In this document: positions 1 through 64,000 of the stretch, in pieces
Layout: every line of letters begins with the position of its first letter
How positions within the stretch are numbered: the first letter of the stretch is position 1
Virus record (IMG/VR): IMGVR_UViG_3300045998_000148
Coordinates: 1 to 64,000 of that record
Length of the DNA stretch: 64,000 bases
Strand: one strand, 5' to 3'
Source of the DNA: a virus
The notes under the pieces: generated by a model
Seen by the model: the letters and a program-made list of their open reading frames with translations, nothing else
Databases searched by the model: none
Told to the model about the DNA's origin: nothing
Translations under genes and position numbers: made by a program

Positions 1-91
1 GATAAATCGTCAAGTGCTTGCAAGTTCCATCAAAGCACATTTCCCGCAAATTGGCAGCATTCGTTCGAGCGGTGGGAGTATCAATGCCGCA

Positions 92-1129
92 TCACGGAAA
101 GATGGCAATTCCGACGTGCCCCTTGCGGCAGCGCTTGGCAGCGAGCAATTTTTCATCGGCCAACTCGATCGCCCTCTTTGCACTCTCGATGCTGCGGGGG
201 ATGCCGCAGGCCACCCCAATCGATACGTTGACGGAGATCGGGCCGTGTGCCGTCTGTACGGGAGTCGAACAGATCTCCTGGTGTACTCGTTTCAGGACGG
301 CCTCTACCTGTTTGTCGTCGCAGCTCGGCAAGAGCAAAATGAACTCGTCGCCTCCCCAGCGCCCCGCTGCATCGTAGGAGCGCAGGGCAGTTAGCAACCG
401 CTGGGCGACAATTTGAAGGACTTGATCGCCGACGAGGTGGCCGTAGTTGTCGTTTATCGGCTTAAACTTGTCGATATCGATCATGACAAAGCAGAGGGGA
501 TTGTTCTTGCGGCTGGCAAAATTCCACTCGCGCTCGATTAATTCGTCGATGCCCTTGCGGTTCCAGAGGCGCGTCAGGGGATCGATGCGGGCAATGCGCT
601 CCGCCTGGTTGAGACGCGCAATCAGCGCGGCCTGTTCTTTGGATAGCGCCGTCATCGACAGCTCCGCCTCGACCATGCGGGCAAAATCGCGCAGGATCGC
701 TATTTCTTCTGAGCTTATTTGGCGGGGATTGCTGTCAATCGCGCAGAGCGTACCGAGGAACAGCCCCGGCTCAATCGAGATGGGGATGCCCGCGTAAAAG
801 CGAATGTGGGGTTCGCCCGTCACTAGGGGATTATCGGCAAACCGGGGGTCTTTTGCCGCGTCGGGGACGATAAAGGGTTCGTCGTTGAGGATGGCGTGGG
901 TGCAAAAGCTGACATCTCGCGCCGTTTCGGTAACGTAACAGCCATTGATAGACTTGAACCACTGCCGATCGCGATCAACCAGGCTGACGGCAGAGATCTC
1001 CACCCCCAAGACCCGACAGACCATGCGAGTGATGCGCTCAAATCGTTCCTCTAACGGCGTATCCAGGACGTTTAACTTCACAAGTGCTGCAATCCGCTCG
1101 CTTTCGTTTTCGGGTACTGCCAGTTTCAT
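92..1129 (-). CDS. GAF-GGDEF diguanylate cyclase
   Basis: This is a soluble 345-residue protein with an N-terminal GAF sensor domain (about residues 20-160) and a C-terminal GGDEF domain (about 175-345). GGDEF domains condense two GTP into cyclic di-GMP. The active-site motif is intact (GRWGGDEF, GGDEF at 259-263), and an RxxD inhibitory site (R250-D253) lies five residues upstream, so product inhibition is expected. No membrane segment or signal peptide is visible. The start ATG at 1129 lacks a clear ribosome-binding site. It lies directly downstream of a GAF-only paralogue on the same strand, and the two share many identical stretches in the GAF part. It is probably a host gene next to the phage region. 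The family call is firm; the ligand is unknown. Confidence 0.93.
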   Translation of the reverse strand: MKLAVPENESERIAALVKLNVLDTPLEERFERITRMVCRVLGVEISAVSLVDRDRQWFKSINGCYVTETARDVSFCTHAILNDEPFIVPDAAKDPRFADNPLVTGEPHIRFYAGIPISIEPGLFLGTLCAIDSNPRQISSEEIAILRDFARMVEAELSMTALSKEQAALIARLNQAERIARIDPLTRLWNRKGIDELIEREWNFASRKNNPLCFVMIDIDKFKPINDNYGHLVGDQVLQIVAQRLLTALRSYDAAGRWGGDEFILLLPSCDDKQVEAVLKRVHQEICSTPVQTAHGPISVNVSIGVACGIPRSIESAKRAIELADEKLLAAKRCRKGHVGIAIFP

Positions 1130-1183
1130 TTTATGCCCATTTTTTTGTCTAGTCGAACGAAAAAAATTGCCACAAAAAACTCG

Positions 1184-1693
1184 CTACAGAAAAGCTTTTA
1201 ACATATCTGCTTTAATCTGAGCGATCGCGCTATCGGCGAGGTCTTTAAGGAATTGCACGTCGTCGGCTTGCAGTTGGCGAGGTTGTCGGTCGAAAACACA
1301 GAGCGTACCGACGCGAATGCCATTAGAAATTTGCAGGGGACAGCCCGCATAAAAGCGAATTTGCAGGTCGCCCACCACCATCTGCCCGTCCTTAAAGCGA
1401 TCGTCGAGAGTGGCATTCGGCACGATGAGAATTTCATTGCCCTGAATCGTGTAATCGCAGAACGAAATATTGCGAGGCAGCTCCGTCAGCGGCACGCCCT
1501 GAATGGACTTGAACCACTGGCGCGTAGCATCGACAAAGACGAGGGCGGCAATGGGAACCCCCAACACGCGACAGGCAATGCGGGTAATGCGCTCGTAGCG
1601 CTCCTCGATAGGCGTATCGAGGATGTTCAAATTCTGCAAGAAAGCCAGTCGCATTAATTCGCCATTAATGGCGCTTGCCTGTGGTTGCTCCAT
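1184..1693 (-). CDS. GAF-domain protein, GAF only
   Basis: This 169-residue protein is almost entirely one GAF domain and is paralogous to the N-terminal half of the neighbouring diguanylate cyclase; both contain LDTPxEERxERIT and RQWFKSI. It has no GGDEF or other output domain and ends about 20 residues after the GAF core, so it either acts as a free sensor or partner or is a shortened duplicate. I chose the ATG at 1693 because the GAF homology begins soon after it; an in-frame upstream start at 1774 would add 27 hydrophobic residues without homology. It is probably co-transcribed with the downstream cyclase (54-bp gap). Confidence 0.8.
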   Translation of the reverse strand: MEQPQASAINGELMRLAFLQNLNILDTPIEERYERITRIACRVLGVPIAALVFVDATRQWFKSIQGVPLTELPRNISFCDYTIQGNEILIVPNATLDDRFKDGQMVVGDLQIRFYAGCPLQISNGIRVGTLCVFDRQPRQLQADDVQFLKDLADSAIAQIKADMLKAFL

Positions 1694-2344
1694 CCCTTTT
1701 TTGCAATTCAAGCCCCAGAGGAAAAAGGCGATCGCCCCTGTCAGATATGCCGTCCGTCCGGCGCGATCGCACAATCAGACTTACGCTTCGCGATGATTTG
1801 AGATGCAAGCTACATCTCCCCTCCATCTTACCGCCTGCGCTGCGCTGCGCGGACTGTCGCGATGCGAAAAAGACGCCGCTTGACGTAATGGCTCTTTTGT
1901 CAAGTGACGCCCGAAAGCCTTGCGGGGTGCGGGTCGAGTTTTGGGCGTCGGGGAAGTTAAGCTAGAGTTATCGGTCGGCTGTCCCGCACGGAAGCTTGAA
2001 AGCCTCATGTCTCCGTCGAGCAATAAGCACTACTTATTGTTGGCCGATATTGCAAGTTCGATCGCCTCTCGTATCGAGCGCCGCAAAAAGGCAGTCGTAA
2101 ATTATACGGCAAGAACGGGCAAAAAAACGGAAAGAAAATTTTAACTCGACGGGCAATAAACGGGGGAAGATTGCTTCAGCGTTGCCGCCAAAACAAAAAC
2201 AAGAAATTGGCGGGCGATCGGGAAATGGCGCGACGGCGATCGCTATCACAGTTAGGTAGGCAGGGAGCGAACAAAATGTTAGGCGTCTTGTAATATATTG
2301 AATAGAGTCGATTAATTGAGTAGAGTCAATTATTCTTTAAATCC
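1694..2344. other. Intergenic region, likely host/phage boundary
   Basis: About 650 bases without a convincing gene. Open frames here are short and of low-complexity composition. It separates the GAF genes (minus) from the first plus-strand gene and holds several HIP1-type octamers. The only structured element I see is the tandem box pair at 2298-2333. No tRNA or clear att-like repeat was recognised. Confidence 0.5.
2298..2333 (+). promoter_or_regulatory. Tandem 18-bp operator-like repeats
   Basis: Two adjacent 18-bp copies, TTGAATAGAGTCGATTAA and TTGAGTAGAGTCAATTAT, match at 15 of 18 positions and end 11 bases before the ATG of the next gene. The second copy contains an inverted repeat, AATTGA-6-TCAATT (2314-2331). 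Position and spacing suggest an operator, perhaps bound by the product of the gene just downstream. Related ATAGAGT boxes occur at 3973-4015. Binding is inferred. Confidence 0.5.
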
Positions 2345-3610
2345 ATGACCGCCAACCTCAATATTTTAAGGATTAACAAAGTTAAAAAAGGAGCCTCGAA
2401 GCCGACTCCCAAGCCGATACTGGCGCGACCCGTCGCCCGCGTGCCCCACGTCAAAGAGCCACGCGAGAAGAATCCGCATCCCAAGGTATCGGCATCTACC
2501 GCCTCCGCACACAAAAACTGTCGGGACGGCGGCATGGAATCGCTTTCCAACCTCTACAGCGAACGGGCGTGCGAGCGCATCCGGCAGGCCGTAGACGCTA
2601 TCAAAAAGGAAAAGAACTGGACTTACGACGCGATCGCCCAGTGCATCAACCAAGCAGAAGGCCGCAACGTCCTGACGAAAGACCTGATCTACCGACTCGT
2701 CAATTACGGCTACTTTCAAAAACAGAGAACCTTTGCCAAGACCAACACGATCTTGCTCAAACTGCCCTACCTGGCGATCGCCTCCAATGTTTTCACCAAA
2801 GAGGACTTAATCGCGATCGCCCTCGACCGCGACCCCATCACTTATAAGGCAAGGAGGGCGCTCGGCATCGACAAGACGAGACTCCTGCACGCCGAAAAAA
2901 TTCCGGCAATGGAACTCCTGCAATCGGCGATCGTCAAAATGACACGGAGCGAACTCGTCGAAGCAATTAACGAAATAACCCGACAGATGGCACAAATAGC
3001 ACGGGCAGCAGAAGGTGAAGTTTCCAAGTCCCCGGCTGTCGAGGAAACCTCGGCAGCCTCGTCCCCATCGATAACAACAGAGGAAAACCCTAGCGAGGCC
3101 GACAACGTGACACGATCTAATCTCAATTGCGATTCCGATCCCCTGCAAGATTCAAGAGAAAACCTGCTTGTCAATTTAAAAGCCAGGGGGTACGACCTCG
3201 ACCGCGTGACATCGACAACAACAGAGGAAAACCCTAGCGAGGCCGACAACGTGACACGACCTAATCTCGATTGCGATTCCGATCCCCTGCAAGCCTTAAG
3301 AGAAAACTTGCTTATCGAATTAAAAGCCAGGGGGTACAACCTCGACCGCGTGACAATGGCACAGCCCTTGCAACAATTCTTAATCGGAGAGTTAGAACTA
3401 TCTCCCGGACAGATGCGGCAGTACATCTTGCCGTACAAGCTGTTTTTAAAGGGAAGGAATTCCCTACCTGCCGAACTTGCTAGGGCGCTCGCCCACTGGG
3501 TTGCTATTTCGCGCTCGGATAGGAACGACTATCGAGCGCAAGGCAACGCCGATCACTCCAACGAGCAAGACAATAGCGGCTTCGGCGATATGCCGCTTTC
3601 CTTGGGGTAA
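2345..3610 (+). CDS. Putative DNA-binding protein with a 48-residue repeat
   Basis: This 421-residue protein has no family I can name. The first 63 residues are Lys/Pro-rich; a second possible start is the Met at residue 64. Residues about 70-170 are helical and include a helix-turn-helix-like stretch (NWTYDAIAQCI). The middle carries a 48-residue segment twice in tandem (TTEENPSEADNVTR...), encoded by a 144-bp DNA repeat. The C-terminal region (FLIGELELSPGQMRQYILPY) also looks helix-turn-helix-like. With operator-like boxes directly upstream, a repressor or regulator role is plausible but unproven. Its 3' end overlaps the convergent gene 3553-3900 by 58 bp. Confidence 0.6.
   Translation: MTANLNILRINKVKKGASKPTPKPILARPVARVPHVKEPREKNPHPKVSASTASAHKNCRDGGMESLSNLYSERACERIRQAVDAIKKEKNWTYDAIAQCINQAEGRNVLTKDLIYRLVNYGYFQKQRTFAKTNTILLKLPYLAIASNVFTKEDLIAIALDRDPITYKARRALGIDKTRLLHAEKIPAMELLQSAIVKMTRSELVEAINEITRQMAQIARAAEGEVSKSPAVEETSAASSPSITTEENPSEADNVTRSNLNCDSDPLQDSRENLLVNLKARGYDLDRVTSTTTEENPSEADNVTRPNLDCDSDPLQALRENLLIELKARGYNLDRVTMAQPLQQFLIGELELSPGQMRQYILPYKLFLKGRNSLPAELARALAHWVAISRSDRNDYRAQGNADHSNEQDNSGFGDMPLSLG
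3074..3355 (+). repeat. 144-bp tandem duplication within a CDS
   Basis: The sequence beginning ACAACAGAGGAAAACCCTAG at 3074 recurs at 3218, a period of 144 bp (48 codons). The copies differ at a minority of positions, so the duplication is not brand new. Reading frame is kept. Confidence 0.85.
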
Positions 3611-3900
3611 TTGCAATCGATATACGGGTATCTCACCCACTCGTTCCGGCGATCTTTGATTAAAATAGCGAGTTCTACGCCAAACCGATGTTTAATTAAC
3701 TCAGTCGCGCCATCAACCGCGATTGCCTCCCCGATGCTCGAAACAAAGCATTCGACTACAGGCAGTTCTCCCCGATCTCGATCGCCTCCTCCTTTCAAAT
3801 TGTGTGCCGACAAAAATAGATTGCTCAGCGGCTTGTCGGTTGTCATTGCAATAGCATCGGCTATGGCGGCAATACTGACAGGAGTGAGGTTTTTTTTCAT
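3553..3900 (-). CDS. Hypothetical protein, 115 aa
   Basis: I do not recognise this protein. It opens with a short helical segment (SIAAIADAIAMTTDKPLSNLF) that could be part of a DNA-binding or packing helix, and a Gly/Asp/Arg linker (KGGGDRDRGEL) precedes a mixed alpha/beta C-terminal half. No membrane segment is seen. It runs against the preceding gene and overlaps its 3' end by 58 bp, so one of the two C-termini may be under weak constraint. The ATG at 3900 faces the plus-strand gene at 4113 across a region with two ATAGAGT boxes, which suggests shared control. Confidence 0.5.
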   Translation of the reverse strand: MKKNLTPVSIAAIADAIAMTTDKPLSNLFLSAHNLKGGGDRDRGELPVVECFVSSIGEAIAVDGATELIKHRFGVELAILIKDRRNEWVRYPYIDCNYPKESGISPKPLLSCSLE

Positions 3901-3972
3901 GTTAATTAACTTCTCAACCGAGAGTTTAGTTAGGTTTTAATAACAAGCCAATTAGGACGTACCATAAAGGAT

Positions 3973-4015
3973 AACTCTATTTAATGCCGTTAGAGAACAA
4001 ATTCAATAGAGTTAG
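3973..4015. promoter_or_regulatory. Pair of ATAGAGT boxes between divergent genes
   Basis: The divergent region 3901-4112 contains an inverted box (AACTCTATTTAA, 3973-3984) and a direct box (TTCAATAGAGTTAG, 4002-4015). Both match the core of the tandem boxes at 2298-2333. They sit where an operator for the flanking divergent genes would be expected. Confidence 0.4.
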
Positions 4016-4112
4016 AAAGAATATTGCCGGAGCATTTTTTTAAATCTAAGTAAATTCACTGTCGTATATTTTCGACGTTCGATCTACAGAATTGGCGTTC
4101 GATTCAATCTCT

Positions 4113-4637
4113 ATGTCTCTTTCTTACCCCCACACCGAATTACTAAAGCACGTCCCCGCCTTTGTCCTGCGGCTGCGGCAAGCGCTGGAATTTGAGGGCA
4201 AATTGAGCGACGGCGGAGCGCCAAAGCACTTGAAGAGGACGGGCATCGTTTCCATTCGAGGCGATCGGCTCGGAGAAAGGCAGGCACAGAATCCGACGCC
4301 ACATCTCTACACGCCTTACAGCGTCCTGTTCGACCTGTTGTGGACGTTTACCTTTCGCGCCGACGACAGCGATACTGCCGACATTCAGCGAGTAACGCAG
4401 CAGCTCAACGAAATCTATCGCGTCCGCGAAATCCTGTTAAAATCCGACTTATTGTTAAGTCACGACGATCCGCGAACGATTTTCCTTCCGCCCGTCATCT
4501 CGGGCGAAATTTCAGTCATTCGCTCCTACAACGTCGAAAATCAATCCGACCTCTATACGACGCTATTTGCCGCCAATCTGGAACTGCCCGCCTTTCTCAC
4601 TTTTGACTGGCAGGGCGATGCCATCTTGAACGGCTGA
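4113..4637 (+). CDS. Hypothetical phage protein, 174 aa
   Basis: Unrecognised. The frame is open from a TTG at 4092, but the ATG at 4113 gives a more natural start (MSLSYPHTELLKHV). The sequence is mixed alpha/beta, contains YSVLFDLLWTFTFRADDSD near the middle, and ends in a hydrophobic strand-rich segment; no membrane helix or signal peptide is visible. The next gene starts 16 bases downstream on the same strand, so the two are probably co-transcribed. Divergent ATAGAGT boxes lie about 100 bases upstream. A small virion or neck protein is possible but not supported by any motif. Confidence 0.6.
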   Translation: MSLSYPHTELLKHVPAFVLRLRQALEFEGKLSDGGAPKHLKRTGIVSIRGDRLGERQAQNPTPHLYTPYSVLFDLLWTFTFRADDSDTADIQRVTQQLNEIYRVREILLKSDLLLSHDDPRTIFLPPVISGEISVIRSYNVENQSDLYTTLFAANLELPAFLTFDWQGDAILNG

Positions 4638-4653
4638 TCTTCAGAGCCAAAAA

Positions 4654-5454
4654 ATGCGAACATTACAAATCCGAAACTACATTATTCCCATCCACTTCGC
4701 CGACGAGTTGACCCTGACGAGGATGATGAACCTCCTCAACGAAATCGACGAGCTGACCCGCGAGGAAAAAAAAGGCAATCGGGAGCGCCGCAATCGATTT
4801 GCCCTAAACGACTTCTTCTGGCGGCTGACGGAATTGGTTCAGGTCGCCTCTCAGGGGCAGATCGATTCCCAATACGTCCAGTACCGCGAAATCGTGCATC
4901 CTGACGGCGGCATCGAGTGTGTCGGCAAGCAATTAGTCCTCTATACCGAAGAGATAGCCTACCTGATCTGGGAATTGAGCGCAGTCTATGTCGAAGACCT
5001 CTACAGGCGCAAGAAGGTACTGATCGAAAAAATAAAACAGGGCGTCCTGTCGCCGGAGGAAATCGCCCAAGTTAAAACCAACATCAAAAACTTGGAAGGT
5101 CAGATCGAGGTCATTCCCGAAACTATCGAGCGCAATACGAACTTCGTCATGCGGTACGTCCTGCTGCAAGAGGCGGGGGGAGTCTTCCATCGCGATGAAG
5201 ACACGCCAAAATACGCGGCAGGCCATAAAAACGGCAGGGCGGAAGGCAAGAAAAAAATCAAAAAGGGATTTGCCGCTTCCCTGCCGCCCGAACCCACTTT
5301 CAGCGAGGCGATCGCCCTGCCACGGGCTGCCGTTGCAAGACAAGTAGATAGCGGCGAAGAAGGCGAAGGCGAAGGCGAAGGCAATATCGACAACGGCGAA
5401 GGCAGCGACGACCTCGAACTACAAGAACTCAAGGCGATGGTGGACGAGCTTTAG
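4654..5454 (+). CDS. Hypothetical coiled-coil protein with acidic tail
   Basis: This 266-residue protein is mostly charged helix. Residues about 20-60 and 115-165 are coiled-coil-like (EEIAQVKTNIKNLEGQIE). A Lys/Arg-rich patch (KNGRAEGKKKIKKGF) follows, and the C-terminus holds an acidic Gly/Glu run (GEEGEGEGEGN). No enzyme motif is seen. It follows the 174-residue gene with a short gap and converges on the next gene with a 26-bp overlap. Scaffold-like or chaperone-like composition is the most that can be said. Confidence 0.6.
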   Translation: MRTLQIRNYIIPIHFADELTLTRMMNLLNEIDELTREEKKGNRERRNRFALNDFFWRLTELVQVASQGQIDSQYVQYREIVHPDGGIECVGKQLVLYTEEIAYLIWELSAVYVEDLYRRKKVLIEKIKQGVLSPEEIAQVKTNIKNLEGQIEVIPETIERNTNFVMRYVLLQEAGGVFHRDEDTPKYAAGHKNGRAEGKKKIKKGFAASLPPEPTFSEAIALPRAAVARQVDSGEEGEGEGEGNIDNGEGSDDLELQELKAMVDEL

Positions 5455-6025
5455 CATTTTTGGCGGCGATCGCCTTAAAAAATTCGATTTGACGCAGCCT
5501 CTTTTTCGCTTCTTCCTCCGTCCCGTACTTGCCGAGGAGCTTGCCCTTGCGCGAAAAAATAGCGTATTGCGAGCCGACCTTGCGGATCGAATCGCAGTGC
5601 GGCTCGGGGGAACCCCACAGCGCCAGACATCGGCGAAAATGCGCGTCTTTCGACGCCATTACTTCAATGGCACTGGCCTTGCTAGCATCGTTGCGGGCAT
5701 CGAGAATCGCCCGCCGATAGTCGTAGGTATCGGGGTTGGGCGGCATCCCCAATTCGGCGATCGCTTTGTTAAGGGCGATCGCCTGAACCGTCTCTTTTGC
5801 CGCTAAGCGGATCGGAGCGGATAGGAGTTCTTCGCGGACGTATCGAGCTGGCAGAGAACCCTCGGCAGGTTCGCCTTCAACAGTCCGATCGCGCCCGAGG
5901 CGATCGGCTGGGCTGTCGGCTGGGCTGTCGCCTGGGAAGTCATCGGGAAGGGCTGGACTGAAGGAATGAATTTTGCCCAGCATTGCATCGAAGGGATTGA
6001 GCTTGGGCGTAGGTTTGGCAGGCAT
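5429..6025 (-). CDS. Phage protein with C-terminal RLRQIEFFK motif
   Basis: This 198-residue protein is the last gene of the minus-strand operon that begins at 14003. The N-terminal half is low in complexity, with a DSPADSPAD repeat. The C-terminus has YAIFSRKGKLLGKYGTEEEA followed by KKRLRQIEFFK. Such 'self-description' tails (Y-x-V-x-S-x-x-G-x-x-L-G...RLRQIEFFK) recur in phage proteins near portal or head genes, from memory of the family; their role is unclear. I chose ATG 6025 rather than the in-frame TTG at 6037. The gene overlaps the upstream gene 6034-6723 only if the TTG is used. Confidence 0.6.
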   Translation of the reverse strand: MPAKPTPKLNPFDAMLGKIHSFSPALPDDFPGDSPADSPADRLGRDRTVEGEPAEGSLPARYVREELLSAPIRLAAKETVQAIALNKAIAELGMPPNPDTYDYRRAILDARNDASKASAIEVMASKDAHFRRCLALWGSPEPHCDSIRKVGSQYAIFSRKGKLLGKYGTEEEAKKRLRQIEFFKAIAAKNAKARPPSP

Positions 6026-6033
6026 CGCAATTC

Positions 6034-6723
6034 TCAACCAAATTCGTAATAGCCGCCGTTGACCATGCCGCTAACCCGCACGAATTTTGCGGCATCAAGG
6101 GCATCCGTCCTTTTCTTTCTGGTCTTAGAAGGAGGCGTCTTAGGAGCCTCGCCAGAAGCCGTTTCCCGTATCACGTCCGATAGTTTTTTGCGGCCTTTCT
6201 TTTTAGATTTAGTTTCGCCCTTTTTCGCTTTAGACGATTCGGCGGCGGCGGTCAGCAGTTTTCTGTCTCCTGGGTTATTTGCGCTAACATCGCTCATCAA
6301 TTGCTTCCAATCTTCGTCAGATAAGTTTTCGCCAACAAGATCGCTCATTAATTGCGGCAAATCTTTGGCAGACAATGTGTAATATTCTTGCGCTCCCTTT
6401 CCTTTGGGTTCCAAAAGTTCTCCCTCGACGGCCTCTACTTGATTTTTCTTTTTCTTGCCGCCGCCGCCAGAAGTCAGGGCGCGTCCCGCCCCATAGCCCG
6501 CCGCCCCTACCGCACCGCCAACCAGCGTGGCAGCCAGCACCTTTTTAGCCAGTCCGCCCTTTTTGCCGCCGCCGCCTTCGCCGCTGCCGCCACCCCCGCC
6601 GCTGCCTTTGGGAAGAGATCGGTAATAGCCGCCGCCCTTCATTCCAGGTACTTTGACAAAAATCTTGTTGCCGATAATGGCGTCTTCTCGAAATTGTATT
6701 TTGGATAATATGCTGGTTGCCAC
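6034..6723 (-). CDS. Tagged phage protein with GGGYYR module and hydrophobic helix
   Basis: This 229-residue protein begins with GTG behind a strong ribosome-binding site (AGGAGGTATATC). Residues about 13-40 hold the tag shared with three other proteins here (DAIIGNKIFVKV, then GGGYYRSLPKG). A Gly/Ser linker follows, then a Gly/Ala hydrophobic segment (VLAATLVGGAVGAAGYGAG, about 61-79). The C-terminal half is Lys-rich and ends in a half-tag, FVRVSGMVNGGYYEFG. There is no enzyme domain. It may be the smallest member of a set of co-targeted proteins; function is unknown. Confidence 0.65.
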   Translation of the reverse strand: MATSILSKIQFREDAIIGNKIFVKVPGMKGGGYYRSLPKGSGGGGGSGEGGGGKKGGLAKKVLAATLVGGAVGAAGYGAGRALTSGGGGKKKKNQVEAVEGELLEPKGKGAQEYYTLSAKDLPQLMSDLVGENLSDEDWKQLMSDVSANNPGDRKLLTAAAESSKAKKGETKSKKKGRKKLSDVIRETASGEAPKTPPSKTRKKRTDALDAAKFVRVSGMVNGGYYEFG

Positions 6724-6744
6724 GATATACCTCCTATAGGCATT

Positions 6745-7167
6745 TCAAGAATGGGAACGACTGGGTTTTTGCATCGCCATCGCCGTGAGGCCGTCGCCAA
6801 GGAAGGCGACCTCGATCGCCACGCGAGAAAGAACGACTCGTCGGCTTTTGATAGTAAAACAATAGCGGCGGCAATTCGAGCAGGTAATTTCGCCATACAC
6901 CAACGCGCTTTCTCGATCGCGTTGCACGGAATGAATTTTTTCAATCTCGATCCCTAAAAAATCGTCTTCAATAACTGCCCTGAGGTACTCTCGAACGAGG
7001 TCGTCCTGAATGTCACAGTCGGGATTGGCGAAAAAGGATAAGGGATCGCAGTTGGGACACGAGGCATCGCGATCGGCATCGCGATCGGCATCGCGATCGG
7101 CATCGCGATGGGGAAGGGAGGAAGGATGGGGGCGGTCAGAGGGCAACATATCGACTTTTTCGCGCAT
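6745..7167 (-). CDS. Hypothetical protein, paralogue of 7170-7487
   Basis: This 140-residue protein resembles the product of the gene just upstream: VIEDDFLGIEI and LVYGEITCSNCRRYCFTI align with VVEEDFVPLKV and IVYGELACTNQCRYFFSI. The N-terminal part has an (ADRD) repeat encoded by a 12-bp GCATCGCGATCG repeat and a CPNC pair; with CSNC downstream, four cysteines could bind a metal. Only two bases separate it from the upstream stop. The role is unknown. Confidence 0.6.
   Translation of the reverse strand: MREKVDMLPSDRPHPSSLPHRDADRDADRDADRDASCPNCDPLSFFANPDCDIQDDLVREYLRAVIEDDFLGIEIEKIHSVQRDRESALVYGEITCSNCRRYCFTIKSRRVVLSRVAIEVAFLGDGLTAMAMQKPSRSHS
7063..7109 (+). repeat. 12-bp HIP1-like tandem repeat
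   Basis: About four copies of GCATCGCGATCG lie in tandem inside the 140-residue gene and encode an Ala-Asp-Arg-Asp repeat. The unit resembles HIP1, and a multiple of three keeps the frame. Confidence 0.8.
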
Positions 7168-7169
7168 TG

Positions 7170-7487
7170 CTATTTTTGTTCTTGCTCTTGTACTTCTACC
7201 ACTCTCCGCAACGTGGCGATGCTATTTTCAATCGAAAAAAAATAACGGCACTGATTGGTACAGGCCAGCTCGCCGTACACGATGTTTTTTTCAGCTTCCG
7301 GCATCAAATAAAAAAAGCCCGCTACTTTCAAAGGAACGAAGTCTTCCTCGACGACGGTTTTCACATAGGCTTGCGCCCCTTTCATCGCTTTTTGAAAATC
7401 TTCGTCTTCCCGCAGCTTGTAAAGCTCCTCTTTGAACTTGTCAAACTTCGGCGTATCGCCCGACCGCGAATCTTTTGAAGGAGGCAT
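7170..7487 (-). CDS. Hypothetical protein, paralogue of 6745-7167
   Basis: This 105-residue protein starts with an ATG that overlaps the stop of the giant upstream gene by one base (TAATG), indicating translational coupling. The C-terminal two thirds match the neighbouring 140-residue protein, so the pair arose by duplication. The single CTNQC motif replaces the CSNC of the paralogue. No named domain is visible. Confidence 0.65.
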   Translation of the reverse strand: MPPSKDSRSGDTPKFDKFKEELYKLREDEDFQKAMKGAQAYVKTVVEEDFVPLKVAGFFYLMPEAEKNIVYGELACTNQCRYFFSIENSIATLRRVVEVQEQEQK

Positions 7488-10400
7488 TAGCTTGCTTGCT
7501 GTATTTTTCTGATTTTACCCGTATTTTGCGCGTTCAGTACGTCGAGGGTGCGGCTGGCCTCTGCCGTTACCGTTTTTTGGATGCCAAGGGTAGTTTCCAG
7601 CCCCGCCTTTACCTGTCGCGCCGTCCGAACCGCCTTCTTCGGCAATTCGGCATAGATTTTGCCGACTTCTTTAGCGGCGGCAGTAGCGTCGATTTCGCCC
7701 GACTTGTAGCGGTCGTAGACGCTGACGACATCGTTAGTCGTCGCCATTGCAACTACGGCTCCAATTCCCGGCGTGGGCAGGGGTATCGTGTGTTCAGCGA
7801 GCTGAGCCGACGCATTTCCGACGACCCAACCGCCGATATCTTGTTTTTTGACCTGCTCGGCAGCCGCAACGTCGCGGCGTTCGAGTTCGGCGATCGCCTC
7901 TTGGCGAAGCAGCTCTAATTTTTCAAGGCGTCCGGCCTGCTGGAACACGGGTTCGAGCTTGAGTTTGTCGTAAGCCGCCTTTGTCGCCTTAGCATCGGCA
8001 AACCCCCTGCGAATCGTGCGCGTGCCCATAATATCGCCAGCCAATGCCCCCGGCAAGCCGCCGATCGCGCCCCATTTGGCTCCATAAATGCCGCCCAGTG
8101 CCGCCGCCCCTTCTTCAACCAATTCGAGGCGACTCGGAACTTGCGTGCCGACCTGACTTGCCGCTTTGCGGGCGAGTTCCTCCCTCGCATTGCCCTCGTC
8201 GATCAATTCCTTGGTCGTGTCGTAGACAGCTTTCATGCTCGTGAGGAGCTTATTACGGACGATCGCCTCGCGCTGCGCCCCTTCCTTTTTTTGCTCTATG
8301 ATAATTTCGTCCTGCTGCCGCAAACCTTCTCGATAGCGCTCGACCGTAGCGCCCAAGACATCGCGGAACACATCTCTCTTTCGTTTCACCCGCAGCGTGC
8401 CGTCAGGCATTTCGACGACAGGCGAAAGCGCCTGCGCCAATTGACGAGCCGCTTTTTCGGTGCGTTCGTCGCCGCCGCCGACGACCTTCGCCCCCCTCTC
8501 TATAGCAGATTGGCTCGTTTCCGACAGCGCTTCCCTCGCTTTTTTTCGCACCGCTTCCGTGCCGACCACTTCCACGTTGCCGACGGAGATCGGCCTATCG
8601 GCTTCGCGAACCGCTGCAACCGCCTCGTCTTTAACCTTTTTAAGGGCTTCTTCTCGAACCGTTTTAAGGACTTCTTCTTTGACGCGATCTTTAACGCGAT
8701 CGGCGACAAAATCGGCAACTTTCTCGGGCGTACCTCCATCCTCTTCTGGATTGGGGTTCACATAGCGGACGGAGCGATAGGTTTTGCCGTCCTTGCCCTT
8801 GACGACTACCTCTTTGGCTACGAGGTCGGGGTCGTCTTTAAGGGCAGTTGACTTGCCGCCCCCGCCTGGTGCGGACTGGCGGGAAGCGGGTGGCTTGCCC
8901 ATTCGGTCGGCTCGCACGTTAAAGCCCCGAGCGGACGTAATCTTCCTGGCGAGCGCCTTGTTTGCCATCGGCAGCAGGCGGTTGAACTGCCTGTCGTCGA
9001 GGACTTGGGCAAGGGAGCGGTCTAATTTCGCTTTTAATTTGGGCAAGACGTCAACTTTTGGATTGGCCGATCGCTCCAGTGCAACGTCCCGAATGGCCTT
9101 TGCCCACAGGCGGTAGTAGGTCGATTCCTTGCTCTGGTGATAGGCGATCGCGATCTTGACTTCGTTTAACAGAGGGGATTCGCCTCTCGCGATCTGGCGC
9201 AGCGCCTCGTTCATCTTCTTTCGGATTTCGCCGATCCCCAACAGGAAATGCCCGCTTGACACTCCCGCCAGCACCCGTTCGACTTCAGCCTGATTGGAGC
9301 GTTCGTGCAGGGGATAGGCAATTTCTCCTTTAGGCAGGACGGGATAGGTATTGTTAATCGAAACGATCCGATCTACCAGGCGGCGTACAATTTTCGCCCC
9401 TTCCTCTTTTAGCCACTCGCGATCGCCGCCCGTCGTGACGCCCAACACGGCATCGCTACGGCGCTGCTTGCGCTTTCCGCGCTTGCTGTCGCCTTTACTT
9501 CGCTCGTAGATATTGCCGTTAAGGTAGACGTACTTGCCCTCATCGATAGCCGCAAGTCGGCGCTCTATCTCGGCCTCGAAATCGGCGAGGTGCTGGCGAG
9601 TATCGGCAAAGATCGTCTCCATGACCGTTTTTGCCTTGGCATTGGCGACCTCAATGCGATCGCCCTGGCGGATATAGTGATTGGCGTAGTTTTTCCGCAT
9701 TCGATTGGCAAGGCGTACCACGGGCTGCTTGCTGGCCTTTTGAATGCGCTTGAGGTAGTCGCGGTACTCTTCGACGGAACTAATTTGATTTGGCTCGAAC
9801 TTGGAACCTAACGTCATGTAATTGACGTAATTGCCGAGAGAGTCGGGACTGTAGGTTTTTGTCGCGTTTAAATTGAGAAAATCGACGATGCCCGCATATT
9901 TTGTCAGGTCTGCACCTCTCGGGTTTTGTGTCGGGCTGACGGCGGCCTTCATCACTTCCAGCAATTTCAAGGATTGAGCTTCTTCGGGGAAGCGTTTTTC
10001 AAATACCTTGTAGGTCTGCATTTCCTTCTCAAAGGGAGACATGGAGTTTGAAGTCCTAATTTCCTCCACCTCTCGCCTGAATTCGCCAAACTGCTTTTCC
10101 ACCGCTTCATAAATCGACATATCCTCGGCAGTTTCCGACTGTCGAAGTTTCCTCGACCGCTCCTGCGGGACGCCTGCCGGAGAGTCCGAAGTCCCCGACT
10201 GTCGAGTGCGATCGGCTGCGACAGTACCCGCCTGTCTCGCCTGTTTCTTTTCCGTGCCGGAGAGCCGATCTCGACTGGCGATCGTTTTCTGTCTCACCCC
10301 TTCAATTGCGTCGAGCTGTCGTTCGAGCATGGCAGATTCGCGAGTCCACTGGTCGAGAGCCTTGACGCGCACCTGCTGTCGGCCTGCCTCGGCGCTCATT

Positions 10401-12505
10401 TCTTCTTGCGACTGCCAGAAATGTTGCACGCTGTTCTTGTTGACCAAATCGACGGCCTTCCGCGCTTCGGCAATTTTGGCCTGCAAGCCTGCATTGCGCT
10501 CGGACAGCACCCGACTTCGCTCGTCTAATTTCTGGATTCGGCGATCGAAGAAGGCAATTTTTTTATCGACCTGGCGCTCAGCACTTTTGCCAATGCGGGC
10601 GATCGCCCTCTCTTCTTGCTCGGTAGCGCGGGAAGCGGCAAGCAAGCGCTGGTTTTGATTGGTCGCAATGCCGCCCGTTATCATTCCCGCGACTCCAGTA
10701 CCCGACAGGGCGGGGATGGCGACAGGCAGTACACTATTGTCGAGAGCAGAACGGACGAACTCTTTTTCGCGGACGGAGGCGATCGCGCCTGGAGTAGACT
10801 GGACAATCGCGCCTGGAGCAGACTGGACAATCGCGCCTGGAGCAGACTGGACAATCGCGCCTGGAGTAGACTGGACAATCCCATTATTTCCCTCGGAACG
10901 CTTTCGAGTACGGGCAGCAGCAGCCAGCCCCGCGCCAGCAACTCCGGCAATGGCGGCGGCGGCAATTATTTTTGTTGCGGCAGAATTTCTCCTGCCCTGG
11001 TGCGCGTTCTCTGCGGACGTATCGAGCGACTTAGCCCCCTTCAGCCGCCTCGTCCTCGCGGAAGGCTTTTCGTCTTTTGCTTCTCCCGGCAGCGCTCGAT
11101 AGTAGTAGCCACCTCCCGCTTTCTTGACCTTCACTTTTCCGCCGATGACGGCATCGCGACGGTTGGCGATCGCGGAGGCGGAGGCACTTCTGTCTTGGCG
11201 CGCGTTCCCTTGGCGAGGAAGCCTCGCCGGGGTCGCACCGCTCTTGTCAGTACGACGGCTCAATTGCCGCGAACGAGACTGCGGAAATTTCCTCGACGAC
11301 TTATTCCGTCCGTTCGGCGAGGTAGGTTTTTCGGCGACGGGCACATTCATTTCGGGCAAGTTTTTTTCGAGGTGTTCGATTAACCTGCGGCTCGAACGGT
11401 AGTTGTCTTTAATGCTGGCTACCCCGACAGTGCGCCGCACGATATCGACTAAACCTCCCTTCTCCTGGCTGAGGTAATCGCCGTACAATCCGATTTGTTT
11501 GGGCGGAGGGTATTCGTCGGCAAGCTTCCGAAGCGTCCTGCCGTAGGTGACGAGCGCCTTCCTGCGATCGGCGGGCAACTGTTTGTAATCGATGCCTTTC
11601 CAGTTGCTTAAATTTTTATCGGCGAGGCTGGCGTTGGGAACGATCGACATCTTGTGATCGACGCCGACGCCCATATCGATCCCCCAAAAAGAATCGCTTT
11701 TTTCGTCGTAGAAAATATTTCCGCGTCCTCGATCCCAATTGCCCGTAAACGTATCGAGGGCAGCTATTTTAGGCAAGTCTTCGTGTTTTGCCAGTGTCTT
11801 TAAATGTCCCGGCGTCAGTCCCTTAAAGCGATGGGCGATGTCGAGATCTTTAAATCGATGGCCGCTTTCTAGAGAGTCTACGGGCTTGCCGGGAACTAAT
11901 TCGTGGAGGGTAGCGCCAAACGGCCCTTGTTTGAGGGGGTGCTTCAACGCTGCCGGAACCATCTGCGTCGAATTGACCTTGATGCCCAGCGATCGCCCCA
12001 TCTGCGCGGAGAGTGCATCTGCACTCGCTTGCATATAAGAAATCGGCAGCTTGACTTGCTTGAAAATGTAGGGACGATCCTCTTCGTCCTTTACAAAATA
12101 ACTGTTGCCCGTCACGCCCGCCGTTATCTTTGGCTTGCTCTTGTCTAGCGTTATCTTGTCTAACTTTTCCTGCGAGATGACGTTTAGTGGCGTCTTGCCG
12201 CTATTTCGGTACGTCTCCTGCACCTTGTCAAGGACACCATAAACAGCGGCGGCAGCGATCGCACCCCTTACCGCAGCAAGGGCGACGGCGGATTTTACGG
12301 GAAGGCGAGAATCCCCGCCCGTCGCGGATTTGACCGACTCTCCCGCAGGGCGTTTCTTGCGGCTAGATTCTCGCCTGCCCTTTCCCGGCAGCGCTCGGTA
12401 ATAGTAGCCGCCGCTCGGTTTCTTGACCCTGACCCTTCCGCCGACAATGGCATCGAGGCGTCTGCTCTCTTGGTGCGCTTTTAGACTAAGAAGGTTTGTC
12501 TGCAT
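7487..12505 (-). CDS. Giant tagged polyvalent protein with HipA/PI3K-like kinase domain
   Basis: This 1672-residue protein carries two copies of the tag (about 18-41 and 450-473; core GGGYYYRALPG). Each is followed by a basic linker and a hydrophobic Ala/Gly segment (about 71-91 and 509-531). Residues about 105-350 resemble the HipA/PI3K-like kinase fold: a lysine strand (PYIFKQVK), a catalytic-loop-like GNWDRGRGN (255-263) and a metal-binding-like GIDMG (275-279). Downstream are four 8-residue repeats (IVQSTPGA), long coiled coils, and Gly/Ala-rich hydrophobic stretches near the C-terminus. It is translationally coupled to its neighbours. Phage polyvalent proteins of this kind can be injected with DNA, which is a family-based inference. 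Kinase activity is unproven. Confidence 0.7.
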   Translation of the reverse strand: MQTNLLSLKAHQESRRLDAIVGGRVRVKKPSGGYYYRALPGKGRRESSRKKRPAGESVKSATGGDSRLPVKSAVALAAVRGAIAAAAVYGVLDKVQETYRNSGKTPLNVISQEKLDKITLDKSKPKITAGVTGNSYFVKDEEDRPYIFKQVKLPISYMQASADALSAQMGRSLGIKVNSTQMVPAALKHPLKQGPFGATLHELVPGKPVDSLESGHRFKDLDIAHRFKGLTPGHLKTLAKHEDLPKIAALDTFTGNWDRGRGNIFYDEKSDSFWGIDMGVGVDHKMSIVPNASLADKNLSNWKGIDYKQLPADRRKALVTYGRTLRKLADEYPPPKQIGLYGDYLSQEKGGLVDIVRRTVGVASIKDNYRSSRRLIEHLEKNLPEMNVPVAEKPTSPNGRNKSSRKFPQSRSRQLSRRTDKSGATPARLPRQGNARQDRSASASAIANRRDAVIGGKVKVKKAGGGYYYRALPGEAKDEKPSARTRRLKGAKSLDTSAENAHQGRRNSAATKIIAAAAIAGVAGAGLAAAARTRKRSEGNNGIVQSTPGAIVQSAPGAIVQSAPGAIVQSTPGAIASVREKEFVRSALDNSVLPVAIPALSGTGVAGMITGGIATNQNQRLLAASRATEQEERAIARIGKSAERQVDKKIAFFDRRIQKLDERSRVLSERNAGLQAKIAEARKAVDLVNKNSVQHFWQSQEEMSAEAGRQQVRVKALDQWTRESAMLERQLDAIEGVRQKTIASRDRLSGTEKKQARQAGTVAADRTRQSGTSDSPAGVPQERSRKLRQSETAEDMSIYEAVEKQFGEFRREVEEIRTSNSMSPFEKEMQTYKVFEKRFPEEAQSLKLLEVMKAAVSPTQNPRGADLTKYAGIVDFLNLNATKTYSPDSLGNYVNYMTLGSKFEPNQISSVEEYRDYLKRIQKASKQPVVRLANRMRKNYANHYIRQGDRIEVANAKAKTVMETIFADTRQHLADFEAEIERRLAAIDEGKYVYLNGNIYERSKGDSKRGKRKQRRSDAVLGVTTGGDREWLKEEGAKIVRRLVDRIVSINNTYPVLPKGEIAYPLHERSNQAEVERVLAGVSSGHFLLGIGEIRKKMNEALRQIARGESPLLNEVKIAIAYHQSKESTYYRLWAKAIRDVALERSANPKVDVLPKLKAKLDRSLAQVLDDRQFNRLLPMANKALARKITSARGFNVRADRMGKPPASRQSAPGGGGKSTALKDDPDLVAKEVVVKGKDGKTYRSVRYVNPNPEEDGGTPEKVADFVADRVKDRVKEEVLKTVREEALKKVKDEAVAAVREADRPISVGNVEVVGTEAVRKKAREALSETSQSAIERGAKVVGGGDERTEKAARQLAQALSPVVEMPDGTLRVKRKRDVFRDVLGATVERYREGLRQQDEIIIEQKKEGAQREAIVRNKLLTSMKAVYDTTKELIDEGNAREELARKAASQVGTQVPSRLELVEEGAAALGGIYGAKWGAIGGLPGALAGDIMGTRTIRRGFADAKATKAAYDKLKLEPVFQQAGRLEKLELLRQEAIAELERRDVAAAEQVKKQDIGGWVVGNASAQLAEHTIPLPTPGIGAVVAMATTNDVVSVYDRYKSGEIDATAAAKEVGKIYAELPKKAVRTARQVKAGLETTLGIQKTVTAEASRTLDVLNAQNTGKIRKIQQAS
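10792..10880 (+). repeat. 24-bp tandem repeat, four copies
   Basis: Four near-identical 24-bp units (GCGCCTGGAGTAGACTGGAC plus ATC and one base) encode IVQSTPGA/IVQSAPGA repeats in the giant protein, just after its second hydrophobic segment. Confidence 0.85.
11194..11246. repeat. Single 51-bp palindromic repeat copy
   Basis: One copy of the 51-bp family (GGCGAGGAAGCCTCGCC core, flanked by GCGCGTTCCC and GGGGTCGCACC) lies in frame in the giant gene and encodes ATPARLPRQGNAR, directly before the second tag copy. A half-copy (CTCTTGGTGCGCTTTT, about 12468-12483) lies in frame before the first tag. Confidence 0.75.
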
Positions 12506-14003
12506 ATTTTTTGATTTTTTTGGGATCTAGCGTCATAGCTGCGAAAAAGTGCATCAAATAATCTTTGATTAAAAAGATGCGGATTTCGTCTGACATCGTG
12601 CCGTCAAATTGTTTGGCAATCGCGATCGCCAGCGCGTCTGCTTCTTCGGGATGTTTTAATCCTAATTGAGAAAAGAGACTTGCAAATTCCTGGCTTTCAT
12701 AGAAGCGGCGGACGATCTCGCTCGGCATTTGCGCCATCCCTTTCCCTGCCAATGGGCTGCGAGGGGGATTGCGAGGGGAACCTCCGGCCAGGACATCGGC
12801 GGCATCTTTCCTGCCTATTTTTTCGCGACTCCTCCGTTTAAATGTCACGAACTCGTTTATTCTCTGTCGCTGCTGCGCCCGCTTGTTTTTTCTCTGCTGC
12901 TGCCGCTCTCGCTCCATCTGTTCGCGGCGTTTTACGAGATTGGTCACATATTGCTTCTCGCCCGTATAGGGATTGGGAATTTCTTCCCACAAATCGCGCT
13001 TGCGGTTAATAGAGTCTTGCTTGTTCAGGAAGTCGGTAATTTGTGAGGCTGTCAGTTTCTCTTTATTGCGGGCGTAGTCGGAAAAGCCGTAAAAGCCAAA
13101 GTTGAGCTTTTCGCCCGACTTTGCCTTTTCTATTTGCTTCTCCCACTCCGGGCGCGTCCTTATTTTGAGGATGTTGTGGGTGACGGTATCGCCGACAAAG
13201 CGAGTTAGAGGCGAAACTTTAAATGCCTGAGAGGAGTAAGCGTCTCCTTCGACGATCGCTCGGGCAAAAGATTCGCAGTTGGAGCTGAAGCCCTTGTAGG
13301 TGAAGTCGCTGTAGAGCATTTGATGGGCGCGTTTTACTCGTTCTTCGCGGGGGATGTAGCGACTTTTTTGGGTCTGGTACATCTCCTCTTCTGGCACTTT
13401 TTCGTATTCGCTATCGTTCATGCGGGCGTCGGGCAGTATCCAAGTCAGCCCTCGAATGTTGATAAACGGGGTGTGGTCGCGAGTTTTCCAGTTTTCGCCG
13501 GAATCGATCATCATGTGTTCTTTGGTTATCGGATCTTTGCCGACATAAACCGCATAGTGTTGGGCATCGCCCAGCGTCGGCGACTTGATATTTTTGCGGA
13601 TCAAGTCTCCCGGCTCGAAGGTATCGTACTTGGCGAGAGTAAGCGCGTCGGGAATGCCGTCAGGCGGCTGGCGGATAGAAGCAAAGTCCGTGGGCAACTT
13701 TTCTTTGATGTCTTTGTAGACGCCGTGGGCAGCTCCCAATACCGCAAAGCCGATTACTGCCTTCAGCGGGGTTTTGAGGCCGATCGCCTTCATCTCCCTT
13801 ATTACTTCGCCGGAGCCGTCGATCAGCGCGGCCTGCGATCGGCTCAGCCCTTGGTATAAATTAGCCTTCGCCTGCACAGGTCTTCGGCCAACTCCCTTCT
13901 CCTTCTCGCGCCCCTCCCCCGGCAGCGCCCGATAGTAATAGCCGCCTCCGGCCTTTTTTACCCTGACCTTGTTGCCGACAACAGCATCTATCCTGAATGC
14001 CAT
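12486..14003 (-). CDS. Tagged protein with LRAT/NlpC-P60-like domain
   Basis: This 505-residue protein is the first gene of the minus operon; its ATG is preceded by AAGGAAT. Residues 5-29 are the tag (DAVVGNKVRVKKAGGG then YYYRALPGE), and residues about 80-96 form a hydrophobic helix. Residues about 128-265 match the lecithin-retinol-acyltransferase branch of the NlpC/P60 papain-like fold: PGDLIR, HYAVYVG with His149, and SNCESFA with Cys243, the expected catalytic pair. Relatives act as acyltransferases, thiol hydrolases or phospholipases. The C-terminal half is charged helix. The stop overlaps the next gene by 20 bp. The domain call is fairly firm; the substrate is unknown. Confidence 0.75.
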   Translation of the reverse strand: MAFRIDAVVGNKVRVKKAGGGYYYRALPGEGREKEKGVGRRPVQAKANLYQGLSRSQAALIDGSGEVIREMKAIGLKTPLKAVIGFAVLGAAHGVYKDIKEKLPTDFASIRQPPDGIPDALTLAKYDTFEPGDLIRKNIKSPTLGDAQHYAVYVGKDPITKEHMMIDSGENWKTRDHTPFINIRGLTWILPDARMNDSEYEKVPEEEMYQTQKSRYIPREERVKRAHQMLYSDFTYKGFSSNCESFARAIVEGDAYSSQAFKVSPLTRFVGDTVTHNILKIRTRPEWEKQIEKAKSGEKLNFGFYGFSDYARNKEKLTASQITDFLNKQDSINRKRDLWEEIPNPYTGEKQYVTNLVKRREQMERERQQQRKNKRAQQRQRINEFVTFKRRSREKIGRKDAADVLAGGSPRNPPRSPLAGKGMAQMPSEIVRRFYESQEFASLFSQLGLKHPEEADALAIAIAKQFDGTMSDEIRIFLIKDYLMHFFAAMTLDPKKIKKYADKPS

Positions 14004-14109
14004 TGGTTCAATTCCTTGTTTTTGCGAGTATGAACCAATCTTATGCGATCGCTACCCTCCCCCGTAAAATCTTGTTGCCTTATATTGCGCGTCAATAATT
14101 GTTTGCTGT

Positions 14110-14739
14110 ATGCTTGCTACACATGGTTTATTTGGTGTAAGCGTGACAGAAAGCGTTGTCGATAGAGTTGCTGGCAACAATACAGGGATACGAGAGACTC
14201 TGTACCATCAAACCGAAGAGTTTGATTTAATTTGCGACATTTTAGATGGATTAGACTCCGAGGAAGATGCCGATCGTTTCTTTGCCGAGCGACAGCTAGC
14301 CGCGCTATTAGAGCGCATCGAGGACAAAGTTGACGGCTATGCCAATGCTATCGAGCGACTGATAGCATCGGGCGAGTACCGCAAGGCACAGGCCAAGAGT
14401 ATCGCCGCCCTCGGCGATCGCGATATCAACCGAGCGAACCGACTCAAGGAATACCTGCTGCACCACTTAGAAACTCGAATGCAGTTCATGGGCAAGCGGG
14501 GAAAAATCATCTCTGGCAAGTTGCGCGAGGTCGAAACTATTGTAGCGGGCGGCAACCAAGCCGTTGAGGACTGCGCCGACGACATCGACAACGTGCCGGA
14601 CGAGTTCATCGCGACCGTCCGGCAAGTCAACGTAGCCGAATTGCGCGATCGCTGCCGCAAAGACGGCGAGGTATTGGGCAAAGACGGCAAACCCATTGCC
14701 CGACTGCTTCCCCGCAAGAGCTACCTCCGCATTCGCTGA
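14110..14739 (+). CDS. Siphovirus Gp157-like protein
   Basis: This 209-residue protein matches the general pattern of the siphovirus Gp157 family: a helical N-terminus (LYHQTEEFDLICDILDG), a coiled segment with KVDGYANAIERL, a helical RLKEYLLHHLETRM and a C-terminal DNVPDEFIATVRQVN. Streptococcal Gp157 was linked to phage resistance, and homologues often sit beside recombination or replication genes, which fits the primase 143 bases downstream. The start could be ATG 14110 or a GTG about 33 bases later. It is divergent from the tagged operon across about 106 bases that must hold both promoters. Confidence 0.75.
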   Translation: MLATHGLFGVSVTESVVDRVAGNNTGIRETLYHQTEEFDLICDILDGLDSEEDADRFFAERQLAALLERIEDKVDGYANAIERLIASGEYRKAQAKSIAALGDRDINRANRLKEYLLHHLETRMQFMGKRGKIISGKLREVETIVAGGNQAVEDCADDIDNVPDEFIATVRQVNVAELRDRCRKDGEVLGKDGKPIARLLPRKSYLRIR

Positions 14740-14882
14740 TTTTTGAAGACCAGGCGGAAGGGGGTTCCCCGACCGTCAGAACAACCTTGTCGGAGGCGGA
14801 CGGCTGCCTCTGCTAAATCCCGAGTCGGTTTGCCTCGACTTACATCCACGTTTGAAAACAAAACTTAATATAGGAATCCCCC

Positions 14883-16862
14883 ATGTACGACCTCAAAATT
14901 GCCCGCGATACGGTCGAAATATTGAGAGAAAGGCTAGATATCGTCGAGGTAGTGGGGGAAGAAGTCGCATTGCGCCAGCGCGGTAGGGAATTAATTGGCT
15001 TATGTCCATTTCACAACGAGAAGACGCCCAGTTTTACCGTCTCGCCCGAGAAGGGCGTGTTTCATTGTTTTGGCTGCCAGATGGGAGGCGATGCCATTAC
15101 CTTCGCGATGGAATTCCACCACCAGAGTTTTACGGAAGCGGCGATCGCCCTTGCCCAGCGCTACGATATCCCGCTTCGCACCCTCGACCCCGAGCAACAG
15201 GTACAGCTCGAACGGGAGCTGACCCTTAAAGGACAACTGCACGAGATAGCGGCGATCTCCAGGGAGTATTTTGTCGCCCAACTGCACTCGACGCCGACCG
15301 CCCTGCAATATTTGAAGCGGCGCGGCCTGACGGACGAGACGATCGCCGATTTCAAGCTGGGTTATGCTCCTGGCGGCTGGGACAACCTCTATCAAAAGCT
15401 CGTCTTTGAAAAGCGCCTGTCAGCCTCACATTTAGAACAGCTCGGACTGATCCGACAGCGCCGCGACCGCGATGGCTATTACGACATTTTTAGAAATCGC
15501 ATCATATTTCCCATCAACGACCGCCAGGGCAGGACAATTGCCTTTGGCGGTCGCTCTCTTGGCGGGGAAAGTCCAAAATACATTAACTCCTGCGAATCTC
15601 CCCTCTTCAGTAAAAGCAAGACCTTATTCGCCCTCGATCGCGCCTGTCAGTCCATCTCCCAAGCCGATGGCGCGATCGTCTGCGAGGGGTTCCTCGACGC
15701 GATCGCCTACCACCAGGCAGGGTTCACACAAGCGGTTGCCATCCTCGGCACTGCTTTTTCCCGCGACAGCGCCGAACTCGCCGTCAAGTACAGCAAATCG
15801 AAACGGCTGCTGATTAACTTCGACAGCGATGAAGCCGGACAGAAATCCACAGAGCGGGCGATCGCCGAATTGAGTCCGCTGCTCTATCGATCGGAGATCG
15901 CCCTTCGCATCCTCACCCTGCCCGACGCCAAGGATGCAGGCGAATTTATGGTAGGGAACGCTCGTCAAGGGAACGCTCGTCAAGGGAACGCGCACCAAGA
16001 GAGCGGTGCGGTTGAATTGGAAAAAAATACAATGCTAGCGCGTTGCATTGAAGAAGCCCCTTTTTGGATCGATTGGCAGTTGCAGGACTGGACGCGGGGG
16101 GCAAATTTGCAAGAGGCCGAATCCTTTCAAAGGGTTGCCCGCTCGATGGTCGATCTGCTCGAACAATTGCAGGATGCTAATTTGCAGTCGCTTTACCTGG
16201 AGCGCTGTGCCGAAATATTGAGCGGAGGCGATCGCGGGCTGTTTGCCCTGCGGCTCGACTCGCTTACCCGCCAAATCCGAACTCTACAGCCCATCGAATT
16301 CCATCCCGACAAAAAAAAGACGAGGCTACCGGGAAAATCGCGGCCACTCGGTACAGCCGCCCGAACGTATCGAGCAGTCGAACAACCCTCAACCGCCTCG
16401 CCCTCCTCAACGGCGGAATGGTATGCCGCCTGCGAGGGCAAGGTAATTGCCCTTTACTACTATCACCCGTCCCTGCGCCCGACTATCGAAGCTCTCCTCG
16501 AACGCCGTGACTTGTTTTTCGGCCCGATGCGATCGCTGTGGCTGTCCGTCAACAATTCCCAAGCATCGGATAATCTCGATCTCGTCGAATCCGAACCCGC
16601 ACTGCAAAAAAAGCCGTGCGGTTCTTTTTTGACTCTAACCGCTCAGGTTCACTCGGCAATCAATCTCATGCAGTTTTTCTACCTGCGCGATCGCATCTCG
16701 ACCGTCATCGCCGAACTGTCTCGACTCAACCCCGCAACGGACGGCGAGCAGTTCGCCTTCCTGTCCGAACGGCTCTCTCAACTGCAACGGGCGATCGCGA
16801 ATCACTCTCTGTTTTGCGACAAACATCAGGAGACAAGTCTAGCCACCTCGAAGACGCAGTAG
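14883..16862 (+). CDS. dnaG: DnaG-type DNA primase
   Basis: This 659-residue protein makes RNA primers for DNA replication. The N-terminal CHC2 zinc finger is intact (C41, H44, C62, C65; LCPFHNEKTPSF and FHCFGCQMGGD). The central domain has YINSCESPLFSKSKTLF, and the TOPRIM domain shows E268 (VCEGFLD) and the DxD pair D314/D316 (NFDSDEAG). A C-terminal helical region could bind the helicase. A ribosome-binding site (AGGAAT) precedes ATG 14883. About residue 360 there is an in-frame GNARQ repeat, a fragment of the window-wide 51-bp repeat. Length matches chromosomal DnaG, so a host-derived copy is possible, but the context (Gp157, phage genes on both sides) favours a phage primase. Confidence 0.93.
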   Translation: MYDLKIARDTVEILRERLDIVEVVGEEVALRQRGRELIGLCPFHNEKTPSFTVSPEKGVFHCFGCQMGGDAITFAMEFHHQSFTEAAIALAQRYDIPLRTLDPEQQVQLERELTLKGQLHEIAAISREYFVAQLHSTPTALQYLKRRGLTDETIADFKLGYAPGGWDNLYQKLVFEKRLSASHLEQLGLIRQRRDRDGYYDIFRNRIIFPINDRQGRTIAFGGRSLGGESPKYINSCESPLFSKSKTLFALDRACQSISQADGAIVCEGFLDAIAYHQAGFTQAVAILGTAFSRDSAELAVKYSKSKRLLINFDSDEAGQKSTERAIAELSPLLYRSEIALRILTLPDAKDAGEFMVGNARQGNARQGNAHQESGAVELEKNTMLARCIEEAPFWIDWQLQDWTRGANLQEAESFQRVARSMVDLLEQLQDANLQSLYLERCAEILSGGDRGLFALRLDSLTRQIRTLQPIEFHPDKKKTRLPGKSRPLGTAARTYRAVEQPSTASPSSTAEWYAACEGKVIALYYYHPSLRPTIEALLERRDLFFGPMRSLWLSVNNSQASDNLDLVESEPALQKKPCGSFLTLTAQVHSAINLMQFFYLRDRISTVIAELSRLNPATDGEQFAFLSERLSQLQRAIANHSLFCDKHQETSLATSKTQ

Positions 16863-17023
16863 AGTCGATCGTCTTTGTCGATCAAAAACTCTGTCAAAGC
16901 CTCGTCGCTCTCCAGCCCGTAGGCATTTGTCAGATCGAGGTCGCCGCGCATTACAGCGAGGTATTTTACTTGAGCCAATGTCTTTGCGTCGTCAAGACGC
17001 CACCCGTTGAAGTCACTGCTCAT
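16826..17023 (-). CDS. Small hypothetical protein, 65 aa
   Basis: A small acidic protein (LTEFLIDKDDRLYCVFEVARL) with no recognised domain. It converges on the primase gene and overlaps its last 37 bases. A purine-rich stretch (GAAAGAAAAAACGC) precedes the ATG. It follows 17074-17424 by 50 bases on the same strand, so it could be the end of that transcript. Confidence 0.45.
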   Translation of the reverse strand: MSSDFNGWRLDDAKTLAQVKYLAVMRGDLDLTNAYGLESDEALTEFLIDKDDRLYCVFEVARLVS

Positions 17024-17073
17024 GCGTTTTTTCTTTCAGATATTTCAAATACTTTTTGACAGCAATAAAAGAG

Positions 17074-17424
17074 TCAAGATCGTTCATGGGTTTCAAAAAT
17101 TCGGTTGGCAGCATTAAGAGCAACTTGGCGGACGTCTTCGTAAGTTAAATACATTCCATTCTTTCGGGTTTGCTGTCGGTGCTGCTTATCGCTTTCGATC
17201 AGGGTTCGCGCAATGACTTCGCTATCAAACCTGTCCGCACTTTCGGCCATTAACTTGAATTGCTTGGCAACCTCATGGGCAATGTAACGCCACTCTCCCC
17301 GCCGCAAATACCTGCCGTGTTTGTCGTGGTCGCGCCGATACTGAATTGTCCGCTCGACGTACAGATCGACGAGTATTTTTTTGTATTTTTCAAGCGCTAT
17401 CGACATCGAGCTACTGATTGGCAT
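17074..17424 (-). CDS. Hypothetical protein, 116 aa
   Basis: A mostly helical, basic protein with no named family. The central part (RYLRRGEWRYIAHEVAKQFK) could be an alpha-helical nucleic-acid or protein contact region. Two starts are possible, ATG 17424 or the Met at residue 7. Its 5' end overlaps the 3' end of the upstream repeat protein (17411-17929) by 14 bases, consistent with one operon. Confidence 0.55.
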   Translation of the reverse strand: MPISSSMSIALEKYKKILVDLYVERTIQYRRDHDKHGRYLRRGEWRYIAHEVAKQFKLMAESADRFDSEVIARTLIESDKQHRQQTRKNGMYLTYEDVRQVALNAANRIFETHERS

Positions 17425-17929
17425 GGGATTTCAAGTTATCGTGGCTTTCTTTGAGCTGCTGGCATAGCTCCCTTAATTTGGCGCTATCTATAAAAGGCAC
17501 ATAGGAGGCTATCGTTGCAGAGAGGTCGGCGAGCGCCTCTGTCACATCGCGGATCACTGCTTGCTGACGCTTGAGCGCTTCTGCAAATTGAACGGGATCA
17601 ATGACCGCTTTTTCAAATTGAACGGATTTCGCCGAAAGAGCAGGTTCGGGTTCTGTGAGTTCGGGTTCTGTGAGTTCGGGTTCGGCGGGTTCGGGTTCTG
17701 TGAGTTCGGGTTCTGTGAGTTCGGGTTCTGTGAGTTCGGGTTCTGTGGGTTTGGGTTCGGTGGGTTCGGATTCTGTGGACTTGGGTTCGGTGGGTTTGGG
17801 TTCTGTGGGTTTGGGTTCTATGGGTTCGGATTCGGCGACTTCTGGCTTGGCGGATCGTCTTGCCTGACCTACGATTTCGGCATCATCGGGATTTTCGCCT
17901 GACTGTTTTTTGCTCGTTCTTGTAGCCAT
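17411..17929 (-). CDS. Repeat protein with (T/S)EP(K/E) tract
   Basis: This 172-residue protein has a Pro/Glu-rich tract (about residues 32-97) of TEPKP/TEPEL units, then a helical C-terminal domain (QFAEALKRQQAVIRDVTEAL). Extended Pro-Glu tracts often act as rigid spacers, so it may hold its C-terminal helices away from an anchor. It lies between the ThyA-like genes and small unknown genes of the same strand. The tract is encoded by a 15-bp DNA repeat and probably varies in length. Confidence 0.6.
   Translation of the reverse strand: MATRTSKKQSGENPDDAEIVGQARRSAKPEVAESEPIEPKPTEPKPTEPKSTESEPTEPKPTEPELTEPELTEPELTEPEPAEPELTEPELTEPEPALSAKSVQFEKAVIDPVQFAEALKRQQAVIRDVTEALADLSATIASYVPFIDSAKLRELCQQLKESHDNLKSHANQ
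17642..17842 (+). repeat. 15-bp coding repeats (GGTTCTGTGAGTTCG)
   Basis: More than ten imperfect copies of a 15-bp unit such as GGTTCTGTGAGTTCG or GGTTCTGTGGGTTTG lie in tandem. They encode the Pro/Glu tract of the 172-residue protein. Confidence 0.85.
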
Positions 17930-17944
17930 GATTTCTCCTGCGGG

Positions 17945-18922
17945 TTATTGGTTTTGGAAAAAAGGTGAATCCGAAGCAATGGCGGCTTGTGCCCTTGCAA
18001 GTTCTTTCCCCAAATAGAAAGCGCAATCTAAGTTTAAGATAGGTTCGTTTAAGACAATTTGCGAATACACTTGCCGCGCCGTCGTTCCACTGTATTCTGC
18101 TAGCTTGCCAGTGCGACTGTAGTGCAGGCATTGAATGTTGCTATTTTCGGTCGTCACGACAAAATAGCCGTCCTCGCTCGACAGGCTGCGCCCAAAGCCG
18201 CAGCAGTTAAGGGGTTTTAACTTGTAGTTGACGGCCAGTATTTCGCCTGCCTTTTCCCAGTCGCCGCTGTAGAGCTGGCAGGAATTCAGGTAGAGAAATA
18301 CGCTGCCGACAGCGCGATTGAGGGCATTCGTGATGTAATCGCGGAGGACAAACAGCCAGCAAGCACAGCGCCGATAATCTGCAAACAAGTCGAGGTCGCG
18401 AAAGAACGCTGACAGGATTACTTCGTTGTTTGAAACCTGAACGTCGATTTGCGACAGCGAGGGCGCATAGCGGCTTTTGCGGTCGCTAGCAGAATCGTAG
18501 ATAGGAATCGTGACCTTAGCGGTGTCGTTTTTGGCGAGCTGGGCGATCGCTTCGCCAATTGCATCGTAGCCGAATAACTTTCGCAAACGATAGGCATAGG
18601 TAAAAAAGCTGGTACTGTCGCTAACTTCAGGGGCGGGCGGATTCTGCTGCATCAATTCGACACAAAATGCTTCAATCTGTTCGCCCTCGAACAGCCAGGG
18701 CATTACCTCGACATTAGAGGCGATCGCGACGGTCGCGCCATGTATTTCAACGCACGAGTTGTCCTGCAAGACCGTTCCGTACTTGCGAACCCGAAACAGC
18801 AATTGCAGCCAGCTTTCGGCGACCGTCTCGCCTGCAAGGGAGTGGACGAGAGGGCGCGTCCTGCGCGTTTTCTTTGGCCGCTCGATACTGCGATGCGCCT
18901 GTCCTGTAATGTTGTCTTTCAC
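17945..18922 (-). CDS. Thymidylate-synthase-like protein, catalytic part plus DUF4346
   Basis: This 325-residue part starts at a GTG that overlaps the stop of the upstream gene (GTGA). It matches the archaeal-type ThyA-like family: RPKKTRRTRPLVH, AESWLQLLFRVRKYGT, TYAYRLRKLFGYD, LSAFFRDLDLFADY and SGDWEKAGEIL. It ends in a DUF4346-like tail (GYFVVTTENSNIQCLHYS then YLGKELARAQAAI). At the expected catalytic Pro-Cys the sequence reads YAPSL, so Ser145 replaces Cys, and the usual Asn-Ala-Tyr is RCACW. It may be an inactive or repurposed synthase. The long open frame upstream of the GTG in this frame is a shadow of the next gene. Confidence 0.72.
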   Translation of the reverse strand: MKDNITGQAHRSIERPKKTRRTRPLVHSLAGETVAESWLQLLFRVRKYGTVLQDNSCVEIHGATVAIASNVEVMPWLFEGEQIEAFCVELMQQNPPAPEVSDSTSFFTYAYRLRKLFGYDAIGEAIAQLAKNDTAKVTIPIYDSASDRKSRYAPSLSQIDVQVSNNEVILSAFFRDLDLFADYRRCACWLFVLRDYITNALNRAVGSVFLYLNSCQLYSGDWEKAGEILAVNYKLKPLNCCGFGRSLSSEDGYFVVTTENSNIQCLHYSRTGKLAEYSGTTARQVYSQIVLNEPILNLDCAFYLGKELARAQAAIASDSPFFQNQ

Positions 18923-19422
18923 GGGGGCGGCAAAATAAGGGGAAGGAAATAGGGATCGCTGCAACGGTGGCGCTGCACCAGTCCCGACAAGAAGGCGAGG
19001 GGAAAACCGCTCTCCTTGTCGTTCAAACAAAAATAGGGGATTCTCTGTAGCTTGTATAAATGTTCCGGCGTGATGTCGTCTCGCAGGAAGGGCTGAAACT
19101 CGCGCTGCCGGACGTAGCGGAAACTCAGCCACAGCCTGCTCAATTGGGCGATCGCGCCGCTTGCAGCGTCGGCATCCGTCAGTTCGAGGGCGATCGCGCC
19201 CGTCAGCCAGGGGTTCGCCAGTATATTGCGAACGATCGGGTCGATTTCGCCGCAGGCGTGTAGGGGAAAGATAGCGGCAAAAGAGGGAATGCCCACCCTG
19301 TCTGCAATTGCAGCGGGAGGGGTATAGCCAGAAACGATAGCCCAATCGCCCTGGCCGTAAATTACGCCCTTGCAGGGACAGGCAGGTACGAAGCGAGGAG
19401 CGCAAACGGACGGGTCGTGCAT
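18919..19422 (-). CDS. ThyA-like N-terminal domain (split gene)
   Basis: This 167-residue part resembles the N-terminal domain of archaeal-type thymidylate synthases and MtrA-like proteins: GQGDWAIVSGYTPP, then IDPIVRNILANPWLTGAIAL, compared with the family pattern GDIAIVTGWT...RNLLANP. Normally this domain is fused to the catalytic part encoded just downstream; here a TGA ends it four bases into an overlap with the next GTG. Either the gene is naturally split, a ribosomal frameshift joins the parts, or a frameshift mutation or sequencing error has broken it. ATG 19422 is taken as start; a TTG at 19437 overlaps the previous gene. Confidence 0.6.
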   Translation of the reverse strand: MHDPSVCAPRFVPACPCKGVIYGQGDWAIVSGYTPPAAIADRVGIPSFAAIFPLHACGEIDPIVRNILANPWLTGAIALELTDADAASGAIAQLSRLWLSFRYVRQREFQPFLRDDITPEHLYKLQRIPYFCLNDKESGFPLAFLSGLVQRHRCSDPYFLPLILPPP

Positions 19423-19433
19423 GGCGCTCTCAA

Positions 19434-19859
19434 TCAATATTGCAGCAAATATTCTTCGAGCAAGTCGCGCATTGCTATCAGCGTGCGATCGGAAACGCCG
19501 AGCAACAATCGAACGGGTACGCCATCGCCCGTCTGGTGCTTGAGCGCCTTGGGGTCGGAAAAACCGACGCGCAACTCAGTCGGGCTGGCCGCGTAATTAG
19601 CCGAAGCCCTCATGTATCCCGTCCGCTGCAATATTTTGAGGATGGCTCCTTCCCGCCGCTTGCGCTCGATAGTCCAGGCCGAATTGGGACGCCAGGGGAC
19701 GCCAAACGGATCGGTTTCTTCCCGAAACTGATTGTCTATTTCGCCCAGCATGAACTCGCCAATCGCCTCTAACGGCTCCTGGCGATCGCCCAACCTGCGC
19801 TCTATTTCCTGCAACAGTTCGCTAACTTCGCGATTGTCGATATCTATTTGCAATACCAC
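19434..19859 (-). CDS. Phage virion morphogenesis protein (Mu gpG-like)
   Basis: This protein matches the PF05069-type virion morphogenesis/tail-completion family: IDNQFREETDPFGVPWRPN, ILQRTGYMRASANYAAS, KALKHQTGDGVPVRLLLGVS and a C-terminal helix (RDLLEEYLLQY). Members act at the head-tail joint in Mu-like and other phages. I chose a GTG at 19859 because AGGGAAAT lies about 6-8 bases upstream; the longer frame from 19925 has a Cys-rich N-terminus without homology. It overlaps or abuts the ThyA-like N-terminal gene, suggesting one transcript. Confidence 0.8.
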   Translation of the reverse strand: MVLQIDIDNREVSELLQEIERRLGDRQEPLEAIGEFMLGEIDNQFREETDPFGVPWRPNSAWTIERKRREGAILKILQRTGYMRASANYAASPTELRVGFSDPKALKHQTGDGVPVRLLLGVSDRTLIAMRDLLEEYLLQY

Positions 19860-19982
19860 GACAAGATTTCCCTTTTTTTGAATCTTGCCGCAATAATACC
19901 GCAAAACAAGACAAGCTTCCCCCAAAAAAACGCCAAGGCGTTCGGAGACAGAACGACTTGGCGAAAAACGCAGGAGAAATTC

Positions 19983-20021
19983 AAGAAAAAAGAAAGTGGC
20001 AGCCGTTTGCTAAACTGCCAC
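19983..20021 (-). terminator. Rho-independent terminator after 20036-20383
   Basis: On the minus strand the stem GTGGCAG (20021-20015) pairs with CTGCCAC (20002-19996) and is followed by a T-rich run, TTTCTTTTTTTCTT. It lies 15 bases after the stop of the 115-residue gene. Confidence 0.75.
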
Positions 20022-20035
20022 GGGCTTACTCTTTG

Positions 20036-20383
20036 CTATTGAGACGAGGCAAAAGCACGCAGGCGAGCCAGCAACCGACTGACATCCTCGGCATCGACAT
20101 TGCCATCCACAAAATAATCCTCAAGAAACTGAAAGCCGACATCGGCCAATTCGTTATCGCGAGCCTGGGCGATCAGGGAATTGAATTGATCGAGAAGTAC
20201 GTCCGCTTTGCGGGCAATTGCGGGGGAAAAAGCATCTCCCATCGCGAGAAAAGCGGTCAGGACACCCGCCTTAACCGCGCCCACCGACGCACCCTGGCCG
20301 ACAGTAGCGGTAGCAGCAGCGACGACGCCAGCGGCGCTCTGAGCGGTATTGGCAATAGAATTGACGGCATTCATGACATTCAC
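20036..20383 (-). CDS. Hypothetical protein, 115 aa, Ala-rich N-terminus
   Basis: This protein has an Ala/Val-rich hydrophobic N-terminal half (TAQSAAGVVAAATATVGQGA) and a helical acidic C-terminal half (FLEDYFVDGNVDAEDVSRLL). It has its own downstream terminator and so is likely a monocistronic unit. Two closely spaced Met codons are possible starts. The N-terminal segment is too short and small-residue-rich for a confident membrane call. Unrecognised. Confidence 0.55.
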   Translation of the reverse strand: MNVMNAVNSIANTAQSAAGVVAAATATVGQGASVGAVKAGVLTAFLAMGDAFSPAIARKADVLLDQFNSLIAQARDNELADVGFQFLEDYFVDGNVDAEDVSRLLARLRAFASSQ

Positions 20384-20626
20384 GGCTTTTCTCGCTTTTT
20401 GAGAGTCTATTTATCAAGCCATAATAAAAACGAAAACGAGCTTTGATATCCGCGAAGGTACGCCTCTTGGGGAAAAAAGAAAAAGACTGTTACGCAATCG
20501 CCCTGAAAGAGGGGCGAGACAAGATCGAAAAATCGTGCTACTGTCTTCCTTGAATCACTCTGCGCTTTTCGCCGCTTTTCGCCATGCGGCGGGAAAAACG
20601 GAACATTGCAACTCCTTTTGTCTTTG

Positions 20627-20657
20627 CCCCCGATTTCCATTCTGGTCGGGGGTTTTT
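20627..20657 (+). terminator. Intrinsic terminator 1
   Basis: The stem CCCCCGA (20627-20633) and TCGGGGG (20646-20652) is followed by TTTTT. Confidence 0.8.
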
Positions 20658-20747
20658 CGTGGTATTTTTGGGGCAAGGGTTGATCTCGGCGCAGCTATCC
20701 AAAATTTTTGGCTTTAGTTGCGTTGAGGCTTTCTACTTGTTCCTGCA

Positions 20748-20777
20748 CCCCCGATTTCTATTCCGATCGGGGGTTTT
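20748..20777 (+). terminator. Intrinsic terminator 2
   Basis: The stem CCCCCGAT (20748-20755) and ATCGGGGG (20766-20773) is followed by TTTT. Its sequence closely resembles terminator 1, which lies 121 bases upstream. It ends 22 bases before the GTG of the next gene. Confidence 0.8.
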
Positions 20778-20799
20778 CCCAATCGCAAAGGCAAATCAG

Positions 20800-21105
20800 G
20801 TGAAAATTTTCGCGATCTACACCACGCGGCGCACGACGCCCATTGTCGTCTCTGCCGAAGACCGCAACCACGCGATCGCGGTATCGCGCAAGCAATGGAA
20901 GCAAGGGTACGGCGCAATTTCCTCCGTACAGGAATTGAAGGACAAAGACGCGGCAGATGCGCGGGCGGGCAAGTGGGTACGCCGCAGGGAGTCGGGACTG
21001 TCCCCCGATCGCGGTACGGCTGCCGAGCGGCGGTCGGCGAGGCGGCAGCGATCGCGATACCGCCCGCAACTGGCGGAGAAATCGAAGCGGAGTCTCGAAA
21101 CTTGA
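20800..21105 (+). CDS. Small basic hypothetical protein, 101 aa
   Basis: The frame is open well upstream, but that part reads through two terminators and has no protein-like character. The GTG at 20800 gives KIFAIYTTRRTTPIVVSAED, an alpha/beta opening typical of small phage regulators, then a very basic Arg-rich C-terminus. AAAGG lies about 11 bases before the GTG. It converges on the MuF-like gene 12 bases downstream. The basic tail suggests nucleic-acid binding; nothing firmer can be said. Confidence 0.5.
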   Translation: MKIFAIYTTRRTTPIVVSAEDRNHAIAVSRKQWKQGYGAISSVQELKDKDAADARAGKWVRRRESGLSPDRGTAAERRSARRQRSRYRPQLAEKSKRSLET

Positions 21106-21117
21106 GCGAAGAACGAT

Positions 21118-21834
21118 TCAATCGTTCAAAATGCGCCGCATTTCGCGCTGTAGTTCGGGCGGCTGTCGCTCGATACCCTGTTCGACAAATTCGCCGCGCT
21201 GCCTCGCGTTAGAGATTCCGGCAGCGCGAGTGAAGGGCGGCTCTGCGATGGTGCGCCAGTCGGGGGGATCTTCCAATCGCAAGCCCATCCGTTCGATTTG
21301 ATTGCGGGTTAGCAATCGGGTAGCACAGCGGCAGAAATAGCCGCAGGGAGGCGCTGCCCGACGCCAGAATTCGGCATCGACTGGAAATACCTTGAGGTCG
21401 ATTGCCTTGTGATGGGGGCGAAAATCGGGCGAATCGCGATGGAGCCACTGCCTGCCGACAAACAATCGGCGGATATGGGGCTTATCCATCTGCGCGTACC
21501 TTCCCGCCGAATGCGACCGCCGCAGGTTGGTATCGAAAACCACGCGGAGGTGTCGATCGCGGAAGCGGTCGAGTACCTGTTGGCCGCCTTCGTCGGATTC
21601 GAGCAGGGTGACGAAGCTATCGTAGTCCGCACCGCCTTCGATGGCCGCATTGAGTACGCCGAACAGGTAATTAATAAAATCGGCGGAGGTCACGCCCGAT
21701 ACCGAGAACGCCCAGTCGTGGTATTCGCTGCCGACATTGCGGAGCGATTGGGCGGGCAGGGGAACGCGACGGCGCAAGAAATCGAGCTGTTCGGCAAAGG
21801 GTTGGCGGTAAAACTCTTCGGGATAGATCGGCAT
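21118..21834 (-). CDS. MuF-like phage minor head protein
   Basis: This 238-residue protein matches the phage Mu F / SPP1 gp7 minor-head family. It has the typical RDRHLRVVFDTNLRRSHSAG, RHSPDFRPHH-like stretch (RDSPDFRPHHKAIDLKVFPV) and C-terminal cysteine motif (PPCGYFCRCATRLLT). These proteins sit with the portal inside the capsid. It follows the small membrane protein by 12 bases in the tape-measure transcript. Its place downstream of the tape measure, rather than beside portal and terminase, is unusual. The family call is firm. Confidence 0.85.
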   Translation of the reverse strand: MPIYPEEFYRQPFAEQLDFLRRRVPLPAQSLRNVGSEYHDWAFSVSGVTSADFINYLFGVLNAAIEGGADYDSFVTLLESDEGGQQVLDRFRDRHLRVVFDTNLRRSHSAGRYAQMDKPHIRRLFVGRQWLHRDSPDFRPHHKAIDLKVFPVDAEFWRRAAPPCGYFCRCATRLLTRNQIERMGLRLEDPPDWRTIAEPPFTRAAGISNARQRGEFVEQGIERQPPELQREMRRILND

Positions 21835-21846
21835 TTTGTCTCGACT

Positions 21847-22035
21847 TCAATGAGTGCCACTGCGCGGCTCGACGCGGGTGGGATATTTGTTTTGCCCCCT
21901 GAATTTATCGACGGGATGGGGAAAATACCTTCGATAGACCCACCAATCGAATGCGCCCAGGCAATAATGAAGGACGATCAGCAAGAGGAAGGCAAAGATC
22001 GCGAGGCGAACGAGTTGGCGATCGTTTGGATGCAA
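21847..22035 (-). CDS. Small single-pass membrane protein, 62 aa
   Basis: A 62-residue protein with one clear transmembrane segment (LVRLAIFAFLLLIVLHYCLG, about residues 8-27) and a basic C-terminal tail (RRYFPHPVDKFRGQNKYP). It is packed between the tape-measure stop (21 bases upstream) and the MuF-like start (12 bases downstream), which supports it as a gene. Small membrane proteins near tail genes can be holin-like or spanin-like, but a holin candidate also exists at 47710. Confidence 0.55.
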   Translation of the reverse strand: MHPNDRQLVRLAIFAFLLLIVLHYCLGAFDWWVYRRYFPHPVDKFRGQNKYPTRVEPRSGTH

Positions 22036-22056
22036 GACAAGAGCAAGTGGGAAACA

Positions 22057-25000
22057 TTAAAGTATCGCCGTCTTGGACAAATTGAGGGCCGTGTCTAATA
22101 TTTGAGAGAGGTTATCGGTAGGTCTGGCCGCTACGGAGCCGCGATCGCCTCGAATTGTCACCTTTGTATCTTTTTTTGCTACGGTCGCCTGTTTTAGGGC
22201 GTCCGTGAGGGCTTTCATGCTGGTATTGAGAGTATTGATATTGCGGTTGAGAGTTTCCTGTGGGCTGACCGTGGGGACGGTCGAGGGCACGCCAGCTCCG
22301 AATTGAGGCAATCCCGCAGGCCGCTTGACCTTTAATAAGTTTACCCCTTCTTGGATCGGGACGGGAGCGGTCGCTTCTGCCTGTAGTCGGGAACCAATGC
22401 CCGAGTAAAGAGGCCCATAGAGATTCCTGGCCTCGCGTTCTTTCTTGCGGACAACTCCTTCAAAGAGGCGCGGATTGTAGATGCGGCTCAAGTCCTCCAG
22501 CTCGGGTGCAATTTCGAGCAGGCCGCGATCGATGCGGCGAGGGGCGGCAGGACTTGGAGCTGGAGCGGGCGGAGCGGAAGGCGGCGGCTGTCCGGGTCGG
22601 AAAGAGACGATATCGTTAGCGCCCGTCCTGCCCGACAGGATATTAGCCTGGGTCTGGGCGACGAGCTGACGCCCTGCCGAGCGCAAGCCTCCCGTTCCGG
22701 CAAAGCCCAATTGAGCGGCAGCCCGATCGCCGAGCTGTTGAAAGAACTTGCGCTGCTGGTACTTGCTGGGCAGCGCTTCGCCAAATTGCACTTGAGCGCC
22801 CAGCCGCCCTGCCTGCTGGTTGATTAGAGTCTGCTGTCGTTTCTGGCCGAGGATTTGTGCCTGGGCGTCAAAACTCTGCTCGTCGAGGACGGCTCGCTGC
22901 CGGACGAGATCGATCTTTTGCGTCTGAGCGTCCACCTTCTGAGTGAGCGCCCCGATCAGGGCGGCATTGGCCGCTTTCTGCGGGTCGGCAAGGGCGGTAG
23001 CGAGTTCCGATTGCGCGTCGATCAGCCCCGACCGAGCCTCTATTTCCGCTACCTGATTGGCGATTTTCTGTTTCTCGCGGGCGATCTCAAGGGATTTTTC
23101 CTCTAATTTCAAATTTTCAAGCTGAGCCGCGTATTCCGTCTCCAGGGCATCGAGCTTGATCGCAGCAATCGTGGCGGCCAATTCCTTGCGCTCTCGTTCG
23201 GTGCGAGCGCCCTTGTCGAGGACGCCAAACTGCGCTTCGAGGAGCGATACCTGAGCCTTAAACGTCTCCAGAATGGCATTGGCGACGTCTTGCGTATTTT
23301 TAACCTTGGCCGTCTGCACGTCGTAGAGCGCCAGAATTTTTTCGAGTTCCGCCCTCGTCGCCTCGATATTGGTCTGGGCGATTTGCCGATCGCGGGCGAT
23401 AACGGCTTGGGCGGCCTGTATTTTATGGGTCGTCTCCAATTCCGCTTTTTTCAGCTCGTTTACCTGGATCTGCCGTTCCAGGGCGCGAACTTCAGCATCG
23501 TTTTGGGGGGCGATCGCGTTAGCTTGCAGGTAGCGAATGCGCTCGGCGAGCAATGCCCGAGTCTTTTCGAGTTCGACGTCGATCTGCGCCGTCGCGACCT
23601 TCCCTTTCTCTTTGATGGCGGTAATTTCATCTACCTTGCCGCGCACTACCGCCAGACTGAGCGCCTGTTCCTGCAATTTAATGTCTTCTAACTGGTCGCC
23701 GTACTTCTTCGAGATCGCCTCGTTAATGGCCTCCAGCGCCTTCTGTCGCTGTTCGGGTTCGACGTTGAGGGCAACCGATACCTCGCGCATTTTCTCGATA
23801 AATTCATCGCCACTAGCGATGCCCACGGCAAAGGCTTTTTGATAGTCCTGAATCAGGCGGTCGATTGTCGCCTTAAAGCCGCCCGACTGGGACTCCTCTC
23901 CCTTGGCAAAAGTCTCGTCGATGCTTTTTAGCTGCGTGCGGAGCTTGTCGCCCGCCTTGCCAATTTCGGCGGCCAGTTGGTTGCGCTGGATCGTACCCGT
24001 CGCCTGTTCTTTTAACTTGTCGTTCTCTTCGGAGAGGGCGTTGTTTTCCTCTTGAAGGGCTTCTCTCTGGGTATCGGTCAGGCCGAACAGGGAAGAAAGC
24101 CCGCGCTTGCTGCCCGCTACCTTCTTCTGCGCCTCTACATACTTGGTAAACTCATCGGTTGCCGCAATCCGCAAATTTATTTCGCGGCGCAATTCGCTTA
24201 CCTTCTGCCCCTGTTCCCTCGATTCTACGAGCCGTCCGTCCCGGTAGAGAGTATTGTACTTTTCCTGTTCGGCGGAAAGCTGCACGAGCAGCCGCGCCGT
24301 CTTGTCGCCATAAGCCCCCGTTTTAGGCGCGGAGACGGCCAAGATCGATGCGTTGCGCGTTTTTTCAAGGGCTTCTATTTCGGCAGCGAGGCTGTCGTAT
24401 TCCTTGGAATTGGGGGCGGCATCCACCAATTTCTTTCGCAGTTCGCCGAGCTGGTCGGTAACGCCGATCGCCTGCTGCACCTTGGGCGTCAGGTCGGCGA
24501 TGTCGCCGCCGCTTTTTTCAAAAGCCTGCCGTTCCTTCCGCAGTGCGTTAGCTGCGGCCAGGGTATCGATGGAGCTGGTAAATGCCTTTTCAGACTTATT
24601 GCCGCCGAGCAGTTCCTTGTTCTGAGCGATCAGGATTTCGTTAAATTCGATCTGTGCCTGTGCCTGGGATAGTTTCTGGCGGTTGCGCTTTAGCTCCTCC
24701 TCGGAAAGGGCAATCCCACTTTCGAGTTGTTTGGACTGCGCCTCATTTAACTTCTCGACCTCCTCGCGCAATTTTTGAGTCCGTATTTGCTGGATGTCGA
24801 GCTGGTAGCTGATATCCTCGAAGACCTGAGTATTGACCGATTCGCGTACTCGGCTGTAGATTGCCGCCGCCGCCGCGATCGCCCCCATTATCAGCAGGAG
24901 CGGGCCGAATGCCGCCCATAGTTGGGAGACGGCCAATTTCAAGCTGCCCAGGACGGGGAGCAAGCCGGAGAATGCCCCGGCGAGCTGGGTCTGCTTGAGG

Positions 25001-28000
25001 GCGGCAAAGCGGAGTTGCAGTGCGCCCGACTGGATGCCCAATGCCTTAAAGCTGTTGTCCAACAGCAGGGTACTGACAGCGGCTACCTTCTGCGTCAATC
25101 CGAGGCTGGCAATGCCGATGCTCAATCGATTAAAGGCAAGTGCCGTCTGACCGCAAATAATACCGACGAGCTTCACCGCTTCGCCGTAGAAAGCGGCGAT
25201 CGCCCCAGATATTGACATCTTCTGCGCCGAGGCCGCCGTCGCATCGCCGAGAGCTGCCGAACTCGCCACCGCCGCCGCCTGTTTCTGACGGAACAGGTTG
25301 AGCGTACCGATGTATTTCTGCATATCTTCGGCCAAGAGGCTGAACGCCGCCCGCACGTTTGCGAGACTCGCGCCACTCAAGCCGAAGATACCGATCAGCA
25401 AGCGAAGCGCCGCTGCTACCCGACTCGTCACGCCCGTCAGCCCCGTCAGTATGGCCGTGCTGACAAAAGCGCTGCGGTTAAAGGCGATGAGGCCGACCGA
25501 CAGTATGGCGAGTGCGCTATTGACCGCGCCAAAACTCTTCAGCGCGTCGATAAGGACGTCCACTGCCGACTTGACGATAGAGAGGAGGTTGCCCAACACC
25601 GCGCCAATCGAGTTAAATGTCTCGACAAGGGACTCGTTGCCCAGGATGACCTCGTTAATGATGCGGGCGGCGAGGTAGAGAGCAGATCCCCAGAAGGCAA
25701 TGCTGATGGCCTGAGAAGCGAGTGTTTCCCCGACCTGGCGCAATATCTTGTTAAACGTCTCTGTCAGCAGCCCTACTGTCGTCATTTGCGCCTTGCTTGC
25801 CCCGAGCTGACTCGCCATATTGGAGGCAGAAGCAGCGATCGCGTTCATCCCCGCTCCCAGGATGGGGACTTGGGCGATAAACTTGTTGCTCGCAATCGCG
25901 TTAAAGGCAGCGCCAATCGCGCCTAAATTGCGGGCGGGACTGGCCTGCAAGATCGACTCGAAGCCCGCCCGCAGCGGCGGGAACAGGTTGATAAGAGCTA
26001 TCCCCTGCACGGAAAGGGAGGCGACGGTAGGAATCAGCCCAGTCAACATGGCGGAGAATGGGCCTGCTATGGGCAGGAGAGACTTCTGCACGGCGGCAGC
26101 CAGTCCGGGTATTGCCTGCAAGTTCTGACCGAGCGTGAGGAAGCCAGCGCCGCCTCGCTGGAGCTGGGGGAATAAGGTCGCAAACGTCGCGAACATCCGG
26201 TTTGCCCCCAATTCCGTAGCGAACAGCAGTTCGCCGACGATGGGCAGCGATATGGCAATGGATCTAAAGGAAGTGGCGAGCAATTGAATTCCCTTTTGCA
26301 AGACAATCGCCTTGACCGCCACCCCCAAAAAGCCGCCGCCGACAGCGCGAACGAAGCCGACGAGCCGACCCATGAAATCGACAAAGGGCTGCAAGATCTC
26401 GACGGTAGCGTTAATGCCATCGGCGATCGCGCTTAGGAAATTGCCGAAGCTCTTGGCGAGGTAAGCCGGGATGCTGCTCGAAACGGGCAGGAGAGAGGCA
26501 AACGCATTTTTGATGGCATCGAACAAGTCGAGGACGCCCGAAAAAATAGCCGTGGAAACCTCGGTGAGGCCGCCGACAATTTGTTTTTTGACGAGCCGAA
26601 CCAAATTGCCCGTCTTGCCGATCGAGAACTCGGTCAATCCGTCGAAGACCTCGCCCAACCGAGCGACAATCGGCTCGATCAGGCCGCGCCCAGCGGCGAG
26701 CGCTGCCGTCTCAATCGTCTCGACAATATTGCTGTACTGGCCGCCGATGCTCTGCGCTGCCAATTTGTTCGCCTCTTTAAATCCGGCGAGGCGCTTGGTC
26801 AGTTCGGCAACCCCCGTATTCTGCGCCTTCCACTTGGCGATCATTTCGTTGGAAATGTTAAGAGTTTTGGCGAGTACGCTATTCTGGTCGATCGTACCCG
26901 TCAAGATACTGCCTATTTCCTGCCGCGCTTGGAAAAGCGGCAACCCGATCGCGCCCAGCGCTGCCGTAAAATCAACGGTCAGTGCCGCCGACTCGCGCAA
27001 GCCGCCGCCAATCGAGGAAATGCTGTTGTTGACGACCTGGAAGACCTCGACCAATTGGGAGGAGGTGACGCCGACTAACTCCAGCGACTCTTCCCGGATC
27101 TGTTGCAGCGCACTTCGCACGGGGCTAGCCAGAGCGGAGACGGCATTAATGCTTGTCAGGGCAATAGCATCGCCCTGACTGTTGGCACTGGTAACGAGCG
27201 AATTAAAAGTGCGCGTCGTCGAGGCGATCGCCGACTGGGTGGCGAGGAGCTGTTGGTTGAGTTCTTCGTTTTGACCGATCAGCAATCGAATCGGCCCTGT
27301 ACTGACAATCTGCTGGATGGTGGCAAATCCGCTGCTGATAAAGAAGATCTGCTGTCCCACGTTAGCCAGCACGTTAGAAGCCGCGCCGAGGCCGCCCATG
27401 ATGCCTTGAAATACGTCGAGCGGTTCGGACAGCCCCGCCATATATCCGGCTGTTTGGGAAATAAAGCTCAAGGGGGCAATAAACTTGCCTGGTAAACTCT
27501 CGATCGTGCCGAGGGTGTCGATGATTGCCGACTCAATGCGATCTAAAAGGGGCGTCATCTGTTGGAACAGCCGATCGCCAAAACCCTGCACGAATGAATC
27601 CCGCGCCCTCTCGCCCAACTCGTTCATCGACGAACTGAGCAATCCGCCGAGCCGATCGTCGATTGCCGTAAACTGTCCTTCCAGAAGGGTACTCGCCCGT
27701 CCCATCGCCTGAATTATTCGATCGCCGATATCGTCTGGGATCAAATCCTTTATTCTCTGCAAGAAGGCATTGTTCGCCCCAAACTTCTCTACCACTTGAC
27801 GGACGGCATTGCCGACCTGATTGAAAGCACTTGCGAACTTCTGCGAAAACCCCCTGACGTCGAGGCCAAAAATGCCTTCAAACGTCTTGGCTAACGCCTC
27901 CAGGGGTTGCGTGCCACTCAAAAACTCATCCCTTGCCGCCTGCAACTTCGCGATCTCGGCGCGAACCTGACCCAGCAAGGCAATGTCTTCATCCACCACG

Positions 28001-29964
28001 CCCGTCGCGCCGCCTCGAACGACCGGAACCGTATTAATATTGCGGGCAATATCTTGTTGTAATTGCCGCTCCCTTTTTTTTAAAAAGTCGATGGCCTCTA
28101 CATTGATGTTTAGCCGCTCTTGCAGCCTTTCCTTTTCGGCTCTGATGCTTTCGCCGTCACCCTTGCCGCCCTCGGGCAACTTTTCAAGTTGGGCGAGCCG
28201 ATCCTTTATCCGCCCTTCATTGGTCAGAAAAGCCTCGGGAATTAAAATATCGTTGACGCCCGCGACGACTTTCTTAAACCCCCCAGTCCAAGACTCTTTC
28301 AGTTGGTCGAAGGGGAGGAACTGCCTGAAGTTGTTATAAATCAACTGTCCGACAGCAGGCAGTCGAGAAACAAACTGCCCCTCTAATGCGTCAATAGCGC
28401 GAGAGGGCACGCTCTCAAACTGGGTTTCGAGGGATGCCGACAGGTCGATTAATTGATTGGCAATCTGGTTTTTTATGAAATTGACGGGAAGCAAGTCTGC
28501 ACTCGCGAACTGAGAGCGCAAGCCGGACTGCAATCCGGTTGCAATACTGCCTCCCACCTGTTCGCGCAACAATACATCTATGTTTTCCCGGCCTTCACGC
28601 GGCTTATAGCGTTCGATGCGCTGCAATGCCCTGCGCGGGTCGAGGACGGCGGCAAGGCGATCGCCCATCAGGTTGCGGGGAAGCAGGGCAATGGCAAGCT
28701 GATTGGCGAGGTCGGGCTGTCCGACAAAATTAATAAGCCCGCCCGCAAATAACTTCCCTGCCTGATAGCCTTTTTCCGTGACGGCAGCACTGGCTTTATT
28801 GAACAGGCTTTCATAACCTGCCTGCAAGAGGGAAATGCTCGCACTAGAGGCCAACTGCGATGCCGTTTTCGAGAGCGCAGCTCTAATGGGTTCATTGATA
28901 TTGGCGATCTGGCCGCCGAGTCCTTCCCCCTTTCGCGCTTCGGCAATTAAAGTTTTTAAAGCTCCCGATTCTACCAGTGCAATCCGACTGGCATCTGTCA
29001 GTTGACTGGCAATCACCTTTTCCAAGGCCGTTCCCGACAACTCGCGATCGAGGACGGAAAGCAATTCGCTCGATGTCTTTTTAGCAAAATTGGCCAACTT
29101 TTCCGATCCAAATGCCTTTGTCGCCGCAGAGACTAATTTTTCGCCTTGCCTGTCTATAAAAGCAGTGGGATCGGGAAAGATATTGGCGATAATCGCTTTT
29201 TGACGGGCTACAAAATTAGACGCCCCAGACACATCGAGCGCCTGCTGGTATTTCAGCCGCGCATCGGCGAGCAACTTCTGACGCTGTTCAATTTGGCCTT
29301 GAAGTCGTCGGTTTTCCTCTTCTAAAGGAGATTTGCCCTCCTGCGGGCGATCGCGATTGCGTTTCTGCGCGATTTCAAAATCAATTTGCGTCCTATTCCT
29401 GCTGCCTCCCCCTGCGATTAAATCGTCGAGAGTGCCGCGCCTTGCCACTTGCCGATTGAGGGCAATGCGAGCCTGCAAATTTGCGATAGAAGATTCAATT
29501 TTCTGTACCGCCCTCTGAGCCTTAAAAACTTCCGGCTCGACGGGAGCTAGATTGCGCTTTATCTCGCCACTAAAGCCCTTAAAAATTTCGCGGCTGATGC
29601 CAAACGTCTCGCGCAAGCCAGCACTCAGCTTGCCCGTATCGCGCAGGAATTTGGTTTGTGCCAACTCGTTGAGGGTGGCGAGGACGGTCGTTCCTCCTAC
29701 GTCTGTCTGCAAGACGGAAACCATTTCTCGGAGGGCGGAGGTGGTCGTCCTAACCCCGAGTAGCGTCGTACTCGCCCCAATCGACGTAATGTTGCGCGAC
29801 AGGGAGATCGCCTCGCTCGATACCGACGCAACCGCCTTCGTCAGGGCTTCAACACCCTTGGTAACGAGGCGAACGCCAGGAGTAGCGCCATCTTTTGTCT
29901 CCAGTCGAATCTCGATTGGATTGTTGCGAAAACTGCCTGCCCTTGCCCGCCCGCCCGTTGCCAT
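22057..29964 (-). CDS. Tail tape measure protein
   Basis: At 2635 residues this is the largest gene. It has the tape-measure pattern: an N-terminal assembly region, long coiled coils (for example AEIARLQAARDEF and much of 1650-2400), several hydrophobic Ala/Gly/Leu-rich segments in the middle (about 870-1700, such as GPLLLIMGAIAAAAAIYS) and a variable Pro-rich C-terminal region (PPPSAPPAPAPSPAAPRRID). It sets tail length and is ejected with DNA. From the usual rule of about 0.15 nm per residue, the tail should be near 400 nm. No lytic domain was recognised. It follows the tagged hydrolase-like gene by 12 bases. Confidence 0.9.
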   Translation of the reverse strand: MATGGRARAGSFRNNPIEIRLETKDGATPGVRLVTKGVEALTKAVASVSSEAISLSRNITSIGASTTLLGVRTTTSALREMVSVLQTDVGGTTVLATLNELAQTKFLRDTGKLSAGLRETFGISREIFKGFSGEIKRNLAPVEPEVFKAQRAVQKIESSIANLQARIALNRQVARRGTLDDLIAGGGSRNRTQIDFEIAQKRNRDRPQEGKSPLEEENRRLQGQIEQRQKLLADARLKYQQALDVSGASNFVARQKAIIANIFPDPTAFIDRQGEKLVSAATKAFGSEKLANFAKKTSSELLSVLDRELSGTALEKVIASQLTDASRIALVESGALKTLIAEARKGEGLGGQIANINEPIRAALSKTASQLASSASISLLQAGYESLFNKASAAVTEKGYQAGKLFAGGLINFVGQPDLANQLAIALLPRNLMGDRLAAVLDPRRALQRIERYKPREGRENIDVLLREQVGGSIATGLQSGLRSQFASADLLPVNFIKNQIANQLIDLSASLETQFESVPSRAIDALEGQFVSRLPAVGQLIYNNFRQFLPFDQLKESWTGGFKKVVAGVNDILIPEAFLTNEGRIKDRLAQLEKLPEGGKGDGESIRAEKERLQERLNINVEAIDFLKKRERQLQQDIARNINTVPVVRGGATGVVDEDIALLGQVRAEIAKLQAARDEFLSGTQPLEALAKTFEGIFGLDVRGFSQKFASAFNQVGNAVRQVVEKFGANNAFLQRIKDLIPDDIGDRIIQAMGRASTLLEGQFTAIDDRLGGLLSSSMNELGERARDSFVQGFGDRLFQQMTPLLDRIESAIIDTLGTIESLPGKFIAPLSFISQTAGYMAGLSEPLDVFQGIMGGLGAASNVLANVGQQIFFISSGFATIQQIVSTGPIRLLIGQNEELNQQLLATQSAIASTTRTFNSLVTSANSQGDAIALTSINAVSALASPVRSALQQIREESLELVGVTSSQLVEVFQVVNNSISSIGGGLRESAALTVDFTAALGAIGLPLFQARQEIGSILTGTIDQNSVLAKTLNISNEMIAKWKAQNTGVAELTKRLAGFKEANKLAAQSIGGQYSNIVETIETAALAAGRGLIEPIVARLGEVFDGLTEFSIGKTGNLVRLVKKQIVGGLTEVSTAIFSGVLDLFDAIKNAFASLLPVSSSIPAYLAKSFGNFLSAIADGINATVEILQPFVDFMGRLVGFVRAVGGGFLGVAVKAIVLQKGIQLLATSFRSIAISLPIVGELLFATELGANRMFATFATLFPQLQRGGAGFLTLGQNLQAIPGLAAAVQKSLLPIAGPFSAMLTGLIPTVASLSVQGIALINLFPPLRAGFESILQASPARNLGAIGAAFNAIASNKFIAQVPILGAGMNAIAASASNMASQLGASKAQMTTVGLLTETFNKILRQVGETLASQAISIAFWGSALYLAARIINEVILGNESLVETFNSIGAVLGNLLSIVKSAVDVLIDALKSFGAVNSALAILSVGLIAFNRSAFVSTAILTGLTGVTSRVAAALRLLIGIFGLSGASLANVRAAFSLLAEDMQKYIGTLNLFRQKQAAAVASSAALGDATAASAQKMSISGAIAAFYGEAVKLVGIICGQTALAFNRLSIGIASLGLTQKVAAVSTLLLDNSFKALGIQSGALQLRFAALKQTQLAGAFSGLLPVLGSLKLAVSQLWAAFGPLLLIMGAIAAAAAIYSRVRESVNTQVFEDISYQLDIQQIRTQKLREEVEKLNEAQSKQLESGIALSEEELKRNRQKLSQAQAQIEFNEILIAQNKELLGGNKSEKAFTSSIDTLAAANALRKERQAFEKSGGDIADLTPKVQQAIGVTDQLGELRKKLVDAAPNSKEYDSLAAEIEALEKTRNASILAVSAPKTGAYGDKTARLLVQLSAEQEKYNTLYRDGRLVESREQGQKVSELRREINLRIAATDEFTKYVEAQKKVAGSKRGLSSLFGLTDTQREALQEENNALSEENDKLKEQATGTIQRNQLAAEIGKAGDKLRTQLKSIDETFAKGEESQSGGFKATIDRLIQDYQKAFAVGIASGDEFIEKMREVSVALNVEPEQRQKALEAINEAISKKYGDQLEDIKLQEQALSLAVVRGKVDEITAIKEKGKVATAQIDVELEKTRALLAERIRYLQANAIAPQNDAEVRALERQIQVNELKKAELETTHKIQAAQAVIARDRQIAQTNIEATRAELEKILALYDVQTAKVKNTQDVANAILETFKAQVSLLEAQFGVLDKGARTERERKELAATIAAIKLDALETEYAAQLENLKLEEKSLEIAREKQKIANQVAEIEARSGLIDAQSELATALADPQKAANAALIGALTQKVDAQTQKIDLVRQRAVLDEQSFDAQAQILGQKRQQTLINQQAGRLGAQVQFGEALPSKYQQRKFFQQLGDRAAAQLGFAGTGGLRSAGRQLVAQTQANILSGRTGANDIVSFRPGQPPPSAPPAPAPSPAAPRRIDRGLLEIAPELEDLSRIYNPRLFEGVVRKKEREARNLYGPLYSGIGSRLQAEATAPVPIQEGVNLLKVKRPAGLPQFGAGVPSTVPTVSPQETLNRNINTLNTSMKALTDALKQATVAKKDTKVTIRGDRGSVAARPTDNLSQILDTALNLSKTAIL

Positions 29965-29976
29965 TGAGGAAGCCGC

Positions 29977-32352
29977 CTATCTGTAGAGTTTGCGAAGGTA
30001 ATTCAATACATCGGCATTCGCCATGTACGATCGGGTCGCATCGCCGACGCCATCGATCTCGTGAGCGCCCGTCTTCTGAGGAAAGACGCCGAAGCGATCG
30101 TTTGCGCCGATGAGCGACAGTTCCGCAAGTGGCGTCCCCGCTTCCGCCATGCCGAAAGTAGGCGTCGAGATCGTCGCGAGCCGAAATTGCTCCATGATCT
30201 TCTGTGCCTTGGGTACGCCGTGGGTCTTGACGAGGGATTGATAGAGGATGTCGTAGGACACCCGTGCCTTAATTCCGGCATCTTTAGAGGCGAGCATCGC
30301 AATACGGCGGTTCGGCCTCGATTCGATATTGTCGGAAAGGGCAAACAGGTTGGCCGCCAGTCGAATAGATTCGGGATCGACGGGTTCGGTATCGACGGCA
30401 CTCAGTCCCAAATTGCGGCGAATGGCAGCGCCAAACCCGTCAATCGAGATGTGCTTGAAACGCTCGTCCTTGCTAAATGCACTCGCTCCAAAGGGGGCGT
30501 CCGCTTCTTTAATGCCGAATTCGGAGGCGACGGAAAAAAACTTAGTCATCCCGCCTGCTAAATTGCCGCTCTTACTCGTCCTGCCCTTGAGCCGATCGCC
30601 TTCGGGAATGCCGTCGAGCAAGTCTTCGTCTTTCTCCCAAGTACCGCCCATCAAAAAAGTGAGGTTGTTCTGCTTTTCCTTCTTTATCGCGTCGAGCTTG
30701 GGCTTGTTCAGCTTGGCGGCCTCGGCGAGGGCGAGGTCTGCCGCATTTTTGACATTCTCCTGGTATTTCTTGTTGGCAGCGGCGTATTCCTTGGGGCTGA
30801 GTCCCGTTACCGTACTGCCCGCAAAGAGGCGGTAGCTGGCCTTGTCGCCGAGAGCCATTTCTTTTAACTGCCCGACGCGATCGAGGAACGTATTGAGCGA
30901 GGGGTTGTAGCGTTCGGTAGCCTCATCCAACTGCTTTTGCAGCGCATTGCTGCGGTTGGAGATGCGGCTGGAATAGTAATTTAAGCCCTCGCGCAACTTG
31001 TCGCGCACGTCTCGATTTTTGAGGTAATCTTCGGCCTCGCCGCCCATTACCGATGCGATCCACTGCGGCTTTCGTTTCGGCATCCAGCTAGCCGGATCTT
31101 TGGCGCTCGTAACGGTGCGGTCGTTGACGTTGCGCCAGATACTCGGCGTATCGGCCACGCCAAAGGTAGGACTGCCCAACCGCACGAGGTTGATGCGCTC
31201 GGTAATGCTGAGGCCGCCCGACGCGCTGCGATCGGCTTTTTTCATCCGCCCCAGTATCTCGATCGCCTCGTTGGAGATGTTGCCGCCGACGCCGTGGGCG
31301 ACGATATTTAAGGGCTTGTCGGGATAGCGGTTGCCATAGGCGTAGAGCTGCGCGGCCAGGTCGATAGCCGCATCGCTGCGACCCCGCACGATATTGTTCG
31401 TGATGTAGCCTTTAATCCGATTGTTTATCTGGTGCGCCAGGTGGAAGGGGTTGGGCTTGCCGTTGAGCCACTTAGCATTATGGGGAGAAAGGTCGGAATC
31501 CTCGTCCGGGTTTTTAAAAGCAACGACGTGATTGCGCTCGCCGAACCAATTTTCTTCTTCCGAATTGTCCGTATTTTGCAGCAGCATCTCCCGCAACCGA
31601 TCGCCTTTAGAATTCTGAGAGCCGCCGCCGCCAACGGCAAACAAGATATTTTCCTTGCTCGTCGTATCGACCTGCATTTGCTTGGCTCTTGTCAGGGCGA
31701 TGTCGGCAGACTCCTTGAAGCCGTCGCGATGTCGCGACTTGGCCTGCTCGTACTTGGCGGCAGTAAAGCCGATAATGCCCGCCGCCAACAGGATACCCGC
31801 TCGCTTGGGATTGGCAGAGACGATCTTCTGCAACTTAATTGCCAGCCGCAGATCTTTTGCCGCTCCCTTGGGCAGCGAACTCAAGACGGCAGTGCGTTCC
31901 TTGCGGCGGCGCTCTAAAGTCTTTCTAAAATTGCGCTCCTCTTCGGGATTGCTTTCGACTAATTTAATCTGCCGAATTAACTGATCTTTGGTAAGGTGAT
32001 TGGCGCGATAAATTTGTTTTCGCGAGGCGATCGACTGCAACTCGCGGATCGAACGGTCTTCGAGCTTGCTGCCGCCCGCCTTCACGCCTTCGGGCAGCTT
32101 GCGCCAGTAACCGCCGCCCTTTACGCTCGGATCTCTAACGTACACTTTATCGCCGCGCCGCAAAGCCGGACGGCTATCTTGGTGCGCGTTCCCTAGCGCC
32201 GTGCGACGGCGCGGGGTCGCACCGCTATCTTGGTGCGCGTTCCCTAGCGCCGTGCGACGGCGCGGGGTCGCACCGCTATCTTGGTGCGCCGCCGAGGGTT
32301 TCTGGGCAGTTGAGGGCTTTAGACTTGCTTGCATTGGCGCGATCGTGAACAT
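29977..32352 (-). CDS. Tagged protein with two alpha/beta-hydrolase-like lobes
   Basis: This 791-residue protein begins with in-frame 51-bp repeats (residues 22-58), then the tag (about 65-90: RRGDKVYVRDPSVKGGGYWR), a Rho-N/SAP-like helical motif (100-130) and a hydrophobic segment (PKRAGILLAAGIIGFTAA, 182-199). Residues 235-440 and 562-790 are two related lobes. Each has FxxGG near its start and a later P-T-F-G motif (LGSPTFG, ISTPTFG) followed by NDR. Lobe 1 has AHGVGG (352-357) where lipases have GHSxGG, so the nucleophile Ser appears absent; lobe 2 has LASKDAG. It lies directly upstream of the tape measure. A virion or effector role is inferred. Confidence 0.62.
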   Translation of the reverse strand: MFTIAPMQASLKPSTAQKPSAAHQDSGATPRRRTALGNAHQDSGATPRRRTALGNAHQDSRPALRRGDKVYVRDPSVKGGGYWRKLPEGVKAGGSKLEDRSIRELQSIASRKQIYRANHLTKDQLIRQIKLVESNPEEERNFRKTLERRRKERTAVLSSLPKGAAKDLRLAIKLQKIVSANPKRAGILLAAGIIGFTAAKYEQAKSRHRDGFKESADIALTRAKQMQVDTTSKENILFAVGGGGSQNSKGDRLREMLLQNTDNSEEENWFGERNHVVAFKNPDEDSDLSPHNAKWLNGKPNPFHLAHQINNRIKGYITNNIVRGRSDAAIDLAAQLYAYGNRYPDKPLNIVAHGVGGNISNEAIEILGRMKKADRSASGGLSITERINLVRLGSPTFGVADTPSIWRNVNDRTVTSAKDPASWMPKRKPQWIASVMGGEAEDYLKNRDVRDKLREGLNYYSSRISNRSNALQKQLDEATERYNPSLNTFLDRVGQLKEMALGDKASYRLFAGSTVTGLSPKEYAAANKKYQENVKNAADLALAEAAKLNKPKLDAIKKEKQNNLTFLMGGTWEKDEDLLDGIPEGDRLKGRTSKSGNLAGGMTKFFSVASEFGIKEADAPFGASAFSKDERFKHISIDGFGAAIRRNLGLSAVDTEPVDPESIRLAANLFALSDNIESRPNRRIAMLASKDAGIKARVSYDILYQSLVKTHGVPKAQKIMEQFRLATISTPTFGMAEAGTPLAELSLIGANDRFGVFPQKTGAHEIDGVGDATRSYMANADVLNYLRKLYR
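32179..32290. repeat. 51-bp repeat array (2-plus copies)
   Basis: GGTGCGCGTTCCC recurs at 32181, 32232 and 32283, an exact 51-bp period. The core here is AGCGCCGTGCGACGGCGC, a variant of the GGCGAGG core seen elsewhere. The array encodes the N-terminal AHQDSGATPRRRTALGN repeats of the tagged hydrolase-like protein. Confidence 0.9.
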
Positions 32353-32368
32353 GAGAATTTACGGTAAA

Positions 32369-32824
32369 TCAGTACAGCAAGGTATAAGCGTTTTCTCCCT
32401 TCTTGTGCAGCAAGTCTAGTCTGTATTGCAAGTTATTTACAGTCAGATTTTCCAATTCGCAGGGAAAGCCGTCTCGGTCTGGATTGAGGGGTGTAGCGGC
32501 ATCGCCTTCTCTTACGGGCCAGAGGATGTAATCGGACGCCCTGAGAACGGCTTCGTCTAAGGTGCGAGAAACGCGGCTGACCGTATAGCGATCGACGTCG
32601 CCTTCCGCCGTACTGCGCTCTAAAAAAGGCTCGCGGTCGGTGCGGTCGGCGCGTTCGACGTGGGGGCGCGGCAGTATTTCGACATAGCGATACAGCTCGA
32701 ATTGGTCGTCGTAGGAGCGAATGAAAACGCGATACCGCGACGTCTGAGTATCGCCCCTACCCGCCTGCCGCGATCGCAGCCGATCTCGTAATTCGATGCG
32801 CCGCAACATTCGACTATTCGCCAC
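32369..32824 (-). CDS. Hypothetical neck/tail protein, 151 aa
   Basis: This protein has a basic N-terminus (RRIELRDRLRSRQAGRGDT) and a beta-rich middle (SRYRVFIRSYDDQFELYRYV), then ends in a helix. It lies in the head-to-tail stretch, between a DUF4054-like connector and the tape-measure region, where head-completion or tail-terminator proteins normally sit. Its start overlaps the previous gene's 3' end by 11 bases. The position, not a motif, supports a neck role. Confidence 0.6.
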   Translation of the reverse strand: MANSRMLRRIELRDRLRSRQAGRGDTQTSRYRVFIRSYDDQFELYRYVEILPRPHVERADRTDREPFLERSTAEGDVDRYTVSRVSRTLDEAVLRASDYILWPVREGDAATPLNPDRDGFPCELENLTVNNLQYRLDLLHKKGENAYTLLY

Positions 32825-33392
32825 TTTCGGTCGCTCCCTCCTCCTTCACTGCCGACGGGTAGAATGCCTCCGCTCCGCCTTGCGACCCTCTTGGTGCGCT
32901 TTCCCCTGGCGAGGACGCCTCGCCGGGGTCGCACCGCTCTCTTGGTGCGCTTTCCCCTGGCGAGGAGATCTCGCCGGGGTCGCACCGCTCTCTTGGTGCG
33001 CTTTCCCCTGGCGAGGACGCCTCGCCGGGGTCGCACCGCTCAATCAAGAGGGCGATCGCCATTTTCAGGTGTTCTTCCGCACGCTTGCTTTCGCGATAGT
33101 ACGAGTCCGACTGAGATAGGAATTGCAGTCGAGTGAGACACGATTGCAGCACGTCCTCCAAGTACGCTCCATTGCGTGCGTTGCGGTCTAACTCGCCGCG
33201 CTGCCAGCTAATCGTAAAGCCGATGCCCGTCGAAACGCCGCCCACTGGAATGCCGCCTTCTTTCCAATTTGCGTTTAAATACCAGTCTTCGGTCAAGTTT
33301 CCGCGCATTTCCCGCGTAAAACAATAATCTAGCGAACTTTCCACGACTTTCAACTCCCGCTCAAGAATTTCGATCAAATGCTGAACCCCCAC
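32814..33392 (-). CDS. Hypothetical neck protein with repeat-extended C-terminus
   Basis: The native part (about 120 residues: IEILERELKVVESSLDYCF...) is followed by three 17-residue copies encoded by the 51-bp repeat (ERCDPGEASSPGESAPR) and a short tail. A GTG at 33392 gives a reasonable start; the longer frame from 33431 overlaps the previous gene by 58 bases. Position between DUF4054 and the 151-residue gene suggests a head-tail joining role. The repeat tail is probably tolerated because it is C-terminal. Confidence 0.58.
   Translation of the reverse strand: MGVQHLIEILERELKVVESSLDYCFTREMRGNLTEDWYLNANWKEGGIPVGGVSTGIGFTISWQRGELDRNARNGAYLEDVLQSCLTRLQFLSQSDSYYRESKRAEEHLKMAIALLIERCDPGEASSPGESAPRERCDPGEISSPGESAPRERCDPGEASSPGESAPRGSQGGAEAFYPSAVKEEGATESGE
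32888..33043. repeat. 51-bp repeat array (three copies)
   Basis: GGTGCGCTTTCCCC starts at 32893, 32944 and 32995. Each unit is a near-palindrome: GGTGCG...CCCC-TGGCGAGG against CCTCGCC-GGGG-TCGCACC. The middle copy has the variant core GGCGAGGAGATCTCGCC. Confidence 0.92.
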
Positions 33393-33730
33393 AGCTCGCG
33401 CTTGCCGTGCGCCCGGATGAGGCTGAGCCATTGCTGGCCGTAAACCGTCGCATTGAAATGGCTGGCATCGTTAGCGAGGGTGGTGCTAGCAATGGGCTGG
33501 AAAGAACCCTTCTCAATCGCCTCCGCCCTCGAATCGGTTTCCATCTCCTGCTGTCGCTGGCGCTCTAATTGGTGCGCTAGCCATAACATCACCGCCCGAT
33601 CGCGATGGGCGGGCGCAAAATTGATGTCGATGCTCGCCTCGGCCTGTTGCAGGTAAAAAGCAAGCCGCTCGGCGGGTTCGCTAGTAAATTCGTCAAAAAT
33701 AGTGAGGAACGATTCGGCGGTGACGGCCAT
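33374..33730 (-). CDS. DUF4054-like head-tail connector
   Basis: This protein of about 118 residues matches the DUF4054 connector pattern: an N-terminal FLTIFDEF, a helical RAVMLWLAHQLERQRQQE, then the loop PIASTTLANDASHFNATVYG and a C-terminal WLSLIRAHG. DUF4054 proteins are found at the portal-tail junction next to capsid genes, as here (downstream of the major capsid protein). An in-frame TTG overlapping the upstream stop (TTGA) is an alternative start. Confidence 0.75.
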   Translation of the reverse strand: MAVTAESFLTIFDEFTSEPAERLAFYLQQAEASIDINFAPAHRDRAVMLWLAHQLERQRQQEMETDSRAEAIEKGSFQPIASTTLANDASHFNATVYGQQWLSLIRAHGKRELWGFSI

Positions 33731-33738
33731 GTTGTTGC

Positions 33739-34545
33739 TCAAAGTCGCGTGTTGTTTCCAGAAAGCGATCGCAGGGTTGCACGCGCCTGACGGCGGACGA
33801 GGGGCTGTATTAGCTGGGCAGAACTTTTAGAAGAACGGCGCTGGCTGGCAGCCATCGAGAGCTGTTCGCGCTTGACTGCCGCCACATTTAAAATATCGGT
33901 ATCGACGACGCCGAGGCAGAGCTTGTCGAGTTCGGCTAGAGTTCTGACGTCTTCGAGCAACAGCTCAAAATCCTCGTAATCTTCGAGGTTGGCGGGCTGC
34001 TTGTTGACGTCTTTTTTGGGATGGACGCGAATTGCTTGCTGGAACTTGCCCGCCCCGAGGCGATCGTAATGAGCCTTAACCAACAATAGATCGGCCATAT
34101 CGATCTCCTGCAATCCCGGATAGAGAGTAAACGTATTGGAAACCTGTTTTTCGGGGTCGGGCTTTTCCGGCAAGCGGCGGGCAAACCCGACAGGCTGTTC
34201 GTAGAGGTGATCGACAGCCTGACAGTCGAAATATATTGTCATCCGACTCGCCAAGTCGTAGCCGCTGGCTCCCTTCGGCTCCTGCCGCACCGCCTTCGCA
34301 CTCTCTACAATGTCCTGCAATTCTTGAGGCGCAACATCCCTTATCTCATCTTTTGAGAAATCGGAGCGTTCTTCCTCGACGAGTTCTTGTAGTTCGGGGG
34401 GAAGGGAAGAGGAAGGCTGCCGCGACGAGCTAGCCTTTGGCGCGTCCCCAGCAGATCGCTTCTCGCGAGTCTTGGATGGGGTCTTAACTGTCGTGGCTGC
34501 GCTTTCGGCAGTTGTAGTGCTGGCGGGCGATCGTTCTTCTGCCAT
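33739..34545 (-). CDS. Hypothetical protein downstream of the capsid gene
   Basis: This 268-residue protein starts with a Ser/Thr/Lys-rich disordered region (about 60 residues), then helical and beta segments (LYPGLQEIDMADLLLVKAHY) and a basic C-terminus. It lies between the major capsid protein and the DUF4054 connector, where head-completion or minor head proteins are common. No named family is recognised. No strong ribosome-binding site precedes its ATG. Confidence 0.6.
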   Translation of the reverse strand: MAEERSPASTTTAESAATTVKTPSKTREKRSAGDAPKASSSRQPSSSLPPELQELVEEERSDFSKDEIRDVAPQELQDIVESAKAVRQEPKGASGYDLASRMTIYFDCQAVDHLYEQPVGFARRLPEKPDPEKQVSNTFTLYPGLQEIDMADLLLVKAHYDRLGAGKFQQAIRVHPKKDVNKQPANLEDYEDFELLLEDVRTLAELDKLCLGVVDTDILNVAAVKREQLSMAASQRRSSKSSAQLIQPLVRRQARATLRSLSGNNTRL

Positions 34546-34669
34546 GTCAATTTTTTTTACGAAGTCAATTGTATTTTAGCCGCTCGTGTACGGGGGCATC
34601 GCAAAAAAGCCGCGATCGCCGGGAGATAGTTCGTGGGGCGAGCGCGGCTGCGTTTGCGTGAGGTAAAAA

Positions 34670-35866
34670 TTAAGGCAGCACGAGGATGACCATTGCCGCC
34701 TTGCGGTAGAGGAGGACGCCAGCCGTCGAAAAGCAGGAAGCCCTCACGATTGAATCCCAGCCGAACTCCTTGGGCGGCAAGTCCATGATGTCTGGCGTAG
34801 TCATCTGGAAGCGCAGGTTAGCCGGATTGCGCTTGTAGAATACGATCACGTTATTGGGGTTTAATCCCTTTTCGGCTAGCTGAGCGGCGTCTAATTCGGT
34901 CATTGCCTTAATATTGACCAGTCCGTTGCGCTCCATGCAGTATTGGAGGGTGGACTTGGAGACATTAGCGGTTACTGCCGCTACGCCAGTCGGCGTCGAG
35001 TAGAAGAGTTTATCGGCGAGGACATTGTAAATGCTATTAGACATCAACACCGTATCGGGCTTGTTAAGGGCAACGCGATAGGGTTCGATTATTTGATGGT
35101 AGCGAGCGCCGAGGTTGAACACGGCGAGGTCGGATTCCGGCGTCGTCGCCGTCGTAATCCCGATCGCGCTGTAAAAAGTAAGCCGTTCGGGGTGGTTGGC
35201 AAATCCGGGCAGGCCGACGCTCGGATCGCCGCGCAGCACCAGATCGGATTTCATCTGCTGCGCTCCGGCCAGCATCGCCAATCGCTTAATAGCGGGCAAG
35301 TCGATTGTCGTCGCGCCGTTCATCCCCGCCCTGGCGATAACCGCCAATTCCTTTGGCGAGAGGGTATAGCCGCCGTAATAGCTGTAGATCGGATCGATCC
35401 ATTCGGCAAACGCCGCTTCAGTCTGGGGGATGTCAGTGGTCTGCGGCGATCCCTGCTTCCACTGCCCGACCGCTTCTACGTTGTAGTGAACGTAGCTAGT
35501 CGCGAAAGGATCGTTAGCCGTCTGGATCGGGAAAATTTCGCCATCGCCAAAACTGCCGGGGGCGGGCATCTCCATCGAGACTTGCTTATCGACTAATTCC
35601 AACCCCCGCGCTACTGAGGTCACTAGCGGCTCCGAGTCCAGCCTGCCCACTCCCATAGAAGTAAGGCTAGCCTCGATCGCATCGCGGCGCTGTTGGTTGC
35701 CGACAGCCAAGTAAACGGCATCGTCTACCTTTACTTGCGTCGGATTTTTGTTTAGGGCGTCCATCCGAGCCTGCGCGGAGGCAGTAAGCCCAGACTCGTT
35801 TCCGTAGGCATTACTTAGGGCATTTAATCCCAATTCACTGCCTTGCATTACCAGGCTGTTAGACAT
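34670..35866 (-). CDS. Major capsid protein, DUF2184-like
   Basis: This 398-residue protein matches the DUF2184 major-capsid family (HK97-fold): an N-terminal arm, then SYYGGYTLSPKELAVIARAG, a helix MLAGAQQMKSDLVLRGD, GLPGFANHPER and a C-terminal TTPDIMDLPPKEFGWDS. It would form the icosahedral shell. A GGAG lies about 12 bases before ATG 35866. The cement protein and protease-scaffold genes lie immediately upstream on the same strand, the usual head-module order. Confidence 0.87.
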   Translation of the reverse strand: MSNSLVMQGSELGLNALSNAYGNESGLTASAQARMDALNKNPTQVKVDDAVYLAVGNQQRRDAIEASLTSMGVGRLDSEPLVTSVARGLELVDKQVSMEMPAPGSFGDGEIFPIQTANDPFATSYVHYNVEAVGQWKQGSPQTTDIPQTEAAFAEWIDPIYSYYGGYTLSPKELAVIARAGMNGATTIDLPAIKRLAMLAGAQQMKSDLVLRGDPSVGLPGFANHPERLTFYSAIGITTATTPESDLAVFNLGARYHQIIEPYRVALNKPDTVLMSNSIYNVLADKLFYSTPTGVAAVTANVSKSTLQYCMERNGLVNIKAMTELDAAQLAEKGLNPNNVIVFYKRNPANLRFQMTTPDIMDLPPKEFGWDSIVRASCFSTAGVLLYRKAAMVILVLP

Positions 35867-35907
35867 TTAAAGTTGCTCCAAAAATAAAAATAAAAAACCC
35901 GTACAAA

Positions 35908-36747
35908 TCAGAGGTGGAAGTTCATGCAGACTACAAAATTGCCGTCGAGAGTTTTGACGGGCGCTTGTGCAATTTTCATAATTCCGGCCAGTGCAATATT
36001 GCCGCCATTGCTGCCCGCCGCCGAAGTAACGAAACCGGGATTGCCGCCGACATCGGCATAGACGGTCGAATCTTCCGTCAGCGAGCCTTCGACAGTTCGC
36101 ACCCATATTCCCTTATTAACGCCGACATCCGCTACTACGTCCATGACGCGCTGGGGCGGGTAGCCGTCTTCGCGGCTGGCTCCCCTCGATTCCGACGCCT
36201 CAAATCGCGTCAGCTTGGTCACTCCCAACACTTTATTACTTGCAGCAGCGGGCAACTTGGCCGTATTGGGCGGCTCGCCCGTCGCCCTCACTACGATGAC
36301 CCCCATCGGAATCCAGAGTCCCATCCCGGCAGCGATTGTTTCGTCTACCGCCAGATCTTCGTCATTGGTAACAATCTGGTTGCTGATGCCGAAAGCGTTT
36401 GCCGTCACCAGCAAATCCGTGCCGACTTTAGAGATCGTTCCTAGCGAATTGGCGATCGCATTGGAACGCCACGCACTGAAAAGGCCGTCTTGCAGTTCGG
36501 CTTGAGTCGCGTTGGCATCCGTGGTGTAAGAAACGACCGCCGCATCGCCGTTGACGGAGAGGGTATAGGTCGAGCTGTTATCGGGAGCGCCAGGTACTCC
36601 GACCGTCAAAACCTGTCGGACGAAACCGGACATATTCTGCAAGGGCAGTATTTTGGAGTCGGAATATTCGCCGTTCATCTGTCCGGGCAGGGCAATACCC
36701 GTAAACTCGCTGCCGTAAACTTTTAGGCGATTGCCTGCATATAGCAT
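35908..36747 (-). CDS. Capsid cement protein, Gp24/DUF2190-like
   Basis: This 279-residue, beta-rich protein has the cement/decoration pattern: IPMGVIVVRATGEPPNTAKLP, NKVLGVTKLTRFEA, YPPQRVMDVVADVGVNKGIW and VRTVEGSLTEDSTVYADVGG. An extra domain (about 40-130) is inserted before this. Its position between the protease and the major capsid protein fits. GAGG precedes ATG 36747 by about 9 bases. Confidence 0.72.
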   Translation of the reverse strand: MLYAGNRLKVYGSEFTGIALPGQMNGEYSDSKILPLQNMSGFVRQVLTVGVPGAPDNSSTYTLSVNGDAAVVSYTTDANATQAELQDGLFSAWRSNAIANSLGTISKVGTDLLVTANAFGISNQIVTNDEDLAVDETIAAGMGLWIPMGVIVVRATGEPPNTAKLPAAASNKVLGVTKLTRFEASESRGASREDGYPPQRVMDVVADVGVNKGIWVRTVEGSLTEDSTVYADVGGNPGFVTSAAGSNGGNIALAGIMKIAQAPVKTLDGNFVVCMNFHL

Positions 36748-36852
36748 AATTGCGTCCTCAGTAGAGAGAGTGAATGAGTGCGGTCTTTCTGGAAAAACAA
36801 AACAAACAGGACAGGCGGGACTCTATTCGCGCCTGGTGCGCGTTTCCTTAGC

Positions 36853-38610
36853 CTAGCGAGCGACGGACGACCACACCGAGGGGGTGCTGTTTTTCCAGGC
36901 TTCGTTGATAGAAGGCGACAGGGTAGCAATGCGATCGACGACTCCATCCTCCCTCGCCTCTTTTGCTTGCGACTTGCCGCCGATGGCATTGAGTACGCTG
37001 TCGAACTGCCGAGCGTGTTTTGACGGCGGGCGATGCGTCGAATCGCTGCGGCTCGATGCGGACGCCGAATCGAGATCGCCTTCGCCGCCCTCTTCTTCTT
37101 GGGAATCGAGGTGGACTACTCCAGCGGTATTGGCCGCGTGCAGCCACGCATAGATCGAAGCCGCTCCATCGGCGGAAAGGCTGTCGTAGTGGAAGGATTC
37201 GCTGGGCAGCACGCTTTCCAATATGGCAATAGCGCCGCGCTTGGCGATATCGTCGAGTTCCGCCTGAGTCGGAAATTTCGAGTCAAACCGACTCAGTTCT
37301 TCTGCCATGTGAGGAAAGGCGCGATAGGTCGCCATTAAGTCGGCTGGAGTGACGGAATCAAAAGAATCGCTTCGGTGTTTTGCCTTGCCCTTCTTTTTAA
37401 TAGTCGTTGACTCTCCCCCTTCTTCTCCTTCTTCTTCGCCCTCGCCTTCGAGTTCGTCGTCGAATTCGCCGTCTTCGTATTCATAATCCGTCTTTTTTTT
37501 CTTGGTCTGCATGGCATCGCCTCTTGTTTGATTTGATTTGTGGTTGTCCCGTCCGTTTTTTTCGCCTTCGAGAGGATTGCCCTCGCTATCGAATCGCTCG
37601 TAGCCCGAAGCATCCAAATATTGCTCGAAAGCACTTCCCGCCTCTACCGCGTAGGAAACGCCATCCCAAATTATGCCCACTTGAGACATGGCCGCATCTG
37701 CCTGGTCGAGCCGCAGTTGCAGATCGCTCAGGGCTTCCTGCCATTCTTCGGATTTGACTTCGCTATCGCTGCGGGTAGTGCGCTCGGAATCCAGCTCTGT
37801 CCGCAGCGCGTCGAGAGAAGCATCCTTTGCCTGCAATACCTGAGACAGTATTGCGACCGAATCCGATCGGAGGTGTATTTCAGTGCGATCGCCGTTTGCC
37901 AACTGCAACGAATAGGGCGTCAGCCCTATCAATTCGGAATTTTCATTGCCCATGAAAAAAAACCTCCTGTTAGGATTTTCTAAAATATCGGAATCGATGC
38001 GCCAGCCCATATCCCAATCGCGCAAGAAGGAATTATCGCCGTCGAGTCGCGAATCGAGGTGCAGCCGCGCCTCGCATCCGGCTCTCGCCCTTTCAGTAGT
38101 TGCAAGGTGGTTGGGATCGATAAACGTCTGAATGCAATCGTAACGCTCCCCTCGGTAAATTCCCGGCTCGTGTTTCGGGATTAAATAATAGCCGAGCGAC
38201 AGTTCGCGCTGCTGGGCGCGTTCGATCGCCTCGATCGCCTTGGCGTCGTAATAGGTAAGCCACCCATCGAGGCGCGGCGAGGCAAAAGAATAATCGCTGC
38301 CGAAGCCGACCATCAGCTCCTTCGTATTCTGCGCGTTCACCATGTAGCCGGGGGGATGTTCGATGGTGACGGGCAGCGGCACTTCCCGCGAACGAAGGGT
38401 ATGCAACAGCCGCTCGTTTTCCGAGTCCGGCCTGTACTCCCGCACGACGCTGCCATCGGGCTTCTGATAAGTCAGTATCCCCGACAGACAAATCGTGCCG
38501 GGAGCTTTTAAATATCCCTCTTTAGTACGGACGGCATTGCCCGTTATGGTTCCGGCATCGTACCGAATTGCCTTTCGGTCGTCGTTCACTTTTTCTGCTG
38601 CAATGAACAC
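36853..38610 (-). CDS. DUF2213 prohead protease fused to scaffold-like tail
   Basis: This 585-residue protein has an N-terminal DUF2213 protease-like domain (about 15-190): KEGYLKAPGTICLSGILTY, VPLPVTIEHPPGYMV, ERAQQRELSLGYYLIP and DPNHLATTERARAG, with His and Ser in the expected places. A coiled coil follows (LDALRTELDSERTTRSDSE), then a Lys-rich and very acidic region (DDELEGEGEEEGEEGGES) and a helical C-terminus. That layout suggests a protease that carries the scaffold in one chain. It lies upstream of cement and capsid genes. A GTG at 38610 or one eight codons later may be the start. Confidence 0.78.
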   Translation of the reverse strand: MFIAAEKVNDDRKAIRYDAGTITGNAVRTKEGYLKAPGTICLSGILTYQKPDGSVVREYRPDSENERLLHTLRSREVPLPVTIEHPPGYMVNAQNTKELMVGFGSDYSFASPRLDGWLTYYDAKAIEAIERAQQRELSLGYYLIPKHEPGIYRGERYDCIQTFIDPNHLATTERARAGCEARLHLDSRLDGDNSFLRDWDMGWRIDSDILENPNRRFFFMGNENSELIGLTPYSLQLANGDRTEIHLRSDSVAILSQVLQAKDASLDALRTELDSERTTRSDSEVKSEEWQEALSDLQLRLDQADAAMSQVGIIWDGVSYAVEAGSAFEQYLDASGYERFDSEGNPLEGEKNGRDNHKSNQTRGDAMQTKKKKTDYEYEDGEFDDELEGEGEEEGEEGGESTTIKKKGKAKHRSDSFDSVTPADLMATYRAFPHMAEELSRFDSKFPTQAELDDIAKRGAIAILESVLPSESFHYDSLSADGAASIYAWLHAANTAGVVHLDSQEEEGGEGDLDSASASSRSDSTHRPPSKHARQFDSVLNAIGGKSQAKEAREDGVVDRIATLSPSINEAWKNSTPSVWSSVAR

Positions 38611-38663
38611 GGCCTACATTTGCCGTGGATTGCCTTTATTTTATAGTGTGACGCGGCGATCCG

Positions 38664-41384
38664 TCACAGCTCCGGGAAAAAGGATAGAAACGGAAACTCA
38701 AGCAAGCTAAACTGCAAGCCTAACGCGGCAAAATTGGGGGCGTATTTATCGAGGGGATGGGTCGCATTTTTGCGGCGCACGAACTTCAGATTGGCGCTGT
38801 CGAACGAATACAGATCGACGCGCCATTTATTTTGCACCCGTTCTAGTTCGGCCTCCGTAGGATACTGGGCGATCGCGACGGTAAGGACGCCCTCGCGATC
38901 GGTATAGAGCGTTTCGTTATTGCGCTCGTCATAGTGGGAGGAATCAGAATCGCTCCACGAACGCTCGCGATCTAGGTAATCGAGCAGCAGGGCAGTAAAG
39001 TCACCTGCGGGCGCGACGACAATGCTGCGCGTCAGGCTGCGAGAATCGTTGCCGCAACAGAGGAAAGTCTTTCCGCCGCCGCCCGTAATTTGCACTCCTA
39101 TCGAAACGGGACGAACGACCGTATTGTACGCATTTGCATCCCGCAAGCGCCAAGTATCGTAGGCGTAGCTGATGCTCTCGATCGAACCCTCGTATTCGGC
39201 AAACAGGGGGCCGCTTGCGTCCTGCACGAACAAGGCAACCTGAGTTCCCACCAATTGCGGCTCTCGACCTTCCCACGCATAGACAATCGACTCGGACTGG
39301 CTTCCGGTATAGGTATTGTAAGTAGAAGTATAGCTGCCCGAGCGAGTCACTTCGGCGACGGCGGTAGAGGTGATGCCGACCATCTCGGAAATGCCGACCC
39401 TAAAATGAACGCCATCGTCCGGCTCAAAGGTGACGGTTTGCGGAAAGCCAGCCGCCGCATCGATCGCGGGCTGCCCCGCCGCCGAAAAACGGACGTGAAA
39501 GCGGCTGCCGTCCGATCCGCCTTCCCCGTCAGCGAGGATGTAGTTTGCGCCCGCTTGCGAGACGACAAAACTCTCCGTCCTGTCCTTGAGGCTGCCGTAA
39601 CCCCTGCCCTGGCCGCGATCGCCGACGCCAAATTCATACCCGCCCGTACAGGGCAAGACGGTCAACTTTTTTAGAAAGCTGTGAGGATTGAACGGTCGAT
39701 TCCAACGCAAGTCGCTAATGGGTTGCAGCTCAATACCGTGTAGGTTCTGTTCGACAAAATCGCGAAAGGGAGCTATCGGCGTCGGCGAGGTGGCAACGTC
39801 GGCAAGAACCGTTTGGTCGCGGCTAAAATCATAGCTAAATTCGCGCTGCATCGCCGTTTCAGATACCGATACCGCCCACAGTAACGACTGGGGTACTCCG
39901 CCGTCGCCAATGTCGCCGCACAGCAGGTAACGCGGCTTTTGCGTGCGATTCGAGCAGGCGATCGCGTCACTGAAGCGGTCTTGGAGAAAATAATAGCTCC
40001 GATCTGCCCCTGCTAGGACTTCATAGGTGAAGTAGGACTGGTGATAGGCGTCAAAAACGCGGGTAAAAGCGTGCGCTTCCTGGTAGTTCGAGATCGCATC
40101 GCTGCCCGACAAAAAAGGCATCGCCACATCGACGGCATTGCTGCGTTCGATATTGCCCGACCGACTTTCTTCGAGGTATCGGCGCTCGATATTTGCCGGA
40201 TAAGCGAACCCAGTCGGAAGCCCTCGCACCTCGTAACTGTAGGAAATCGTGCCGGAAGCCGACAGCCCGCGACTGCCCAGGTCGAGGGTATCGGCGACCA
40301 CTTGCTCCGCGTTTGACGGATTGGAAACTAAAGGCGTTACGACAATCGCCCGCAGCGGAATCGAATGATTGGCGGCGATCGTTTCCGATGTATTGACGGT
40401 AGTGCTGTAATTATCGCTATCCACTGTCGATTCGACGATCGTTCCCGACAGCGAAGAGAGAGTGCCGTACTCGACAGTATCGTAAGTCAGATTCAGGGAA
40501 GTCTGATTATTATTGCCTCCAAACTGCTGGCGGGCGATACGCTGCGCGACTGCCGTAAGGTCGGACATATCGTAATATTCAGAGCCAAAGAAATTCAGTG
40601 CGGTCGGCCTCGGATATACCGTGTAATAGACGCCGCTGAAGAGATTGCTGTTGACGGGCGAATTGGCAGCGGAAGAAAATTGCAAGTAGGGAGCGCTGGC
40701 AAAGAGGTCGATAACTTCTTCGTAGCGCGAAAATAAAAACTGTCGGCCATAGCGCGTATCGCCGAGCGGCATTGCGCCAGAAACGGCAATCCTGCGAAGT
40801 CCCGGAAATTCGCCGCCCTCGAAGGGGGCGATCGCATCGACGGGGGCGATAAAATCGCCGCTTTCTTCATGCGAATGAAGGAGGCCGATACCGCCGCCGA
40901 GATGTCGGAAATGGGGATTGACGTTAAAAAAAACGGAGTCGGGGATATCCAAAGAAAAATTATTGACGTAGAGGCGGAATTCGCCCTCGTAGAAAGGAAG
41001 GTCGAGATAGTATTGGGCATCGAAGCGGCGCTGAATGCGAGCGACCCCGTAAAAAGAGACGAAATCGCTGCGAGACGTACCCGTATTGGCAAAGCCGATA
41101 AACAGGCAACTGTAATTATCGTTCTCTGCAAGGGTGGCCGCCGCCAGCAGGGTAGGAGATGGCCTGCGATCGCCGAATACGACTGCGCCAATCGAGCCGT
41201 CCATCAGCCGATAATCCCAGCCCCCCTTAAACAGATAGCGCTTCTTAATGCGATTGGGCGACGACCCGCGCCGATAGCGAAAGGCGACCGAACGGCGTAC
41301 CGACGGGCTGAGCGGCTCGGAAGGCGGCAATCTCTGTTGCTGCAATCGAATGATTTCGAGTAACTTGCGCTCGCGATCGCCCAT
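38664..41384 (-). CDS. Large structural-looking hypothetical protein, 906 aa
   Basis: This protein is dominated by beta-strand, Ser/Thr/Tyr-rich sequence (for example SYSYEVRGLPTGFAYPANIE and SGSYTSTYNTYTGSQSESIV), lacks coiled coils and has no catalytic motif I can identify. The first 50 residues are basic. Composition and length suit a virion-surface or tail-fibre protein. It lies between the lysin gene and the protease, in the structural transcript. Function is inferred from context only. Confidence 0.62.
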   Translation of the reverse strand: MGDRERKLLEIIRLQQQRLPPSEPLSPSVRRSVAFRYRRGSSPNRIKKRYLFKGGWDYRLMDGSIGAVVFGDRRPSPTLLAAATLAENDNYSCLFIGFANTGTSRSDFVSFYGVARIQRRFDAQYYLDLPFYEGEFRLYVNNFSLDIPDSVFFNVNPHFRHLGGGIGLLHSHEESGDFIAPVDAIAPFEGGEFPGLRRIAVSGAMPLGDTRYGRQFLFSRYEEVIDLFASAPYLQFSSAANSPVNSNLFSGVYYTVYPRPTALNFFGSEYYDMSDLTAVAQRIARQQFGGNNNQTSLNLTYDTVEYGTLSSLSGTIVESTVDSDNYSTTVNTSETIAANHSIPLRAIVVTPLVSNPSNAEQVVADTLDLGSRGLSASGTISYSYEVRGLPTGFAYPANIERRYLEESRSGNIERSNAVDVAMPFLSGSDAISNYQEAHAFTRVFDAYHQSYFTYEVLAGADRSYYFLQDRFSDAIACSNRTQKPRYLLCGDIGDGGVPQSLLWAVSVSETAMQREFSYDFSRDQTVLADVATSPTPIAPFRDFVEQNLHGIELQPISDLRWNRPFNPHSFLKKLTVLPCTGGYEFGVGDRGQGRGYGSLKDRTESFVVSQAGANYILADGEGGSDGSRFHVRFSAAGQPAIDAAAGFPQTVTFEPDDGVHFRVGISEMVGITSTAVAEVTRSGSYTSTYNTYTGSQSESIVYAWEGREPQLVGTQVALFVQDASGPLFAEYEGSIESISYAYDTWRLRDANAYNTVVRPVSIGVQITGGGGKTFLCCGNDSRSLTRSIVVAPAGDFTALLLDYLDRERSWSDSDSSHYDERNNETLYTDREGVLTVAIAQYPTEAELERVQNKWRVDLYSFDSANLKFVRRKNATHPLDKYAPNFAALGLQFSLLEFPFLSFFPEL

Positions 41385-41402
41385 AAGTTAAGTAAGGTCG
41401 GT

Positions 41403-42188
41403 TCAAAGAGAAAGGGCAGACCGCGCCCGATTCCAGTAGGCTAAGCGATCGTTTAATCCGTTGAGGCCGCCGTTAATCCTGCGCGTAACCTGCTTGAAAG
41501 CGTTCAAGTTATTCGCTTTGGCAATCCTATTGAGCTGCCTCGTGTGCCAGAACCAGCCCGCCACCCCCGCACTGAGGTAGGGATCGTCGGCAACGCGCTC
41601 CGGTTCGCCCATCAAGTCCATATTAAAAAACTCCCCCGCCTGCTTGTAGTTTGTCGCGCCCGTCAGTTGGATCAGGCCGCGCCCCTTATAGCGGACGCCC
41701 CATCCCGGCCTGATATTGCCCAAATCCGCCCTGCCCTCGTAAGCGCTGCCGTCTGCAATCTCCTCCTTATAGCGGAGGGAACCGGACTCGTGAGCTAGTT
41801 GAGCGATAAACATCGCCACCTGAGACGGCGTTTCGATCGCGAAACGAGCCAGGGTAGCGTTAATCGGGTCGAGATAGGTATTGATATTCGCCCGACTCGC
41901 ATTCGGCATGACGTAGCGATAGAACTCTTTATCCAACAACACGACTGGACTTTGCGGGCGTGCAGCGGGCGGCTCGATGACAGACCAATGATCGGCAAAA
42001 ACATAGCGCTTGCCCGAACGGGCGGCGAGGGTGACGAGCCAGTGGCCGGAAGGGGCGTCTTCTATCGTCTCGACGCCGTATTCCCTGCCTGCCGGAACGA
42101 ATTGCAGCGCATCGGGCGCGAGGTCTTGCGAGGGCATGGGAGCCGACTTCAACCAAGTAATGACTTTAGCTTTAATTTTTTTTTGCAT
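41403..42188 (-). CDS. GH19-type phage lysin
   Basis: This protein of about 261 residues has an N-terminal beta-rich, SH3-like domain (about 1-80), then a GH19 chitinase/lysozyme-like domain: FIAQLAHESGSLRYKEE with the catalytic-type Glu, VRYKGRGLIQLTGATNYKQ, and GVAGWFWHTRQLN. It is expected to cleave peptidoglycan sugar bonds. The N-terminal domain resembles that of the second lysin at 50871-52082. The ATG at 42188 lies inside a tandem duplication; the frame open further upstream to 42416 is repeat-derived and not native. Confidence 0.85.
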   Translation of the reverse strand: MQKKIKAKVITWLKSAPMPSQDLAPDALQFVPAGREYGVETIEDAPSGHWLVTLAARSGKRYVFADHWSVIEPPAARPQSPVVLLDKEFYRYVMPNASRANINTYLDPINATLARFAIETPSQVAMFIAQLAHESGSLRYKEEIADGSAYEGRADLGNIRPGWGVRYKGRGLIQLTGATNYKQAGEFFNMDLMGEPERVADDPYLSAGVAGWFWHTRQLNRIAKANNLNAFKQVTRRINGGLNGLNDRLAYWNRARSALSL

Positions 42189-42602
42189 CGAACTCTTTAT
42201 CCAACAACACGACTGGACTTTGCGAGCGTGCAGCGGGCGGCTCGATGACAGACCAACGATCGGCAAAAACATAGCGCAACACGACTGGACTTTGCGGGCG
42301 TGCAGCGGGCGGCTCGATGACAGACCAACGATCGGCAAAAACATAGCGCAACACGACTGGACTTTGCGGGCGTGCAGCGGGCGGCTCGATGACAGACCAA
42401 TGATCGGCAAAAACATAGCGCTTGCCCGAACGGGCGGCGAGGGTGACGAGCCAGTGGCCGGAAGGGGCGTCTTCTATCGTCTCGACGCCGTATTCCCTGC
42501 CTGCCGGAACGAATTGCAGCGCATCGGGCGCGAGGTCTTGCGAGGGCATGGGAGCCGACTTCAACCAAGTAATGACTTTAGCTTTAATTTTTTTTTGCAT
42601 CG
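41923..42602. repeat. 268-bp tandem duplication of the lysin 5' end
   Basis: The block 41923-42190 (start AACTCTTTATCCAACAACAC) is repeated at 42191-42602. The second block is 144 bp longer because it contains a 72-bp unit in three copies rather than one. The copies are nearly identical, so the event is recent. The junctions share GTTCGATGC. Confidence 0.9.
42172..42600 (-). CDS. Truncated lysin duplicate with tripled repeat, 142 aa
   Basis: This open frame starts with the same MQKKIKAKVITWLKSAPM as the GH19 lysin, keeps the SH3-like domain, then repeats a 24-residue unit (YVFADRWSVIEPPAARPQS...) three times and ends LLDKEFDAKKN by re-entering the junction. It lacks the GH19 domain. It overlaps the stop of the DHH gene by 17 bases and the start of the lysin gene by 17, exactly as the lysin once overlapped DHH. 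It may be a free wall-binding protein or an accidental product. Confidence 0.6.
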   Translation of the reverse strand: MQKKIKAKVITWLKSAPMPSQDLAPDALQFVPAGREYGVETIEDAPSGHWLVTLAARSGKRYVFADHWSVIEPPAARPQSPVVLRYVFADRWSVIEPPAARPQSPVVLRYVFADRWSVIEPPAARSQSPVVLLDKEFDAKKN

Positions 42603-43663
42603 AACGCAGCCGCCAATTCTTTCAAAGTCGAATCAGTTGAGAGGTAAAAGCCCGCCGCATTGCGGTGGCCGCCGCCGCCAAAACGCAGGGCAATTTCGGA
42701 AACGTCCCAATTGCTGCCGTTTTTATCGGAGCGCAGCTCCCACTTGCCCTCCGCGTTGTAGCAGGCCACAAAAGGGGAGCCTGTATATTTTTTGTACAGC
42801 GCCCTGCAAATATCGGAAGCGAGATAATCGCGACCTTTCCCCGTCCTCACCGCAGGAATGGAAAAACGGTCAATTTTCACCCACTGCACCTCATTTTCGA
42901 CATATTGGCGGACGATCCTTGCATTTTCTTCTACGGCGCGTTTGCCTACAGGCTGCAAAAACCAAAACAGCTCTTGCTCGGTCATTTCGGCAAGGCGATC
43001 GAGGAGCGCAAAATTGAGGCCGAGCGCCCGCAGCGCTTCGTGAATCCACTTCGTTTCGGGGTATTTGAACTCGAAGAGGTCGCGATCTTTGATGAATTTG
43101 AGGATGGGGGGCTTCTCTTGGCCCACAAAAAAATAATTCCAGCAGGCCGTAGCACCCGACTCTTCTAAATCGAAAAAACAATCAGCCCTGTCGCCAATTT
43201 CTTTGAAAGCGCTTTTGTGGTGGTCGATGACGAGAAGGACGTTTACTTTAGACGCCAACAGATCGAGCTGATCTGGAGTAAAACTAAAATCGACCGCGTA
43301 CAGCTTGTCGATGTCGTCCGGCAAAGTGGCGCAAAAAGCTTGGCGGCGATCGTAGGTACAGGGTACGGCGATCGCGTCGGGATAGTATCGCCGGACGACC
43401 CAGGCAGAAGCTATGCCGTCGTGACAGGACGTATCCTCGCTAAGTTGATGGTAAACTGCCGCGATTTTTACCCTCGCCGAGGTCGCACCGCCGTCTTGGT
43501 GCGCGTTCCCTTGGCGAGGAAGCCTCGCCGGGGTCGCACCGCCGTCTTGGTGCGCGTTCCCTTGGCGAGGAAGCCTCGCCGGGGTCGCACCGCCGTCTTG
43601 GTGCGCGTTCCCTTGGCGAGGAAGCCTCGCCGGGGTCGCACCGCTACCTGTATCGCTTGCCAT
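42584..43663 (-). CDS. DHH-family phosphoesterase with repeat-derived N-terminus
   Basis: This 359-residue protein has the DHH/DHHA1 layout: CHDGIASAWVV, VDFSF, LLVIDHHKSAF and a C-terminal FGGGGHRNAAGF. It resembles NrnB/oligoribonuclease-type members that degrade short RNA or nucleotides. About the first 63 residues are three-plus copies of a 17-residue repeat (GATPARLPRQGNAHQDG) encoded by the 51-bp element; the native domain begins at VKIAAVYHQ. The normal start codon is gone, so the repeat array now supplies the ATG. Confidence 0.85.
   Translation of the reverse strand: MASDTGSGATPARLPRQGNAHQDGGATPARLPRQGNAHQDGGATPARLPRQGNAHQDGGATSARVKIAAVYHQLSEDTSCHDGIASAWVVRRYYPDAIAVPCTYDRRQAFCATLPDDIDKLYAVDFSFTPDQLDLLASKVNVLLVIDHHKSAFKEIGDRADCFFDLEESGATACWNYFFVGQEKPPILKFIKDRDLFEFKYPETKWIHEALRALGLNFALLDRLAEMTEQELFWFLQPVGKRAVEENARIVRQYVENEVQWVKIDRFSIPAVRTGKGRDYLASDICRALYKKYTGSPFVACYNAEGKWELRSDKNGSNWDVSEIALRFGGGGHRNAAGFYLSTDSTLKELAAAFDAKKN
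43478..43650. repeat. 51-bp repeat array at the DHH gene start
   Basis: GGTGCGCGTTCCCTTGGCG recurs at 43498, 43549 and 43600 (51-bp period) with the palindromic core GGCGAGGAAGCCTCGCC. Flanking partial units lie on both sides. Confidence 0.92.
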
Positions 43664-43672
43664 GTTTGTTTT

Positions 43673-43855
43673 TCAACGATTGCGAAGGGAAGAACGAGAT
43701 CGCACGGTGCGGGTCAATTCCGTTTGGAGGGGATACTGTGCGACGACGCGCCCCCGCTCCCGAACGACCAAAAAGTTGCCTTCCTGTCTAATTGTACGGG
43801 AATTCAAGCGAATCAAGTCGATTAGTTTTTGCGCGTCACTGTTCGGGGGCGACAT
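43673..43855 (-). CDS. Small hypothetical protein, 60 aa
   Basis: A short basic protein (LIDLIRLNSRTIRQEGNFLV then RERGRVVAQYPL). A strong ribosome-binding site (GGAGGAGGTTCAAGT) lies directly before its ATG, which overlaps the 3' end of the tail-hub-like gene by 20 bases. This makes it a real gene despite its size. It is probably translated with the tail genes; its role is unknown. Confidence 0.7.
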   Translation of the reverse strand: MSPPNSDAQKLIDLIRLNSRTIRQEGNFLVVRERGRVVAQYPLQTELTRTVRSRSSLRNR

Positions 43856-46274
43856 ACTTGAACCTCCTCCTATTTTCTAAGCCAGAAACGGTGCTGCCCA
43901 ACTGTCCCGCCGCTCCCGCCGCAAAATCGGAAGACAGATCTGGATCTTTGGGGTTGCTGTTATTGTTATTTTGCTTCGGTTCCTGGCGATGGGTCAGCCC
44001 CGCCTTAACCAAACGCCCAGTCGAAATTTGCGTGCCGCCGCCCGTCATGGCATAGCGGTAGCCGCGCCGCGCCGAGCTGTCATCGCTATCGATCTCCAGC
44101 GACACGCTCGCACTCAACACGATTTCGTTCCCCGCAACAGCTCCCGGCAGCGCGTTGGGATAGTACCAGGCGATCGTCTTCTGACTGGCATTAGTCGAAA
44201 GAGACTGCAACTGCATTTCTGTCTTGGCCGCGACCATCGCCTCGTGTAAATTCCCCGCATACTGAAAGGAAATTTGTTCGGGCGGGTTGACTAACTTCTT
44301 ACTGTTGCTAGACGTTATGTAGTAATCGAATTCTTTCTCGCGGAGCGCGTTGGGGTCGGCTTCGGTCGGATTGCCGCCGTCTTCGCGATCCTCCCACCTC
44401 GCCTGCCTCGAATTGGGCGACGGCGGAGTGCCGCCAATCGTCTCCTGCTCTACCTCCTGCGCGAAATCCTCAAAACCGACATTCTGACCGCTGGCGGAGG
44501 TGCGCTCCTCGAAGTAGGAAGAGGCGTCGATCAAGTTGCGCTCGACTTCCTGATAGAGTTCTTCTCCCGTCACCAGCGGCGGCGCGATCGGGTCGTCCGC
44601 CTTCTCTGGATCGGGCATCCAGGCAAAAGCAATCTTTTCCTTTTTCGTGCGGGCGATATAGTATTGCTCGACGTAATTGGGATCGACGGTTACTACACCC
44701 ACCCTTCCCTTCTTGTTGACGTACTTGCTATTCGTCACCAAACTTTTAATGCGCGGCGGCAGTTGACTATAATCCTGCCAGGAAACGGTGAACGGCGATT
44801 TCTGGCGCGTCTCCTTCTCTAATTTCGCCAGATCCTTGTCTGCTTGCAGGTTAGCAGTGGAAAGCGCCGCTAGGATGTCCTTCCGCAAGCTCTTGAGCAA
44901 GATAGTTTCTTCGCCGTAGGACTGCACCCAGCGAAAGCGATAGGCCGCCATGAGCCGATTAAATTCCGACTCAGAGATGCCGCCCGATTGCAAGTCGAGC
45001 AGGTAATTGGCCGCTTCGTTTTCCTCCGACTCGCCTTTTAGAGGAATCCACTTGCGCCCCCTGGTCTTAACCCGCACCAAAAATTCGACCGAGGGCTTGT
45101 AGCTGACAAAATTAGTAAAATCCGATTGCTGCTGGCCGACGAGGGGCAGGTAATCGGGGTCGATAATCAGCGGCGTCCCCCGCTCGAACTCGTTCGTCGG
45201 ATCTTCGCGAGCTTCGAGGCGAAAGGCGATAGCGCTCAGCCCTTCGTAGATATACTCCTGCGCCTCTTCCTCGACTATCTTCCAGTGTTTTTTTGGCTCG
45301 TCCGTCCCGATCTCGTAGTCGCCTTCACTGCCCTGGAGGATATCGGCAGAAAGATAGGCAAATCCCTTTGTCTGTTGCACGGTCTTAAAAGGCTGTCCGT
45401 CGTGTAGCGTCGTCGTCACCTTTGTCTTGAGCGGCCCACTCTTATGAGCATTGCTGTCGAGGGTAAGGATTATCTCGCTGCCCTGCGGCGGGTCGTCGAA
45501 ATCCTCAGTCTGCTTTACGAATTCTCTTATTTCCGGCTCTCGCTTGGTAAAGCGCGGCGGGCGATCGTCGTTATCCGGGTCTTCGTCCTCATCTTTATTT
45601 TTGGGGGCGACATTATCCCAGCTCAATAGCGTATCGCTATAGCCGTACTCGTCGGTCGTCAGTATTTTTTGTTCGGCAAACCAGCGATCTTCTGTCGGCA
45701 GCGCGACTGCCTTGCCCCTGCCCAAGATGGCAAAGGCAATGCCCTTTTTGCCGTATTCGAGATAGCCGCCGTGGATGCGAGCTATCTCGACGGCGAGCTG
45801 CACTGGGTCGAATACCGCCTGCGTTGCCTTGTCGTCTTGCAGCCAGAGCAAGTGATTTGGCATCTGGATCGGACACTTGCACCGATTAAATACCTGACTC
45901 GTACTGATGTACTTTGTGCCGCGCTGGATGGGAACCTTCAATCGAGAGCGCAGCTCCCGCGACCACTTCCACTCGCATTCGAGGCTGACATCGTAGGTTC
46001 GCAGATTGCCGTAGCGATGCACCGAGATCGCCTCGGCAAGGGTAGAAGAAACCGAGCGGACGACAAAGGGGAAGCCCTCAAAACTGACGCCCTGGCCGCC
46101 ACTATTCTCTAGTTTCTTGCGAAAGGAACGAGTACAACCGCGATAGGAAATCGAGAGGGTAGGGGGCTGCTCGAACGAAGTCGAAAAACTGACCGAACCG
46201 TAAAACATATCCTGCGGCAGCTTCATATTGGGTCGCACGAGGTTGACGCTGGGACGGCTGACTCGATAACGCAT
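43836..46274 (-). CDS. Putative tail hub/baseplate protein
   Basis: This 812-residue protein starts at ATG 46274, five bases after the preceding stop. The N-terminal part (SVSFSTSFEQPPTLSISYRG, FEGFPFVVRSVSSTLAEAIS, YDVSLECEWKW) resembles the beta-sandwich opening of siphovirus tail-hub proteins, and DPVQLAVEIARIHGGYLEYG fits such a hub region. The rest is acidic and repetitive in places, and the C-terminus has YAMTGGGTQISTGRLVKAGL then an Asn-rich run. Position downstream of two small tail genes supports it. No peptidase motif is visible. Confidence 0.55.
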   Translation of the reverse strand: MRYRVSRPSVNLVRPNMKLPQDMFYGSVSFSTSFEQPPTLSISYRGCTRSFRKKLENSGGQGVSFEGFPFVVRSVSSTLAEAISVHRYGNLRTYDVSLECEWKWSRELRSRLKVPIQRGTKYISTSQVFNRCKCPIQMPNHLLWLQDDKATQAVFDPVQLAVEIARIHGGYLEYGKKGIAFAILGRGKAVALPTEDRWFAEQKILTTDEYGYSDTLLSWDNVAPKNKDEDEDPDNDDRPPRFTKREPEIREFVKQTEDFDDPPQGSEIILTLDSNAHKSGPLKTKVTTTLHDGQPFKTVQQTKGFAYLSADILQGSEGDYEIGTDEPKKHWKIVEEEAQEYIYEGLSAIAFRLEAREDPTNEFERGTPLIIDPDYLPLVGQQQSDFTNFVSYKPSVEFLVRVKTRGRKWIPLKGESEENEAANYLLDLQSGGISESEFNRLMAAYRFRWVQSYGEETILLKSLRKDILAALSTANLQADKDLAKLEKETRQKSPFTVSWQDYSQLPPRIKSLVTNSKYVNKKGRVGVVTVDPNYVEQYYIARTKKEKIAFAWMPDPEKADDPIAPPLVTGEELYQEVERNLIDASSYFEERTSASGQNVGFEDFAQEVEQETIGGTPPSPNSRQARWEDREDGGNPTEADPNALREKEFDYYITSSNSKKLVNPPEQISFQYAGNLHEAMVAAKTEMQLQSLSTNASQKTIAWYYPNALPGAVAGNEIVLSASVSLEIDSDDSSARRGYRYAMTGGGTQISTGRLVKAGLTHRQEPKQNNNNSNPKDPDLSSDFAAGAAGQLGSTVSGLENRRRFKYVAPEQ

Positions 46275-46278
46275 GGCA

Positions 46279-47184
46279 TCAATTCGCAGTAAGGCGCTGG
46301 TAGACGATCGCCAGCCCTGCCGCCCTCGGAATGGCTGCCGCCTCCAGCGAGCGGGAGTACAGTTTTTCACTCGCGGCAGCGGCGGGTCGCATCAATGGCA
46401 GGTAGAACAAGCCGACGTTGCGGTTGGCATTGGCCTCGTCGCCAATCGCGTCCGGCAGCCAGATAAAGCGACAGGGTGCTGGAAAATTTTGGCTCTCGTA
46501 CCAGAGGGGGCGACCGTACATTTCGGCAAAGAGCGGCCTGTCCTCCAACTCCATCTCGATCGCAGTCAATGAAGGAGTCAGCGATACCTGCAAGTCGATG
46601 GCGATCGTCATTTCGTCTTCGGCGGCGATCGCGTACTGGGGAGGAGCCAAATGAAGCAATACCTCGCGACCGTCTTGCTCGAAACTTCCAGGCTGCGTTC
46701 CCGGCAAAAAACGACGCGCCCCGAGCGAGCGATCGCCGATGTCGATATAAGCCACCGATGCGCCGTCAAAGCGCTCGTCCAGGCGGTACTCGTAGCCAGT
46801 GCCGATAGAGACGCCCGAAACGACGGCAAAAAGCAGGCGCAGCGAGACTGCCTGCGACTGCCTCAGCGGGGAGAGAAAGTGAACGCAATTGCCCTCGACC
46901 CAACAAAAAATATCCTCCACCGCCATCGCGCCGAGCAACTCGACGGCATCGGGAAGGTCGTAGCGAGAGTAATAATAATTGGCTGCGCCCACGGCAAAGC
47001 TGTCCGCAGGCGATACCCCGACAGGCAAGCCGCCAGCGTAATCGAAGGCAAAAGCAGCAGCGCCCTGCGGGGAAGGAGGCGCAAGGCGAAAAGCACCCGA
47101 CCGCCCGCGCAATACCGCCTCGCCGTCCGCGATCGCTTCGGGCAAAAAAGCATCGCCTTCTGGGGATCTGCCGAGACGAAACAT
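46279..47184 (-). CDS. Hypothetical tail-region protein, 301 aa
   Basis: A beta-rich protein with no named domain (AAFAFDYAGGLPVGVSPADS, VLLHLAPPQYAIAAEDEMTI). It lies between a 132-residue tail gene and the hub-like gene, with gaps under ten bases, so all three are surely co-transcribed. A distal-tail or baseplate role is plausible from position only. Confidence 0.6.
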   Translation of the reverse strand: MFRLGRSPEGDAFLPEAIADGEAVLRGRSGAFRLAPPSPQGAAAFAFDYAGGLPVGVSPADSFAVGAANYYYSRYDLPDAVELLGAMAVEDIFCWVEGNCVHFLSPLRQSQAVSLRLLFAVVSGVSIGTGYEYRLDERFDGASVAYIDIGDRSLGARRFLPGTQPGSFEQDGREVLLHLAPPQYAIAAEDEMTIAIDLQVSLTPSLTAIEMELEDRPLFAEMYGRPLWYESQNFPAPCRFIWLPDAIGDEANANRNVGLFYLPLMRPAAAASEKLYSRSLEAAAIPRAAGLAIVYQRLTAN

Positions 47185-47190
47185 CGGACT

Positions 47191-47589
47191 TTAGGTGTAA
47201 GCGCCCGAGCTGTATTCGAGAGAAACCTGCTGGTCGTAAACGGCAATGCCGTTGACCAAAGTAGGCACGGAAGGAGTAAACCTCGTCGGCTTCATCTCAA
47301 ATAATTGAATAGCGCCCAAGACGATATCGAACGCGACGTAAGACTGCTGGATGAGCTGCACCTTACTGGTATCGAATCGATTTTGAATGGTCGCCATGAT
47401 CGCATCGTTAAGGCCGACCGCATTTAGGGTAAGCGTCCGCCGCACGAGCTGGACGACCGTTCCGACCGAATCCTGAATCGGAATGTCCTTCGTCTCGCCA
47501 TCTCCGATCTGCGCCTGGTCGGTAGGGACGTAAAAACTAATCCCCCCCGGCGTATCGTTAAATAAGAAATTTGTAGCTTGAATTGTCAT
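47191..47589 (-). CDS. Hypothetical small tail protein, 132 aa
   Basis: ATG 47589 gives MTIQATNFLFNDTPGGISFY; a frame of four codons extends upstream. The sequence is strand-rich (VVQLVRRTLTLNAVGLND) and hydrophilic without cysteines, consistent with a tail structural protein. It is the first gene of the tail/head minus-strand transcript, so its promoter should lie in 47590-47700, facing the divergent holin-like gene. Confidence 0.6.
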   Translation of the reverse strand: MTIQATNFLFNDTPGGISFYVPTDQAQIGDGETKDIPIQDSVGTVVQLVRRTLTLNAVGLNDAIMATIQNRFDTSKVQLIQQSYVAFDIVLGAIQLFEMKPTRFTPSVPTLVNGIAVYDQQVSLEYSSGAYT

Positions 47590-47709
47590 GAGTGGAACCA
47601 AGCCGCCGTATTGTTACCAACCATAGTAGCGCGATCGGAGGCGATCGCAATGCCCCTGACAACGCAATGCACCTGACCGAAAAAAACGATCGCGAGGGAT
47701 ATAACGACC

Positions 47710-48024
47710 ATGCGGGACTTGAGCCAATTTTTGCGGGAGGACTGTTCCGATCGCTTTTCCATGACTCGGCTGATCTGCTTCTTTTTCGCCCTAAATGCGA
47801 TCTACCTGAGCTGGACTCTGACGGGCAACGAACGACTCGCCGCGATCGGCGCGTTCATCGGCGGAGCGGCCTACACCAAAATCGCCCAGAAAAAAATCGA
47901 ACGCAACATCTTGAAAGATCACAACTTGCAATACCCCGAAAACCCCCAAGACCCCCAAGACCCCCAAGACCCCCAAGAAAACGAAGCCGAACGCCCGACC
48001 CCCGACCAGTCCGAATTGAATTAG
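47710..48024 (+). CDS. Putative holin
   Basis: This 104-residue protein has two hydrophobic segments (LICFFFALNAIYLSWTL, about 20-37, and LAAIGAFIGGAAYTKIA, about 43-60) and a hydrophilic charged tail with a Pro-Gln-Asp repeat (ENPQDPQDPQDPQ). This is the size and layout of phage holins, which permeabilise the inner membrane so that endolysins reach the wall. A GAGGGA lies about 10 bases before its ATG. Two lysins in the same phage make a holin expected. Confidence 0.6.
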   Translation: MRDLSQFLREDCSDRFSMTRLICFFFALNAIYLSWTLTGNERLAAIGAFIGGAAYTKIAQKKIERNILKDHNLQYPENPQDPQDPQDPQENEAERPTPDQSELN

Positions 48025-48075
48025 CCAAAAAAGACGCGATCGCAGACTAATTTAACAATTTTTAGCGAAAAAGAC

Positions 48076-48104
48076 TTGTTCTTACCGCCTTTTTGAGCTA
48101 TACT
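48076..48104 (+). promoter_or_regulatory. Sigma70-type promoter for the C5 methyltransferase
   Basis: TTGTTC (48076-48081) and TATACT (48099-48104) are separated by exactly 17 bases, with the ATG 33 bases after the -10 box. This is the clearest promoter seen in the window. Confidence 0.6.
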
Positions 48105-48136
48105 TTCATCAATACCGTTTTTTCGCCGCTATTATC

Positions 48137-49249
48137 ATGCCTACTGCTGCCAAGACAGCAGCGCGATCCCGCATGGCCGCACGACCTGACAGCAGTGCGA
48201 CCCAAGGAAACGCGCATCAAAAGACTTTGCGCCATCGGTTCTACCGCGACGACCTGCTCTACCGCGCCGACGTAAAGAAGAAAGAGACAGTCCCCACCCT
48301 CGTCCTGTTTGCAGGGGGCGGGCTGGCCGATATCGGCTTACAGGCAGCGGGATTCGAGCCGATCGCCGCCGTCGAGAAAGACCCCGCGATCGCCGCTTGC
48401 TATCGCCTCAACCACGGCGAACGGGTAATCGAAGCAGACTGCAATGCAATCGACTACAAGCAATTCGGCAGGGGTTGGGCGAAAGCGATTTGGTGCAGTC
48501 CGCCCTGTCAGCAGTGGTCGCAAGCTCGCGATAAGGCGCTGCCCTGCCGCGAGGATGGCGACGTCAGCGATGCCATAATCCGCGCAATCGCCGAGATCGA
48601 GCCGCAGTATTTCTTTTTGGAAAACGTGCGGGGATACCTCAAGTCTCCGGCCTACGCCGCAATAATAAGCTGGCTGTTTGCCTCCGGCTATGGCGTCGAT
48701 GCCCGCGTCTACAACGCCGCCAACTACGGCGTACCGCAAAACCGACTGCGCCTGGTCGTGCGAGCCGTTCGCGATCGGGTCGTCCTTCCCTACCCCCCTA
48801 CTCGCAACCCGCAGAAGGTCGGCTGGTTTGAGGCGATCGCCCCTCAATTGAGTGAATGCCCGCAAGTCGAACTCGCCAACTGGCAGAAGCACAAGTTATT
48901 CCAGCAGTACCCCGCCTTTTTCCTTTCCGAAAAGACGGAGAAGGGGCGTGCGCTCGTCCCCCGCGTCGGCTTTCGAGGAGATAAGCTGCCCCTATACACC
49001 GAACAAAAGACCGCTCCCACCCTGCGAGCGCTGGGTCACGACCGACATTGGCGGCAACTCGACGCGATTGCCTGGGACGAACACCACCGCCTGTCCTCGG
49101 TACAAGCCGTCTCGCCTCGCTGTTTTGCAATCCTGCAATCCGTCCCCAAATGGTACGCCCTGCCGGAAGACAACTGCGACGCCACCCGCATTATCGGCAA
49201 CGGCGTACCTCCCCTCCTCGCCTACGCGATCGCCACCTCCTTATTGTGA
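48137..49249 (+). CDS. DNA (cytosine-5) methyltransferase
   Basis: This 370-residue enzyme transfers methyl from S-adenosylmethionine to cytosine C5. Conserved motifs are present in order: I (LVLFAGGGLADIGLQAAGF), IV (WCSPPCQQWSQA with Cys124), VI (FFLENVRGY), VIII (VPQNRLRLVV), and X (GNGVPPLLAYAI). The N-terminus carries a fragment of the 51-bp repeat (SATQGNAHQK). No restriction enzyme gene lies next to it, so it is probably a solitary phage methyltransferase that protects DNA or tunes expression. Target sequence is not predictable here. Confidence 0.95.
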   Translation: MPTAAKTAARSRMAARPDSSATQGNAHQKTLRHRFYRDDLLYRADVKKKETVPTLVLFAGGGLADIGLQAAGFEPIAAVEKDPAIAACYRLNHGERVIEADCNAIDYKQFGRGWAKAIWCSPPCQQWSQARDKALPCREDGDVSDAIIRAIAEIEPQYFFLENVRGYLKSPAYAAIISWLFASGYGVDARVYNAANYGVPQNRLRLVVRAVRDRVVLPYPPTRNPQKVGWFEAIAPQLSECPQVELANWQKHKLFQQYPAFFLSEKTEKGRALVPRVGFRGDKLPLYTEQKTAPTLRALGHDRHWRQLDAIAWDEHHRLSSVQAVSPRCFAILQSVPKWYALPEDNCDATRIIGNGVPPLLAYAIATSLL

Positions 49250-49300
49250 GGTATTATTTTTTGCAAAGCCCGTCCTAATATTTACAACAAGCAGGAAAAG

Positions 49301-49783
49301 ATGAAAGAGAAAACGATGCCCGCACCCATAGAGGAGATTGCCGTCGAAAAAGAGCTATCCTCTGCGATGGGCAATTTGACGGCAGCGGATGGCGTCAAAG
49401 CGCCCGTACCCGCTGCCAATACCCTTCGCCTACGGGAATGGCTTACTAGAGACGATCGCTCCTCGCGGCGAGAGAATAGGCCGACCTTTGCCGACTGCTT
49501 CAGCAAGCCGTACTTCGCCCAATGGCAGACTAAGCGCGAAAAGTTCGGACTGACCTTTTACGAAGCGCTTTTATTTTTCGGTTGGGCTTGCGACAAGCTC
49601 GACCTACTGGCACTGGCGGAATTGATCGAACTAAACATTCGCATTTCTACCGCCGCACAATACGACAAATTCTTAGAAGCCCGCCACGAAAGTCGGCTTC
49701 CCCGCGATGGATTCGGCATCGACGAATTCGGCATCGATATCCTTGCGGACTACGAACAATCCCCCACTTGTAAAGTTTTATGA
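49301..49783 (+). CDS. Hypothetical protein, 160 aa
   Basis: Unrecognised. The start has AGGAAAAG just before its ATG. The first 60 residues are variable and charged, followed by a helical domain (FGLTFYEALLFFGWACDKLD) and a short duplicated GFGIDEFGID. Its stop overlaps the next ATG (ATGA), showing translational coupling. It follows the methyltransferase by about 50 bases on the same strand. Confidence 0.6.
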   Translation: MKEKTMPAPIEEIAVEKELSSAMGNLTAADGVKAPVPAANTLRLREWLTRDDRSSRRENRPTFADCFSKPYFAQWQTKREKFGLTFYEALLFFGWACDKLDLLALAELIELNIRISTAAQYDKFLEARHESRLPRDGFGIDEFGIDILADYEQSPTCKVL

Positions 49784-50028
49784 GCGCAGTAGTCTATCGC
49801 ATTCAAATCCCGAAGCCCGATCCCCTCTTCCCCAAGCCGTTTAACTACTATGTCGTCAATATCGACGAAGTAAGTCGGCTGATGTCGGGCGTGCGCGGCG
49901 CTTCCTCGCTCCATACCGCCCTCGAATATCTCAAGCCCGGACAGGGCATCGTCGAAAGGCGCGGCAACCAATGGCATTTCGTCCGGCAGTATATGTCTAA
50001 CTACCCGACAGCCTGCTATCGCGCCTGA
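49780..50028 (+). CDS. Hypothetical protein, 82 aa
   Basis: A small alpha/beta protein (VVYRIQIPKPDPLFPKPFNY) coupled to the previous gene by an ATGA overlap and followed after ten bases by the next gene. No named domain. The three-gene run 49301-50386 is probably one transcript with the methyltransferase. Confidence 0.58.
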   Translation: MSAVVYRIQIPKPDPLFPKPFNYYVVNIDEVSRLMSGVRGASSLHTALEYLKPGQGIVERRGNQWHFVRQYMSNYPTACYRA

Positions 50029-50038
50029 CCGAATTAAT

Positions 50039-50386
50039 ATGAACGCGACCCCCAATCCCAACCTCAATAACCTTCTCGGAGAAAACGCCGAGCGCGTAAT
50101 AGGCCGCGACTGGCTCGTCGTCGATGCGTCCGGCAGGGCTTACGTCGGCACTGCGATCGCCGCCGCCGCCGATCCGCCGCGCATTACCCTTCAAAATTCT
50201 CTAGAAGTCATACAGCCCGCCGACCGCGTATTCGCCTGGATGCGCGTTGCCCGCCACGGATTTCCCGTCGATGGCAATTCCAGCGTTGCTACGATAGTCG
50301 GGCGAGGCAATATCGAGATCGCCAATCCGACCGATATGATGGAAGCCTCCGAACGCGCCATGCAGCACTTTCAAGAATTTGCCTGA
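50039..50386 (+). CDS. Hypothetical protein, 115 aa
   Basis: Unrecognised. It has a strand-rich middle (RDWLVVDASGRAYVGTAIAA) and a helical end (MMEASERAMQHFQEF). Its 3' end overlaps the convergent VRR-NUC-like gene's C-terminus by 16 bases, exactly where the 51-bp repeats begin, so the repeats did not enter this gene. Confidence 0.58.
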   Translation: MNATPNPNLNNLLGENAERVIGRDWLVVDASGRAYVGTAIAAAADPPRITLQNSLEVIQPADRVFAWMRVARHGFPVDGNSSVATIVGRGNIEIANPTDMMEASERAMQHFQEFA

Positions 50387-50847
50387 TCTCTTGGTGCGCT
50401 TTCCCCTGGCGAGGACGCCTCGCCGGGTTCGCACCGCTCTCTTGGTGCGCTTTCCCCTGGCGAGGACGCCTCGCCGGGTTCGCACCGCTCTCTTGGTGCG
50501 CTTTCCCTTGGCACGATACCTTGCTCCTGCAAGAAAGCAGCAATTTTAGCGGAAGCATCCGCGTGGCCGCAGGCAACCAGGCAGATATAGCCGCTTTGTT
50601 CGAGCAGCCGGATAAATTGCTGCTCTTGCGTCGAAAGTTCGCTCTTGCGGTAGCGCGACTGGACGGTAAGGAACAGCCGCCACTCGGGAACGAACAGGTC
50701 GGGCAGGGAAGAGAGCGAACCGAGCGCCTTGAGCCGCCTTATACTCTCGCCGCTAAAGGCGTGCGGTCGAGGCAGGGCGCAGATCAGCTCCGCAAAATTT
50801 TGGCGGAACCACTCGACCGTCAATTTCTGCTCGTGATACCTGCTCAA
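50371..50847 (-). CDS. VRR-NUC-like protein with degenerate active site
   Basis: This 158-residue protein has the VRR-NUC layout: SLPDLFVPEWRLFLTVQ, then STQEQQFIRLLEQSGYICLV and ASAKIAAFLQ. In active members the strand after the loop carries Glu-x-Lys; here it reads FLTVQSRYRK, so both residues seem changed, although the Asp of PDL is kept. The C-terminus is extended by two-plus 51-bp repeat copies. It follows the endolysin by 24 bases. It may be a non-catalytic DNA-binding version, or I may have misaligned the motif. Confidence 0.55.
   Translation of the reverse strand: MSRYHEQKLTVEWFRQNFAELICALPRPHAFSGESIRRLKALGSLSSLPDLFVPEWRLFLTVQSRYRKSELSTQEQQFIRLLEQSGYICLVACGHADASAKIAAFLQEQGIVPRESAPRERCEPGEASSPGESAPRERCEPGEASSPGESAPRDQANS
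50388..50512. repeat. 51-bp repeat array (two-plus copies)
   Basis: GGTGCGCTTTCCC starts at 50393, 50444 and 50495 (51-bp period). The core is GGCGAGGACGCCTCGCC with TTCGCACC in place of GTCGCACC. It encodes the C-terminal tail of the VRR-NUC-like protein. Confidence 0.9.
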
Positions 50848-50870
50848 TCCGCTGATAGTGACAGACTCCC

Positions 50871-52082
50871 CTAATAATTCCAGCGAATGCGTCCCTTTCG
50901 CCTATCTAGGTGTACGAATCCCTTGACCGCGCCGTAACCGAGGGCTTTATCGTTCCAGGCATAGAGGTCGAGCCAGCGCTGAAAGTTGAAAAGATCGTTT
51001 ATATCGGCAGGGTAGACGTCTACTGCATTGCCCGTCAAGTGCTGGCTATCGCCAACACCGCCCACCTCCCGATTGATTTCGGTAGGCCGATACCAGGAAC
51101 TCGTCAGGATGGGCAGTCCCCGCAGCTCGCGCACCCGATCGAGTGCTTTCGCCGTCTCAATGATATTGACTTCATGATTGGGATTTTTGGGAATGCGCCG
51201 CTTGTCCCCTAGCGTCACCTCTCGGACGGTAAAGAACTTGGAGATCTTGACAAAATTATTGCCCCAATCGATCTTGCCCGCGACGGCTTCGACAAAAGCC
51301 TCCTCTACGCCAAAGGCTTTCCTTGCCCGCTTCCAGTATTCAAAGCGAACGGAACTGCGGCTGAGCTGGGGACTGAGGGCGGCGACGATCGCCGCAAAAT
51401 TATCCGTATCGCTATGGCGGTTCAGGTTGCGCGTCGTCCACAGCCAGCCCGCCGCGCCCAGCCCGATATCGATGCGCTCGGCGACCCAATCGGGATTTTT
51501 TTCGAGGTCATAGCCCAGGTCGAGGCCGCACTGTCGGTAATTGGCGCGTCCGACGAGGGGCAAAAACCCCCTCGGTCGATAGCGCTGAGCATCGCTTTCG
51601 TAATAATTGCCCAGGTAAATGTCCTGTTCGCCCGTGCTGCCTTTTTCCTCAAAAGGATGAGTGCGCCGCGAAAAATCGCTCGTCTCACAGGCGACCATCG
51701 CGAGAAAGGCGGCTGCCCGCTTGCCCGTCAGCAGGTTAAAGCGATTCAGGCATTTATTGAGCGGATCGATGAGGTTGACAATATCGGAGAGGGCGGCATC
51801 CGGCGCGATCGCCTTCAGCGAGACGGTAGAGAGAAAGGTCTGTTCCTCCTTATTCTCTGCTATGTCCTCCCAAGGAAATTGCCAATGTCCGCCCCAGGCA
51901 TACCACAAGCCCGCCCCACCAGCTAGCTCTACCTGGACGTGGTTGCTGCGCGTCGTGACGTGGGAAGTGACGCCGTAGGACTGTCCTTTTTTGACGGCTA
52001 CCTTTTCGTTTTCGGCCAGCTCGACTGATTGGACGACCTTCTTTTTGAGAAAGGTATCGGCGGTCGCGATTATTTTTTGCAC
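50871..52082 (-). CDS. Bifunctional endolysin: GH19-like plus M15 peptidase
   Basis: This 403-residue protein has an SH3-like N-terminal domain (about 1-75) similar to that of the lysin at 41403, then a GH19-like domain (FLAMVACETSDFSRRTHPFE with Glu, YRPRGFLPLVGRANYRQCG, GAAGWLWTTRNLN), and a C-terminal M15-type D-Ala-D-Ala peptidase (ILTSSWYRPTEINREVGG, DSQHLTGNAVDVYP with His and Asp zinc ligands, GFVHLDRR). It would cut both the glycan and peptide parts of peptidoglycan. It follows the terminase by 11 bases. Confidence 0.87.
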   Translation of the reverse strand: MQKIIATADTFLKKKVVQSVELAENEKVAVKKGQSYGVTSHVTTRSNHVQVELAGGAGLWYAWGGHWQFPWEDIAENKEEQTFLSTVSLKAIAPDAALSDIVNLIDPLNKCLNRFNLLTGKRAAAFLAMVACETSDFSRRTHPFEEKGSTGEQDIYLGNYYESDAQRYRPRGFLPLVGRANYRQCGLDLGYDLEKNPDWVAERIDIGLGAAGWLWTTRNLNRHSDTDNFAAIVAALSPQLSRSSVRFEYWKRARKAFGVEEAFVEAVAGKIDWGNNFVKISKFFTVREVTLGDKRRIPKNPNHEVNIIETAKALDRVRELRGLPILTSSWYRPTEINREVGGVGDSQHLTGNAVDVYPADINDLFNFQRWLDLYAWNDKALGYGAVKGFVHLDRRKGRIRWNY

Positions 52083-52093
52083 AATTTTTGCTC

Positions 52094-53920
52094 CTACAGG
52101 ATATTCAGTAATTGATCCAAGGCGGTTTGGCTCACATTTGTTTTCTTCCAGGCAGAAGAACTGGGGTTGACCGCAAAATTCATGATCACCGTATCGGACT
52201 TGTCCGGCGATCGCCCGATAATGCGCTTCACTTCATCTTTCTCGTTAGCCTTAATCTCGATCTGCATCCCTATTTTTTGCGTGACGTGCCAGCGATGGGC
52301 GCACAACTCTTCGTGCAATTCGCGATCGGGCGGCAGCGAGATGGCAAAATCGTTGGTCGGGTCGAGCAATTCGCGCATATTCCAGAGCATCTCGGTACGC
52401 TTGTCCTTAAAGACAATATTACCCGTGCGGTCGGTACAGGGGACGACTTTACCGGCTTCGTCTAATTTATAGGAAGATCCGCCGAACACGATGCAGACAG
52501 GCTTCATCTTGTAGCGCTTGCAGGAATCGAAGGCCGTCGTGCCGACGCCCATCCCGTCGATCCGTACCTCGACTTGTTTGGACTCCCGCATCCGCATAAT
52601 CTCGCGGGCAATCCGATCGCCCTCAATTTGCGAGTCGTCCTCGCGGTGCGTCTCGCTCTTGGGCAATACCTTGAGGCGCGAATGCCAGATATCATGGCGG
52701 GAACCGAGAACGGTACGGTCGCGACCGCCCCAGGAAATATCGGCGGCAATGTGCGTTTGAGCGGTAGGCGGTTCCGGCGTCCAGCGGCGCATCGCCGCCT
52801 TGACCCAGGCAGAAGGAATAATCTGAAAGCGGTCGTCCCTCTCGATATCGATGTCGAAACGCCCTTCCAATAACTGCGATCGCAGGGGTTCGGGAAAGGA
52901 CATCAAGACAGAGCGATAATTGCTGTCGCGCAAATATTTATTGTCGCTGAGGCGACCGGGAATGAAAGTCCGGCTCGACGGCTGTAGCGAGATGACTTGC
53001 TTGCCCGACTCTATCTCGACGTCCTCCGCCTGGGGATAGTAAATCTTGCCCCTATAGCCAATCGGAGCGTACTCCCTAACCGGAATGCGCCTGCCCCCTT
53101 CGAGAATAATGAATAGCTTGACCTGTTCCGGCTCCAGCTCGACATCGACCGGATTGCCATACTCGTCTGTATTGACCACAAACCACCGCACCTCCCCCGG
53201 CAGCGCTGCCTTGCGCCCCGTCCGTTCTTCATAGCGCGGGTCGATCCAGGGCGCGAAGTAATCGACGACCCATCGGCCTTCCAGCGTACTCGGCGGATTG
53301 AACGTCGCTACGGTACGGCAGAGCTGGTGGATGTCCGACGAGCGGTTCCAACCTCGAATGAACTCGAACTGCGATCGCGAAAATTCGGTCAGCTCGTCGA
53401 ACGCCTTCAAGTCGTGGTCGTGGCCGCGATAGCTCTCTTTGTCCTTCTCGTGTTCGCAGTGTCCGAACTGAATCGTCCGATCGCCGGGGATGTGATGGTA
53501 AACCTTGTCGTTGGAATTGTAAGACGCGCCCGGAGCCATTCGGTATTGGGCGATCGCGTTTTTAATAATCGCATTCAAGCGCTTAAAAGTACGCCTTAAA
53601 ATTAAAGTCTGCCTGTGTTGGTTTGCCAGTACCAGAATGGCCGCCGACTTGCCCGCACCGCCCGCACCGCCCAACCCAATCGTATTGGCGATCGACCGGA
53701 CTGCCGCCTGCTGCATGGGATTGTTCGCATCCGCCCGCCACGGCTGCCAGTTATTCTCCGCTTCGAGACGCGCAATCTCCGATTGCTCGTGGGAATGCAG
53801 GTAAGCCTCGACTTGGGGAGATTGCGACATCGCCACCTCGTATCCCAAATCCTCGACAAAACGATTGGCGCGTAATTTAACCTTTTTCGCGCTTTCCGCC
53901 GCCGTCAAATTTTTTGCCAC
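52094..53920 (-). CDS. terL: Terminase large subunit
   Basis: This 608-residue protein packages DNA into the capsid. The N-terminal ATPase has a Walker A-like GLGGAGGAGKSA (82-93) and Walker B-like LKAFDEL (171-177). The C-terminal nuclease domain shows HIAADISWGGRDRTVLGSR and a later RIDGMGVGTTAFDSCKRY with acidic residues in the RNase-H-like positions. Its own strand continues into the endolysin. No small terminase or portal gene is recognisable beside it. Confidence 0.92.
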   Translation of the reverse strand: MAKNLTAAESAKKVKLRANRFVEDLGYEVAMSQSPQVEAYLHSHEQSEIARLEAENNWQPWRADANNPMQQAAVRSIANTIGLGGAGGAGKSAAILVLANQHRQTLILRRTFKRLNAIIKNAIAQYRMAPGASYNSNDKVYHHIPGDRTIQFGHCEHEKDKESYRGHDHDLKAFDELTEFSRSQFEFIRGWNRSSDIHQLCRTVATFNPPSTLEGRWVVDYFAPWIDPRYEERTGRKAALPGEVRWFVVNTDEYGNPVDVELEPEQVKLFIILEGGRRIPVREYAPIGYRGKIYYPQAEDVEIESGKQVISLQPSSRTFIPGRLSDNKYLRDSNYRSVLMSFPEPLRSQLLEGRFDIDIERDDRFQIIPSAWVKAAMRRWTPEPPTAQTHIAADISWGGRDRTVLGSRHDIWHSRLKVLPKSETHREDDSQIEGDRIAREIMRMRESKQVEVRIDGMGVGTTAFDSCKRYKMKPVCIVFGGSSYKLDEAGKVVPCTDRTGNIVFKDKRTEMLWNMRELLDPTNDFAISLPPDRELHEELCAHRWHVTQKIGMQIEIKANEKDEVKRIIGRSPDKSDTVIMNFAVNPSSSAWKKTNVSQTALDQLLNIL

Positions 53921-54039
53921 CGCCCCCTTCTACTATCCCGGCAGTCGATCCGTCCGTGCCATTTTCCGATATTCTACCGCGAGGTCGTCTTGCTGCGCGT
54001 TCCCTTGGCGATCGTCTCGCAAAATTATAAAATGGCAAA

Positions 54040-54843
54040 ATGCCAACCAGCAAGACAAGCATCGAGATGAACGGCGAATCAGTAGCAACCAATTGTTCTC
54101 TGGTCTTCAACTACGGGGGCGGTCGGCAAACCGTGGCAATGTGCATCATGATAGCGAAGGGTGTCTTGCCAAAACCCAATGTTGTCGTAATGGCTGACAC
54201 TAGCAGAGAAAACCCGATGACATGGGATTACCTTGAAAAGTACACGCAGCCGATGATGACTGAGCTTGGTTGTCCAGTGGAAATTGCTAGGCATGAGCTT
54301 GCAAAAGTGGATCTTTATGCGAACAACGGCAACTTGTTGCTCCCAGTCTATACAAAGGATGGCAAGCTTCCGACGTTTTGCTCCACTGAGTGGAAGAAGC
54401 GTGTTGTGCGAAGGCATCTGCGTGCAAGCGGACACAGTGGCGGAACGCAATGGTTGGGACTGGCGATGGATGAAAAGCGAAGATGGAAGAAACACCACGG
54501 GAAAGTTGAAGGCAAGTGGCTTACCGTTTGTCCGCTTGTTGATTTAATGATTAACACAGATGCCTGCCTGAGCGTCATTAAGTCGTTCGGTTGGCCGGAA
54601 CCGCACCAGTCAGCTTGTTGGATGTGCCCCCATAAGAAGAATGCAGAGTGGCGTGAAATCAGAGACAACCATCCTGCTGAGTGGAAGCGGGCTGTGGAGC
54701 TTGATAAAAAGATTCGAGCTTCCGATGACCACGGCGGCGTGTTTTTGCATCGCGATCGTGTGCCACTGGATCAAGCCAACTTGGACGCGGAAGAGACTCC
54801 CGAGCTAGTGCGGCAGTGCAGTCTCGGTATGTGTTTCGTGTGA
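54040..54843 (+). CDS. PAPS-reductase-like (PP-loop) protein
   Basis: This 267-residue protein belongs to the adenine nucleotide alpha-hydrolase/PAPS reductase group: the PP-loop appears as LVFNYGGGRQTVAM, and the C-terminal half has CWMCPHKKNAEWREIRDN. In phages such proteins occur near DUF5131 and methylase genes, possibly for nucleotide or sulfur chemistry; the reaction here is unknown. Its first 27 bases are almost identical to those of the next gene (MPTSKTSIE), so the true start could be ATG 54067. Its base composition is visibly less HIP1-rich than its neighbours, consistent with transfer. Confidence 0.75.
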   Translation: MPTSKTSIEMNGESVATNCSLVFNYGGGRQTVAMCIMIAKGVLPKPNVVVMADTSRENPMTWDYLEKYTQPMMTELGCPVEIARHELAKVDLYANNGNLLLPVYTKDGKLPTFCSTEWKKRVVRRHLRASGHSGGTQWLGLAMDEKRRWKKHHGKVEGKWLTVCPLVDLMINTDACLSVIKSFGWPEPHQSACWMCPHKKNAEWREIRDNHPAEWKRAVELDKKIRASDDHGGVFLHRDRVPLDQANLDAEETPELVRQCSLGMCFV

Positions 54844-54892
54844 CCTAACCTAGATTCAAAGAACCAGTCATTGGAAAACTGCTAATAGCGAA

Positions 54893-55591
54893 ATGCCGAC
54901 CAGCAAGACAAGCATCGAGTGGACAGACAAGACTTGGAATCCGACGACGGGCTGCAACAAAGTTAGTCCGGGCTGCCAGTATTGCTACGCCGAAGCACTG
55001 GCCGAAAGATTTCCCAAAAGTTTCACGCAGGGGTTCAAGTTGACCCTGCACCCCGAGCGGATAGAGCAGCCAAAAAAATGGCGCAAACCCAGCCGCATTT
55101 TCGTGAATTCTATGAGCGATTTGTTTCACGAAGATCTGCCTTTTTCCTACTTGCAGGAGATTTTCGCGGTAATGCAAGATACGCCGCAGCATACCTATCA
55201 AATCCTGACCAAGCGCGATCGGAACTTGGCAAAATTAGCGCCCCTGCTTGAATGGCCTGAAAATATTTGGGCGGGCGTATCGGTAGAAAGCCAGTCTTAT
55301 GTCTACCGGATCGATGCCTTGAGAGAAGTTCCCGCAAGAGTACGATTCCTTTCCTGCGAGCCTTTGTTGAGTCCGCTCGCCCTAAATTTGAAAAAAATTG
55401 ACTGGGTGATCGTTGGCGGCGAATCTGGATACCGACATCGCCCCATAGAGCCGGAATGGGTGAGGGACATCTTGCGCCAAACGAGAGAAGCAAAGGCGGC
55501 CTTCTTTTTCAAACAGTGGGGCGGACGCCACTCGAAGGCGGGAGGCCGGACATTGGACGATCGCGTGTGGGACGAGATGCCATCAGTGTAA
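54893..55591 (+). CDS. DUF5131 family protein (phage Gp37/Gp68)
   Basis: This 232-residue protein has the family's characteristic opening SIEWTDKTWNPTTGCNKVSP followed by GCQYCYAEALAERF, whose cysteines probably bind an iron-sulfur cluster in a radical-SAM-like manner. Later parts (HTYQILTKRDRNLAKL, NIWAGVSVESQSYV, DWVIVGGESGYRHRP) also match. The reaction is unknown. The ATG follows a 50-base gap after the PAPS-reductase-like gene, and its stop overlaps the next gene's ATG by one base. Confidence 0.88.
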   Translation: MPTSKTSIEWTDKTWNPTTGCNKVSPGCQYCYAEALAERFPKSFTQGFKLTLHPERIEQPKKWRKPSRIFVNSMSDLFHEDLPFSYLQEIFAVMQDTPQHTYQILTKRDRNLAKLAPLLEWPENIWAGVSVESQSYVYRIDALREVPARVRFLSCEPLLSPLALNLKKIDWVIVGGESGYRHRPIEPEWVRDILRQTREAKAAFFFKQWGGRHSKAGGRTLDDRVWDEMPSV

Positions 55592-56550
55592 TGAGCGGGG
55601 CTGAAAGGGCTAAGCGATGCCGGGGAAAAAACGGAATGCAAAGAATTAAGCCGTTATTCAGCTATTATGGGGGCAAGCGGCGTCTAGCAACGCGCATTGC
55701 AGCGGAATGCTGGAAAATCCCCCATTCAGTCTACACGGAGCCATTCGCGGGCGGTTGTGCCGTGTTGTTTGCCAAGGGATTGCCTGCCATCTCTAACAGC
55801 GATCATTACCGAGAAGCAATCAACGATCGCGACAGTCGGATCGCTAACATTTACTGGGTTGCGAGACATCACCCAGACGAACTAGAAAGGCGATTGCAAC
55901 TGACGCCTTACAGTCAGGAATGCTATCGGGAGGCAGTGCAACTATGCAAAGAAGGCAGCGACGACCGCATTGAGATGGCATGGGCTGCGATCGTCAATTT
56001 AGAGATGTCGTTTGCAAACAAGATGAATGGAGGATGGGGAACCAATGTTTGTAGCGAGAATCGTGCTGCAACATGGGCAGCAAAGCGAACAAGCCTGACA
56101 TTTGCTATGAAAAGGCTTGATCGAGTCTATCTTGGCAATGAAGACGCACTGCGTTTTATTGAGAGATGGGATTCGCCCCAAAGCTTGCACTATACAGATC
56201 CTCCATACCCTAACACCGAACAAGGACATTACAGTGGCTATACTCTGGACGACTGGCAAGCCTTGTGCAACTTGCTAGACGACATTAATGGCAGCTACAT
56301 TCTTAGTAACTATTTCCAACCTATTGAGCCAAAATCGGCACAGCAACGGATTGAGATTAGCGTAAATTGTTCTAGCAGCGGAGCTGGCATGGTTGGCAAG
56401 AACAGGGACAAATCGCGAGCTGCCACTGCTGAGGAATTAGGCGATCGCTCTCGGACTGAGGTTTTGTGGATTTGCGATCGCTCCCACAAAATCAGGAAAG
56501 AACTTTACGCCGTCACTCAGAACAAGCACAAGCAACTCAAATTGCTTTAG
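55591..56550 (+). CDS. DNA adenine N6-methyltransferase (Dam/D12 class)
   Basis: This enzyme of about 319 residues has D12-class motifs: an N-terminal FSYYGGKRRLA and TEPFAGGCAVLF (SAM-binding motif I), and YTDPPYPNTEQ (catalytic motif IV, DPPY). ATG 55591 overlaps the DUF5131 stop (TAATG); the Met at 55636 is an alternative. Members often methylate GATC, which lies inside the HIP1 octamer, so this enzyme could mark HIP1 sites; its specificity is not shown by sequence alone. No restriction partner is visible. Confidence 0.9.
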   Translation: MSGAERAKRCRGKNGMQRIKPLFSYYGGKRRLATRIAAECWKIPHSVYTEPFAGGCAVLFAKGLPAISNSDHYREAINDRDSRIANIYWVARHHPDELERRLQLTPYSQECYREAVQLCKEGSDDRIEMAWAAIVNLEMSFANKMNGGWGTNVCSENRAATWAAKRTSLTFAMKRLDRVYLGNEDALRFIERWDSPQSLHYTDPPYPNTEQGHYSGYTLDDWQALCNLLDDINGSYILSNYFQPIEPKSAQQRIEISVNCSSSGAGMVGKNRDKSRAATAEELGDRSRTEVLWICDRSHKIRKELYAVTQNKHKQLKLL

Positions 56551-56609
56551 CGCCATCGGTGCAGTAATGCCGCAACATCAAACCGCAAAACCGTTTAACC
56601 CTTAATACC

Positions 56610-56703
56610 TTTGCCAGAAAAACCATAACTTTGCCAGAGGAAGCATAACTTTGCCAAAGGAACCATAAAACTTCCAAAACGGCAAAATTATGGTTCCTTT
56701 GGC
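56610..56703. repeat. 20-bp triple repeat with perfect 16-bp hairpin
   Basis: Three 20-bp units (TTTGCCAGAAAAACCATAAC, TTTGCCAGAGGAAGCATAAC, TTTGCCAAAGGAACCATAAA) lie in tandem at 56610-56669. The last forms a perfect inverted repeat, GCCAAAGGAACCATAA (56653-56668) with TTATGGTTCCTTTGGC (56688-56703). It lies between convergent genes, so it may serve as a bidirectional terminator or be a repeat-family insertion. Confidence 0.8.
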
Positions 56704-56782
56704 TGTCCCCGCACCCCGCAAAAAAAACCGATCGAATCTCGGCGACGATCGGCATACTCTCAAACGATTTAATTTCTACATT

Positions 56783-57790
56783 TTAAACTTCTAGCGCAAG
56801 CATTTTTCTCAGCCCTTTCTTTTCAGCCACAAGCGAGTCAAATTCCAAGTCTGCAAACCCTTCGTACCACTCCGACCCCTTTGCCAGGTTTGCGACGATC
56901 GCGCCTCGGAGGGGGTTTGCCGAAACAAAACGCCTGCCTTCACTGTCGCTACCGCCCTTGTTTGGAAACATTTCCCGAATCCGTTCATAATCGGCAATAT
57001 AGTCTTCCGTTGGGTGGGCTGTCTTCGCATCGACGATCGACGCAACGCGGTTGCTCGACCTCGAATAGAACTGATAGCCGTGGACGTACTGCTTATTGCG
57101 ATCGCAGTAATCCGCACAGGCATCAATCAGGTTTGCCGCGACAAATCGATCGGCATCACAAGGCTTATTGAATTTGATCGTCTCCAGGCTGACTATATCT
57201 GGACAAATCAGGCCGTAGCTGTATCTTCGCTTGTGTCCGAACTTTTCCTGAATTTGATAGAAACCCCAGGTTAGAGGAGAAAACAAGCTAGCGATCGCAT
57301 TTTCAAACGACAACCGAATTCCGCTACTGGAATTGGGAATCGCAGTAGACTTCAGCGTAACCCCCTTCGCTCTCGCTTGAAACTTCAACTTTTTAGCAAA
57401 ACCTTGATGGACGAACGACTTCAAAAACAACGTATTGAAAGCGATTTCTCCAAAAGGGGATTCGAGGGCGATCGCTTCAGGGTACAGCATGGGACGCGAG
57501 GCGGGCGATTGCAGTAAAGTCTCCAGCATCCCGATATGCGTTGTCAAATTACAACCAGGCAAAGAGATGATCCCGCCAGAGAGCCGGAAAGTCTGTCGAA
57601 ACAGAAAATCCCAGGCTTCCACAAAATCGCCATCCCAAGAAACCTCAATTTTGGTTCGGTCTTTCTGCCACTGAAAGACAGATTGCTCTTTAGGCAGAGA
57701 TTCGAGGGCAAAGGCCAACCCCGCAATCCCGGCAGAAATATGACAGTCGCCAATAGAATGCGACAAAACATCAAAAGTCAATGAATTCAT
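56783..57790 (-). CDS. Cas8a1/DevT-like protein (tentative)
   Basis: This protein of about 335 residues starts at ATG 57790, overlapping the previous stop (ATGA). Its opening (HISAGIAGLAFALESLPKEQ, then WDFLFRQTFRLSGGIISLPG) and middle (FSPLTWGFYQIQEKFGHKRR then YSYGLICPDIVSLETI) resemble the Cas8a1 (DevT/Csx13) large-subunit family of type I CRISPR systems, by memory of the pattern. There is no Cas7, Cas5, Cas3 or CRISPR array in the window. If correct, it is an orphan interference subunit in a phage, perhaps a decoy or an unrelated DNA-binding use. The similarity is suggestive only. Confidence 0.42.
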   Translation of the reverse strand: MNSLTFDVLSHSIGDCHISAGIAGLAFALESLPKEQSVFQWQKDRTKIEVSWDGDFVEAWDFLFRQTFRLSGGIISLPGCNLTTHIGMLETLLQSPASRPMLYPEAIALESPFGEIAFNTLFLKSFVHQGFAKKLKFQARAKGVTLKSTAIPNSSSGIRLSFENAIASLFSPLTWGFYQIQEKFGHKRRYSYGLICPDIVSLETIKFNKPCDADRFVAANLIDACADYCDRNKQYVHGYQFYSRSSNRVASIVDAKTAHPTEDYIADYERIREMFPNKGGSDSEGRRFVSANPLRGAIVANLAKGSEWYEGFADLEFDSLVAEKKGLRKMLALEV

Positions 57791-58167
57791 GCTGCTACCG
57801 CCTCCACTTCCCGACTCTCCCGCAAAAGCTCGGAAAAATCCGGCATATTCGACAGCCCGCTTTTTTTCCAGGCAAACTGCCGGTTGTTTCCCATCACCCA
57901 ATAGAGGCCATTCGTCAAAAAAACGGCGGCATAGGGATAGCCATCGTCTTCCGGGCATCCAGCCGCCGCCCGTAATTCCTTGCCAAAATCGTAGGGCGAT
58001 TCAAATTCTGTACTGACCACCTCCTCGAAAATGAATTTGTCGAGCTGCGCCGGAAAGTGCGCGTTAATCCACCGATTGTCGGCGATCGCAATCCCCAACT
58101 TTTGCACGAAATCCAAATAAGCCGTGGCGTTTGCCTTAGCATCAGACTTATAAACGTAAACGGTCAT
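57787..58167 (-). CDS. Hypothetical protein, 126 aa
   Basis: A small alpha/beta protein (MTVYVYKSDAKANATAYLDF at the start, then FESPYDFGKELRAAAGCPED) with a good ribosome-binding site (AAAAGGAGTAAGGCA). It is the middle gene of a three-gene operon and is translationally coupled to the Cas8a1-like gene by a 4-base overlap. No family is recognised; a partner of the larger protein is likely from coupling. Confidence 0.6.
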   Translation of the reverse strand: MTVYVYKSDAKANATAYLDFVQKLGIAIADNRWINAHFPAQLDKFIFEEVVSTEFESPYDFGKELRAAAGCPEDDGYPYAAVFLTNGLYWVMGNNRQFAWKKSGLSNMPDFSELLRESREVEAVAA

Positions 58168-58214
58168 TGCCTTACTCCTTTTTTTTCGTTTTTGCCGACA
58201 GGTCGAGATGGCTC

Positions 58215-58730
58215 CTAAATTTGCGCTGCGATGTTCCGTACTTCTGACGGCTTGGTGAGACTTTCTGGAACTTCCAGACTGGAGGAACTATCCCCCAGCT
58301 TGAAAACCCGCTCGACTTCCCTCAGCGTCTCTTCGCCACAAGTGGGACGCTTCCAAAACCGCTCAGTAGCATCGATCGCAGCCATCGCCTCCAAAGAATT
58401 GAAGTTTGCAAGCTTTTCCAGCAGCTCGTGACGATCTGCACCCCACTTCGCATCCAACCCGTTCTCCTCGATCGCCGATTCGACCGAAAGCAACAGCGCC
58501 GCATCTGGCGACAGACAGGGATCGAAAAATTCCCCATTGAGGGCATCGCAAAGCAGCAGGGCTTCATTGCGATTGAGCGACAATTTTTTAAGCGATCGAT
58601 CGACCAAGGCATAATACCTCGCGAGATCTGACTGCGCCTGAACTCCCAAGGAAGCGCCCCACTTGACGCGATCGCTCAAGTTTTCTTGGAGCGCCTTGTT
58701 TAGACGGAAAGAGACACTGGGACTGGGCAT
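58215..58730 (-). CDS. Hypothetical protein with ribbon-helix-helix-like start
   Basis: This 171-residue protein starts at ATG 58730 with AAGGAG-type binding site; a longer frame adds 12 residues. The opening SVSFRLNKALQENLSDRVKW suggests a ribbon-helix-helix DNA-binding segment, then helical NRNEALLLCDALNG, LDAKWGADRHELLEKL and AAIDATERFWK. A similar helical family (with DALNG) occurs on plasmids and phages, from memory. As the first gene of the operon next to a repeat array, it could be its regulator. Confidence 0.6.
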   Translation of the reverse strand: MPSPSVSFRLNKALQENLSDRVKWGASLGVQAQSDLARYYALVDRSLKKLSLNRNEALLLCDALNGEFFDPCLSPDAALLLSVESAIEENGLDAKWGADRHELLEKLANFNSLEAMAAIDATERFWKRPTCGEETLREVERVFKLGDSSSSLEVPESLTKPSEVRNIAAQI

Positions 58731-58860
58731 TACGGACTCCTTTTCTTTTGCTCCACTGTATTCCAACTGCCCACAGTTGTCAACGCCTGCCTACAGCTAT
58801 CTTTGTCCTGCTGATTTTGCAGCGCGATCGCCCCCGCTTCCGCCAGGGATTTATTGTCTA

Positions 58861-59055
58861 CTTACCGACTTTATTATCTATTTACCGACTTTATTATCTA
58901 TTTACCGACTTTATTATCTATTATTTGCCGAATTACCTACTTACCGACTTTATTATCTATTTACCGACTTTATTATCTATTTGCCGAAGTATTTATTTAC
59001 TGACTTTATTACCTACTTGCCAACTTTATTATCTATTTACCGACTTTATTATCTT
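58861..59055. repeat. 20-bp iteron-like tandem repeats, about nine to ten copies
   Basis: Copies of TTTACCGACTTTATTATCTA lie head to tail at a 20-bp period from 58861 to 59055; units at 58881 and 58901 are identical, while those at 58921 and 58980 are diverged. The array is AT-rich and sits in the only non-coding gap of this region, between two minus-strand genes. A 20-bp period in a phage or plasmid intergenic region is typical of iterons or partition sites. No spacers are present, so it is not a CRISPR array. Confidence 0.88.
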
Positions 59056-59074
59056 GCGTTTTTCAAAGAAAGCG

Positions 59075-60229
59075 CTAGTCGTTGAAAACTTCAGCAGGGT
59101 CGAGATATTCGAGTTCCGCCTGAATCTCCGAAATATCGCGTTCCTCGTGGGCGTGGGGGAATCCATTCTCGTCGAAACGATCGTCGCGTTCGGATTCGAC
59201 GATCGAGGGCAGGATATCGTTAGGGAGAAAAGAAGCGCCCGCCCCAGCGCGAATGCAATCGCGATCGATCTGATCGATCATCAGCTCGAAGACCTTATTC
59301 AACCCGATCGCTTCGAGGAAATTGCGCTTGGCGACCTCATTAGAGTCGTTATTCTGCCGGATCGCGTAGGCCAATTTACTAAGATGTCCCATCATCGCCC
59401 CGGTCTTGCTGAGCGTTTCGTTAGAAATTTCACCCTGACTCAACTGCGTCATCCAGACAGGCTCGATCGTCTCGTCGTACTTAACCTGCGGCAACAGGGT
59501 AGACAGGATGCCCTGAAAGCTCTCGTTCATCTGGCGGAGCCGCTTCCACTGCTCGATAAAAGCCTCGTAGAACTCTTCCAATTCCCGAATATAGGAGCGC
59601 TGCCTGTAGATACTCTCCCAAATCGGAACGTGCGACTCCATCCACTGCTTGAAAAACCGACCTCGATAAGCCCAAAAATAATTTTCGTACCACCGCACCG
59701 TTGTCCTGAGATGGCTCTCGACCTTGGCAGAAATATCGACCTCCAAATCGCAATTATAAAAAGCAATGTCATTTTTTACCTGCTTCAAGAACTCGATCGC
59801 GACGTATTTATAGCGCGGCATATTTTCGGGCAGCCGCTTGTAAAAACTAAAACAGTAAATCTTAAACGCCCGATACGCCGCCGCCGATTCGGTCGGATAG
59901 GGCGGAATGGGGAACTCGGCAAAAACAATTGACTTGTAATCCGAACGTGCAACGGCACGGGCGAGATTCCGATCGCCTGCAATGAAGCGAAGGGGATGCT
60001 CCTCCGGCAGCCCGCCGCCTGCACTATCGAGGTCGCCCGTATCGAGGCGATCCAAGACGCCTTCGTGGTGAAAGCCCAAATCCTCCGGCGATATCTGTAG
60101 GATATCCCGCCGCCGCGCACTGCCCTTTACTGCCCGTTCGCCGCCCTTCGCCTTGCGCCCTGCCGACTTCTCTTGCGAAGCAGGCGCTCCCGACCCCTCG
60201 CCGTATTCTTGCCGCCTAGATCGAGGCAT
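59075..60229 (-). CDS. Hypothetical protein, 384 aa
   Basis: Unrecognised. A basic disordered N-terminus (about 45 residues) precedes a largely helical domain rich in aromatic residues (HLRTTVRWYENYFWAYRGRF, RELEEFYEAFIEQWKRLRQM) and an acidic end (IQAELEYLDPAEVFND). It has no membrane segment or catalytic motif that I can identify. It overlaps the previous gene by 14 bases and ends beside the 20-bp repeat array. A role in partition, replication or packaging is possible from the neighbours only. Confidence 0.6.
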   Translation of the reverse strand: MPRSRRQEYGEGSGAPASQEKSAGRKAKGGERAVKGSARRRDILQISPEDLGFHHEGVLDRLDTGDLDSAGGGLPEEHPLRFIAGDRNLARAVARSDYKSIVFAEFPIPPYPTESAAAYRAFKIYCFSFYKRLPENMPRYKYVAIEFLKQVKNDIAFYNCDLEVDISAKVESHLRTTVRWYENYFWAYRGRFFKQWMESHVPIWESIYRQRSYIRELEEFYEAFIEQWKRLRQMNESFQGILSTLLPQVKYDETIEPVWMTQLSQGEISNETLSKTGAMMGHLSKLAYAIRQNNDSNEVAKRNFLEAIGLNKVFELMIDQIDRDCIRAGAGASFLPNDILPSIVESERDDRFDENGFPHAHEERDISEIQAELEYLDPAEVFND

Positions 60230-60620
60230 TTTGACGCACCGCCCTTTTAACCTCTTCTTCCGTAAGACAGCTCGCCTTCTCCCCTCGCCACCGAGAGCGA
60301 TAAAGCCCGTCTAGCACCTCGCGGACGGTTTCAGCAACGGCATCCCCCTCCAACTCTCCAGGCGCGACCAGCCGATCCATCTCGGCGGGCGAGGCGATCG
60401 CGATGCGAACCGCGTACTTCGCGCCCTGCGGCATCGCGACCGCAAATTCATTGCGCCCCAAATCCTCGCTATCCAAATTTTCCAGCGCCTCTCCGATGGC
60501 CTGCCTCAATCGCAGCAAGCCGAGGCGATCGCCTACTATATACGCGCAAAACTCCTCGCCTTCCCCAAGGGGCGAGGCATAAACGTATAAAATATCGTCT
60601 CTCAATTTTTTGTATTTCAC
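60216..60620 (-). CDS. Hypothetical protein, about 135 aa
   Basis: The frame is open from 60740, but a GTG at 60620 preceded by AGGGAAATAGCG gives a natural start (KYKKLRDDILYVYASPLGEG), and a start at 60740 would leave almost no room for the divergent small gene at 60744. The protein is alpha/beta (EFCAYIVGDRLGLLRLRQAI) with a helical end. It is co-transcribed with the 384-residue gene. No family is recognised. Confidence 0.5.
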   Translation of the reverse strand: MKYKKLRDDILYVYASPLGEGEEFCAYIVGDRLGLLRLRQAIGEALENLDSEDLGRNEFAVAMPQGAKYAVRIAIASPAEMDRLVAPGELEGDAVAETVREVLDGLYRSRWRGEKASCLTEEEVKRAVRQNASI

Positions 60621-60743
60621 CGCTATTTCCCTGCCACTCGTTTCGGCAATTATAGCCTCAAAAAAAACCCCCTTGACGATTTGGAGCGATCGCCGTACTA
60701 TCTTGATGTCGAAAGACCGCAAAAAAGAATACAAATACATACT

Positions 60744-60899
60744 ATGACCGAGATTGTTGCATCGTCCCTGCCCGTTTCGTCCCCATCAACGCAAAAGCGC
60801 CCAACCGATAGGCAGTTGAGACGCTTTGCAGGAAAAACTCGCGAGAAACAAGTCGTTTCCATTCAATTGGTATCCCCCCGAAGGGGAATTTCAAAGTAG
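60744..60899 (+). CDS. Possible small basic protein, 51 aa
   Basis: ATG 60744 opens a 51-residue basic frame (TEIVASSLPVSSPSTQKRPT then DRQLRRFAGKTREKQ). There is no clear ribosome-binding site. It lies between divergent genes and upstream of the replication-initiator-like gene. It may be a small regulator or simply non-coding. Confidence 0.3.
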   Translation: MTEIVASSLPVSSPSTQKRPTDRQLRRFAGKTREKQVVSIQLVSPRRGISK

Positions 60900-60945
60900 C
60901 CAACTATCAAGAGATCGACCGACGAAATCGAGGTATTTGGAGACT

Positions 60946-61050
60946 TTGACAACTTATGCAGCCCGTGTAGTAGCCGAATAAGCCGGAGCCGATAAGCTTT
61001 AGCCGAGGAGCTTCAGCAAATCTAAAAATGATAGTAGCCGATAAGTTTAC
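60946..61050 (+). promoter_or_regulatory. Promoter and AGCCGA repeats upstream of the 733-aa gene
   Basis: A perfect -35 box, TTGACA, lies at 60946-60951; the expected -10 region (TAGTAG) is weak. Downstream, four copies of AGCCGA-type units (TAGCCGAATAAGC, GAGCCGATAAGC, TAGCCGAGGAGC, TAGCCGATAAGT) lie close together, the last inside the gene's first codons. Such direct repeats often bind an autoregulating initiator protein. Confidence 0.4.
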
Positions 61051-63229
61051 ACCCTGTCAAGACATTGCCCTGCCGACCGATCGGACAGTGCGACTGCACG
61101 GCGGCATCCTGGCAGCAGGCGGCCCATATCTAAAGCTGTGGTACGCCCTGCGCTGGCTCGACACCAAAGGCAGCGGACGCCTCACCCTCCCCGCCAAGGC
61201 GATCGCCGACCTCTGCGGGCTATCGACCAAGACGCTGTACCGCCACCTACGCGAAGGCCGCGCCGTAGGAGCATTCCTGCGCTATCGCCTCAAGAAAGGC
61301 GTCCTGACCGTAGAAATGGGCAGCAGGGCGCGGCTGACGGTTCACCTCGGCATCGAAGACTGGGGCAACACCGCCAGCTACCCCATCGACGAATTTTTAA
61401 CAAATTTTTACACGATCGCGGCGACTCGCCTCACCGCCGCCGTCAAGCAAAAACAGGCTTACCATGCTGCCTGCCAGCAGCACGTTAAGGGAGTCGTGCC
61501 GCCAGAAAGCGCGATCGCGATGGCAAGAGAGCGGTGCGAACCCGGCGAGGTTTCCAAGTCCCCGACTGTCGAGGTTTCCTCGACAGCTCGTGCGGGACGC
61601 TCGCCAGGGGAAAGCGCACCAAGAGAAAGCCATGCGGAATCGGCGAAAACGGAAGACCTGCTCAGTACGAGCAAATCCCCCAGTAGCGAAGCAAACTCGC
61701 TTATAAAAATACGCTGTGAGAACGGGGATCAGCGGGTCGCGCACCATTTTCTCGACGTCCGCTTGCAAGAGTTCGATGGCGCTGAAGATATCTCAACGCA
61801 TCGAGACGACAGATCACCTCTATACCCGCGAAAGATAATAACGCCAGAACTTGTCAGTTTTCCCGATTGCGCGGAAAATACGGTCGATGACAGGCTCTCA
61901 TCCCAAGCGAATATCCCCCCTATCCATAGAGAGGAGTCTATGGAAAACGCCATTACCACGGCGTCAGTCTGGGGTTTTTTATTTGGAAAAAAGCGATTCT
62001 CAATAAGAGGAAAATCTTGTTTTTTTGCAAATGGAGCGGTACAAAGGCCGCCTGCAATTTTTTTCATTTCCAAAAAGAAAATCTTCGTTACGGGCAGTGC
62101 AAAGATCGCCGCTACTTCGCAAGAAAGTATCGCCGAGGCAATCGGGCGCTCAAAAAAAACGGTAAACAGGCACTTGAAGGCGGTTTTCAAGCGTCAGTAT
62201 TGCCAATCAAACCCGAAAGTATTTTCACAAATTCAGCGCCAAACTCGCACCGGAGAAACCTTCTACGACCCGGAAATCCTGGCTGAAATGACCCCAAACG
62301 GCGAAAAAGTAGCGCACTTGCGCGAAAAGATAGTACGTCGGGCGAGGTTGGAGAAGGGGCGCTGTTTCCAGTTCGAGGGCGAATTGGGCAGGGTTTTGGG
62401 CGATCGCAATGCTTTTATCAATAGACAGAGCATTTACGACCTACCCTATATCGTCCACAGCACGAGGACGGCAAAGCGGTACTTCCGGCGGAAATTCAAT
62501 GTTTCTGCCGTAGAAGGCTACAGTAACGACTTTAGGCTCAATCCCGAGCGCGATCGCCTCTGCCGCAGCAACCCCTTCCGAAGGGGTATCCCCTACCGGG
62601 GGATGTACGAGCATCACTTCGAGGCTTGCCAAACCCTTAAAGGAAGCGATGTTTCGGGAATTGCGACTGCCGAACTCGCTTCCGCCGAACTCGTTTCTGC
62701 CGCCCCGCCCGCAAAACCCGTCTCGCCTGCAAGAGGGGCAAAAGCCGCGATCGACACTCTCATCGCGGACACCGAGAGCGCCTTACAGGGGCTTCCTGAT
62801 TCAAAAGGTACTAACGCCTTGGCCGCAGCGAGGGAGGCGGTAAGGGCGGCATTCTACCGCTCGCAGGATGGCGATCGCGATTCCTTTAAAGCCCTCATCG
62901 AAGGGCGAATCGCCCTGCACTATTTCGACCTGACCGAAGGCGATCGCCAGCCCTTAATCGAAGCCCTGCTCGAAATTATTGCCGATTTCACGGCGAGGAC
63001 GGCGCTATTTCTCGCTCTAGCTCCCGAATGCTATGAACTATCGCCGAGCAGCGCGACCAATTTTGGACTGTGGGAAACTGAAGGTGTAGAGGGATGCGAT
63101 CGCTTACTCAATTCAATCGATTTTATTAATTTTTTTGAATATTTAATTTCGATTGGATTTTGTTTTGGGAAAGAGCTTGAAGTGCTGGCTTCCGCCGCTT
63201 GGAACTGGGGGAGCCGCAGCCTATCGTAA
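61028..63229 (+). CDS. Putative replication initiator with two helix-turn-helix segments
   Basis: This 733-residue protein has an N-terminal winged-helix-like segment (LPAKAIADLCGLSTKTLYRH, about residues 54-73) and a second one in the middle (SQESIAEAIGRSKKTVNRHL, about 365-385), separated by a long low-complexity linker holding a nested copy of the 51-bp repeat (ERCEPGEVSKSPTVEV then SPGESAPRE). The C-terminal third is helical and ends in a hydrophobic stretch. Direct repeats lie at its start. The layout suggests a DNA-binding initiator or regulator for phage replication; this is inferred, not matched to a family. Confidence 0.55.
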   Translation: MIVADKFTPCQDIALPTDRTVRLHGGILAAGGPYLKLWYALRWLDTKGSGRLTLPAKAIADLCGLSTKTLYRHLREGRAVGAFLRYRLKKGVLTVEMGSRARLTVHLGIEDWGNTASYPIDEFLTNFYTIAATRLTAAVKQKQAYHAACQQHVKGVVPPESAIAMARERCEPGEVSKSPTVEVSSTARAGRSPGESAPRESHAESAKTEDLLSTSKSPSSEANSLIKIRCENGDQRVAHHFLDVRLQEFDGAEDISTHRDDRSPLYPRKIITPELVSFPDCAENTVDDRLSSQANIPPIHREESMENAITTASVWGFLFGKKRFSIRGKSCFFANGAVQRPPAIFFISKKKIFVTGSAKIAATSQESIAEAIGRSKKTVNRHLKAVFKRQYCQSNPKVFSQIQRQTRTGETFYDPEILAEMTPNGEKVAHLREKIVRRARLEKGRCFQFEGELGRVLGDRNAFINRQSIYDLPYIVHSTRTAKRYFRRKFNVSAVEGYSNDFRLNPERDRLCRSNPFRRGIPYRGMYEHHFEACQTLKGSDVSGIATAELASAELVSAAPPAKPVSPARGAKAAIDTLIADTESALQGLPDSKGTNALAAAREAVRAAFYRSQDGDRDSFKALIEGRIALHYFDLTEGDRQPLIEALLEIIADFTARTALFLALAPECYELSPSSATNFGLWETEGVEGCDRLLNSIDFINFFEYLISIGFCFGKELEVLASAAWNWGSRSLS
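61529..61640. repeat. 51-bp repeat with a nested second repeat
   Basis: GGTGCGAACCCGGCGAGG begins a 51-bp-family copy that is split by about 50 bases of another palindromic family (TTTCCAAGTCCCCGACTGTC then GAGGTTTCCTCGACAG), after which CTCGCCAGGGGAAAGCGCAC completes it. The whole stays in frame. The inner family also appears at about 3028-3065 and 10140-10203. Confidence 0.75.
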
Positions 63230-63307
63230 AAGGAAGACATTTTTGAGAAAAAATCGGCCTTGCGCCCGCCGTGCTGCCACGCGGCAGCTTAGAGCGTCCG
63301 AACGCCG

Positions 63308-63811
63308 CTAGACGAGCAGGACGATCGTACAGCGGGGAGGCAGCTTGCGGTCGTAGCGAAGCCTGCCCCCCCACAAGGGGATGCAGTTGAGGTTGTCGTT
63401 GCGGAGGACGCCGCCCTGTACGAGGGCATCCCAAATGCCGCCCTCGACGTTATCGCCGTCCTGGGCGCGACTGCACTTGCCCGATAGCTCGATGAAAAGG
63501 CCGCTTGCCCTGGCGATGGGTTCGAGGCCGCCCTGTTCTCGGTATTGCACTCGCAGCTCCCAGGCGGCTTTTTCCTTCCACTGGCCGTACCCGCCCTGGT
63601 AGTAGGCGATCGAGCGACCGCCCGCCCTCGCAATTTGCGCCCGCTGTTTGGCGACTGGGTTTCCCTCCAGCTCGAAACGGTACGTCGCTGCCGGATTTCC
63701 TTCAGCGGCTAGCAGCGCCCGAAAAAAGGCGATCGTCCTGTCCGCCGTCCGGTCGAACGGCTTTCCTCCTGCCTTGCGCCTGCCGCCGCCCGTATATCTG
63801 GATCTATACAT
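63308..63811 (-). CDS. RusA-type Holliday junction resolvase
   Basis: This 167-residue protein resembles the RusA family: FELEGNPVAKQRAQIARAGG, then the acidic signature GDNVEGGIWDALVQGGVLRN followed by DNL. RusA dimers cut Holliday junctions using a cluster of aspartates; DGDN and the final RNDN supply these. The first 40 residues are basic and variable. Its ATG overlaps the end of the upstream AP2 gene by 8 bases. The family call is good; activity depends on dimer residues not checked. Confidence 0.8.
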   Translation of the reverse strand: MYRSRYTGGGRRKAGGKPFDRTADRTIAFFRALLAAEGNPAATYRFELEGNPVAKQRAQIARAGGRSIAYYQGGYGQWKEKAAWELRVQYREQGGLEPIARASGLFIELSGKCSRAQDGDNVEGGIWDALVQGGVLRNDNLNCIPLWGGRLRYDRKLPPRCTIVLLV

Positions 63812-64000
63812 TCACCTGTCTGTGGCCTGCGCCCGTCCTACTTTTTTGGCGCAGTTCTTTTGTGGGAAGCTTGAGAGTTTCGAGCGCGTGCAAATAGGCT
63901 TGGTGAGCCTTATCGGGGGTAGGAAAACAGCCTAAATACAAGACCTTGCCATCGTGCCGGATCTGCGCCTTGAAGGGATTGAGTCGGCTGCGGTTCGGGC
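63804..64000 (-). CDS. AP2-domain protein, C-terminal part (runs off window)
   Basis: The 5' end lies beyond the window. The visible 64 residues (NRSRLNPFKAQIRHDGKVLY then LGCFPTPDKAHQAYLHALE) match the AP2/ERF-like DNA-binding domain found at the C-terminus of phage HNH homing endonucleases and related proteins. The stop TAG at 63806-63804 overlaps the RusA ATG. It is most likely an HNH-AP2 endonuclease or a free AP2 regulator; the nuclease part would be off the right edge. Confidence 0.65.
   Translation of the reverse strand, partial: PNRSRLNPFKAQIRHDGKVLYLGCFPTPDKAHQAYLHALETLKLPTKELRQKSRTGAGHRQVNV

What the first reader, a model, noticed from the sequence alone, without database searches (positions are those of the whole stretch)
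5429..32352. A short GGGYYRxLPG tag links four otherwise unrelated large phage proteins
Seen directly: the proteins at 6034-6723, 7487-12505 (twice), 12486-14003 and 29977-32352 share a motif of about 24 residues (D-A-V/I-V/I-G-x-K/R-V-x-V-K...GGG-Y-Y/W-R-x-L-P-G). In every copy the tag is followed by a basic or low-complexity linker and then one hydrophobic Gly/Ala-rich segment, then a different domain (unknown, kinase-like, coiled-coil, LRAT-like, hydrolase-like). A weaker copy may lie near residue 1240 of the giant protein. Inference: the tag plus helix is a targeting or processing signal, perhaps for packaging into the virion and insertion into a host membrane, so that the phage delivers a set of effectors. 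I know of no named family for this tag.
Basis: partly seen in the sequence, partly recalled or inferred. Interest (0 to 1): 0.9.

Follow-up and report, generated by a model that had tools for sequence, protein, structure and literature searches.

The report
Tags mark virus head-packaged effector proteins
A cyanobacterial virus marks several unrelated large proteins with the same short tag, which begins with what looks like the cutting site of the virus's own head-maturation protease, so these proteins are probably packed into the virus head, trimmed there, and delivered into the host as effectors; related viruses put a different tag in front of the same proteins.

Summary
The tag is real. A profile built without the tested copy still finds five copies in four proteins (E 2.6e-13 to 0.005; next non-tag hit about E 2). 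The tag's first part, R-x-D-A (RGD-K in one copy), is not private to it. The same [R/K]-x-D-[A/S] string is 13-fold enriched in this phage's DUF2213 head-maturation protease/scaffold, marks the start of the major-capsid core in 5 of 5 compared phages, and is at chance level elsewhere in the genome. In coliphage TLS, whose protease is homologous, the published N-terminal sequence of the mature capsid protein (ASDMGIW) starts right after K-N-D. I conclude that R-x-D|A is the head protease site and that tagged proteins are head cargo. The same kinase-like and hydrolase modules occur in cyanophage CL131, Nostoc prophages and other viruses behind a different, four-cysteine tag that is also preceded by [R/K]-x-D (53 of 61 copies). 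The tags are therefore interchangeable. The Gly-Tyr tag was found only in this virus. New variant of head-packaged, protease-processed phage cargo (T4 capsid-targeting sequences, MuF effectors).

The parts
12486..14003 (-). Tagged cargo protein, 505 aa, LRAT/NlpC-type domain (residues 130-254) with Cys (NCESF) and His (QHYAVYVG)
   Evidence: Pfam LRAT E 2.1e-7, 31.7 bits against cut-off 24.3; sequence
13917..13994 (-). Tag copy: RID|AVVGNKVRVKKAGGGYYYRALPG, residues 4-29
7487..12505 (-). Giant tagged cargo protein, 1672 aa: tag + hydrophobic segment + HipA-like kinase module, then second tag + hydrophobic segment + coiled-coil/helical region
12383..12460 (-). Tag copy 1 of giant protein, RLD|AIVGGRVRVKKPSGGYYYRALPG, residues 16-41
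11321..12208 (-). HipA-like kinase module (residues 100-395); 38% identical to CG-tagged modules of a Nostoc linckia prophage and of virus L051
   Evidence: Pfam HipA_2 E 4e-4 (below curated cut-off) for the L051 protein
11084..11161 (-). Tag copy 2 of giant protein, RRD|AVIGGKVKVKKAGGGYYYRALPG, residues 449-474
6034..6723 (-). Tagged protein, 229 aa, Gly-rich linker, one hydrophobic segment, no known domain
6610..6690 (-). Tag copy RED|AIIGNKIFVKVPGMKGGGYYRSLP, residues 12-38
6037..6111 (-). Probable truncated tag copy at the C-terminus, RTD|ALDAAKFVRVSGMVNGGYYEFG, residues 205-229
   Evidence: not independently significant
29977..32352 (-). Tagged cargo protein, 791 aa, alpha/beta-hydrolase-like module(s), directly upstream of the tape measure gene; homologous to CG-tagged CL131 gp048
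32092..32157 (-). Tag copy RGD|KVYVRDPSVKGGGYWRKLP, residues 66-87
36853..38610 (-). DUF2213 head-maturation protease with C-terminal scaffold; 10 R-x-D-[AS] sites (0.64 expected)
   Evidence: Pfam DUF2213 E 2e-23, PHROG head maturation protease E 2e-47, site count
34670..35866 (-). Major capsid protein; core starts at GRLD|S, aligned with R-x-D-A of four relatives
21118..21834 (-). MuF-type minor head protein, not fused to cargo here
   Evidence: Pfam Phage_Mu_F E 4.5e-9
22057..29964 (-). Tape measure protein
   Evidence: homology to PaV-LD and CL131 tape measures

Best explanation
The tag is a two-part signal on proteins that the phage packs into its prohead. Part one, [R/K]-x-D followed by A/S/K, is the cutting site of the phage's DUF2213 head-maturation protease, which in the same prohead also processes itself, its scaffold and the capsid protein. 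Part two, the Gly-Tyr segment KVxVKKxGGGYYYRALPG, stays on the new N-terminus (or between modules) and most likely acts as the loading or retention signal of the cargo. It is the functional counterpart of the four-cysteine 'CG' tag (CKxGxxCGxxCIPKxxxC) used by related cyanophages on homologous cargo. On infection the trimmed proteins (LRAT-type cysteine enzyme, HipA-like kinase, hydrolase-like module) would be ejected with the DNA and act on the host. Shown here: the tag, its R-x-D start, the site's enrichment in the protease and its place at the capsid core, and the tag exchange. Established elsewhere: capsid cleavage after K-N-D in a DUF2213 phage (TLS). Inferred: cleavage in this phage, packaging, the loading role of part two, delivery.
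For: R-x-D directly precedes all 6 Gly-Tyr tags (1.1 expected for [RK]-x-D at random positions) and [RK]-x-D precedes 53 of 61 CG tags (10.2 +/- 2.9 expected). R-x-D-[AS] in the window phage: protease 8 against 0.59 expected's gene start (10 against 0.64 with the annotated start); other head/cargo genes 10 against 2.9; all other genes 15 against 17.3. PaV-LD and CL131 show the same split. The capsid core starts at R-x-D-[AS] in 5 of 5 phages. The motif is enriched in DUF2213 proteins of TLS (9 against 0.80, P 2e-7), tunus, phiEt88, S-CBS4 and Rogue1. Mature TLS capsid protein starts ASDMGIW by Edman degradation (PMC11447400) and the gene reads ...GAKND|ASDMGIW; tunus reads KGD|A there and Rogue1 KAD|A (mature Rogue1 N-terminus Ala per PMC11447400). 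Tag exchange: kinase module 37.6% identical, E 7e-52, behind a CG tag in a Nostoc prophage and in virus L051; hydrolase module behind CG tags in CL131, Nostoc prophages and four further virus records. Protease-family residues (EHP, SxGY, NHxA) are intact in the window protein.
Against: No virion proteomics for this phage, and the CL131 virion protein list (23 proteins) is in a supplement that could not be read. Cleavage after R-x-D in cyanophages is inferred from a distant coliphage, and the TLS authors' own estimate (45 residues removed) rests on band size and alignment and disagrees with their Edman result. The site is weak in the Nostoc linckia protease (R-x-D-[AS] 1 against 0.3 expected). 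Many CG tags read R-x-D-K or V/F-x-D instead of R-x-D-A. In three of the four proteins only 6-18 residues precede the first tag's cut, so a removed leader would be very short. The hydrolase nucleophile is Gly in the window copy (AHGVGG), so that module may be inactive.
Confidence: 0.72

Rival explanations
1. R-x-D-A is a docking motif that holds cargo, scaffold and capsid protein together in the prohead but is not cut; the tag is purely a packaging signal.
For: Three of four tagged proteins have only 6-18 residues up to the end of the first site, so little would be removed.
Against: In TLS the capsid is cut exactly after K-N-D (PMC11447400). Repeated sites along the scaffold half of the protease fit degradation of scaffold better than docking.
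Confidence: 0.12
2. The tag is a tail or ejection-channel signal: tagged proteins sit in the tail lumen with the tape measure and reach the host membrane through the tail.
For: Cargo genes directly precede the tape measure gene in CL131, Nostoc prophages, L051 and here (29977-32352); hydrophobic segments follow 4 of 5 tags.
Against: The sites are shared with capsid, scaffold and portal/MuF proteins. Three of the four tagged genes here lie 8-16 kb from the tape measure gene, beyond + strand replication genes. PaV-LD tagged proteins match a 'minor head protein' family (self-membership likely).
Confidence: 0.1
3. The tag is only a shared linker or recombination seam: homologous recombination at a short repeated coding sequence shuffles cargo domains, and the peptide itself has no role.
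For: Tags sit between modules and the same cargo occurs behind different tags; repetitive coding DNA is common in this genome.
Against: Conservation is at protein level among otherwise unalignable proteins; a non-homologous tag occupies the same position in relatives, nearly always with [RK]-x-D upstream, so position and function are kept while sequence is not.
Confidence: 0.05

Closest known systems
Phage T4 internal proteins with capsid targeting sequences (CTS; IPI-III, Alt), processed by the gp21 prohead protease
   Same: Short N-terminal segment shared by unrelated effectors, ending at the prohead protease site, putting proteins into the head for ejection (T4 described in PMC5694885)
   Different: T4-type proteases cut after Glu (A-x-E in SPN3US, analogous in T4), here R-x-D by a DUF2213 protease; the distinctive tag lies after, not before, the cut site; tags also occur internally, splitting a polyprotein into modules
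MuF polymorphic toxins / head-packaged MuF fusions (PMC5576092, PMC5512222, PMC9503650)
   Same: Effector domains predicted to be loaded into the head and injected
   Different: Tagged proteins have no MuF domain; MuF is a separate gene here
CG-tagged cargo of cyanophages CL131, PaV-LD and Nostoc prophages (described here)
   Same: R-x-D site + short tag + often a hydrophobic segment + effector-like module; homologous kinase and hydrolase modules; same genome block
   Different: Tag is CKxGxxCGxxCIPKxxxC; the window phage has no such tag and uses the Gly-Tyr tag instead
Polyvalent proteins of phages and plasmids (PMC5512222)
   Same: Large multidomain effector proteins encoded next to virion genes
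   Different: No shared defining domains found in the tagged proteins; modularity here comes from repeated tags with protease sites

Membership tests
T4-type CTS-bearing internal head proteins | Short N-terminal propeptide (10-20 residues) ending at the prohead protease site | tested here: inconclusive
   R-x-D ends at residue 6 (12486-14003), 14 (6034-6723) and 18 (giant), near or within the range; but at residue 68 for 29977-32352
T4-type CTS-bearing internal head proteins | Cleavage C-terminal to Glu by a gp21-type protease | tested here: not met
   The shared site is R-x-D and the protease is DUF2213
T4-type CTS-bearing internal head proteins | Found inside mature heads and ejected | not testable with these tools
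   No virion proteomics for this phage; CL131 protein list in an unread supplement
MuF polymorphic toxins | MuF domain fused N-terminally to the toxin | tested here: not met
   No MuF match in any tagged protein; MuF is a separate gene at 21118-21834
DUF2213 head-maturation proteases (for the processing enzyme) | DUF2213 domain with conserved EHP, SxGY and NHxA residues, next to the capsid gene | tested here: met
   Pfam E 2e-23, 83.7 bits against cut-off 22; residues intact
CG-tagged cyanophage cargo | [R/K]-x-D just upstream of the tag | tested here: met
   6 of 6
CG-tagged cyanophage cargo | Four-cysteine CKxGxxCGxxC tag | tested here: not met
   No credible copy in the virus; profile comparison of the two tags aligns only R-x-D-A
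CG-tagged cyanophage cargo | Homologous cargo modules | tested here: met
   Kinase module E 7e-52, hydrolase modules E 1e-36 to 4e-54
Polyvalent proteins | Two or more catalytic or binding effector domains in one protein encoded with virion genes | tested here: inconclusive
   Giant protein has one recognised kinase-like module plus unknown regions

The most novel reading that the evidence does not exclude
Phages with DUF2213 proteases share a general cargo system: short, mutually replaceable peptide tags, each sitting just behind an [R/K]-x-D protease site, load long effector polyproteins into the prohead, where the head protease splits them into separate tagged effectors. The tags evolve and are swapped independently of the cargo, so scanning for the R-x-D-plus-tag pattern would reveal hidden injected effectors across many phages.
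Probability: 0.5. Interest if true: 0.82.

Novelty: new variant of a known kind. Interest (0 to 1): 0.7.

Why it matters
If true, it gives a sequence rule for predicting which phage proteins are packed into the head and injected, a question that is hard to answer from sequence for most phages outside T4 and the MuF fusions. It also assigns a cutting specificity ([R/K]-x-D|[A/S]) to a very common protease family (DUF2213 relatives in about 1,600 phage records) from one published N-terminal sequence plus strong site enrichment. It points to a set of cyanophage effectors (kinase, LRAT-type cysteine enzyme, lipase-like, ADP-ribosyltransferase-like in PaV-LD) that could take over photosynthetic hosts.

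Tried and rejected
Searching for the Gly-Tyr tag elsewhere: the search for related loci with tag alignments in viral contigs and genome contigs confirmed nothing; a degenerate DNA pattern in viral contigs gave one chance hit; 386 cyanobacterial genomes gave three hits at E 0.005-0.01, about the chance number; 25 related virus records gave none, while 13 of the same 25 carry CG tags. The tag is not a known Pfam or NCBIfam domain, and three of the four tagged proteins gave no PHROG match (the giant protein was scanned against PHROGs only for its kinase module). Homology between the two tags was tested and not found beyond R-x-D-A. The giant protein's C-terminus matches the end of the CL131 portal-MuF protein (E 2e-4, Gly/Ala-rich), but this was not reproduced in the other relatives, so I do not rely on it. 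AlphaFold of the kinase module was poor (pLDDT 47) and not used. The hydrolase model (pLDDT 68) matched lipases and cutinases by Foldseek with probability up to 0.99-1.0 but no E below 0.001, so it is supportive only. A first script run for portal/MuF homologues returned nothing (probably a faulty shell step) and was repeated with hits. Single-protein scans of viral contigs with three tagged proteins found no relatives.
Full report
Where it is. The window is the first 64,000 bases of a 99,877-base IMG/VR virus record. Its closest named relatives are the cyanophages PaV-LD and CL131 (terminase 44% and 40% identical). The late genes on the minus strand include terminase (52094-53920), DUF2213 protease (36853-38610), major capsid protein (34670-35866), tape measure (22057-29964) and a MuF-type head protein (21118-21834).

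The tag. Reading the proteins confirms the repeated motif. A profile search in which each copy was left out of the model recovers five copies at E 2.6e-13, 8.6e-11, 3.6e-10, 7.8e-10 and 0.0047 among 5,400 ORFs, with the next non-tag hit near E 1-3. A sixth copy ending protein 6034-6723 is probable but not independently significant. The suggested copy near residue 1240 of the giant protein is not supported. Hydrophobic segments follow four of the five main copies within 90 residues. The tag matches no Pfam or NCBIfam domain, and the three tagged proteins scanned whole gave no PHROG match.

Cargo. 12486-14003 carries an LRAT-type domain above Pfam's cut-off, with Cys and His kept. The giant protein carries a HipA-like kinase module (residues 100-395); the K, D, N and D positions are invariant among homologues, but Pfam support is below cut-off (HipA_2 E 4e-4 for the L051 homologue). 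29977-32352 carries an alpha/beta-hydrolase-like module; its homologues match DUF676 and lipase families, and a medium-confidence model resembles lipases and cutinases. The usual nucleophile Ser is Gly in the window copy, so activity is doubtful.

The first key result: the tag begins with a site that is not private to it. All six tags start R-x-D, five followed by A and one by K. R-x-D-[AS] occurs 10 times in the phage's own DUF2213 protease/scaffold against 0.64 expected from composition. By gene class with R-x-D-[AS]: protease 8 against 0.59 with the shorter gene start used there; other head and cargo genes 10 against 2.9; all other genes 15 against 17.3. PaV-LD and CL131 show the same pattern. 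The head-and-cargo class includes the tag sites themselves, so the protease, capsid and portal counts are the unbiased part. In the capsid protein, R-x-D-[AS] aligns at the start of the conserved core in 5 of 5 phages. The motif ([RK]-x-D-[AS]) is also enriched in the DUF2213 proteins of TLS, tunus, phiEt88, S-CBS4 and Rogue1.

The second key result: there is experimental support for cutting after this D. In coliphage TLS, Edman degradation of the mature capsid protein gave ASDMGIW (PMC11447400). The TLS gene reads GAKND|ASDMGIW, and tunus and Rogue1 keep K-x-D|A there. TLS uses a DUF2213-family protease that aligns with the window's. The TLS authors estimated a longer removal from gel mobility and alignment; I rely on the sequence they reported. 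Applying this specificity to cyanophages is inference.

The third key result: tag exchange. CL131 gp048, homologous to 29977-32352, lacks the Gly-Tyr tag but has repeated CKxGxxCGxxCIPKxxxC tags, each followed by a module. In a Nostoc linckia prophage and in virus L051, the homologue of the giant protein's kinase module (37.6% identical, E 7e-52) sits behind such a CG tag. Across PaV-LD, CL131, three Nostoc prophages and five further virus records I counted 61 CG tags; [RK]-x-D lies within about 22 residues upstream in 53 (10.2 expected), and a hydrophobic segment follows in 29 (14% of random positions). Profile comparison aligns the two tag types only over R-x-D-A. Of 25 related virus records, 13 carry CG tags and none the Gly-Tyr tag.

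Mechanism. The head protease acts inside the prohead, so a cargo protein carrying its site is most simply explained as prohead cargo. I propose that the tag loads or retains the cargo, the protease trims it (and splits polyproteins into modules), and the products are ejected with the DNA. Shown: tag, site, enrichment, exchange. Inferred: packaging, cleavage here, delivery, and the role of the Gly-Tyr part. The hydrophobic segment may help in membrane passage, but nothing here tests that.

Comparison. It works like the T4 capsid-targeting system and head-packaged MuF effectors (PMC5694885, PMC5576092, PMC5512222, PMC9503650), but is not a member of either by the tests made: different site and protease, no MuF domain. 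It is best called a new variant of head-packaged, protease-processed phage cargo. Limits: one virus carries the Gly-Tyr tag in the collections searched; the CL131 virion protein list could not be read; I know of no proteomics of this phage.

Noticed in passing
window 32888-33041, 43472-43644 (also related peptide in 32190-32274 and 11206-11239): 51-base tandem repeats whose translation (GATPARLPRQGNAHQDG-like) lies inside several unrelated genes, including the N-terminus of tagged protein 29977-32352 and just before tag copy 2 of the giant protein.
   Followed up: partly
window 6745-7167 and 7170-7487: Two small proteins, similar to each other by eye, lie between tagged genes 6034-6723 and 7487-12505; they could be chaperones or immunity proteins for the cargo.
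   Followed up: no
window 5429-6037: Gene next to a tagged gene ends in a YAIFSRKGKLLGKYGTEEEAKKRLRQIEFFK motif, weakly matching PHROG families of unknown function (E 0.0012 and 0.007).
   Followed up: partly
G001:C29 107638-109773 (Nostoc linckia z4 prophage): The MuF domain is interrupted in frame by about 365 extra residues at a conserved point, possibly an intein.
   Followed up: no
L007:3749-5524 and 9123-10205 (PaV-LD ORF079, ORF085): CG-tagged PaV-LD proteins: ORF079 carries ADP-ribosyltransferase-like repeats (Pfam ART 2.4e-5), reminiscent of head-packaged T4 Alt; ORF085 contains a similar-looking repeat by eye and is annotated 'minor virion protein'.
   Followed up: partly
virus record positions 70451-73334 (L004 6451-9334): A 13-base repeat (CAGATCGCCGCTA) occurs in many tandem copies over about 3 kb outside the window.
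   Followed up: no
window 14110-16862: Mu Gam-like end-protection gene and DnaG-type primase on the + strand separate the left tagged genes from the structural block.
   Followed up: no
window 41403-42416 and 50871-52082: Two different endolysin-like genes inside the late block, the second with an extra C-terminal endolysin/peptidase-like domain.
   Followed up: no

Follow-up and report, generated by a model that had tools for sequence, protein, structure and literature searches.

The window, that is, the whole stretch of DNA analysed here, comprises bases 1-64000 of a 99,877-base IMG/VR virus record. Its terminase is closest to that of Planktothrix phage PaV-LD (43.8%), followed by that of Aphanizomenon phage CL131 (39.9%), so that a cyanobacterium is the likely host; the phage has relatives among viruses infecting filamentous cyanobacteria. 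Downstream of the structural genes lies a large open reading frame, P0001, directly preceded by an ORF for an LRAT-like protein with which it overlaps by 20 bases. The genes relevant to the argument are:

7487..12505, minus strand: P0001, a polyprotein-like ORF of 1672 aa in a single open frame
12486..14003, minus strand: 505-aa ORF with a tag (residues 4-29), a hydrophobic segment and an LRAT-like domain (residues 130-254) with H149 and NCESF
6034..6723, minus strand: 229-aa ORF with a tag at the N-terminus (REDA), a Gly/Ala helix and, at its C-terminal end, another tag-like copy (RTDA)
29977..32352, minus strand: 791-aa ORF with a diverged tag (RGDK...GGGYWRKLPEG) and a lipase-like region
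22057..29964, minus strand: tape measure protein, matching the PaV-LD and CL131 tape measure genes
21118..21834, minus strand: MuF minor head protein (Phage_Mu_F), separate from P0001
34670..35866, minus strand: major capsid protein, with RMDA (34), RRDA (60) and RLDS (75) in its N-arm
36853..38610, minus strand: head maturation protease (phrog_530, DUF2213-like) with 10 RxD(A/S)

Within P0001 the following features were located:

12383..12460, minus strand: tag 1, residues 16-41, RLDAIVGGRVRVKKPSGGYYYRALPG, starting with the putative cleavage motif RLDA (cut between D and A)
12230..12292, minus strand: hydrophobic helix 1, residues 72-92, maximum KD19 1.93
11351..12193, minus strand: predicted HipA/PI3K-like kinase domain, residues 105-385
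12059..12061, minus strand: K149, the putative ATP-binding lysine, in YIFK
11717..11743, minus strand: putative catalytic loop GNWDRGRGN, residues 255-263 (N256, D258, N263)
11669..11683, minus strand: GIDMG, residues 275-279 (D277, DFG-like)
11084..11161, minus strand: tag 2, residues 449-474, RRDAVIGGKVKVKKAGGGYYYRALPG
10913..10975, minus strand: hydrophobic helix 2, residues 511-531, maximum KD19 2.11
9449..9460, minus strand: a third RxDA site, RSDA, residues 1016-1019, with no tag following it

P0001 thus contains twice the start of a cassette (RxDA tag, linker and hydrophobic helix), the first copy leading into the kinase-like domain. The two tags and the hydrophobic segments claimed in the first-pass annotation are both present, the former (RLDAIVGG...GGYYYRALPG and RRDAVIGG...GGYYYRALPG) starting at residues 16 and 449 and the latter at residues 72 and 511, and its numbering of D258, N263 and D277 agrees exactly with the translation, in which the Lys of YIFK is K149. 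Long helical stretches can also be read off the P0001 sequence. A search of P0001 with the Pfam models found no peptidase and no Phage_Mu_F domain, so that the layout of MuF polymorphic toxins, in which MuF sits on the N-terminal side of the effector within a single polypeptide, does not apply. A resemblance of residues 1466-1569 to the C-terminal end of the portal-MuF protein of CL131 (20 bits) was too weak and compositionally biased, and was set aside.

The GGYYYRALP tag, about 25 residues long, occurs in four ORFs of this phage: twice in P0001, once in the 505-aa neighbour, twice in the 229-aa ORF and, in diverged form, in the 791-aa ORF. The P0001 tag matches that of the 505-aa neighbour with domain E values of about 1e-8 to 1e-10. 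Behind a tag there usually comes a hydrophobic helix rich in Ala and Gly, with an enzyme-like domain of the kinase, LRAT-like or lipase-like kind after it; one copy, in the 229-aa ORF, is C-terminal. With a hydrophobic segment defined as a 19-residue stretch whose hydropathy averages at least 1.4 (KD19), such a segment lies within 110 residues behind 21 of the 29 tags with enough sequence (5 from the window phage and 24 of the Cys-rich type described below), compared to 18% of control windows drawn at random from the Cys-tagged proteins. The 791-aa ORF has no segment reaching this threshold within 110 residues behind its tag. The LRAT-like domain of the 505-aa ORF is recognized by PF04970 (2.1e-7), with H149 and NCESF, which we take to be the LRAT-like motifs, in place. 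The lipase-like region of the 791-aa ORF reads AHGVGG and is devoid of the nucleophile serine.

That P0001 carries a kinase-like domain, proposed earlier from a Lys strand, GNWDRGRGN and GIDMG, is supported by homologues and by the conservation of the catalytic residues. Residues 72-384 align at 38-39% identity to modules in two other phages (records G005 and G007; E values of 7e-55 and 6e-53), in which all motif residues are invariant and the catalytic set K149, N256, D258, N263 and D277 is complete. In a five-sequence alignment of the window domain, one phage homologue and three stand-alone cyanobacterial HipA_2-type proteins, the invariant columns include the YIFK Lys, D251, N256, D258, R259, N263 and I-D-x-G; residues 251-263 of P0001, with D258 and N263, read DTFTGNWDRGRGN. 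The domain accordingly has the residues characteristic of the HipA/PI3K-PI4K-like superfamily, namely an ATP-binding Lys, an NxD...N loop and the metal-binding Asp of IDxG. The profile phrog_3162 matches whole P0001 weakly, at 2.3e-4, the domain alone at 1.4e-5 and the homologues at best at 3e-10, while TIGR03843 (0.0017) and PF00454 (PI3_PI4_kinase; 0.11, homologues at best 2.4e-4) match the window domain weakly. The kinase scores stay below the Pfam and NCBIfam cut-offs: the window domain has 12.8 bits vs the curated 27.1 of PF00454; HipA_2 (PF20613) gave no row for it and reached at best 7e-6 in the G005 and G007 homologues, the G005 polyprotein scoring 20.7 against a cut-off of 27. The domain shares K, NxDRxxxN and IDxG with the HipA_2/phrog_3162 kinases that stand alone in cyanobacteria, from which it differs in its low identity (17-22% to a stand-alone cyanobacterial protein), its scores below the Pfam cut-offs and its fusion to a tag and a helix.

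The two phage relatives of the kinase, in G005 and G007, were found solely by searching the records of terminase relatives, 2 of 10 of which matched and 8 did not. Searches with the whole protein and with the domain returned no direct relatives of P0001 from viral contigs, nor were any found in phages, plasmids or genome contigs, and the homologous kinase had no significant match in phages and plasmids. A kinase profile run at 1e-5, with no positive control, gave 0 matches in 386 cyanobacterial genomes, a sequence search of PDB gave no match, and a scan of viruses for HipA_2-type proteins confirmed none.

The structural comparison with HipA and PI3/PI4 kinases suggested in the first-pass annotation was weakly favorable: kinases rank first on re-alignment, but the models are of low confidence and Foldseek found no significant match. 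The AF2 model of the window domain has a pLDDT of 44, and that of the G005 homologue (39% identical), still weak, a pLDDT of 54.5 and a pTM of 0.57; Foldseek was run with both against PDB and with the latter against BFVD. VIA re-alignment of the G005-homologue model placed CtkA, PI3K, PI4KIIIbeta and VPS34 entries at ranks 1-39 of the 50 rows shown, the top match of this low-confidence model being Helicobacter CtkA, and ranks 40-50 include 4 unrelated entries. Since the Z scores to CtkA, PI3K, PI4K and VPS34 (4.8-6.3) lie in a range the tool calls common, many rows are redundant at the protein level and Foldseek had preselected the candidates, this result is consistent with a kinase fold rather than decisive. 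Taken with the motifs, it makes a kinase-type fold for residues 105-385 very probable, and catalytic competence of the predicted kinase somewhat less so. A structural scaffold whose kinase-like domain is dead and serves for binding only would fit the long helices of P0001 and the serine-less lipase-like region of the 791-aa ORF; the retention of every kinase catalytic residue in homologues of mere 38-39% identity speaks against it, and we consider this reading improbable.

The phage homologues bear directly on the meaning of the tag. In G005 and G007 the kinase modules are flanked on both sides by copies of a Cys-rich tag, CKxGxxCGxxCIPxxxxC, unrelated to the GGYYYRALP tag, and the same Cys-rich tag precedes alpha/beta-hydrolase modules (DUF676, Lipase_3 and others) in CL131 gp048, G005, G007 and the Nostoc records L053 and L054. 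A pattern search did not find the GGYYYRALP tag in PaV-LD or CL131. The last gp048 module reads AHGYGG, without a nucleophile serine, and in G005, G007 and L054 the final lipase-like module reads AHCNGG. The strongest evidence for exchangeable tags is that homology of the kinase module extends through the hydrophobic helix while the tag preceding the module is unrelated: as judged from the sequences, the tag appears to vary between phages while the cassette is conserved. CL131 gp048 and the G005 and G007 polyproteins resemble the window proteins in their repeated tag, hydrophobic helix and enzyme-like module, and in homology, gp048 being related to the 791-aa ORF and the G005 and G007 polyproteins both to this ORF and to the kinase; they differ in their Cys-rich tag and in carrying most modules within one ORF.

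Both tag types are usually preceded by R-x-D-(A/S/K), a motif that recurs in the head genes. R.D[AS] occurs 13 times in the capsid and protease of the window (0.80 expected; a count reached by 0 of 300 shuffles), 8 times in the four tagged ORFs (2.62 expected; 1 of 300 shuffles), of which 5 are at tags and 3 elsewhere, and 9 times in the remaining 37 window genes (9.90 expected). The capsid N-arm carries RLDS, RMDA or RLDA in 7/7 distinct cyanophage-type proteins (window, PaV-LD, CL131, G005, G007 and two Nostoc), in 3/5 proteins of Firmicutes prophages, of which two are alike, and in 0/5 proteobacterial relatives, 2 of which have KTDA or KLDA; the S-CBS4 capsid has RMDE. As a baseline, among 1,510 ORFs with a length of 100 aa or more, 4.8% contain R.D[AS] within their first 50 residues. 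The protease is enriched in RxD(A/S) in 6/7 full-length cyanophage-type sequences, the exception being G005 with one copy. R.D lies within 15 residues upstream of 17/25 Cys tags, or 16/23 after removal of two near-duplicates, compared to 4.1% of random 15-mers; 8/25 have no R.D nearby, all 23 retained tags have some x-x-D, which is a loose test, and 4/4 further Cys-type tags (PaV-LD, L031) are preceded by RxDA. A DarB-like protein showed no RxDA cluster. The phage encodes a head protease, and RxD, the likely motif of this protease, is common to the capsid and the tagged cargo candidates.

The part of the literature covered gave no cleavage site for this head protease family. The head protease of phage SPN3US is reported to cut after A-x-E, with Ser preferred at P1', and to cut several ejected proteins (PMC10052503; see also PMC5694885 and PMC7411985). 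By analogy, RxD may be a cleavage site of the shape R-x-D followed by A/S, like A-x-E followed by Ser.

The first-pass annotation had viewed P0001 as a polyvalent protein that may enter the host with the DNA. It is indeed large, multidomain and located amid late virion genes, yet a polyprotein made up of cassettes, each with its own tag, is the better description. If P0001 were instead a polyvalent or MuF-type protein of the usual sort, it would act whole and unprocessed, and its tags would be hairpins for protein-protein binding; its size, domain number and late-gene position would agree with this, as in the polyvalent-protein survey (PMC5512222). The position of RxD at cassette borders, and a cassette order that stays constant across several phages while the tags are exchanged, make this an unlikely account.

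The data presented above have led us to propose, at somewhat better than even probability, that P0001 is a virion-cargo polyprotein from which the head protease would release single-helix effectors by cutting at RxD, to be packaged and ejected with the DNA. During prohead maturation the protease would cut after RxD and before A, S or K, so that each module begins with its own tag; the tag or the RxD region would bring the module into the particle, and the cut pieces would leave it together with the DNA. The hydrophobic helix may then help the kinase to pass through the host membrane or to lodge in it, and the kinase may there phosphorylate a protein or lipid of the host at an early stage of infection. 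Carriage of the pieces into the host is suggested because the putative cut sites resemble those of the phage's own head protease, and virion carriage draws support from context, namely the late genes and the common RxD code; entry of the pieces with the DNA is plausible. Several observations speak against the proposal: the Cys tags with no R.D nearby, the RxD(A/S) sites of tagged ORFs that lie away from a tag, the C-terminal tag copy, the missing R in the capsid N-arm of all five proteobacterial and two of the five Firmicutes relatives, RMDE in S-CBS4, the DarB-like protein with no RxDA cluster, the kinase scores below the cut-offs and the low confidence of the AF2 models. Proteomics of CL131 virions detected 23 proteins (PMC6293099).

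Gene order brings in another destination. The 791-aa ORF, CL131 gp048 and the G005 and G007 polyproteins of 1750-2220 residues, which contain the kinase and lipase modules, all sit directly upstream of the tape measure gene, as would be expected if the tagged proteins shared the lumen of the tail with the tape measure protein, in which case the tags would be tail-loading signals and RxD no more than a linker motif. Two observations weigh against tail cargo, which we regard as unlikely: P0001 and the LRAT ORF lie ~8 kb past the tape measure gene, and both the head protease and the N-arm of the capsid carry the same RxD code.

In phage T4, Alt and the internal proteins are processed by the prohead protease, whose site is (L/I)xE, and are packaged with the DNA. 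The proposed virion-cargo polyprotein would resemble these and the SPN3US E proteins in its dependence on a head protease with an acidic P1, here predicted from sequence, and in its packaging with the DNA (PMC10052503 for SPN3US). Unlike T4 and SPN3US, the window phage has RxD in place of AxE or (L/I)xE; its tags recur within a polyprotein, and most of its cassettes include a hydrophobic helix. With the polyvalent proteins of phages and conjugative elements (Iyer 2017, PMC5512222), P0001 shares a large multidomain late-gene product and predicted host-directed enzymes. The survey ascribes the splitting of those proteins to an internal metallopeptidase-like MPTase domain, common but not universal, whereas the window phage has putative head-protease sites; the kinase it describes is of the Ser/Thr/Tyr type and its text does not contain the word "HipA", whereas the predicted P0001 kinase is HipA/PI3K-like. 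Effectors that are packaged in virions and processed by a head protease, and large multidomain injected proteins, are known kinds. In the part of the literature covered, no match was found for tag-helix-enzyme cassettes within polyproteins, for two exchangeable tags or for an RxD code common to the capsid.

A bolder reading, which we offer tentatively and hold less probable than the virion-cargo polyprotein itself, is that of a head-loaded effector kit in which one protease would both mature the capsid and free, by cutting polyproteins after RxD, several membrane-directed enzymes, each with a single helix and headed by a tag (a kinase, an LRAT-like acyltransferase or phospholipase and lipases), which upon entry would act on the membranes of the host or on proteins in them. 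In this reading the tag would be an exchangeable loading code, with the GGYYYRALP and Cys-rich forms doing the same job. This reading is drawn because all the predicted activities (LRAT-like, lipase-like and PI3K-like kinase) could act at membranes, and most of these domains come with a single hydrophobic helix; the missing nucleophile serine in the window lipase-like region and in the last gp048 module counts against it.

It is difficult to predict which phage proteins accompany the DNA into the host. Should RxD together with a tag prove to mark cargo, candidates for injected effectors in this phage group could be picked out by a sequence rule, and if both tags do the same job, RxD and tag would let virion effectors be read from sequence for this protease family. 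A HipA/PI3K-like kinase would also join the list of proteins that may take over the host early on, which already holds the kinases of Ser/Thr/Tyr type known from polyvalent proteins.

Cys-tagged proteins of the Planktothrix phage PaV-LD are encoded at the following positions of sequence records L013 and L016:
L013:38491-41488, ORF061/062, Cys-tagged
L013:42710-45603, ORF065/066, Cys-tagged
L016:10324-11406, ORF085, Cys-tagged

The Cys tag is preceded by RYDA or RIDA in the ORF061/062, 065/066 and 085 proteins, and the single protein ORF085 holds what ORF062 and ORF066 hold separately. This is a domain that resembles an ADP-ribosyltransferase, judging by its motifs; a Pfam search of ORF062 and ORF085 gave no match. 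The major capsid protein of the window (34670-35866, minus strand) carries an additional N-terminal stretch of ~70 residues with two further RxDA sites, which is not present in the PaV-LD or CL131 capsid proteins when these are compared with it.

Other features of the phage are:
G000 (sequence record) about 81419-86986 (L005:17419 to L006:4986), DarB-like very large protein
window 17945-19405, minus strand, ORF with a PterinBD-DUF4346 domain (domain match 3.1e-14)
window 58850-59054, tandem array with 10.5 copies of a 20-base unit
window 32173-32289, 32888-33041, 43472-43644 and 50387-50512, 51-base G+C-rich repeat

The very large protein matches families of DarB-like antirestriction and DNA methyltransferase/helicase proteins (phrog_10089, 4.8e-213) and contains only two RxD(A/S) motifs, unclustered. 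The PterinBD-DUF4346 ORF sits amid tail and head completion genes. The tandem array is dense and A+T-rich; the rest of the genome is 55% G+C. The 51-base repeat lies within several coding regions of the window, where it translates as GATPARLPRQGNAHQD or similar, and residues 421-446 of P0001, the 1672-residue polyprotein-like ORF, include its sequence. It looks like a dispersed short repeat that invades genes in frame.

In the final alpha/beta-hydrolase-like module, the nucleophile serine is lost or changed in ORF 29977-32352, gp048 of phage CL131 (L014), the Nostoc polyprotein L054 and records L063 and L064, the motif now reading AHGVGG, AHGYGG or AHCNGG; earlier modules retain GHSxGG or GQSGGG. 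These motifs suggest that the final module is a copy that has been repeatedly inactivated or repurposed.

Follow-up and report, generated by a model that had tools for sequence, protein, structure and literature searches.

What does the gene at 12486..14003 (minus strand, (-) below) of this viral DNA encode, and at which stage of infection would its product act? The stretch analysed here, the window, is 64,000 nucleotides long and comprises positions 1 to 64,000 of IMG/VR record IMGVR_UViG_3300045998_000148, a virus record of 99.9 kb. The gene has an ATG start and encodes 505 aa. From sequence motifs, the first-pass annotation had proposed an LRAT/NlpC-type papain-like domain, a membrane segment, and action on host lipid or wall after entry. 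Its signature motifs, HYAVYVG (His149) and SNCESFA (Cys243), are found at the positions claimed, and its limits for the ORF are exact.

Fold and catalytic residues of the LRAT domain

From N- to C-terminus, the protein comprises a tag, a hydrophobic helix, the LRAT domain, a charged linker, and a conserved helical segment. It begins MAFRIDAVVGNKVRVKKAGGGYYYRALPG, and the N-terminal GGY tag, RIDAVVGNKVRVKKAGGGYYYRALPGEG, covers residues 4–31 (13911..13994 (-)). The membrane segment proposed earlier is plausible, yet in the window protein itself the membrane-like helix (residues 73–102; 13698..13787 (-)) is borderline, with a best 19-residue hydropathy value of 1.45 at residues 73–91; the relatives examined have a stronger helix at the same place, with values of up to 2.1. 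An R-x-D-A motif, RKDA (R398–A401; 12801..12812 (-)), lies after the LRAT core and before the C-terminal segment; its R398 and D400 are invariant in four LRAT homologues in the full-length alignment. The C-terminal helical segment (residues about 449–491; 12531..12659 (-)) is common to the LRAT modules of G001, a viral contig described below.

The LRAT family (PF04970) is the sole Pfam family above cut-off in the protein, matching residues 130–254 at 31.7 bits (E 2.1e-7; curated cut-off 24.3 bits), and both Pfam and the predicted structure place the domain there (13242..13616 (-)). Scanning the whole 99.9-kb record with the same profile returned the same protein (E 1.7e-9) and no second LRAT match elsewhere in it. 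Single-sequence phmmer matched only PLAAT3 chains in the PDB, weakly (E 0.029, 4q95). In an alignment with PLAAT3 (33% identity), His149 (13557..13559 (-)), His163 (13515..13517 (-)), and Cys243 (13275..13277 (-)) fall on PLAAT3 residues His23, His35, and Cys113. The second catalytic His, His163, was absent from the first-pass annotation and is added here; the order His-His-Cys with its NC(E) motif is present as H149, H163, and C243–E244, all of them invariant in the alignments.

The structure-prediction check suggested earlier for a papain-like core was run with AlphaFold2, once for the full protein from 4 sequences (low overall confidence, core pLDDT about 60–85) and once for the domain alone from 5 sequences (core blocks mostly 66–93). 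In both models, Cys243 is at the N-terminus of a helix, His149 is part of a strand, and the following strand opens at His163. In Foldseek searches of the PDB, PLAAT3/H-REV107 entries were the only matches at E<0.001 for either model (E 2e-5; TM-score by target 0.63–0.73, with moderate model confidence), and this structural match implies a catalytic arrangement of the three residues. No phage protein in the viral structure library BFVD was matched by Foldseek at E<0.001; the best match of the LRAT model there was an RNA-virus polyprotein.

Profile, predicted structure, and conservation therefore bear out the LRAT half of the earlier domain assignment. The NlpC half does not stand: a classical NlpC/P60 enzyme is ruled out because His149 precedes Cys243, a permuted order rather than Cys-His, and no NlpC/P60 family matches in Pfam. 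On its predicted fold and aligned catalytic residues, we identify the gene product as an LRAT/PLAAT-type papain-like cysteine enzyme.

PLAAT3 carries its membrane helix at the C-terminus, whereas the phage LRAT helix is N-terminal and is accompanied by a phage tag and an extra C-terminal segment. The two are alike in joining a membrane helix to the catalytic domain, and the fold, His-His-Cys set, and NCE signature are those of LRAT/PLAAT proteins (PF04970; human PLAAT3, PDB 7zom, 4dot, and 4q95). LRAT-like folds are also seen in other viral proteins in BFVD (picornavirus-like polyproteins, Harvfovirus), but their owners are RNA viruses and giant viruses of eukaryotes, unlike the phage here.

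Relatives, tags, and the tagged repertoire

Single-sequence scans of viral contigs, genome contigs, and annotated phages with the whole LRAT protein found no relative, nor did tblastn against 50,697 annotated phage records. The tag alone, a two-row LRAT+PLAAT3 query, and the kinase region of a neighboring protein found none either, and the major capsid protein (MCP) found none in viral contigs. Relatives were reached only through a hydrolase module. The window encodes a 791-aa tagged alpha/beta-hydrolase homologue (29977..32352 (-)) that adjoins the tape measure gene and has a homologue in Aphanizomenon phage CL131, gp048 (27% over 413 columns). The hydrolase search led to G001, a 67-kb viral contig whose 1975-aa protein has two LRAT domains, each 39% identical to the window LRAT over the aligned regions. 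This pair in turn led to LRAT proteins in L018, L023, and L040, and in L019 and L061 of a Thermosynechococcus MAG. In total there are eight LRAT domains in seven phage contigs, with a tag and a hydrophobic helix upstream in the protein; L019 and its second copy L060 are one domain and were entered once.

Only nine columns are invariant across the eight phage domains and PLAAT3, at a mean column identity of 44%, and three of the nine are His149, His163, and Cys243. This conservation argues against a dead LRAT fold with a structural or binding role in the virion, which we regard as very improbable. Dead enzymes do occur in the putative cargo set, as the tagged hydrolase lacks its nucleophile Ser both in the window 791-aa protein (HGVGG, compared with HSxGG) and in its CL131 counterpart (HGYGG). 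Since the CL131 counterpart is also degenerate, the dead form of the hydrolase may itself be under selection.

LRAT as a host gene was considered and rejected. The clade is present in one of 386 cyanobacterial genomes, the Thermosynechococcus MAG, and absent from the other 385; L019, the contig whose neighboring genes were read, bears phage head genes. This distribution suggests a phage-associated clade, not one acquired from present-day hosts, and unlike PLAAT3 it was seen here only in phage contigs. A cyanobacterial host for the window phage is supported by the abundance of the HIP1 octamer GCGATCGC, as in many cyanobacterial chromosomes: 164 copies in the whole 99.9-kb record, with about 2 expected by base composition.

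Several other features of the record were observed. Tandem arrays of related 51-bp units lie at 32173–32289, 32888–33041, 43472–43644, and 50387–50512; the units have GGTGCGC.TTCCC and GGGGTCGCACC in common, and some arrays inside ORFs encode in-frame peptide repeats. A large array of a 13-bp unit, CTACAGATCGCCG, is found beyond the window at 70451–71800 of the record. A GH19 (chitinase-like) gene (41403–42416) has three 72-bp repeats (42205–42421) at its start. A DHH/DHHA1-type phosphoesterase-like protein with weak Pfam matches is encoded among the virion genes (42584–43663 (-)), and a protein with a PterinBD-DUF4346 domain at 17945–19405 (-).

The GGY tag has the consensus RxDAxxGxKVxVKKxGGGYYYRALPG, followed by a hydrophobic helix. 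In the window's LRAT gene run, it is carried by the LRAT protein, by a 1672-aa protein whose ORF overlaps that of LRAT by 20 bp (7487..12505 (-)), and, at the other end of the run, by a 229-aa protein that likewise has a hydrophobic helix (6034..6723 (-); tag 6604–6690). The 1672-aa protein has the tag twice, at residues 16–43 (12377..12460 (-)) and internally at residues 449–476 (11078..11161 (-)) with a hydrophobic helix after it, and contains a HipA-like kinase region at residues about 107–289 (11639..12187 (-)). The 791-aa hydrolase homologue has a looser, GGY-like tag (residues 66–89; 32086..32157 (-)).

At the corresponding place, proteins of CL131, PaV-LD, G001, L018, L019, L023, and L040 have a Cys-rich element of the form R-x-D...C-x-x-G-x-x-C-G-x-x-C-I-P...C or R-x-D-K-x-C-G...C. 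The LRAT domain follows a GGY tag in the window phage and a Cys tag in G001, L018, L019, L023, and L040, and the hydrolase follows a GGY-like tag in the window phage and a Cys tag in CL131 and G001. Since homologous enzymes carry different tags, tags and enzymes are interchanged as modules. The G001 LRAT polyprotein also has five GG(R/K)YLRK elements that resemble the tag of the 791-aa protein, VRDPSVKGGGYWRKL. Their kinship with the window GGY tag is likely by pattern but unproven, because an HMM of the G001 'VKGGxYLRK' tags gave no significant match to the window GGY tags (best 0.034, to the 791-aa protein).

Most tags are followed within roughly 130 residues by a hydrophobic Gly/Ala-rich helix, the exceptions without a clear helix being the ADP-ribosyltransferase (ART) and metalloprotease-like proteins of PaV-LD. 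Searched with a strict pattern for one Cys-tag form, viral contigs yielded 34 matching stretches. Almost all of these are in an open frame, and in most cases a hydrophobic segment follows shortly.

LRAT is one class of domain behind the tags, and alpha/beta-hydrolases, both active-looking and degenerate, are another. Tagged ART-like domains (PaV-LD ORF079 and, by eye, ORF085), zincin-like HExxH proteins (PaV-LD ORF080/081, by eye), and a J domain (L019, Pfam) also occur. A region of the 1672-aa window protein is homologous to a HipA_2-kinase/2H-phosphoesterase protein of L018, which matches Pfam HipA_2 and whose gene clusters with that for the L018 LRAT protein. This repertoire is what would be expected of effectors, not of structural proteins. 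The J domain, DnaJ-like, is part of a second tagged module in the LRAT proteins of L019 (9605–11569) and L061, where it was recognized by eye. The L023 and L040 LRAT proteins share a C-terminal segment that ends YCARSFGDM...CLSRAKWKCSGK and may be one more common cargo or assembly element of phages.

Head genes and the R-x-D motif

In five other phage contigs, the LRAT gene is part of the head cluster or adjacent to it. In G001, the polyprotein gene adjoins the genes for the DUF2213 head protease and the MCP, and in L018 the LRAT gene directly follows the portal gene (PF06381). It is next to a DUF2213-type gene in L040, near one in L023, and downstream of DUF2213 and the MCP in L019. The window does not have this arrangement: its LRAT run, a set of overlapping or closely spaced same-strand genes of which three are tagged, is separate from the head genes and lies some 8 kb beyond the tape measure gene, near the primase.

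A second connection to the head is the motif R-x-D-[AS]. It occurs 10 times in the window's DUF2213 head maturation protease/scaffold (36853..38610 (-); 0.7 expected) and three times in the N-terminal part of the MCP (34670..35866 (-); 0.17 expected). In a set of nine proteins, DUF2213 proteins and MCPs from five phages, 44 copies were observed against 3.0 expected, and no other X-x-Y-[AS] motif comes close to this enrichment there. All MCPs examined have it near the N-terminus save that of L019 (RLDE), and it is not among the top motifs of 10 other window proteins. The tags themselves start with R-x-D-[A/S/K], many with R-x-D-[AS]. Tagged effector proteins have 29 copies against 6.3 expected, an enrichment that partly reflects the tags for which this set was chosen; the protease and MCP enrichment is independent of that choice. 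These figures describe a pattern and do not amount to a clean test, because the motif came to notice in part of the same protein set. In PaV-LD, whose DUF2213 protease is ORF071, 23 of 24 copies lie in the virion region (3.9 expected), with one elsewhere against 6.7 expected. Two Cys-tagged PaV-LD proteins, ORF081 and ORF085, are annotated as 'virion structural protein' and 'minor virion protein', respectively. CL131 virions contain 23 proteins by LC-MS/MS, identified with fully tryptic peptides alone, a setting under which processed ends would be missed (PMC6293099). The tagged proteins of CL131 include gp045, gp047, and gp048.

The simplest reading of these sequence patterns is that R-x-D-[AS] is the cleavage site of the head-maturation protease; some other head-assembly signal is less likely. 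As several Cys tags start with R-x-D-K, R-x-D may instead belong to the tag and not mark a cut site.

The distance of the window gene run from the head genes, together with the hydrophobic helix, would also fit a late-expressed membrane LRAT lipid enzyme that is never packaged, remodels the host membrane for lysis or superinfection exclusion, and uses the tag as a membrane-targeting or assembly element. We consider this unlikely, given the R-x-D adjoining the tags, the LRAT genes at the head cluster in the five other contigs, and the near confinement of R-x-D-[AS] to the virion region in PaV-LD. Less likely still is that the domain is a cysteine protease or polyprotein processor that separates tagged units, as in the 1975-aa G001 protein. 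The papain-like superfamily also includes proteases, and several putative cargo proteins are built as polyproteins in which tag-helix units recur. However, the nearest family and fold is PLAAT3, a phospholipase/acyltransferase; tagged polyproteins also occur in phages with no detected LRAT, such as CL131; and the R-x-D motifs go with the DUF2213 protease and the capsid protein instead.

Proposed role: a lipid enzyme as head cargo

We consider it rather probable that the gene encodes a membrane-anchored LRAT/PLAAT-type thiol acyl-enzyme that is carried in the head and ejected into a cyanobacterial host. The tag region would direct the protein to the interior of the prohead. There, the DUF2213 protease would cut it at R-x-D|[AS], both close to the N-terminus and in the stretch that joins the LRAT core to the C-terminal segment. 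What remains would then exit with the phage DNA, and its hydrophobic helix would insert into the host membrane. Cys243, activated by His149 and His163, would attack acyl esters of membrane glycerolipids via a thioester, and the outcome would be phospholipase A activity or acyl transfer, as in PLAAT3. We infer the packaging, cleavage, ejection, membrane insertion, and lipid substrate. The likely benefit would be membrane remodelling at entry, either to ease passage of the genome or cargo or to alter the membrane against defence or a second phage. Of the two targets proposed earlier, host lipid after entry is the most likely, with the tags, genomic context, and R-x-D sites all pointing to it, and host-wall action found no support.

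Polyvalent proteins and MuF-fused effectors are likewise multi-domain enzymes encoded with head genes and thought to be co-injected with DNA (PMC5512222, PMC5576092), and ART, 2H phosphoesterase, and kinase domains are also among the tagged proteins here. The LRAT protein instead has a small GGY or Cys-rich tag and a hydrophobic helix, and the Pfam scan found no MuF, portal, or other polyvalent domain fused to it. LRAT and lipase are absent from the main text of the polyvalent-protein paper (Iyer et al. 2017), which notes a paucity in cyanobacteria (PMC5512222). T4 IPs/Alt and the SPN3US ejection proteins have targeting propeptides that are cut by the prohead protease (PMC7411985). The proposed parallel with these is conceptual: an N-terminal targeting element, a protease motif common to capsid protein and cargo, and ejection. 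The motif is AXE in SPN3US and R-x-D, a putative cut site, here; in addition, the protease family here is DUF2213 and the tag precedes a membrane helix.

More broadly, and with confidence just short of even, we propose that DUF2213-type tailed phages, including cyanophages, use a previously undescribed modular loading code of swappable tags that packs various enzymes in the capsid and anchors them in the host membrane at entry. As proposed, the code would consist of a GGY-type or Cys-rich tag with an R-x-D maturation site first and mostly a membrane helix next, and its cargo would include lipid enzymes of the LRAT/PLAAT and alpha/beta-hydrolase types. The phage literature searched has no report of head-delivered lipid enzyme cargo of this kind. 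The LRAT protein adds a new member to a known enzyme family and places that family in a new setting; the setting, a proposed tag-helix-enzyme cargo class with swappable tags and probable head-protease sites, is the more interesting part. If the proposal is true, membrane-anchored lipid enzymes reach the host from the heads of some tailed phages, and this delivery would be a prokaryotic counterpart of the virion phospholipases of animal viruses. It would also account for several 'hypothetical' genes that lie between the portal, capsid, and tape measure genes of cyanophages such as PaV-LD and CL131. R-x-D, tag, and helix would together be a sequence rule for recognizing head cargo among unannotated phage proteins, one that existing virion mass-spectrometry data could test straight away.
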